Under the pieces are notes generated by a model that saw only the letters and a list, made by a program, of their open reading frames with translations, did not search any database and was not told where the DNA came from. Both the position numbers and the translations under genes were made by a program. Positions 1-24,047 of a stretch of DNA of 24,047 nucleotides are shown one piece after another; the first letter of the stretch is position 1, and the number at the start of each line of letters is the position of its first letter. The stretch is from a virus. The stretch spans positions 1 to 24,047 of the IMG/VR virus record IMGVR_UViG_3300037961_004350. One strand, written 5' to 3'.

Positions 1-540
1 CCGGAGTTCCCCGGCGTCCACGTTGTACCGCTCCACGGCTTCCGGTTCCGGCATCAGGTACACATGGCCCACGTAGCGCTGGGCGTCCCAGGACCCCGCC
101 GTGACGTCCAGGACGACTTCCCACGGGGCCAGGGCGGAAGTGGACACACGCTTCAGCGGGTCCACGGACTCCACCGGGGCCATCTTGATGAAGCTACACG
201 GGTAGATGAGGGACAGCCGCGTGGCGTCCTCCAGCTGTTCCCGGATGGTCAGGAGGTACTGGTTGGCCGTGGCCTCCGCCACCTCCGGGTTCCCCCGCGC
301 CCTAAGGTCCGGGGTCACCACCACGGATGGGTTCCGGGCGTACAGGCTGCCCAGGTACGACTCCACCACGGCGTACGCCTTGGGGACTTCCGTCCGCAGG
401 ATGGTGTCGTATATCTGGTCCTTCTCCCGCCAGAAGTCCGTCATGTACAGGGCCTTCAGGTCCTGCATCCGGCGCCGCTGGGCGTCCCAGTAGGCGTCAT
501 GGGCCTGGCAGATATCCCGGATGTCTGAAGGTTCGAGCAT
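1..540 (-). CDS. Portal protein, N-terminal part (cut by left edge)
   Basis: Reading left from an ATG at 540 the frame stays open for 180 codons to the window edge, so the C-terminal part is missing. The protein begins MLEPSDIRDICQAHDAYWDA and is rich in helix-forming and charged residues, followed by an amphipathic stretch (EVPKAYAVVESYLGSLYARN) and mixed alpha/beta sequence, typical of the outer wing region of podoviral portals. The portal forms the dodecameric ring at the capsid vertex through which TerL pumps DNA, and to which the tail adaptor binds. The start lies 12 nt after the TerL stop, with an AAGGA ribosome site overlapping that stop, so the two are translationally linked. The identification rests mainly on the order TerS-TerL-portal plus the look of the sequence; no single portal motif is decisive. 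Confidence 0.82.
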   Translation of the reverse strand, partial: MLEPSDIRDICQAHDAYWDAQRRRMQDLKALYMTDFWREKDQIYDTILRTEVPKAYAVVESYLGSLYARNPSVVVTPDLRARGNPEVAEATANQYLLTIREQLEDATRLSLIYPCSFIKMAPVESVDPLKRVSTSALAPWEVVLDVTAGSWDAQRYVGHVYLMPEPEAVERYNVDAGELR

Positions 541-552
541 AGCGGGCGGTCC

Positions 553-2121
553 TTAGAAGGGGAGACTGGAGGCCCTGATACGGCGGGCGCGGGCGGCGGT
601 CAACAGCTTGTCCACGCGGACACCCTTGGCGGCTACCGCGTGGTCCCTCCAGGATGGCGGGATGTCACGGAGACAGCGATACGCCAGGGCAAGGGCGACC
701 GCCGCATCATCATACCCCCCCGCGGGCGCCTCTGGAGCTACCTTACCTGTTGGAATCGTTAGGGAACGTAGTTCCAGCCACGTCACGCGGTCCATCATCC
801 GGATGACCCCCAAGGCCTCCCGCAACGTGTCGAACGCGTCCAGCTTGGACTGTAGGGTGGTGGTCCACGGCTTCCCCGTCCGTGGGTCCCGCCACTGGTT
901 CCGGTACCGCGTGTACCCCATCTCCAACAGGAAGGCGTGGCCGTGGTTGTTGGACTCGGCCAGGACCAGCGCCTGGTTGTACCGGCTGGCCACCTGGACG
1001 ACTCGGTGCGCCCACTGGGCTGGCGTCACGCGGTTGGACCGCTCCACGTACACGGGCTGCCGGGTAGCGACGGACACCACGGACAGGGCCGAGTAGTCCC
1101 CGCCCACCCCGCCGCCAATGTCCACGCCCATCACGTACTTGTCCGCGGGGTGGGGCGCTTCCAGTTCCCGGCCGCCGTTGGTGCCCAGGGCCTGGTGCTC
1201 CACCACGCTAATGTCCTGCATTACGGCGTCGTCGTAGTACCCGCCCTCACGTTCCAGGAAGCAATCGTCAAGACAGGCCGGATACTCCCTGGCAAACTTG
1301 TGACGGCTGCCCAGTTGCCCTATCTTCCGGCGTCTCCAGTGCAGCTGTCCGCGGTCCAGTGCGTACCGCTCGGCCAGGGCCTCCTCCTCCTCCGTGGGTT
1401 GGAAGTCCTCGGGGACCATCTCCGGAGCGTCCCGGTATGCGGGATGCTCCCACCACCACATGGTGAGAAGGTGCCAGCCGTTTTCCGGGGCGCCCATGAT
1501 GAGCCGCGCGTAATGGTCGCCCGGACTGTTGGCCGTGGACTCCGCTATCAGTAGGCCCTCCCCCACGGCGGCATCAGCCTGGGCCAGTACCTCCTCCAGG
1601 TCCGGAGCGTATGCGGCTTCCGAGATGAGAACGGCCGCGGGCGTAAACGAGCGGAGGCCCGTCTGGCTGCGGCTGGTGAACGCCTGAAGGGACGCGCCCG
1701 TGTCGGCGTACACGATACGGTTCCGGGCCTTAGTCTGGATGGGCCGGCGGAGGAGCTGCGGCGGGTCCTCCAGCCAGCGCCGACAGTCATCCAACAGCAT
1801 GGACGCGGAGTCGTCCCGCATGGACACCACGGCATGCATGGCCGCGTGTCTGGACGTGTACGCCATATGATGCAGGGCGAACTTGGCCCCCGTCGTGGCG
1901 GCCACCTGTCGGGCCTTGATGACCAGGATGCGATTGTGGCCGGCCTCGATGGCCTCGAAAATGCGCCGCTGCATGGGTAGCGGGTCGAACGGGATGGGCT
2001 TCTTACTGTCCTTGTCCTGGACCTTGTGAAGTTTGCAGAACACGGACGGGGTATTGACTAGGCCCACCACCCCTTCCACCAGGTCCTCCGGGATGGCGGC
2101 CGGAAGGTACGGGCGCGTCAT
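553..2121 (-). CDS. Terminase large subunit (TerL), packaging ATPase-nuclease
   Basis: The 522-residue protein cuts concatemeric phage DNA and drives it into the prohead through the portal. Residues 64-77 hold an adenine-binding/Walker A-like segment (ILVIKARQVAATT) of the RQ type. Residues 163-170 (AVLISEAA) are Walker B, with Ser-Glu in place of Asp-Glu, a variant also seen in other terminases. LIAESTAN at 191-198 is the coupling motif. The C-terminal RNase H-like nuclease shows D334 (GVDIGGG), E389 (LAES) and D471/D472 (GGYDDA). The open frame runs upstream to 2415, but I chose ATG 2121 because it overlaps the TerS stop as ATGA and because the upstream extension is low-complexity shadow sequence inside terS. 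Length is normal for the family. Confidence 0.95.
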   Translation of the reverse strand: MTRPYLPAAIPEDLVEGVVGLVNTPSVFCKLHKVQDKDSKKPIPFDPLPMQRRIFEAIEAGHNRILVIKARQVAATTGAKFALHHMAYTSRHAAMHAVVSMRDDSASMLLDDCRRWLEDPPQLLRRPIQTKARNRIVYADTGASLQAFTSRSQTGLRSFTPAAVLISEAAYAPDLEEVLAQADAAVGEGLLIAESTANSPGDHYARLIMGAPENGWHLLTMWWWEHPAYRDAPEMVPEDFQPTEEEEALAERYALDRGQLHWRRRKIGQLGSRHKFAREYPACLDDCFLEREGGYYDDAVMQDISVVEHQALGTNGGRELEAPHPADKYVMGVDIGGGVGGDYSALSVVSVATRQPVYVERSNRVTPAQWAHRVVQVASRYNQALVLAESNNHGHAFLLEMGYTRYRNQWRDPRTGKPWTTTLQSKLDAFDTLREALGVIRMMDRVTWLELRSLTIPTGKVAPEAPAGGYDDAAVALALAYRCLRDIPPSWRDHAVAAKGVRVDKLLTAARARRIRASSLPF

Positions 2122-2480
2122 GCGACGGACAACAGCGCTCGGAGTTCCGCCACGGCGCCGTCCTCTCCCGTGGGCGTGTCGGCCTCCGCTTCCATGGCGG
2201 CCTCCAGAACGAAGCGCGCCGCCAACAGCTGGGTCTGTTTCCCTGTCCCGCGAAGGCAGGCGGCCACGGCCTGGATGGCCTCCGGGGTCAGCCTGTCCAG
2301 TTCCCGGCGTACGTCCAGACGGGGGGGGGCGATGGTGGCCCGGTACTCCTCCCGCATGGCCTGGACGTTCCATCGCAGGACGGACTTCCGGGAACAAAGG
2401 CCCTGGGCAATACACTCGTCAATCGTGGAACCAAGTTCGAGCGCTTCAGCCACTCGCGTCTGGGTTGGGGTCAGTGCCAT
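2118..2480 (-). CDS. Putative terminase small subunit (TerS)
   Basis: A 120-residue protein directly upstream of TerL and overlapping it by 4 nt. Residues about 4-45 (LTPTQTRVAEALELGSTIDE and on through CSRKSVLRWNVQA) look like a helix-turn-helix, as in small terminases that recognise the packaging site. Residues about 55-100 are helical, fitting the oligomerisation part. Small terminases are poorly conserved, so the call leans on position, size and the N-terminal HTH. An AGGAC ribosome site precedes the ATG. The gene contains a run of nine C residues on the coding strand (plus-strand G9 at 2321-2329). The run is in frame here but could be a slippage site. Confidence 0.8.
   Translation of the reverse strand: MALTPTQTRVAEALELGSTIDECIAQGLCSRKSVLRWNVQAMREEYRATIAPPRLDVRRELDRLTPEAIQAVAACLRGTGKQTQLLAARFVLEAAMEAEADTPTGEDGAVAELRALLSVA
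2321..2329. repeat. G9/C9 homopolymer inside terS
   Basis: Nine consecutive G on the plus strand (C9 in the mRNA) code for Ala-Pro-Pro-Arg in TerS. It is the longest single-base run I see in the window. A -1 shift here enters the TerL frame, which is open from 2415 to its stop. It could also be a sequencing-length error, but the normal frame gives a plausible TerS. Confidence 0.8.
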
Positions 2481-2522
2481 GTCCTCGTCCTTCCCTGTCC
2501 CAGTGTGTCCGGGGTGCAGGGA

Positions 2523-3107
2523 TTACGAACGTAGCACGCTGGCCCCATGCTCTGGAGGCTGGAGGGCGGGGAACCATCGGCACCACTCCGGGCGCTGGCC
2601 GCTCCGGCAGTCGTCCACAAACCACGCCAGTACACCGTCGTGCCACTCGGTGGACGCCATTTGTCGGGACGCCATGGCCTCCAGTTCAGCGCGGGACATG
2701 CGGGTTCCATAGTGCAGCTGCGCGGCGTTCAGTTGCTGTCCTCTCGGACAGCCACATGTCACGGCGTAGGCGCGCACCCTCTCCACTCCTTTCCTACGGC
2801 TGTGCACGTAGGCCCGGAGCTGGCCGACTCCCCAACAGTGTGGGCAACGGCTGGAGGCCTTGATGATGCGGGCGTCACGTTCCTGGCCGGCCTCGGACTT
2901 CATGGTGGACCAGGTAGCGCGGAGCTCTGCGGGCGTGGGCCGGTACGTGGACGCGGCCAGCTGTCGTTCGACCAGCTCGCCAGCCCGGTCCCCGGCCTCC
3001 TCCAGTAGTGCGTGGATGGTGGGGCCGAGGAGCTCCCGGTAGTCCCGTGGGCTTCCCGGTCCGGGGAGGGCGGACAGTCGGGCCACCAGCTTCTGGGCGT
3101 CAGCCAT
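2523..3107 (-). CDS. Zinc-ribbon protein of unknown function
   Basis: A 194-residue protein, first gene of the terminase-portal cluster, starting with ATG at 3107 and ending 42 nt before terS. Residues 88-91 (CPHC, followed by WGVGQ) and 118-120 (CGC) form a four-cysteine zinc knuckle resembling the CxxCxGxG units of DnaJ-type zinc fingers. The N-terminal half is helical and rich in Ala/Glu/Arg; the C-terminal third is rich in Trp and Arg (W155, W162, W175, W178). Phage replication initiators or helicase loaders can carry such zinc knuckles, and no other replication gene is visible, but that role is only a guess. The 132-nt gap upstream (3108-3239) is less GC-rich than its surroundings around 3145-3180 and probably holds the promoter of the leftward operon. 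A TTGACG hexamer lies at 3177-3172, but I find no convincing -10 at the right spacing. Confidence 0.75.
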   Translation of the reverse strand: MADAQKLVARLSALPGPGSPRDYRELLGPTIHALLEEAGDRAGELVERQLAASTYRPTPAELRATWSTMKSEAGQERDARIIKASSRCPHCWGVGQLRAYVHSRRKGVERVRAYAVTCGCPRGQQLNAAQLHYGTRMSRAELEAMASRQMASTEWHDGVLAWFVDDCRSGQRPEWCRWFPALQPPEHGASVLRS

Positions 3108-3239
3108 GGGACACCCCGCGCGTGGTCCGTGGGTGCCGGCGTCGCATTGATTGAAAGATAGTACCCACCTGCGTCAAGTCGTCGGGGCTAAGTCCGCGGG
3201 ATGACGGGGGAAGGATTACCTGGGCCTGTGGCGCGCGGG

Positions 3240-3491
3240 TCACTCCTCACCACCCATCGGCGTGACGCCAACGACGCGAAGGGCCAGCTGGTCCAGTGGT
3301 ACTTCCAGGACCGCAGCCAGTGCCGGCCAGGCAGCCTGGGCGGGGGTCCGTTTCCCTGTGGCCCATCTCCAGACAGTCCGCCGGTCCACCTGGAATCCGG
3401 CAGCGGACAGCGCCGTGGCAAGGGCAGCCGGTCCAGTAAAACCCGCGCCCGTACAGCGCAGTTGGAGCCACTCGTGGAAAGGTACGTGCAT
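3240..3491 (-). CDS. Cro/CI-like helix-turn-helix transcriptional regulator
   Basis: An 83-residue protein beginning MHVPFHEWLQLR. Residues about 19-65 (GPAALATALSAAGFQVDRRT and on through VWRWATGKRTP to LEVP) form a classic XRE/Cro-type fold, with the recognition helix around VDRRTVWRWATGKR. The frame runs further upstream to 3614, but the ATG at 3491 has a GGAAG ribosome site at normal spacing, and a longer form would translate through the operator region. The gene is transcribed away from the early operon, and two 17-bp palindromes lie between it and that operon. The likely role is autoregulation and control of the early promoter. Whether it maintains lysogeny cannot be told: no integrase or antirepressor is visible. 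Confidence 0.88.
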   Translation of the reverse strand: MHVPFHEWLQLRCTGAGFTGPAALATALSAAGFQVDRRTVWRWATGKRTPAQAAWPALAAVLEVPLDQLALRVVGVTPMGGEE

Positions 3492-3525
3492 TTTTCTTCC
3501 GTTTTCTGTGTGTAAGGCCTTGCGT

Positions 3526-3542
3526 GTCGCCACGCCGGCGAC
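3526..3542. promoter_or_regulatory. Operator-like palindrome O1
   Basis: GTCGCCACGCCGGCGAC is an inverted repeat with 8-nt half sites around a central base, matching at six of eight arm positions. Its left half site is identical to that of the second palindrome 31 bp away. By position it would overlap a promoter beside the Cro-like regulator gene. Confidence 0.75.
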
Positions 3543-3556
3543 TAAACATGTAACAT

Positions 3557-3573
3557 GTCGCCACGGTGGCGAC
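3557..3573. promoter_or_regulatory. Operator-like palindrome O2
   Basis: GTCGCCACGGTGGCGAC is a perfect inverted repeat with 8-nt arms around a central G. The centres of O1 and O2 (3534 and 3565) are 31 bp apart, close to three helical turns, which would place two dimers on the same DNA face. I noticed no further copies elsewhere in the window. Confidence 0.8.
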
Positions 3574-3603
3574 GGTAAGACCACACATTCACAGGGACAC
3601 ACC

Positions 3604-3828
3604 ATGACCACCACCCCGATGATTCAGGCCGTTGCAGCGGCTCCGGACCACGTCCAGCTGTGCGCCGCATACCTGGCGGCCATCCCTGCCTGTTGCGACG
3701 CGGAATCACTGCGGGAGCTGGTGGAAGCATTCAACCAGAGCACGGTCCGTCTTGGTGAATCGCTGGACTTTGCACGGACTCAGCGGGCGCTGATGGACAT
3801 GCACCTGGCCAACAGCGCCCCCCAGTAG
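3604..3828 (+). CDS. Small early protein, unknown function (74 aa)
   Basis: First gene of the rightward early operon. The ATG at 3604 follows an AGGGA ribosome site. The frame is open far upstream (to 3262), but that part lies inside the regulator gene and the control region. The protein is mostly helical, with an Ala-rich N-terminus, a CC pair at residues 30-31 and a C-terminal amphipathic helix (ESLRELVEAFNQSTVRLGES). As the first product of the early promoter it is a candidate host-interaction or regulatory protein, but nothing in the sequence identifies it. Confidence 0.75.
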   Translation: MTTTPMIQAVAAAPDHVQLCAAYLAAIPACCDAESLRELVEAFNQSTVRLGESLDFARTQRALMDMHLANSAPQ

Positions 3829-3854
3829 AACCACCAACCACAGGACCCCACCCC

Positions 3855-3965
3855 ATGTCTGCACTTGCCTTCACACTCACAGCGCTGGGCCTTCTGGCCC
3901 TCGCCTTCATCCCACTGACGGCCCTGGCCGACTTCATCCACAACCACACGTACAAGGGGGATTGA
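3855..3965 (+). CDS. Tiny single-span membrane protein (36 aa)
   Basis: The ATG at 3855 opens a 36-codon frame starting MSALAFTLTALGLLALAFIP and ending in a short hydrophilic tail with HNHTYKGD. Residues about 3-25 form one hydrophobic span. It sits 26 nt after the preceding gene, and its TGA stop overlaps the ATG of the next gene (TGATG), which supports real translation. The ribosome site is weak (GGACC-like). Small early membrane proteins can act in superinfection exclusion or host takeover, but no function can be assigned here. Confidence 0.6.
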   Translation: MSALAFTLTALGLLALAFIPLTALADFIHNHTYKGD

Positions 3966-4333
3966 TGACACCCATGCGCCTGGCTTCCATTTTCACCGTC
4001 CTGGACACTTACGGGGTCCGGGACGTCCTCCGCGTTCAGTCCAGCGTCAACCCGCTGGACCCGGACAACCACACCACGGCCGTCTGGGTCCGTCCCTCGG
4101 ACTGGGTCAACGTGTACGACGCCATGTTTTACGCCATGGACGACGTCCCGGAGGTCCGCGCCTCGATGGCCACCACGGGCGGGGACATCACCGTGGCCCT
4201 TGAGGGCGACGGGTTCCGCGTGTTTGCGTGGTGGCCCATGAAGGACCTGGACAGCGTGGCGGAGCGGCTTCTGGCTGCCGGCGTGGACCAGAAAAAGGTG
4301 GACGCGTGGGCCGTCCTCGGGGGTGCCGCGTGA
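3965..4333 (+). CDS. Early protein, unknown function (122 aa)
   Basis: I chose ATG 3965, which overlaps the stop of the tiny membrane protein and follows a strong AAGGGGG ribosome site; a TTG one codon earlier is less likely. The protein has mixed alpha/beta character: a helix (MRLASIFTVLDTYGVRDVLR), then a segment with WVRPSDWVNVYDAMFYAMDD, then strands (GDITVALEGDGFRVFAWWP) and a C-terminal helix with a Lys-Lys-Val-Asp tail. I do not recognise the family. It ends in a GTGA overlap with the annealing protein gene, suggesting it is coexpressed with the recombination functions. Confidence 0.78.
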   Translation: MTPMRLASIFTVLDTYGVRDVLRVQSSVNPLDPDNHTTAVWVRPSDWVNVYDAMFYAMDDVPEVRASMATTGGDITVALEGDGFRVFAWWPMKDLDSVAERLLAAGVDQKKVDAWAVLGGAA

Positions 4334-4989
4334 ACACGTCCGACACCATCAACGAACTGGCCAAGGCCCTGGCCATCGCCCAGGCCTCCATGGGTCCGGC
4401 GCTCAAGGGCGCGAAGAACCCACATTTCCGTTCCAGCTACGCGGACCTGTCCAGCGTGGTGGAGGCCATCCGGGAGCCGTTCACGTCCAACGGCCTGGCC
4501 TGGGTCCAAGCGCCCAGCCTGGACCCGGACACAGGTCTGGTCACCGTGGCCACTCGCATCGTCCACAGTTCCGGCCAGTGGGTGGAGGCCAGCGTGTCCG
4601 CCATGCCGGGACGGGGTGGGAAGGCGGACCTGTCTCCCCAGGCCGTGGGGTCCGCTGTGACGTACCTGCGGCGCTACGGCCTCCAGGCCCTGGCTGGCGT
4701 CCCGTCGGCCGACGATGACGGGGAAGCCGCCATGGGTCGGGGTCGTCCGTCCCACAATGTCCCACAGCGGCGGGCGCCGGCTCCCGCTCCCGCGGCCCAG
4801 GGCCGCTGGTCAGACAAGGAGCGCGCGCGCTTCTGTGCTCGCCTTGGCGAGCTGGGCCTGGAGTATGAAGCCGTGGCGGAGTTCTGTGTGGCCAAGGGCC
4901 GCCCGCGTCCCTCCGTGATGGGTGAGGACCGCCGGAAGCAGCTCCTGACATACCTGGAGGATGCAGGCTTCAAGAAGTCGGAAGGATGA
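4330..4989 (+). CDS. ERF-family single-strand annealing protein
   Basis: ERF proteins anneal complementary single strands and promote phage recombination, concatemer formation and genome circularisation. The 219-residue product starts at GTG 4330, which overlaps the preceding stop as GTGA. Residues 6-60 match the ERF N-terminus (INELAKALAIAQ, NPHFRSSYADLSSVVEAIRE, NGLAWVQ). Residues 101-123 carry the family hallmark SPQAVGSAVTYLRRYGLQAL, followed by an acidic DDDGE. A Pro/Ala/Arg-rich linker (about 138-158) leads to a small C-terminal helical domain (about 159-219) ending in basic residues, probably a DNA- or partner-binding module. No phage SSB or exonuclease gene is recognisable next to it, so a host SSB would be used. 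Length is typical. Confidence 0.93.
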   Translation: MNTSDTINELAKALAIAQASMGPALKGAKNPHFRSSYADLSSVVEAIREPFTSNGLAWVQAPSLDPDTGLVTVATRIVHSSGQWVEASVSAMPGRGGKADLSPQAVGSAVTYLRRYGLQALAGVPSADDDGEAAMGRGRPSHNVPQRRAPAPAPAAQGRWSDKERARFCARLGELGLEYEAVAEFCVAKGRPRPSVMGEDRRKQLLTYLEDAGFKKSEG

Positions 4990-5504
4990 GGCTGTGCGAA
5001 GTCCGCGGCTGTACTGGGACAGCCGTGGCGCTGGTCAACGTGAAGGCCCCCACCTGGAACGTGGCGGAGTCCCGCCGCGTGTGCGCCCGTCATCGGGCGG
5101 ACCTGACACCAACGGAGAACAACGTGGAAACCGTGCCGACTGTGGAACACAGATACCTGGAAACGATTGCCCTCCTCCGGGCCACGCTCATGGACCTGGA
5201 CGAGTGGAACACGGAGGACATGGTGGACCACATGGGCGCCCCGGAACTGGTGGCGGCCATCCGTCACCACCACAACGCCACCGTGGCCCGCTGGAAGGCT
5301 AAAACGGACCGTCTCGAGGACGAGGTAACGGCGGCCCGGGCGGAGGCCAGGCCGGCCACGGCTTCCCGGATGATGGTGGGCGCCGCGGCCACGATGACCC
5401 GCCGCGCCGCTGATGAGCTGGAACCCTGGACCACAGAACGGGACGCCGTCATGGGGATGATGTTGCGGACTGTGGTTGACACACTGGAAGCCGTGAACGG
5501 CTGA
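4986..5504 (+). CDS. Early protein with N-terminal zinc knuckle (172 aa)
   Basis: ATG 4986 overlaps the annealing protein stop (ATGA). The N-terminus has C4 and C9 (CEVRGC), then C33 and H36 (CARH), a CCCH pattern seen in short treble-clef-like zinc knuckles of actinobacterial and phage proteins. Residues about 58-95 and 100-125 are strongly helical and charged (WKAKTDRLEDEVTAARAEAR), probably a coiled coil. The C-terminus is helical with several Met residues. It could be a nucleic-acid-binding partner of the annealing protein, but only position supports this. Confidence 0.78.
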   Translation: MRLCEVRGCTGTAVALVNVKAPTWNVAESRRVCARHRADLTPTENNVETVPTVEHRYLETIALLRATLMDLDEWNTEDMVDHMGAPELVAAIRHHHNATVARWKAKTDRLEDEVTAARAEARPATASRMMVGAAATMTRRAADELEPWTTERDAVMGMMLRTVVDTLEAVNG

Positions 5505-5515
5505 GGGACGACACG

Positions 5516-5983
5516 ATGAACAACGAACTAATGGAAGAAGTGCTGGCCCTTCCCCGCGGGCGCTGGATGCTGTTGCGCCAGGGCCTCCCCGCCGCACTGT
5601 CCGCGGAACTTGGGGACGAGTACCGGAACCACACACGCATCGAAACGCCGGAAGGCCCGCTACGGGTCCTGCGGATGGGCCGCGTCCGCGTGGCTGACCG
5701 TGGCGGCTCGTACGACGTCTACGCACTGTGCAACATGCGCCAAGCACCCCGGAACCCGTACTGGGACGCACTGGGCCGGCTGGTGGTGGACAAGGACACG
5801 CGGCTGGCGGAACTGGAGGACCCGCACCACGCCACGCCCATGTCGGCGTGGGCCTCGGAGCGGGAGCGCGCGGAAGTCCTGGCCGAGCTGCGGGAACTCA
5901 AGGCACAGCGGGAGGGCCTCCTGGCACACGCCACAGCGCTGGCCCTGGAAGTGTCCAGGCAGAGGGAGGCCGCCAATGGGTAG
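5516..5983 (+). CDS. Early protein with C-terminal coiled coil, unknown function (155 aa)
   Basis: ATG 5516 lies 11 nt after the previous stop with a GAGGGA ribosome site. The N-terminal two thirds is compact alpha/beta sequence (RGRWMLLRQGLPAALSAELG; EGPLRVLRMGRVRVADRGGS; YDVYALCNMRQ). Residues about 110-150 are a Glu/Ala/Leu/Arg helix that looks like a coiled coil (AELRELKAQREGLLAHATAL). The stop overlaps the next start by 8 nt. No recognised family. Confidence 0.75.
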   Translation: MNNELMEEVLALPRGRWMLLRQGLPAALSAELGDEYRNHTRIETPEGPLRVLRMGRVRVADRGGSYDVYALCNMRQAPRNPYWDALGRLVVDKDTRLAELEDPHHATPMSAWASERERAEVLAELRELKAQREGLLAHATALALEVSRQREAANG

Positions 5984-6329
5984 GCACTACACACGCTGGA
6001 CCCTTCCGGAACTGCGGCGCATTTCCCAGCGCCGCATGGACGGGGAGGAGTGGGACGCCATCGCCCAGGACTACGACGTGGGACCCAATGCCATCCGGGG
6101 CGCACTGGCCCGCAATGGATTGTACTACGGGGAACGCCAGACCATGGACCGGGAGAGCCGCGCCGCCATGGTGGTGGAGGCCATCCGGCTCCGCTCCCGG
6201 CAGCTGACATGGGACCAGGTGGTGGCCCGCGTGGGGTGGGGGAAGACTCCCGCCGCACTGCGGGCGGCCTGTCGGGTCCACGCGGCGCGGGATGGTGTAG
6301 ACGTCTGGCGCGGCCGGGGTGCGGCGTGA
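5976..6329 (+). CDS. Small DNA-binding protein with two helix-turn-helix-like units
   Basis: A 117-residue basic protein starting at ATG 5976 inside the end of the preceding gene. Residues 8-46 contain a Myb/homeodomain-like unit (WTLPELRRISQRRM, then EEWDAIAQDYDVGPNAIRGA). Residues 64-102 repeat the theme (VEAIRLRSRQLTWDQVVARV, then GKTPAALRAACRVHA). Each ends in a plausible recognition helix. Proteins of this type bind DNA as regulators or architectural factors, and this could be the activator of the leftward late operon, since no phage RNA polymerase is visible. That role is inferred from context only. The open frame runs upstream to 5610, but the upstream part overlaps a better-supported gene. 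Confidence 0.78.
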   Translation: MGRHYTRWTLPELRRISQRRMDGEEWDAIAQDYDVGPNAIRGALARNGLYYGERQTMDRESRAAMVVEAIRLRSRQLTWDQVVARVGWGKTPAALRAACRVHAARDGVDVWRGRGAA

Positions 6330-6820
6330 AGTGGTACGTGGGCATTGACCCAGGACGCACTGGCGCCGTGGTGGCTGTGTCGGATGACTCGGACGCCATG
6401 GTGTACCGGTCCCGGCTGGCCGCTGGATGGTCGGGCGACTCGGAACGGCTGGACGCATGGCGCCAGCTCCTGGACGACGTGGGCGGCTCCGCCCATGTGG
6501 CCGTGGTCTGGGTGGAGACGCAACACGTCCGGCAGGGACAGCGCGGCCAGGTCCGTCACGTCCGGGAGGCCGGCATGTGGTGCGGCTGGGTCCTGGCCTA
6601 TGGCCTCGAACTGCAGGAACGCAAGGCCGCGGGACATGAAGGGTGGCGCGTGGCCGCTGGGATGCACACGAGAAGCGGGAAGGCTGACACGCTGGAGATG
6701 GTCCAGCGCCGCCTCCCGAACCTGGACATCACGCCCGGGCGGCTCCGGACTCCCCACATGGGACTGGTGGACGCGGCCGGCATTGCGCTGGCCGCCCGTG
6801 CCCAGCATGGGAGGACCTGA
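6326..6820 (+). CDS. RuvC-like Holliday junction resolvase
   Basis: The 164-residue product starts at GTG 6326, overlapping the preceding stop as GTGA. It has the RNase H-like resolvase fold: residues 4-16 (YVGIDPGRTGAVV) give strand 1 with catalytic D8; VVWVETQHV gives E64; HMGLVDAAGIALAA near the C-terminus gives D149, with H144 five residues earlier. A basic region lies around 100-121 (K100, R116, K119). Such enzymes cut branched recombination and replication intermediates before packaging, which suits the ERF annealing protein in the same operon. The length fits phage RuvC homologues. Confidence 0.9.
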   Translation: MKWYVGIDPGRTGAVVAVSDDSDAMVYRSRLAAGWSGDSERLDAWRQLLDDVGGSAHVAVVWVETQHVRQGQRGQVRHVREAGMWCGWVLAYGLELQERKAAGHEGWRVAAGMHTRSGKADTLEMVQRRLPNLDITPGRLRTPHMGLVDAAGIALAARAQHGRT

Positions 6821-7113
6821 TGGGAACCGAACGGCGCACGGTTGACGGGGTCCAGCTATACCTGATGCGGGCGGAGGACACGGGACACACCCAGGTAATG
6901 GCCGGCCATGGTGCGCGGAAGCGGTACCTGGGCGAACTGTTCCCGCAGGTGGTGGACGAGTTGTATCTACACCTATGCGAACTGTCCCCGGGGATTGAAG
7001 TCTGGGAACCTGACAGGCCTTGGCCATGGCGGACGCATCACATAACAGTACAGACGGAGTACCAGGCCCTGGTCTGGCTGATTGCACGGGAAGCAAAACG
7101 GGGGAAACGATGA
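6820..7113 (+). CDS. Early protein, unknown function (97 aa)
   Basis: ATG 6820 shares a base with the resolvase stop (TGATG). The protein has strand-forming N-terminal sequence (VDGVQLYLMRAEDTGHTQVM), a helix around LFPQVVDELYLHLCELSPG, a Pro/Trp-rich loop (WEPDRPWPWR), and a basic helical end (LIAREAKRGKR). I do not recognise a family. The tight overlaps on both sides support it as a real gene. Confidence 0.75.
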   Translation: MGTERRTVDGVQLYLMRAEDTGHTQVMAGHGARKRYLGELFPQVVDELYLHLCELSPGIEVWEPDRPWPWRTHHITVQTEYQALVWLIAREAKRGKR

Positions 7114-7493
7114 CTGAACTGGAACAGGTGGAACAGTGGTTGACGGCCTACGTGGCGGCCCAGCCCGGACCACAGTGGCCCCGGGACCCGGGCATCCACA
7201 CCAAGGCCGGGGACACGGCGTGGTCCAAGGGCGCGCGCTGGAGGTACAACGGCCGCGCGTGGACGCTGGACCTGGTCCCGGACGGCGTCCTGTTTGGGAA
7301 GTGTTGGGCGCTCGGCCTCCTCCACTGTGTCCCGGCGGAGCACATGCCGTTCATCACGCGAGACATGGGGGACCGTTGGGTGGTCCAGTTCCTGGTGGAC
7401 GGCCGGGACATCAGCGTGGCCCATGAGGACGCCGGTATGGCTGTGGGTCTGGCGTTCCGTCAGGCCTACGACGTGGGGCGCGACGGGAAGTAA
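7110..7493 (+). CDS. Early protein, last gene of the rightward operon (127 aa)
   Basis: ATG 7110 overlaps the preceding stop (ATGA) after an AAACGGGGG-rich ribosome site. The N-terminal helix (MTELEQVEQWLTAYVAAQPG) is followed by a Trp-rich beta segment (DTAWSKGARWRYNGRAWTLD) and a C-terminal half with a possible helix ending AFRQAYDVGRDGK. No recognised family. Its last 28 nt overlap the 3' end of the oppositely oriented M15 peptidase gene, so there is no room for a separate intergenic terminator. Confidence 0.76.
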   Translation: MTELEQVEQWLTAYVAAQPGPQWPRDPGIHTKAGDTAWSKGARWRYNGRAWTLDLVPDGVLFGKCWALGLLHCVPAEHMPFITRDMGDRWVVQFLVDGRDISVAHEDAGMAVGLAFRQAYDVGRDGK

Positions 7494-7945
7494 GTGGCGT
7501 ACCGCTTGGCCCCGCCGTCCCGGTAGCACTGAAGGAACTGGCCGCGCTGTCGGCCGTCCTTCCTGTGACTGACGTGGACGTGGCCACCTGTGTCCGCCGT
7601 GTACCATATGCACTGGTCCACGGGGAGTTCCATGGCGTGGATGAGGGCCGCCACCCTTTCCGCGTCGTGGTCGTTCACCAGCTTGATGTCCGCGGCCTCC
7701 CCGCTGACATGCTGGGACGTGGAAGACCCACCCACGGCCCGGTTCACGTCCGGCGCCCGGTACCCGCTGGTGATGCGGACGGGTCCTTCCTCCTCCCGGA
7801 GTGGGTCCAGGACAGTGGCCACCAGCTCCCGCAGGGCCGTCACGACTTGCGGGGGTGGCTGGTTGGGGTGGCCCATGTTGGCCGCGGCTGTCGAGCGTGT
7901 GAACTCGGACAGCGTAAAGTACCGGCCCAGCTTCTGGTCACTCAT
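7466..7945 (-). CDS. M15-family D-Ala-D-Ala carboxypeptidase-like endolysin
   Basis: The 159-residue product probably cleaves peptide crosslinks of host peptidoglycan at lysis. The zinc-site motif SxHxxGxAxD is at 77-86 (SQHVSGEAAD), with H79 and D86 as ligands. The third ligand lies in GHVHVS (H122 or H124). GYRAPDVN at 61-68 matches the conserved region before the zinc site. I chose ATG 7945, the Met of MSDQKLGRYFTLSEF, because it is the normal start of this family; the open frame further upstream overlaps the spanin-like gene. There is no signal peptide, so export would need a holin, and a candidate lies upstream. It is the last gene of the leftward unit. Confidence 0.9.
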   Translation of the reverse strand: MSDQKLGRYFTLSEFTRSTAAANMGHPNQPPPQVVTALRELVATVLDPLREEEGPVRITSGYRAPDVNRAVGGSSTSQHVSGEAADIKLVNDHDAERVAALIHAMELPVDQCIWYTADTGGHVHVSHRKDGRQRGQFLQCYRDGGAKRYATYFPSRPTS

Positions 7946-8336
7946 CCGTGCACCCCTTCGTCCAGCGTTCCACCAGCAGCGTCTGGAGGCCCGCCTCCTG
8001 GCAGCGTTGCGCATTGCTTTCCCCGTCACGGACACACCAGGCCCACGCGCACTGTGGCGACATGGGGTCCCCACCCAGTTCCGGGACGCATTGCGGCGGG
8101 GTGTCCGTCAGCTTGTCCGCCAGCATCGTCTCCCGTTGGGCATCTTCCACGGCCACACGGTTCACGGCGTCCACCAGTTCCTGGTTGGACTTGCCCAGGG
8201 CCTTGAGGCTGGCCGTGGACGCCTCGAGCGCTGCCACGCTGGCGTCCGGCTTCAGTCCCCACCCAGCGCCAAACCCAGCCGCGCCGGCCACGATGACAGC
8301 CACAGCCGCCCACGTCACGGGGTCCACGCTAGTCAT
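7938..8336 (-). CDS. Spanin-like (Rz-like) inner-membrane protein
   Basis: A 132-residue protein with one N-terminal membrane span (residues about 8-27, AAVAVIVAGAAGFGAGWGL), then a helical, probably periplasmic, segment (about 30-77) and a C-terminal third with five cysteines (83, 96, 101, 112, 129). One span plus a coiled helix beside an endolysin fits an inner-membrane spanin subunit. The cysteines suggest disulfides in the periplasm. I found no convincing embedded outer-membrane lipoprotein (no lipobox) in the other frame. It overlaps the endolysin gene by 8 nt. Other possibilities are a holin or an unrelated membrane protein. Confidence 0.65.
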   Translation of the reverse strand: MTSVDPVTWAAVAVIVAGAAGFGAGWGLKPDASVAALEASTASLKALGKSNQELVDAVNRVAVEDAQRETMLADKLTDTPPQCVPELGGDPMSPQCAWAWCVRDGESNAQRCQEAGLQTLLVERWTKGCTDE

Positions 8337-8463
8337 CCTTCCGGGACTTCCCGGCCTTGCGGAACGCAATGGCCACGGCCTGGTCCCGGCTGTACCCCTC
8401 GCGTATCAGCTTGCGGATGTTCTTCTTGATGTCCTCGTCGGACTTCCCGCTGTACAGTGGCAT
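8329..8463 (-). CDS. Small phage protein, KNI...GYSRDQAVAIAF type (44 aa)
   Basis: Starts at ATG 8463 with a good GGAGGG ribosome site. The sequence MPLYSGKSDEDIKKNIRKLI and then REGYSRDQAVAIAFRKAGKS follows a pattern that recurs in small proteins of many phages: short basic head, 'I..LI.EG...QAVAIA' helix pair, Lys-rich tail. Function is unknown in the family. It overlaps the spanin-like gene by 8 nt and follows the next upstream gene by 1 nt, so it is well anchored in the operon. The longer upstream frame is a shadow of the neighbouring gene. Confidence 0.8.
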   Translation of the reverse strand: MPLYSGKSDEDIKKNIRKLIREGYSRDQAVAIAFRKAGKSRKDD

Positions 8464-8464
8464 A

Positions 8465-8806
8465 TCAGTCCCTCCGTGGACGCTTGACGGACTGGGCACG
8501 CTTCCCGGCGCGCTTCCTGAACAGGGCTTCCTGTTGTTCCCGCTTGGTGTACCGGGTTTTCGGGGTCTTCTTCTTGTTTTCCACCTCGGAGGGTCGACAC
8601 GTTTCCCTCTTGCCACCCTCCCCGCAGGGTTTGCCCGTCTGGGTGTCCCGCCACTTCTCCCGTTCCCAACGGCGAAGGCTGGCGCCCTTCTCACCCTTGC
8701 GGACGTCCCCCTTGGCCTTGCGGCACTTGGCAAGTTGCTGCGAGGCCCTCGCCGATGGCCACGCGATTCCCGTGGCCTTCACTTTCCGCGTACATGCGTC
8801 CGCCAT
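8465..8806 (-). CDS. Basic cysteine-containing protein, DUF5872-like
   Basis: A 113-residue, very basic protein with four cysteines (5, 28, 61, 70). Segments WPSARASQQLAKCRKAKG, SLRRWEREKWRD, TGKPCG, CRPS and TPKTRYTKRE match, from memory, a family found in marine phages and also in giant viruses of eukaryotes (DUF5872); the exact family name should be confirmed. The function is unknown. A nucleic-acid- or capsid-associated role would suit the charge. ATG 8806 overlaps the upstream stop (TGATG). It lies between lysis genes, an odd place for a structural protein unless it is a minor virion component. Confidence 0.72.
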   Translation of the reverse strand: MADACTRKVKATGIAWPSARASQQLAKCRKAKGDVRKGEKGASLRRWEREKWRDTQTGKPCGEGGKRETCRPSEVENKKKTPKTRYTKREQQEALFRKRAGKRAQSVKRPRRD

Positions 8807-9063
8807 CAGTCCCCCAACAGTTCTGACACGGGCTTGTCCGACCAGAACTTGCACGCCCAGTACCGGGCCTTGTTGGGCGGTCCCGGCTCCGCGCAGTTCA
8901 TCCGCTTTCGGAAGTTCCGGCGCTTCTCCGGGTCGTCCCGCTTGATGTCCATATCAGGGTCCCCAAACCGGACCGTGTAGGGCTTCCCCTTGTACGTCCC
9001 AGTGGCCACGAACTTCTTCCGCCCGTGACCTGGTTCCCCCTTCCGGATGCGACGGACGCCCAT
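8806..9063 (-). CDS. Small basic protein, DUF5754-like
   Basis: An 85-residue basic protein. KKFVATGTYKGKPYTVRFGD, followed by PDMDIKRDDPEKRRNFRKRM, then NC (C57), PGPPNKARYWACKFW (C71), resembles a small family shared by tailed phages and large DNA viruses (I recall DUF5754). The pattern FGDxxMxIKRDxPxxRxxFRxRxxC is the strongest clue. ATG 9063 overlaps the upstream stop as TAATG. Two Cys near basic and aromatic residues suggest a small DNA- or capsid-binding fold. The function is not known. Confidence 0.75.
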   Translation of the reverse strand: MGVRRIRKGEPGHGRKKFVATGTYKGKPYTVRFGDPDMDIKRDDPEKRRNFRKRMNCAEPGPPNKARYWACKFWSDKPVSELLGD

Positions 9064-9377
9064 TAGGATGCCGCGTCCTGTGGTGGGAGCCGGCCGTAGA
9101 GGCCGCCCACCTTCCTATCGATGCGTTCGAGCTGGCCCAGCATGGCGTCCGCGCGCTTGTGGCACTCGTCCATGTTCCGCAGCCATGCGTCCCGGTCCTG
9201 CTGGTGTTGTTCCAGAAGGGCGTCCACCTGGGTCAAGTGTTTGTCCACCCATCCCTTCACGGCCGGGAGGACGGACTGGGTAGCCACCCGCCACGCGGCC
9301 ACAAGCATCCCCAACAACAGAACCAGGGAACTGGTCGGGCCTGTCAGCATGGAGAGCAGAGCGGCGTGTTCTTCCAT
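9063..9377 (-). CDS. Holin candidate: one membrane span and helical tail (104 aa)
   Basis: Residues about 14-34 (SSLVLLLGMLVAAWRVATQS) form a clear membrane span, followed by a charged helix (residues about 40-92, VDKHLTQVDALLEQHQQDRD onward) with coiled-coil look. A small membrane protein upstream of an endolysin is typically the holin, but single-span proteins with a long helical tail are also seen among spanins. The spanin-like protein further down and this one therefore divide the two roles uncertainly. ATG 9377 overlaps the upstream stop (TGATG). Confidence 0.62.
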   Translation of the reverse strand: MEEHAALLSMLTGPTSSLVLLLGMLVAAWRVATQSVLPAVKGWVDKHLTQVDALLEQHQQDRDAWLRNMDECHKRADAMLGQLERIDRKVGGLYGRLPPQDAAS

Positions 9378-9604
9378 CAGGTACTCGTAGGCTGCGGGTC
9401 GCGGGCCACAAGCTCCACCACGTCATACAGGCCGAGCTGCTGCAAATGCGTGGCCAGAACCGGCGTCTGGCCTGCTGCAATGCGCGCCAGAATGTCAGCC
9501 CGGACACCGTCCCACACCACGGCGTCCCATGCGGAACGCACCAGGACTACGGGTTCCCCTGTACCCTGTACGGAATGGGTCACATCGATGTCTGCTCGAT
9601 TCAT
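9377..9604 (-). CDS. Small protein, unknown function (75 aa)
   Basis: Begins MNRADIDVTHSVQGTGEPVV at ATG 9604, overlapping the preceding stop as ATGA. It appears compact, with beta strands at the start and helices later (VRADILARIAAGQTPVLATH; LGLYDVVELVARD). Its position between a fibre-like protein and the holin candidate suggests a tail-associated or chaperone role, but this is not supported by a motif. The longer open frame to 9790 overlaps the upstream gene and is not used. Confidence 0.7.
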   Translation of the reverse strand: MNRADIDVTHSVQGTGEPVVLVRSAWDAVVWDGVRADILARIAAGQTPVLATHLQQLGLYDVVELVARDPQPTST

Positions 9605-10371
9605 GGCGCATCCCCTGCCGGGCCGATTGGCGTTTTGATGACGCGATAGTACACGGAGAAGACGTTGGACACCCCGGCCGCCAAGGTCTGCTGGGACCCC
9701 ATGCTGAGCTGCAGGTACACCGTTCCCGCGTAGTTGGTGACGGTCCTGTTGTTGAATCCGGTGGATGTCCCGTCGGACTTGATGGCCCACCCAAAGGCCA
9801 GGCCCCCCTTCCCGCTTACAAAGGCCGTCCGCCCATAGCCATACTGGTTGGACAGGTTGGACGCGGTCAGCGGGGAAGCGTTTGTCCGGATTTGCCCAAT
9901 ACGGGCCGCGCCGCTGGAGTGGTATGGCGTCCAGTACAGCCCGGCAAAGTTCATCGTGGTGTTACTTGTGGCCGTCGGGCTGCTGCTGATTCCCAAGGCA
10001 AACTGGGACAGGGCCGCGCCTGCCACTGCGGGAGTGTTTACCCACGTTTCGATGGTCCAGCCGGTATCGCTAAGGCTAACCGCGGTCCCGTCCGGGTACG
10101 TCAGTTCGCGGTAGTAGCGCTGCCCGTTGAAGTTGGCGCCGTCAATCATGTCATCCGCAGTGGGTGTAAACGCGTTCCACGTCACTGTGGTGTCGTTTCC
10201 AGCCACAGCCACAGAGGACACGCGGCCATTCCCGCCCGGGTCGGACGATGTCCACGACCCGTCCGTTACATCGATGGCTTCCCAGTCAGGCAGGCCGGCG
10301 GAGCCGCCGCCGCCGCCAGACGGGCCACCACTGGCTCCCGTGGTTGGGTCGAATACTGGAACGATGGGCAC
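9601..10371 (-). CDS. Beta-rich virion protein, possible tail fibre or receptor binder (256 aa)
   Basis: Starts at GTG 10371, three nt after the preceding stop, with a GGAG ribosome site overlapping it. Residues about 13-25 are a Gly/Ser linker (SGGPSGGGGG). The rest is rich in Thr, Ser, Gly, Asn and aromatic residues with many short strands (WTIETWVNTP; TTMNFAGLYWTP; TVYLQLSMGSQQ), resembling jelly-roll or lectin-like domains of fibre tips. A flexible linker followed by such a domain fits a protein attached to the tail or capsid that touches the host surface. No catalytic motif is visible. Confidence 0.7.
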   Translation of the reverse strand: MPIVPVFDPTTGASGGPSGGGGGSAGLPDWEAIDVTDGSWTSSDPGGNGRVSSVAVAGNDTTVTWNAFTPTADDMIDGANFNGQRYYRELTYPDGTAVSLSDTGWTIETWVNTPAVAGAALSQFALGISSSPTATSNTTMNFAGLYWTPYHSSGAARIGQIRTNASPLTASNLSNQYGYGRTAFVSGKGGLAFGWAIKSDGTSTGFNNRTVTNYAGTVYLQLSMGSQQTLAAGVSNVFSVYYRVIKTPIGPAGDAP

Positions 10372-10374
10372 GGC

Positions 10375-10815
10375 CTACTCCATCCAGAAGATTTCAGAAC
10401 CCGCAAACACGGGCGTAGACGTGGCGTCATCCACGTGGGCGAACAGGTACAGGGTGCCATTGCCTGGTCCGCCCAGGTCCTGACGCAACGCGGCCCCCAC
10501 TTTGAAAACGGCGCACTTGGTCCCGGCCGTGGTGATGCCGGCCGTGAGTGTGGCCGTGACGTCCGGAATCAGCTGGATGTCCCCGGCGGCGTCCTCACAC
10601 AGTCGGATGGTGACGGAGCTGGCGCTGGTGGCGCTGGTCAACACCACCTGGATGGTGTCCACAATCCCAAAGAAGTTGGCCCCGTCCTTCTGGAACGCTG
10701 GCAGGTATGACGTCAAGTCGTGGGGGTGTACGTCGTTCAAGTCGAACGACGTTCCCAGGGCCTGGTTGCCCGTCACGGGGTTATTGTGAAGGAAGCGGGT
10801 AATACGTGTGGGCAT
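10375..10815 (-). CDS. Beta-rich structural protein, unknown (146 aa)
   Basis: MPTRITRFLHNNPVTGNQAL at the start is followed by strand-forming sequence (IQVVLTSATSASSVTIRLCE; DVTATLTAGITTAGTK; GTLYLFAHVDD) consistent with a single beta-sandwich domain. The short motif SFDLND is also present in the 293-residue structural protein at 18684-19565. It lies just after the giant ejection protein gene in a 40-nt gap containing an AGGAGGGG ribosome site. It may be a trimerisation or decoration module partnered with the following fibre-like protein. Confidence 0.7.
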   Translation of the reverse strand: MPTRITRFLHNNPVTGNQALGTSFDLNDVHPHDLTSYLPAFQKDGANFFGIVDTIQVVLTSATSASSVTIRLCEDAAGDIQLIPDVTATLTAGITTAGTKCAVFKVGAALRQDLGGPGNGTLYLFAHVDDATSTPVFAGSEIFWME

Positions 10816-10849
10816 GGTGGCCCCTCCTCATCTTGGACTGGCTGCCACC
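10816..10849 (-). other. Possible hairpin enclosing a ribosome binding site
   Basis: In the mRNA, GGTGGC (from 10849-10844) can pair with GCCACC (10821-10816), which directly abuts the ATG at 10815. The 22-nt loop contains the AGGAGGGG ribosome site. The 6-bp stem with a long loop is modest and may be chance in GC-rich sequence. Confidence 0.3.
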
Positions 10850-10855
10850 CCTATC

Positions 10856-13800
10856 CTACTCCCCGTCCGCTCCTTTAGCCAATGTTTCCGCGGCCTTAGT
10901 GGCCCGGAACTCCGGGTCGGCGGGCGCCACTTCCACGGGGAGCGCGGCCGCTGCTACGCCTGGCGCCCCACGGGGAAGGATGGCATCCGCAAACACACGT
11001 TGGGACGGGATGAGGGCCGACGAGAGCCGCAGGCCCGTTTCCGCCATGTCCGGCGTGATGGCCCGGAGGGCCTGGACGTTCCGCAGGCCGCGGCCGCTTG
11101 GCTTGATGACATAGAACCCGTCCGCGCCGTCCGTGGACTCCCCGCCCTTGACCTTGATGTAGGGCACACCCTCCGGAGGCTGTTGCGCCCACAGCCGTGG
11201 GTCGTCCACTAACTCCCCGGAATCATTGAAGGTTTGCAGGGCCAGACCTTCCGGAGGTGGCTGGTACTGTGGGTCCAGTAGGCTGTGGATGCCGCTGTAC
11301 CAGCCGGCGGCCCTGTCGGGGTCCAGTGCGTCCGCCGTCAACAGCATGGCGTAGAACACTTGCTCGTCCGACAGTTCCGCCATCTCCACGTTTCCGGGGT
11401 CATAATTGCCGGCCTCGTCCAGTCCCCCGATGATGTCCAGGATGCCCAAAACCTTGTCCACCATGTCCTCCGCTACCTGGGCGCCCGTCTCCCCCACACG
11501 CTCCCCGATGTACTGGGAGCCGTCGCCCCATCCCCGGCCGATGGCTTCCACCAGGTTGGCAGCCACGTAGTTCACGGCGCCGGCCGTGGTCAGTGCTATG
11601 TCAATGGGTGCAAACAGCGGGTTGGATGGGCCGTAGAACACGCGGCCGTCGTCCTCGTATCGGAGAAGCGTGCGCAGTTCATCGTCCCCGGCCAGTCCAT
11701 ACGGGTCCGCGGCCTGGGCCTTCCGCTGGTGGGCGCGGAGGATGGCGGTAACGGCGCCCGGGTTGTCCGCTACCTTGCCCACCATCTCCGCCAACAGCTG
11801 GTAATGCTGGGCGGCTGTGGCCACGTACTGGCCCAGCCAGTCCTGGACGGCATCCGGGACCTGGGCATAGTCCAGCTGGCTGCGACGGGCCAAGGCTGCG
11901 GCCTCCGCTGGTGGTTCCCCGGCAGCTAGCGCGGCTTCAAACACTCCCCGCCGGTACGTCAGCTCGATGGCCTCCGCCATGCGGGCGCCCAGGGACCGCG
12001 TGGCGGGGTTGGCTGCATCCAGCGCCCGCTGGAACCGTGGACCCAGGCCGGATTCCTGGGCGGACTTGCGGGCGGATACCAACAAGTCACTGGCCAGGCT
12101 GCCCACGCGCTCCGTCTCCAAGGCCGTGGCGCCCAGTCCGTATTGGTCGGCCAGGTCCGCGATATCGTCCGCGGTATACACGGTCCCATCCGGCGCCCGC
12201 AGGATTCCAGCATACCGCCGGTTCGACCACTGGCGCGGGTCCAAGCGCCGGCCCATCTGGCCCAGCGCCCGCGCCGTGTTCTGGACGCCGATAGTGGCCA
12301 GGGAAATGACAGGGGCCTGGACAAGTCGGCCCAACACTAACGGAAGGTTGGGGACGGCGTAGCCGTACCGCGCGTTGAACACAGCGTTCCGCGCCCACGT
12401 CACACCAGCGCGGCCAAGGTCCTGGGCCAGCTGTTGGAACCCGGCGCGCTGCATCACAGGGACGGAGTCCTGGATGGCGCTAAACATCTCGCCATGCTGG
12501 GCCAGCATGTTCTCGAAGTCGGACGCGGCCGTGTCGTACTGACGGACGACCCCGCGGACGCTGTCGGCCTGTGGGGCCAACGGGAGGCCGGGAGGCCGAG
12601 CGCGGCCAGCCAGCGCCATGGCATCGTCTTCCGCCCGGAGGATTCCCTGGCCCACGGCCTCCGCTTCCCGTCCCGCCGCGGCCAGGCCCTTGACCACGGA
12701 TTCTTCCATGAAGTTCTTGAGGAGCGCCAGCTGGACGTTCTCCTTGGACTTGGTGGACGCGATGAAGGATGCCGGACTGGCCCCGTCCCATCCCTTGACG
12801 ATGCCGGCGGCCACCAGCTGCCGGTCCAGGTCCAGAAGCCGCTGGACGGTTGGAAGTTCCTGGGAACCACGCAACAGCGGGGACACTGCGGCCCACAGTG
12901 CGTCAGGCTCCCCCGCATACAGGTAGGGCAGGACACGCTTCCACACGGATTCCGCGGCTTCCCCGCCGCTGGCCATCTCCGTCATCTCGTCCAGTGCCTT
13001 GTCCACGCTTCGATACTGGGCGGCCATCTCGTCCAGGACCTTCCCCGTAGTACGGAAGGCCGCGGACGTGGTGGCCCGGATGTTCTCGCGGGCGGCCTCC
13101 ACGGACAGCGGGGCGCGCTGGGCGGCCTGTCCACGCATGGCCCGGAGCCGGCGCCCCACCATCGTGTCCAAGGCCTTGGGGTTGTCCGCCCGGGCCACAA
13201 ACTTCTGGAGGTCTGAGAGCCGGCGGGATGCTGTGGCGACTCCCGGAGCGGCGCGGACTGCGGCCAGGCTCCGTATCTCCTCCAGGGCCAGCCGGAGCGT
13301 CTGTGGGTCCACGTCGTCCCAGGACGTCAGGCCCCGGAGGCTGGCCACGGGGGTGGGTGGTCCTGAAGGGTCTGGCGCCCAGGCCCTGGCTACCTCGTCC
13401 GGACTTGAACGCGTGTACAGCTGACCAGCGGCGCGGGGGTCCTCGTCCAAGGCCCGGGCGGCGCGCTCCACCAGGGAACGGGTAGCGCTCCCGCGCGCTG
13501 TGGCTGTGGCCGCGTCCAGGCCATTGGTGGCCACTTCCTGGACGATGTCATCAGCCGCGCGTCCGAGCTGGGCGGCCAGTGCCGCGTCCGTGCCGGCCAC
13601 GCGGGCCTGGATGCGCCGCAGTTCTCCAGCGATGGCGGGCGCGTCACGCTCCACGATGGTGGCCACTGTCCTGTTGGCGGCTTCCCGGATGGCGGGAGCG
13701 GCCGCGCGTGGTGCGGCTACGGCGTCCGTCACCATCACGAAGTCACCCGGAGTGTTCCGGACGATGGCTTCCTGCATCCGCAGGAATGTAGGGGCGGAGG

Positions 13801-15427
13801 TACGGAGCGCCCCGATAGGCGCGTCCGGGTCCTCCCCAATGGCCCGGGACACGGCGCGGGCCACCTCGTCCGCGCTCCGTCCATCGCTGGCCTTGATGGC
13901 GTCCAGTGCCGCGTTCGTGGCCTGTTCGCCCAGGACGATGCCTTCCCGGCGGACAATCTGTTCCGCTACTCGCTTGGTCAGTCGCGCGTCAGCCTGTGGT
14001 GTCCGAGATGCTGCGGCCGCAATATCCGCCGCGGCATTGATGACCCGGGAGTCCACGCTATCGGCGAAGCGGATGAGGTTCTGGGTCGGGGACAGGATGG
14101 GCGCGTACTTCCCCAGGAACGTGCCCAGCTTCTGGGACGTCTGGGCCGCGGCTCCGGGACCAACGGGAATCAACATCTCGCCCATGGTCCCCGCCCACCA
14201 AGCCGCGTCCTCGTCACCAAATACGCGGGCCATTTCCTCACGGAACACGGGGTTGGCGCGGGCCTCGTCACCAATGCCGCGGCCCACGGTGATGTTCTGG
14301 GCAAGGCGTCGGATGAACTCCGGGTCCTGGGATGCTACCCGGCGCTGTTCCGGGTCCATGCCGGACACCGTGGCCTCCAGCGGGGCCTCCTCTGGTACGC
14401 GCGCCGTGCGCTCCGTAGGCTGGCCCGGTAGCATGGCCGGCGCCACGGGCAAGGCCTCCACCACGGCTTCCAAGGCCTGACCAGTGGGCGCTCCGGTGGC
14501 CTCCTCAATACCGCCCGCGATGGTCCGGGGTACCGTCGTAATGACTCGCACAAGGTCCCGGGCCGACACTGTGTCAGGGACTCCCAGGCCGCGCCGCAGT
14601 TCCGCCACCTTGAACCCGAAGTCCTCCCGGTCCAACGGTTCCCCCGTCGTGGGGTCCACGTCGTACCCCAACGCGCCAAAATAAACCTCCCCAAACAGAC
14701 CCGACAGTGCGCCCAGGCCTCCCCGCATGGTGGCGGCCAGTGGCGTCTCCACGATGGCCCCCGTGTCCATCGGGCGGGACAGGACGCCGGACACCATGGC
14801 CTCCGGGCGTTCAAACTCCGGAAGCGGGCGGCCGGCGGCGCGGGCCTCCGCGATGGCCTGACGCTGGGCGGCCAGCTCTTCCCCACGGCGGCGCGCTTGT
14901 TCTTCCGTCATGACTGGCTGTTGGGCGAAGGCCTCCACCAGCTCCTCCCCCGCTGTAGGGGGGCGGAGGTCTCCGGTATCCGGGTCCAGGTACCGGCGTT
15001 CATAGCGGACGGGTTCCGCCAGCGGCCCTTCGTATACGGGGACCTGTCGCACGCGCGTGGGACGGAATGGCGGAAGGACCAGTGGGGGCGCCGCAAGCTT
15101 CAGCGGCTCACCCACCTGGCCTGTCACGTCCAGACGCTGGAGACGCTTCCGGCGCTCGTCTTCCAGGTTCTTCCGGTACTCGGCCTGTGCCGCTTCCGCG
15201 CGCTGACCGGCTGGCGTGGCGAAGTCGGGGAAGGCTGCCGCCGTCCGTTCCTGGGCTGCATCCCGGGCGTCCAGTTCAATCTGGGCGCGGCGCTGCAAAT
15301 CTCCAGGGAACTCCGGGAACGGCGCCGCGGCCTTGGGGGCGGGCGCAAGGCGCCGGGCCTCCTCCTCGTCCCGTCTGGCCAGTTCACGGCGGGCCAGCTC
15401 CGCCAGGGCCTGGTCCCGGACGCTCAC
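10856..15427 (-). CDS. Giant internal virion (ejection) protein, 1523 aa
   Basis: The product starts at GTG 15427, overlapping the preceding stop as GTGA. Residues 1-100 are charged helices (ARRELARRDEEEARRL), followed by long helical, Ala/Arg/Asp-rich sequence. Residues about 1027-1050 (NLPLVLGRLVQAPVISLATI) are the most hydrophobic part and could insert in a membrane. The segment about 1180-1215 (SQLDYAQVPDAVQDWLGQYV) matches in style the 'DYxxlxxxE...PF' region near the C-terminal end of large podoviral internal proteins. Size and position after two smaller helical proteins parallel T7 gp16, which forms the DNA ejection channel across the host envelope. I see no transglycosylase active site. 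It contains no cysteine and only four histidines. Confidence 0.82.
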   Translation of the reverse strand: MSVRDQALAELARRELARRDEEEARRLAPAPKAAAPFPEFPGDLQRRAQIELDARDAAQERTAAAFPDFATPAGQRAEAAQAEYRKNLEDERRKRLQRLDVTGQVGEPLKLAAPPLVLPPFRPTRVRQVPVYEGPLAEPVRYERRYLDPDTGDLRPPTAGEELVEAFAQQPVMTEEQARRRGEELAAQRQAIAEARAAGRPLPEFERPEAMVSGVLSRPMDTGAIVETPLAATMRGGLGALSGLFGEVYFGALGYDVDPTTGEPLDREDFGFKVAELRRGLGVPDTVSARDLVRVITTVPRTIAGGIEEATGAPTGQALEAVVEALPVAPAMLPGQPTERTARVPEEAPLEATVSGMDPEQRRVASQDPEFIRRLAQNITVGRGIGDEARANPVFREEMARVFGDEDAAWWAGTMGEMLIPVGPGAAAQTSQKLGTFLGKYAPILSPTQNLIRFADSVDSRVINAAADIAAAASRTPQADARLTKRVAEQIVRREGIVLGEQATNAALDAIKASDGRSADEVARAVSRAIGEDPDAPIGALRTSAPTFLRMQEAIVRNTPGDFVMVTDAVAAPRAAAPAIREAANRTVATIVERDAPAIAGELRRIQARVAGTDAALAAQLGRAADDIVQEVATNGLDAATATARGSATRSLVERAARALDEDPRAAGQLYTRSSPDEVARAWAPDPSGPPTPVASLRGLTSWDDVDPQTLRLALEEIRSLAAVRAAPGVATASRRLSDLQKFVARADNPKALDTMVGRRLRAMRGQAAQRAPLSVEAARENIRATTSAAFRTTGKVLDEMAAQYRSVDKALDEMTEMASGGEAAESVWKRVLPYLYAGEPDALWAAVSPLLRGSQELPTVQRLLDLDRQLVAAGIVKGWDGASPASFIASTKSKENVQLALLKNFMEESVVKGLAAAGREAEAVGQGILRAEDDAMALAGRARPPGLPLAPQADSVRGVVRQYDTAASDFENMLAQHGEMFSAIQDSVPVMQRAGFQQLAQDLGRAGVTWARNAVFNARYGYAVPNLPLVLGRLVQAPVISLATIGVQNTARALGQMGRRLDPRQWSNRRYAGILRAPDGTVYTADDIADLADQYGLGATALETERVGSLASDLLVSARKSAQESGLGPRFQRALDAANPATRSLGARMAEAIELTYRRGVFEAALAAGEPPAEAAALARRSQLDYAQVPDAVQDWLGQYVATAAQHYQLLAEMVGKVADNPGAVTAILRAHQRKAQAADPYGLAGDDELRTLLRYEDDGRVFYGPSNPLFAPIDIALTTAGAVNYVAANLVEAIGRGWGDGSQYIGERVGETGAQVAEDMVDKVLGILDIIGGLDEAGNYDPGNVEMAELSDEQVFYAMLLTADALDPDRAAGWYSGIHSLLDPQYQPPPEGLALQTFNDSGELVDDPRLWAQQPPEGVPYIKVKGGESTDGADGFYVIKPSGRGLRNVQALRAITPDMAETGLRLSSALIPSQRVFADAILPRGAPGVAAAALPVEVAPADPEFRATKAAETLAKGADGE

Positions 15428-17310
15428 TGCGCACCCTCAGCCAGCCGCAACAGCTCTTCCCTGGTCATTCCTTCAAGGTCCGGAACGCCCGCGGGCGCTG
15501 GCGCTGGAGTGGGTGCCGGCGCGGGCGCTGGAGTGGGCGCTGGCCGTCCGGCCAGGATGTCCATGGCCTCCTGTTCCGACGCGATACCCGTGGGGAAGCG
15601 TTCCGGCTCCCGTCGTGTCACCACGCGGGGAGCGGGACGTGGCGCTGGCGCGGGAGCCGGAACGGAAGCCCGGGCGCGTGGCGCGGGCGCTGGTGGCGCT
15701 GGTGGTGCGTCCACTGTGACCCCGCCGCCCAGCTGGATGTCCGGTTCTGGCGCGGCTGTTTCCGCGAACATGGACCGCATGGCCTGCCGGGCCTGTTCTG
15801 GCGTGAGTCCGGAAGCGCGGGCGCGGCTGTATGCGCGGCGCGCTTCTTCCGCCCGCTGTTCCGTGGTCTTGGCCTCCATCGCTTCCGCCGCGGCCTCCTG
15901 TCCCAGTCGCTCCTTCTCGGCCTTGGCCCGCTCAAGGCGCGCGGCTTCCTGGGTTGCCAGTCGCTTCTTCTGTTCCGCGGCCTTGGCTTCCCGGGCCTTC
16001 TGGTCCGCTTGGAGCTGGGCCTGGGTGGGGACGTCCACGCCTTCCCGGCGCTGCCGGTCCAGTGCGAGGGCGAACCCCACAGCCTTCTCCAGTTCCCCGC
16101 CCTTCAACGTCTTACCCAGCTGGCGTTCCAGGTCCGCTACGGTCCAGTCCGTCCCCGTGGCCTGGTACTGGTCCAGAAGTCGGGCCACGGATGTCTGGAT
16201 GGTGGTCGCGGCGCGGAGTTCTTCCCCGGCTACCTCCTCCAGAAGACGGTCCGCCGTCCGCGCGTACCCATACATGGGCGTCCCGCGGTACTGGGTGTAT
16301 GGGTCGTCCGGGTCTATGCCGCGGTCAATCAGCTGACGGCGGAGCCGCTCCAGGCTGATGTCCTCGTACTGCGGCTGGAGCGTAGCGGCGCGGCCTTCGA
16401 GCTCCGCCACCTTCCGGGCCTGGTCCAGGTATCGGTCGTTAAAGAACTTGCGCTCATCGTTCCGGAACGCCTTGGTGGCCTTGGCCCTGTTGTACGTGGC
16501 CTGTGCCACGCGGAGGCCCTGGGCCACTTCCTTCTCCGTGGCGTCCGGGAACTGGGCGGCCAGCTCCTCCGCCGTCACGCGTCCGTCATCCAGAAGTCCC
16601 AGATACGCGCGGAAGGCCTCGTCTTCCGTAGCAAACAGGGAACCAGCCGGGAGGGCCGCGGCGGCGCGGCGGTTGACTTCCGCTTCCCCCTCGAACCCTC
16701 CAGCGATACCGGCCGGGCCTCCGAACTCCACGATAGCGGCCGCGCGCTGGGTCAGCTCCAGGTCCCGCTGTTCCTCTGGTGTCAGCTTCGCCTCTCCACT
16801 GGGAACGGCTGGACGTTCCCCGCCCGGGAGCCGCCTCCGGAAGTCGTCCACCATGGCCTGGGTGGCGCCCGCGGCCACAGCGTCCGCCACTACGGCGTCC
16901 ACCTGGGCTTCCGTCATGCGGCGCGCTCCCGTGTCCTCCCGCGCGATGGTGTCCAGTGCCACACCCACCTGGCCCGGGCCAGTGGCGGCTGGGTCGAGGA
17001 GGGCCGCGGCCCATGTCGGCGTCCGCTGGGCGGCGCCACGGGCGGCCCGGGCTGTGGCCACGGAACGGGATGCCGCGATGGTGTCCCGGTTCACCATCTT
17101 GAGCAGCTCGGAAGCCAGTCCTTCCTGGGACTGAACGGCGGACAGCTGGGCGTCCAGCTGGTTCAGTTCAGACCGGGCCTGGCTGGCGTAGGACTGGGCG
17201 GCCTGGAAGCGCTGTTGCTCGTCGGCCAGGTCCCGTTCGATACGCTCCAGCTGTCGGGCGTAGCGATAACGGGCGTCCAGTGCGTCCAGATATGCATCAC
17301 GGCGGGCCAT
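15424..17310 (-). CDS. Internal virion protein with coiled coils and Pro/Ala tail (628 aa)
   Basis: ATG 17310 follows AGGAGGTAAGA, a strong ribosome site overlapping the upstream stop. Residues about 1-70 are a coiled coil (YRYARQLERIERDLADEQQR), residues about 70-400 are helical domains, about 410-510 form a long Lys/Glu/Ala helix (KAREAKAAEQKKRLATQEAA), and about 535-610 is a Pro/Ala/Arg-rich disordered stretch ending in a short helix (EGMTREELLRLAEGAQ). Position two places after the nozzle cluster and before the giant protein parallels T7 gp15. There is no Cys or His in the whole protein. A role in the ejected core is inferred from order, composition and size. Confidence 0.78.
   Translation of the reverse strand: MARRDAYLDALDARYRYARQLERIERDLADEQQRFQAAQSYASQARSELNQLDAQLSAVQSQEGLASELLKMVNRDTIAASRSVATARAARGAAQRTPTWAAALLDPAATGPGQVGVALDTIAREDTGARRMTEAQVDAVVADAVAAGATQAMVDDFRRRLPGGERPAVPSGEAKLTPEEQRDLELTQRAAAIVEFGGPAGIAGGFEGEAEVNRRAAAALPAGSLFATEDEAFRAYLGLLDDGRVTAEELAAQFPDATEKEVAQGLRVAQATYNRAKATKAFRNDERKFFNDRYLDQARKVAELEGRAATLQPQYEDISLERLRRQLIDRGIDPDDPYTQYRGTPMYGYARTADRLLEEVAGEELRAATTIQTSVARLLDQYQATGTDWTVADLERQLGKTLKGGELEKAVGFALALDRQRREGVDVPTQAQLQADQKAREAKAAEQKKRLATQEAARLERAKAEKERLGQEAAAEAMEAKTTEQRAEEARRAYSRARASGLTPEQARQAMRSMFAETAAPEPDIQLGGGVTVDAPPAPPAPAPRARASVPAPAPAPRPAPRVVTRREPERFPTGIASEQEAMDILAGRPAPTPAPAPAPTPAPAPAGVPDLEGMTREELLRLAEGAQ
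15488..15545 (-). repeat. Short tandem repeat coding for Pro/Ala linker
   Basis: The 13-mer GCGCTGGAGTGGG occurs at 15501-15513 and 15525-15537, a 24-nt period, within a simple-sequence stretch coding for alternating PAP and PTP units. It lies in the disordered tail of the 628-residue internal virion protein. A 24-nt unit keeps the frame, so copy-number changes would only lengthen or shorten the linker. Confidence 0.7.
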
Positions 17311-17312
17311 TC

Positions 17313-17969
17313 TTACCTCCTCGGGGCGCGGGAGCCGTAGGGGTCGGGGGTGGCGCCTTGCTTGCGCCGCATGTACTCCGCCATCAGGTCCGCGTCCGTC
17401 ATTGCTTCGCCCTGCCGGATGCCTTCCAGTTCAGCCGCGAAGGCCTGCTGGGCACGCTGGCCAACGGCCTCCGCTCCGGCCTCGAAGGCGCCGCCAAACA
17501 TCCCCGCGATACCCTGGGCCACCCCGGCCCGGCGCTGACGCTGGGCAACATCGAGGGCCGCCATCTCCTGACGCTGGAGGGCCGCGGCTTCCCTGTCGGC
17601 CTCCGTCTCCAGCTGTCGGCCAGCCTGGGCCAGCTGCTGGGCTTCCTGCTGGGCCACCTGTTCCCGCAGGAACACGTCCCGCCCTGTGACCACTGGAGCG
17701 GCTGCGGCCTCCCGGAGCGCCCGGGATTCCTGTTCCCGCTTGATGGCGCCGGCCTCGCTTGCCACCTCCCCGCGGATGGCTTCCCGCTCCAGCTCGGACA
17801 GGCCCAGCGCGCCCTGGCGTTCCAGTTCTTCCAGCTCCTCCAGCCGCTTCCGGTCTTCCGCTGTGAACTGTTGACGGGCGGCCGCAATCTGGCCGGCTCC
17901 CGTCGCAACACTGCCCAGGGCCTTTCCAGCGGCCTGGGCCGCCATCAGTGCGCCAATACTTACAGCCAT
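17313..17969 (-). CDS. Small internal virion protein, gp14-like by position (218 aa)
   Basis: Begins MAVSIGALMAAQAAGKALGS at ATG 17969 after AGGAGG. The first 30 residues are a glycine/alanine-rich, weakly hydrophobic segment. Residues about 35-135 are strongly charged helices (FTAEDRKRLEELEELERQGA; QQEAQQLAQAGRQLETEADR). A second Gly/Ala-rich segment (IAGMFGGAFEAGAEAVG) precedes a charged end. Two glycine-rich amphipathic stretches around a coiled coil fit the smallest of the three ejected proteins, which in T7 (gp14) forms the outer-membrane pore. Homology is not established. No Cys or His. Confidence 0.75.
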   Translation of the reverse strand: MAVSIGALMAAQAAGKALGSVATGAGQIAAARQQFTAEDRKRLEELEELERQGALGLSELEREAIRGEVASEAGAIKREQESRALREAAAAPVVTGRDVFLREQVAQQEAQQLAQAGRQLETEADREAAALQRQEMAALDVAQRQRRAGVAQGIAGMFGGAFEAGAEAVGQRAQQAFAAELEGIRQGEAMTDADLMAEYMRRKQGATPDPYGSRAPRR

Positions 17970-17979
17970 GCCGGCCTCC

Positions 17980-18684
17980 TCACAGGTACGTGACTTCCAC
18001 GGCCACACCCCAGTTCAGGATGCAGGACCGGTCAATGGTGGACAGGGAACACAGGCCGATTGTATAGCGGATGGGGCCGCTGGTGGTGTCCATGTACACC
18101 CCATCATGCTGGCCGTACCCGATGTATGTATACGGCGCGTCCGCGCCCTTGAACTGGGCGCCGCCATTTTCCCAGCCGTTGGTGTTGTTGACCGTCTCCT
18201 GACTGGCGGACGCCACAACGAACTGGACCCCGCCCACATATGGAGCGGTCCGCGTGTAGCGGTCCGACGTACCCGGGCCGCGGCTCCCGTCATCCGGGCC
18301 AGCGTCCACTTCCCAGAAGTAGTGGAACAGGACTGTGGCCGGCGCGCGGATGTCCAGCGTAAAGCCGGTGCCAGGCTGTTGCACCCACTGTTCCGCGCCC
18401 GTGTACCGGCGGCCGGTGATGGCGGACGTGGTGAAGGACACGCGGACGGATGCGCCACCACTCCACTGGCCCCCCTGGTAGCCCGTGACGCCATGCTGTA
18501 GGCCGCGGATGGGGTCCCACTTGGGTGGTTGGACGTGGCGGCCATCGATGAACTGGCCGGCCAACAGGTCCGCGCCCACAATGCCTTCGTGGAGATAGAC
18601 CCGGAGGGCGTCCGTATTCCCTTGGACATCCGCGGCGGTGAGCGTCGTCCCCGCTGTAAACGTGTTGGGCGGCGTGTATGCCAT
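17980..18684 (-). CDS. Structural protein, fibre or decoration-like (234 aa)
   Basis: ATG 18684 overlaps the preceding stop (TGATG). Begins MAYTPPNTFTAGTTLTAADV, whose FTAGTTLTAADVQ pattern is common at the N-terminus of phage virion proteins that trimerise or attach to the tail. The rest is beta-rich (WSGGASVRVSFTTSAIT; PATVLFHYFWEVDAG; IRYTIGLCS) and ends with alternating hydrophobic strands (NWGVAVEVTYL). It is the third of three adjacent proteins with a related N-terminal motif, and lies just before the ejection protein genes. It is probably displayed on the tail or capsid. Confidence 0.72.
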   Translation of the reverse strand: MAYTPPNTFTAGTTLTAADVQGNTDALRVYLHEGIVGADLLAGQFIDGRHVQPPKWDPIRGLQHGVTGYQGGQWSGGASVRVSFTTSAITGRRYTGAEQWVQQPGTGFTLDIRAPATVLFHYFWEVDAGPDDGSRGPGTSDRYTRTAPYVGGVQFVVASASQETVNNTNGWENGGAQFKGADAPYTYIGYGQHDGVYMDTTSGPIRYTIGLCSLSTIDRSCILNWGVAVEVTYL

Positions 18685-19565
18685 CAGCCTCTCCGCATAT
18701 GGACGGCGGACAGCTGTCCCTGTGTGAGTTCCAGATACTGGGTGACACCACCCACAGCCGTGTACAGCTCCAGCCGGTTCTGGGTTCCGGACCGCTTGGC
18801 GTGGTAGATGCCGTGGGCGACGATGCGCAGCCCATAGATGGTCTGGGACCCGGACGGCGTGAACCAATAGGCCCCGGACACCCCACCCCAGCGCATGTCA
18901 AGCGTGGTCCGTGCGTTGGTGGCGCCCTCCACGGCGTTCCCTTCCGCGCTGTACTCCAGGTACGCCGGGACCACAGTGGTGGCGGCCGTCTGGGACAGGT
19001 TCCCGAACGCGGGCGTTCCCGTCTGGAAGTCCGTCTGGCCTGGTACCGGTACGAAGTTGGCCAGCGTGGCGTCCGTCGTGTCCATCTCCAAGTGGAGGAC
19101 CCAACAGGCCAAACAGTCGTTCAAATCGAAGGACCCGCCCGCGCCGTTATCGATGGCCAGGGCGCCCAGGTTGGGCGTGGCGTATGGACGGCCCGTGATG
19201 TAGGGCCGCGCCCCGATGTCCCAATAGACCCGCAGGATGTCCCCGCTGGTGACGGTCCACCCCGTCAGCCCGAAGTCCAGCCGCGTGCTTCCGCCACCCA
19301 CCTCCGCGGGCGTGGCCGGGGACGCGGTAGCGCTCGGAATGGACTGGACGCTGGAGTGGTCCCAGACGCCCGTCCCCAACACCACGCGCTTGGAGTCAAT
19401 GGTGATTAGCTGGTTACCCCGGACCTGTGGGAGGTCGATGGACGCGGCGCCATGGTTGGCCACGTCCAGCGCTCCGGGCTGGCTGTATGCCGTGTACCTG
19501 TTGTTGAGGTCCGTGGCATCGATGCTGTCCCCGGCGTCAATGCGGTCCTGGATGATGCGAGACAT
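18684..19565 (-). CDS. Structural protein, fibre or decoration-like (293 aa)
   Basis: ATG 19565 has a GGAGGG ribosome site. Begins MSRIIQDRIDAGDSIDATDL; the AGDSIDATDLN part aligns with the N-terminal motif of both neighbours. The body has many short strands with Thr/Ser/Gly (LPQVRGNQLITIDSKRVVLG; GWTVTSGDILRVYWDIG; AYWFTPSGSQTIYGLRIVAH). SFDLND around residue 143 is shared with the 146-residue protein at 10375-10815. No enzymatic motif is visible. A minor tail or head fibre is the best guess. Confidence 0.72.
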   Translation of the reverse strand: MSRIIQDRIDAGDSIDATDLNNRYTAYSQPGALDVANHGAASIDLPQVRGNQLITIDSKRVVLGTGVWDHSSVQSIPSATASPATPAEVGGGSTRLDFGLTGWTVTSGDILRVYWDIGARPYITGRPYATPNLGALAIDNGAGGSFDLNDCLACWVLHLEMDTTDATLANFVPVPGQTDFQTGTPAFGNLSQTAATTVVPAYLEYSAEGNAVEGATNARTTLDMRWGGVSGAYWFTPSGSQTIYGLRIVAHGIYHAKRSGTQNRLELYTAVGGVTQYLELTQGQLSAVHMRRG

Positions 19566-19574
19566 GCGGCCCTC

Positions 19575-20267
19575 CTACTTGTACCGGGCGATGGCCAGGA
19601 CTTTGTTGCCCCACAAGTGGGCCTGCATCAGGTGGAAGCCGGACGGCCCGTTGTCCACGATGGCGTCGTCCTGTCCTGCCGGGGTGTACCTCCACTGAAA
19701 CTGGACTTCAAGGTCCCCCTGTGGGTATAGGCCTCCCCCGAAAATCCTGAATGATGCCATGGACTTAGCGGTCCCCTGACGCTCCACCATGGTCACGCCA
19801 CCCACCTGGATGCGGAGCCGCATATATTTGGCGTTTGGGGGGTGGTTATTGTTCTGGGTCTGCTGAAACCCGGGGAAGATGGATGCCTGGCCGCTCCACT
19901 CAATATGGAGATGGCCACCACGGAACCCCGTCAGCGTCTCCGTGTACGCCGTCTCCCATCCGCCGCTGTACAGCTGGTACGTGATGGCCAGGAACTGGTC
20001 CCCCCTGTTGTTGGCCGTGTCCATCCGGACGTTGGTCTGTTCGCCCTGGGTGGTACCCGTGCCCCACATGGGGTTCGAGCTGGTCCCACTCGTCCAGACC
20101 TGGTGGAGAGCGTACTGGCCCACGTTGGTGGGGTCGTACTGGCGGTCCGGCGTCTGGGTGCGGTCCAGTGTGGTGATGGCGGACTGGCTGGCCCTCATCT
20201 CCGCGTTCAGCTGGTCCGCTTCCGCCGTTTGGCCGCTCCGCGCTTGGTGTTCCGTCCAGTACTTCAT
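19575..20267 (-). CDS. Structural protein, fibre or decoration-like (230 aa)
   Basis: ATG 20267 overlaps the nozzle stop as ATGA. Begins MKYWTEHQARSGQTAEADQL; the SGQTAEADQLN part matches the N-terminal motif of the two genes that follow. Residues about 45-230 are beta-rich (GQYALHQVWTSGTSS; FLAITYQLYSGGWET; GDLEVQFQWRYTP). Being translationally coupled to the tail nozzle suggests a component of the tail tip. No family is recognised. Confidence 0.72.
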   Translation of the reverse strand: MKYWTEHQARSGQTAEADQLNAEMRASQSAITTLDRTQTPDRQYDPTNVGQYALHQVWTSGTSSNPMWGTGTTQGEQTNVRMDTANNRGDQFLAITYQLYSGGWETAYTETLTGFRGGHLHIEWSGQASIFPGFQQTQNNNHPPNAKYMRLRIQVGGVTMVERQGTAKSMASFRIFGGGLYPQGDLEVQFQWRYTPAGQDDAIVDNGPSGFHLMQAHLWGNKVLAIARYK

Positions 20268-22423
20268 CCCCGTTTCCCCGCGATGGTGTTGGTTCCGGGT
20301 AGCCGGTACTCGACTTCCCAGCCCACCAGAAGAAGGTCGTCCGTGGTGGAGACTTCCAGCGCGAACCACGCACAGGACTGCTGGGCGACACCGATACGAA
20401 GGGGGACCAGCTGGGTGTCCTCCCATACGTCCGTCCCAATGGTGGCGGAGTCGTATACGGGAAGGTTGGCCGCGTCTGGTGGCTGGGCCAGGTAGGGCCG
20501 ACAGGCCAGACCCTCCCGCTGAAAGTCCTTGTAGGCCTCCGCGGTGATGTTGACGCTACCCGTCGTCATGGCCCACAGCGTGGCGTACTGGACCCGCTTC
20601 TGGAGCTGGGCGTCCCCAAGGTCCAGCCAGGCCGTCTTGATGATGGACGTGGGCGGACCGTTTTCCACGTAGGCGTCCCCCACGATGGAGCCGCCCATGG
20701 CGCGGCGCCCGGAGATAACAAACAGGCCCGCGGGGTCGTCATTGCCCGGGGCGCTTCCCGTGTTGTGGCCAAATATCAGTTGGCCGTTGTGGAGCCGGTC
20801 CAGGCTACCCACGGGGAACCCGGTGCGTGTGCTCCATCCTTCCTTTTCCGTGTGGAACACCACGCCCAGGTTTGGCCGGTCGTTCCCGTCCACTGGGACG
20901 TACAGGTGGTACGCGCGGTCCATCGGGGAGTACCGGCCCACGGCCCGGGCTGCACAGTCCGGGGTCAGTCGCCGTAGCGTCCGCTTGATGGGTTCCGACA
21001 GCCGCAGGACCTGCATTTCGGAGCCGCCATCGAAGCCACCCTGGAGGGCGTACACGCCGTCCTGGGCCAGGAACACCACGCCCAGGCCGGGGACCTGGTC
21101 CACGGTGTGAGGACTGCGACAGGCCACCTGGGACGTGACAGTGGTGGCCTGGAAGCCGTTGGTGAAGTCACCAGACACCACGTCCACGCCGTTCTCCCGC
21201 AGGACGACGAGCACACGGTAATGGCTGAACAGCCGTACAACGGCGCCACCTGGAGCGGCCAGCCGGATGTAACTGGCCGCGCCGAACTGGTCCGGAAGGC
21301 CGGGGTGGCTGAAGTACAGCGTGTTGGGGTCCTCGGGGCCACCATCCAGGAAAAGGCAGTCTTGGAACACTGCGGCGGTACCAGCCCGCGGGGAAGGGAG
21401 CGGGATGGACTCAGTAAGGGCCGGGGCCAGCGCGCCCACGGCCGTGGAGCGGTACGGGTCAAACCATAGGTCGTCGGTGTTGTTCCGGACCGTGTCCAAC
21501 AGGTACAGGTCCGTGTCCCCATAGGTGGGGGAGTCCACGCTGGTGTTCTGGGTCCGGTACACGCGGCGGGCCACCACGCCCGGAGGGCCAAGCGGGAGCC
21601 GCATGGCCACACAGTAGCGGAACCCCTCCGTGTTGCCTTCCAGGACCCACGATACGGCCACCTCGTCCGATAGCGGGGACTCGCTTCCGTTCTCCATCAG
21701 GAAGGACACGCGGTACCGGAAGTCCGCGGCCTGGCCGTCCGCGCTGGTGGTGTTGTTGGCGAAGCCCAGCCCGTAGGCCTTGGGGAGTCGGATGGCGCCC
21801 CGCCCATCGGGCCACCACAGGGTCACACTGTCACCCGTCACCGTGTCGGACGATGCAGCGGGGGCGCCGGCCGCGCTGGTGATGGTCTGGACGTCCAGAA
21901 GGTCCGGGCTGGGTGCCTTGGATGTCCAGCCCAGCGGGCGGACGACACCAACACCCACCGCCGTGGCCACGTAAGTCCGGTCCGGAAGGGGCCAGGGCCG
22001 GACCACTACGGGGGTGTCTCGTCCGTTGGTGACCAGGACAGCGTCCCCCACGACTGTGTACTGGCTGGCCGCTTCACCCGGAGCAGGGACGGTGCGCCCA
22101 GCCTGGAGGGCAAACAGGACGCCCTCCGCGCCCACTTCCCAGAACAGGTACAGCGTCCCGCCGGACTCGAACAGGATGGAGTACCGCCGGCCTCCGGGGA
22201 GCTGCTCGAAAACAAACAGGCTGTCAATGGGGCCAAGGTTGTGGAACGGCTCAAACCGGAACGCGGGGTTGGGCCTGTACTTCTCGAACCCCACGCGCGT
22301 GGACCAGCCGAACGTGGCCGGGTCCACTGTCACGTTCTCCAGCCGCGTGAATGCGTCCGCCGGCTGTGGCAGGAACTCGACAACGGCGCCCAGCTCCCGG
22401 AACTGTTGGGTGATTCCCTGCAT
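20264..22423 (-). CDS. Tail nozzle protein (tail tubular protein B / T7 gp12-like)
   Basis: The 719-residue product is close to T7 gp12 in size and follows the adaptor gene, as in T7. MQGITQQFRELGAVVEFLPQ at the start, then successive strand-rich blades: SLFVFEQLPGGRRYSILFES, TLYLFWEVGAEGVLFALQAG, YTVVGDAVLVTNGRDTPVVV, FRYRVSFLMENGSESPLSDE, GTAAVFQDCLFLDGGPEDPN, VLVVLRENGVDVVSGDF, LGVVFLAQDGVYALQGGFDG and YSPMDRAYHLYVPVDG. These suit the beta-propeller platform and nozzle of podoviral tails. The nozzle hexamer forms the distal tube below the adaptor and holds fibres. ATG 22423 is 6 nt after the adaptor stop. Confidence 0.9.
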   Translation of the reverse strand: MQGITQQFRELGAVVEFLPQPADAFTRLENVTVDPATFGWSTRVGFEKYRPNPAFRFEPFHNLGPIDSLFVFEQLPGGRRYSILFESGGTLYLFWEVGAEGVLFALQAGRTVPAPGEAASQYTVVGDAVLVTNGRDTPVVVRPWPLPDRTYVATAVGVGVVRPLGWTSKAPSPDLLDVQTITSAAGAPAASSDTVTGDSVTLWWPDGRGAIRLPKAYGLGFANNTTSADGQAADFRYRVSFLMENGSESPLSDEVAVSWVLEGNTEGFRYCVAMRLPLGPPGVVARRVYRTQNTSVDSPTYGDTDLYLLDTVRNNTDDLWFDPYRSTAVGALAPALTESIPLPSPRAGTAAVFQDCLFLDGGPEDPNTLYFSHPGLPDQFGAASYIRLAAPGGAVVRLFSHYRVLVVLRENGVDVVSGDFTNGFQATTVTSQVACRSPHTVDQVPGLGVVFLAQDGVYALQGGFDGGSEMQVLRLSEPIKRTLRRLTPDCAARAVGRYSPMDRAYHLYVPVDGNDRPNLGVVFHTEKEGWSTRTGFPVGSLDRLHNGQLIFGHNTGSAPGNDDPAGLFVISGRRAMGGSIVGDAYVENGPPTSIIKTAWLDLGDAQLQKRVQYATLWAMTTGSVNITAEAYKDFQREGLACRPYLAQPPDAANLPVYDSATIGTDVWEDTQLVPLRIGVAQQSCAWFALEVSTTDDLLLVGWEVEYRLPGTNTIAGKRG

Positions 22424-22429
22424 GGCGTC

Positions 22430-23791
22430 CTACGGGGTGTAGATGAGTGGGCCGTAGATGTTGGGGTACACCTGGAAGTCCGCCCCGCCGCGCTGGATGC
22501 GCCGGGGTGGCTGGCCCAGATACCGCGCTTCCATCTCCCGCGTAAGCGTCGTCCGCTTTCGCTGGTAAACCGCGCTCAGTGCGGGGTTGTCGTGTTTTAG
22601 CGTGACCTGCTCAAGCGCCGCGTACGCGATGGCCTGGGCGAAGGCTGCCGGGACCAGTGGGATGTCCGTGTCCTCCCGCATGGGGCGCGGGGCCACCAGC
22701 CGGCGGACGGACACGTCCGTGTCCGCGCTTGGGTGCGGGTACAACATGAAGGACGGGTACACGCCGTTGGCATCCTGGTAGCGGATGGCGCTGGCCTGGA
22801 ATGACTGGCCCTCGAGGACGGACAGCCGCGTGTCCGGAACCAGCGTGACACCACCAGCCGGGGCCACTGTGTCCGTGTTGGCCGTGATGCCGCCGCTCCC
22901 ATCATGGCGGAGCCGCTGGGGTGCATTGATGCCCAACGACGGCGCCGTGAAGTAGTACCGGCGATAGAGGCCCGTGCTACTTGGGACCGTCTCCGGGGTG
23001 AGGTTTAGCTCCTCGTTGTCCTGTAGCGTGATGGTCAGGACGGCCGACAGTGCCGACTCCAGGCCGGCGGACACGCCTGGCCCGTAGGATTCCGGAGTGT
23101 ATGACCCAGGTCCCCACACGTTGACCATGTAGATATTCAGGGTGCGGACACCACGGCCAGCGCCCGGGGTGGCCACGGTGACCCCGCGGGCCTTCCGGGG
23201 TGCGGGAAGGCGAGCGCCCTGGCTGGGCAGGTAGGCCTCCGGGGTGCCCAATAGGTCCCGGTCAAGTCGGGCCAGGTCACGCTGGAACTTGGACAGCTGG
23301 AACTGTGGGGTGGGTAGCCCCGTGTCCATGTCGTTGACCATCATAATGGTGGCCGTGTCCCCGGGTAGGAATACCTCCCGCTGTTTGATGGTCACGGCAT
23401 AGGTACCCGTGGCGCCCTGGAAGTCCCTGTCCAGGAACAGCTGGGAAGCGCCGGACACGTAGCGGACCCGGTATTCCCCCTCCAGGCCATTGGCGTCCGT
23501 GATGGTGACGGTTCCACCTTCCCACGGGGAGCCGGGGAGGACCGTGGACGAGCTGACGGGGAACCCGGAGCCGGCCACAGTGGCGGAGCCGTTGGACACG
23601 CTGAAGGAGCTGGTGGCGTCCGTGGGGACTGTCACCGTGGCTTCCTTCTGGCAGAACATCCAGGCCCGGTCCGTCAGGAGGCGCGTCTGGGCGTCGTTAA
23701 GCAGGTTGTCCAGCTGCTCGTCGTACGTGCTGTTGGTGGGGTCGTAGTCCAGGAGGTTCCCGACATACGCGCGGAGGTCTGCGAGGTTCAC
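22430..23791 (-). CDS. Head-tail adaptor (tail tubular protein A / gp11-like), long form
   Basis: GTG 23791 with an AGTAGGAG ribosome site starts MNLADLRAYVGNLLDYDPTN. Residues 1-46 (then STYDEQLDNLLNDAQTRLLT, DRAW) are the helical head of gp11-type adaptors that bind the portal. Residues about 335-430 (RYQDANGVYPSFMLYPHPSA; VPAAFAQAIAYAALEQVTL; VYQRKRTTLTREMEARY) form the helical second half. The approximately 290 residues between are strand-rich. T7 gp11 is about 196 residues and P22 gp4 about 166, so this 453-residue form carries a large insertion or extra domains. Adaptor identity is supported by its position before the nozzle gene. Confidence 0.85.
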   Translation of the reverse strand: MNLADLRAYVGNLLDYDPTNSTYDEQLDNLLNDAQTRLLTDRAWMFCQKEATVTVPTDATSSFSVSNGSATVAGSGFPVSSSTVLPGSPWEGGTVTITDANGLEGEYRVRYVSGASQLFLDRDFQGATGTYAVTIKQREVFLPGDTATIMMVNDMDTGLPTPQFQLSKFQRDLARLDRDLLGTPEAYLPSQGARLPAPRKARGVTVATPGAGRGVRTLNIYMVNVWGPGSYTPESYGPGVSAGLESALSAVLTITLQDNEELNLTPETVPSSTGLYRRYYFTAPSLGINAPQRLRHDGSGGITANTDTVAPAGGVTLVPDTRLSVLEGQSFQASAIRYQDANGVYPSFMLYPHPSADTDVSVRRLVAPRPMREDTDIPLVPAAFAQAIAYAALEQVTLKHDNPALSAVYQRKRTTLTREMEARYLGQPPRRIQRGGADFQVYPNIYGPLIYTP

Positions 23792-23809
23792 TCTGGACTC
23801 CTACTGAAA

Positions 23810-23841
23810 GGCCCCGGCGCCCACAGGTAAGCGCCGGGGCC
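23810..23841 (-). terminator. Strong hairpin between capsid-side genes and tail genes
   Basis: GGCCCCGGCGC (23810-23820) and its exact reverse complement (23831-23841) form an 11-bp, almost all G:C stem around a 10-nt loop. In the direction of transcription it is followed by only TTT (23809-23807), then directly by the ribosome site of the adaptor. It could be a partial terminator reducing tail gene expression relative to capsid genes, or a processing or stabilising hairpin. Confidence 0.75.
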
Positions 23842-23871
23842 AGTGTAGCGCGGGGGAGCGCTACGGAGTGG

Positions 23872-24047
23872 TCACAGGGACGGAATGACCCACACGTCCG
23901 CCGCGTTGGAAGCTGCATCTTCCAGAGCGATGGCCGCAATGTTGACGTTGGCCGCATCAGCGATGGTCGCACGCCCGGACGTGGTGGTGTCCAGTGCGAG
24001 GGCCAGACCGCTGGTGGCGCCCGTGGCGACGTTGGCGCCTTCTGCGT
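23872..24047 (-). CDS. 3' end of probable capsid decoration/head protein (cut by right edge)
   Basis: Reading left from the right edge, one frame gives 57 residues ending at TGA 23872-23874: ATSGLALALDTTTSGRATIA, then DAANVNIAAIALEDAASNAA and DVWVIPSL. This Ala/Thr-rich strand pattern, with 'IALEDAA...VWVIP' at the end, resembles the C-terminus of small phage head decoration proteins that sit on the capsid. It could instead be the end of a major capsid protein. The 80 nt after the stop hold the strong hairpin before the adaptor gene. Confidence 0.6.
   Translation of the reverse strand, partial: AEGANVATGATSGLALALDTTTSGRATIADAANVNIAAIALEDAASNAADVWVIPSL

Follow-up and report, generated by a model that had tools for sequence, protein, structure and literature searches.

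A 24,047-bp stretch of viral DNA, the entire IMG/VR record IMGVR_UViG_3300037961_004350 (hereafter the window), contains not a single GATC, and purifying selection against this word is ongoing in its lineage. The original prediction had described GATC as wholly absent from these 24 kb, and the exact count of 0 bears this out. We think it probable that a lytic-type phage lineage lost all of its GATC sites by purifying selection in a host population carrying a GATC-recognising restriction activity, where both the enzyme and the host are ones that we infer.

The GATC-free record and its genes

The window has no end repeats; it starts inside a portal gene and ends past a conserved 453-aa gene. Because nine long relatives share a layout of 28-32 kb, it would amount to about 80% of the genome of a lytic-type phage, with about 20%, including the capsid gene, missing. 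Three relatives (G449, 30,081 bp; G442, 31,614 bp; and G008, 28,097 bp) carry repeats of 99 or 127 bases at their ends, which suggests that these are complete genomes. The phage family is unclassified and comprises ~250 contigs in IMG/VR. The features of the window are as follows (coordinates, strand, description).

1..24047 (.): GATC-free stretch, the whole record
1..540 (-): portal protein, C-terminal 180 aa (family cluster 2; the remainder lies off the record); the G449 homologue matches portal family phrog_156
553..2109 (-): terminase large subunit, conserved core (518 aa), from phrog_2 (E 5e-28), PF17289 and alignment
4228..4989 (+): ERF-family single-strand annealing recombinase (PF04404, E 8.6e-23)
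7466..8074 (-): peptidase M15, probable endolysin (PF08291, E 4e-19)
10856..15427 (-): 1,523-aa virion-region protein, conserved in 10 of 10 long records; closest relative L147 (90% aa)
20264..22423 (-): virion/tail protein with weak amidase/tail matches (phrog_5107, E 1e-11)
22430..23791 (-): conserved 453-aa structural-region protein, a marker for the closest relatives (94-98% aa)

The listed start of the terminase ORF, at 2415, is probably too early, since relatives have stops upstream of the core. Relatives, rather than the window, also show portal, capsid, VapE-type helicase and RecE-type exonuclease genes, and no tRNA genes were found in the window or in 33 family loci. Named phages and plasmids are very distant (terminase identity of 21-30% at most), and three structural-region proteins of the window (453-1,523 aa) have no match among named phages.

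A tyrosine integrase (PF00589) was found in none of 35 family phage records, including the terminal-repeat genomes G449 and G442. This absence, which concerns integrases of the tyrosine type, may point to a lytic life, for a window that is incomplete and a family in which one relative has left prophage remnants in a MAG; it fits the rule that full elimination of a site is typical of non-temperate phages (PMC6286503).

Selection against GATC in the window and its relatives

Base composition predicts 72.6 GATC sites in the window, and Markov expectations for all tetramers, which the original prediction had proposed as a check, place GATC at 54.0 under the maximal-order (trinucleotide) model (z -10.5), far from zero. 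At 0 of 54 the word is eliminated (obs/expected below 0.1 with an expectation above 15); it has the lowest z of the 256 tetramers and is the only one with a count of zero. Its near neighbours are present (GATA 30, GATG 176 and GATT 26), and CTAG, earlier said to occur at least three times, occurs exactly three times. When synonymous codons were shuffled with the proteins kept, 19 ORFs picked by codon composition yielded 60.3 +/- 6.1 GATC sites (minimum 42 in 500 runs), and a second shuffle, of 22 mostly homology-supported ORFs, gave an expectation of 64.4 (minimum 48 in 300 runs). The loss is apparent in every one of the three reading frames of the window's genes. Isoleucine is never encoded by ATC after a codon ending in G (0/15, with ATT or ATA in 15/15), as compared to 119/137 after C; aspartate before C is GAC in 113/113 cases, and serine after xGA is AGY in 9/9 and TCN in 0/9. 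Selection thus acts on GATC as a DNA word, in all frames and at synonymous positions, and not on protein or codon usage. A library artefact can be dismissed, as other family contigs with the same metagenome identifiers have normal GATC; metagenome 3300006810 holds contigs with observed/expected counts of 25/43 (L022) and 28/32 (L060) alongside one with 5/42 (L029).

To follow this selection in close relatives, every codon that differs between the window and a given relative was taken, and its change was re-placed on random window codons of the same kind (500 placements). The relative L147 is 93% identical in DNA to the window over 11.7 kb and differs by 597 changed codons, which would be expected to create 11.4 +/- 3.1 GATC sites; none is observed. 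The corresponding expectations are 9.7 (L152), 9.0 (L153), 12.8 (L167) and 7.5 (L002), again with none observed in any of them. Across four close relatives (597, 432, 506 and 636 codon changes), there are 0 new GATC sites against 9-13 expected, and zero was reached in 0/500 placements; for L002, it was reached in 1/500. In L147 and L152, the counts of eleven control palindromic tetramers match expectation or come close to it, with CTAG somewhat low among them (3 vs 7 +/- 2 in L147 and 2 vs 4 +/- 2 in L152). Purifying selection against GATC is therefore ongoing in the window's lineage.

The sister lineage behaves differently. L001, L149 and L166 are ~89-90% identical to the window in the terminase or the 453-aa protein, and they hold normal numbers of GATC (observed/expected 24/30, 50/51 and 22/21, respectively). 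By codon-change placement, GATC stands at 27 vs 24 +/- 4 expected in L149 and at 15 vs 13 +/- 3 in L166. Within the window's own clade, ten records lack GATC entirely (L002, L003, L147, L152, L153, L154, L156, L159, L160 and L167) and three have 2-5 sites each (L004, L157 and G029). The zero counts in close relatives, together with the neutral counts in L149 and L166, indicate that the force is at work in the window's lineage but absent from the sister lineage. The G+C content of the normal-GATC lineage is 0.59-0.63, as compared to 0.66-0.69 in the GATC-poor lineage, a difference that suggests a different host. At the four GATC sites in the terminase and portal genes of L001, few as they are, GATC-free relatives differ by both synonymous and amino-acid changes.

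The same switching extends across the family. A terminase profile scan of IMG/VR returned 250 related loci, and the best 80 of 250 were taken for comparison. The ratio of observed to expected GATC spans 0, in 14 contigs including the window, to 1.2 (G019, 250/213), and one complete 30 kb family genome has 0/90.6. In a tree of 91 terminase rows, accounting for the near-zero contigs (a ratio of no more than 0.06) takes 9 changes, of which well-supported branches force 8, whereas shuffled labels take 17.3; these change counts are rough, as they depend on thresholds applied to sometimes short contigs. GATC loss switches lineage by lineage within the family.

Other missing palindromes and the agent of selection

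GATC is not the only word that the family has lost. Among the 256 tetramers tested in 91 records, only GATC (23/86 records) and CTAG (20/30) are repeatedly eliminated (obs/expected below 0.12), with AATT eliminated in 3/11. AGCT is lost in a single record, L018 (positions 1-10194), where it stands at 0/28 expected, with palindromic hexamers at 0.28 and GATC at 0.34 of expectation. Hexamers were examined at expectations of at least 6, with GATC and CTAG cores left out and elimination defined as an obs/expected below 0.15. By this measure, 97/882 palindromic hexamers are eliminated vs 72/42,490 non-palindromic ones, an odds ratio of 73; since the records are related, the nominal p of 1e-118 overstates the case, whereas the ratio itself is not in doubt. 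Mirror-symmetric hexamers, which served as the control, average 0.96 of expectation. In the branch formed by L089, L095 and L096, palindromic hexamers have fallen to only 0.21-0.27 of the expected number. The window itself has lost GGGCCC (0/20 expected), with hexamer palindromes otherwise near normal (0.83 by Markov, 0.94 by codon shuffle). The loss of GGGCCC is common to its near kin G029 (1/24), L003, L004 and L147, and the word is kept in L153, L160, L167 and L002 (8/7 in L002, which is also GATC-free). Other Type II palindromes are likewise eliminated in the family, and they differ by lineage.

In the whole records L095 and L096, and in L089 and L012, 6-bp palindromes stand at 0.21-0.38 vs 0.81-0.92 for the mirror-hexamer controls. 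In L012 (a 22.7 kb contig, of which 19.3 kb was read), 20/29 testable palindromic hexamers are absent or nearly so; these four records appear to have undergone a broad-spectrum purge of restriction sites. CACGTG is nearly gone from the window (1 vs 12.7 by Markov or 6.9 by codon shuffle).

Under Type II restriction, different branches would be expected to lose a variety of palindromes, as is seen here, and restriction is, from this lineage-by-lineage purging, the better supported agent. The simplest candidate would be a Type II enzyme like Sau3AI, MboI or DpnII. A new GATC mutation would leave incoming unmodified phage DNA open to cutting and the variant would be removed, so that the genome would be kept clean of GATC through synonymous and small amino-acid changes. 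Of the earlier proposal that restriction or a Dam-type signal had selected against GATC, the selection on the word holds and is ongoing, and restriction gains from the other purged palindromes; the specific type of enzyme did not follow.

Dam/MutH mismatch repair has been proposed for enterobacteriophages and phiX174, with host MutH nicking phage DNA at GATC sites that are unmethylated or hemimethylated; it is an unlikely agent here. The 5.4 kb phiX174 has no GATC vs ~20 expected, and the site feeds methyl-directed repair (PMC5014478). GATC is also purged in far more members of the family than any other 4-bp palindrome except CTAG, as a GATC-specific process would give. However, Dam/MutH repair predicts the loss of GATC alone, whereas the family also purges AGCT, many palindromic hexamers and GGGCCC, the last from the window itself, and these are words that MutH does not see. 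Moreover, no MutH-family match was found in the Gemmatimonadota MAG G030, and such matches in 395 Gemmatimonadota genomes are only double-domain enzymes of the Sau3AI type. It is possible that GATC was lost to one force and the other palindromes to another.

At least as improbable is a host that cuts modified GATC (by a DpnI-type or Mrr-type Type IV enzyme) or that practises phosphorothioation-linked GATC restriction, with the phage avoiding the word to escape. Such cutting has been invoked for the GATC-free HF1-group haloviruses (PMC7230728), and 46/46 phages whose hosts have the corresponding enzyme are short of GATC, a Type IIM site (PMC6286503), but phage DNA would have to be methylated in one host and then cut in the next, unless the host carries a dnd locus.

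That base composition, codon usage or a host-like mutation bias removed GATC with no selection at all is scarcely credible, for although most members of the family, like many bacteria, are poor in CTAG and AATT, the Markov expectation, the codon-shuffle minima, the close sisters with neutral GATC and the zero gains in close relatives stand against it, and codon shuffle and codon-change placement refute composition and codon usage as the cause.

Protection by the phage's own methylation was also considered. No adenine methyltransferase match (PF02086 or PF01555) was found in the window; PF02086 is absent from 59 phage records searched, and PF01555 is represented by one enzyme (L062) in 46. These counts lead us to reject a phage methyltransferase as the reason that some relatives keep GATC, and there is no sign that self-modification of phage DNA serves as an alternative strategy. 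The single PF01555 DNA methyltransferase gene among the searched family records (L118, 1456-2655) lies immediately downstream of the L062 terminase.

Host leads and known systems

GATC had been expected to give a handle on the host, and it yields a weak lead to Gemmatimonadota only. The sole genome match is a terminase fragment in a Gemmatimonadota MAG chromosome (G030, CP070815.1) that is 70% identical to the window and, over 200 columns, 98% identical to viral contig L025. Scattered prophage remnants of the family occur in the Gemmatimonadota MAG (L030 7000-19000, L116 and L139), which also carries another terminase, less closely related; the MAG and its prophage remnant have GATC at expectation, ~8 per kb. 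Because a close terminase occurs in only 1/395 Gemmatimonadota genomes, and the tetranucleotide signature of the window correlates with that of MAG G030 at only 0.37, the phylum is a lead for the host of the window's lineage and not established. Other routes to the host were rejected: terminases of named phages and plasmids, at the 21-30% identity given above; the capsid, with one weak match (Myxococcus phage Mx9); the ERF recombinase, whose matches spread over many hosts; and spacers, for which 20 kb of the window gave background matches in 395 Gemmatimonadota genomes, the best spacer-sized one (G037, 32 bp) lying in no repeat array.

A Sau3AI-type GATC endonuclease occurs in 3/395 Gemmatimonadota genomes, all three distinct from the MAG above. 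A two-domain protein of this family finds its best solved-structure match in Sau3AI (4pxg, E 8e-36) and scores 279 bits against the NCBIfam Sau3AI model, below its cut-off of 300, and G156 has a C5 cytosine methyltransferase gene ~0.4 kb from its Sau3AI-type gene. The three genomes and the G156 methyltransferase thus indicate, from gene content, that GATC enzymes of the needed kind occur in the phylum. Against the restriction account, DpnII-family enzymes above cut-off number 0/395, and the three Sau3AI-type genomes are unlinked to the window phage. Genomes with Sau3AI-type genes are also strongly depleted in CATG, by observed/expected counts per 20 kb (G103, L177 and L179: 2/69 and 2/58; G034, L178 and L180: 15/59 and 21/74).

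Elimination of restriction sites is already well documented in HF1-group haloviruses (PMC7230728) and phiX174 (PMC5014478). GATC is absent in 7/7 HF1-group isolates, one of which has also lost AGCT, many 6-bp palindromes are absent, and the proviruses keep GATC at 0.45 of expectation (PMC7230728). The window's family closely resembles this group: both are dsDNA viruses with members that have lost GATC, a single member without AGCT, numerous missing hexamers and integrated relatives that keep GATC. However, the haloviruses are archaeal myoviruses of ~70-78 kb in which CTAG is also zero and which often encode their own N6-methyltransferase, whereas the window's family has genomes of ~30 kb, presumed bacterial hosts and GATC that ranges from zero to above expectation in close relatives. 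phiX174 shares the absence of GATC with the window, but it is a ssDNA phage of a Dam/MutH host, discussed mainly in terms of mismatch repair (PMC5014478). A 2018 survey found elimination to be typical of non-temperate dsDNA phages and orthodox Type II sites, with GATC low in 46/46 phages of enzyme-encoding hosts (PMC6286503); the window likewise eliminates a Type II site, although the host enzyme is known in the survey cases and presumed here.

The window is a clean, well-controlled further case of known viral evasion of restriction sites. Words missing from the genomes of uncultured phages can expose host defences without culturing, and the comparison of closely matched sister lineages, with zero and with neutral GATC, tells selection apart from composition. 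Across the family it is palindromes that are lost, which speaks for restriction rather than mismatch repair, two accounts that one genome on its own, phiX174 for instance, leaves undistinguished. Whether the whole family should be read as a replicated natural experiment in restriction evasion is, in our judgement, evenly balanced; on that reading, GATC has been repeatedly purged and retained on the tree, GGGCCC and AGCT lost in single branches and L089, L095 and L096 nearly stripped of palindromic hexamers, and the missing words would record the enzymes that each lineage recently met.
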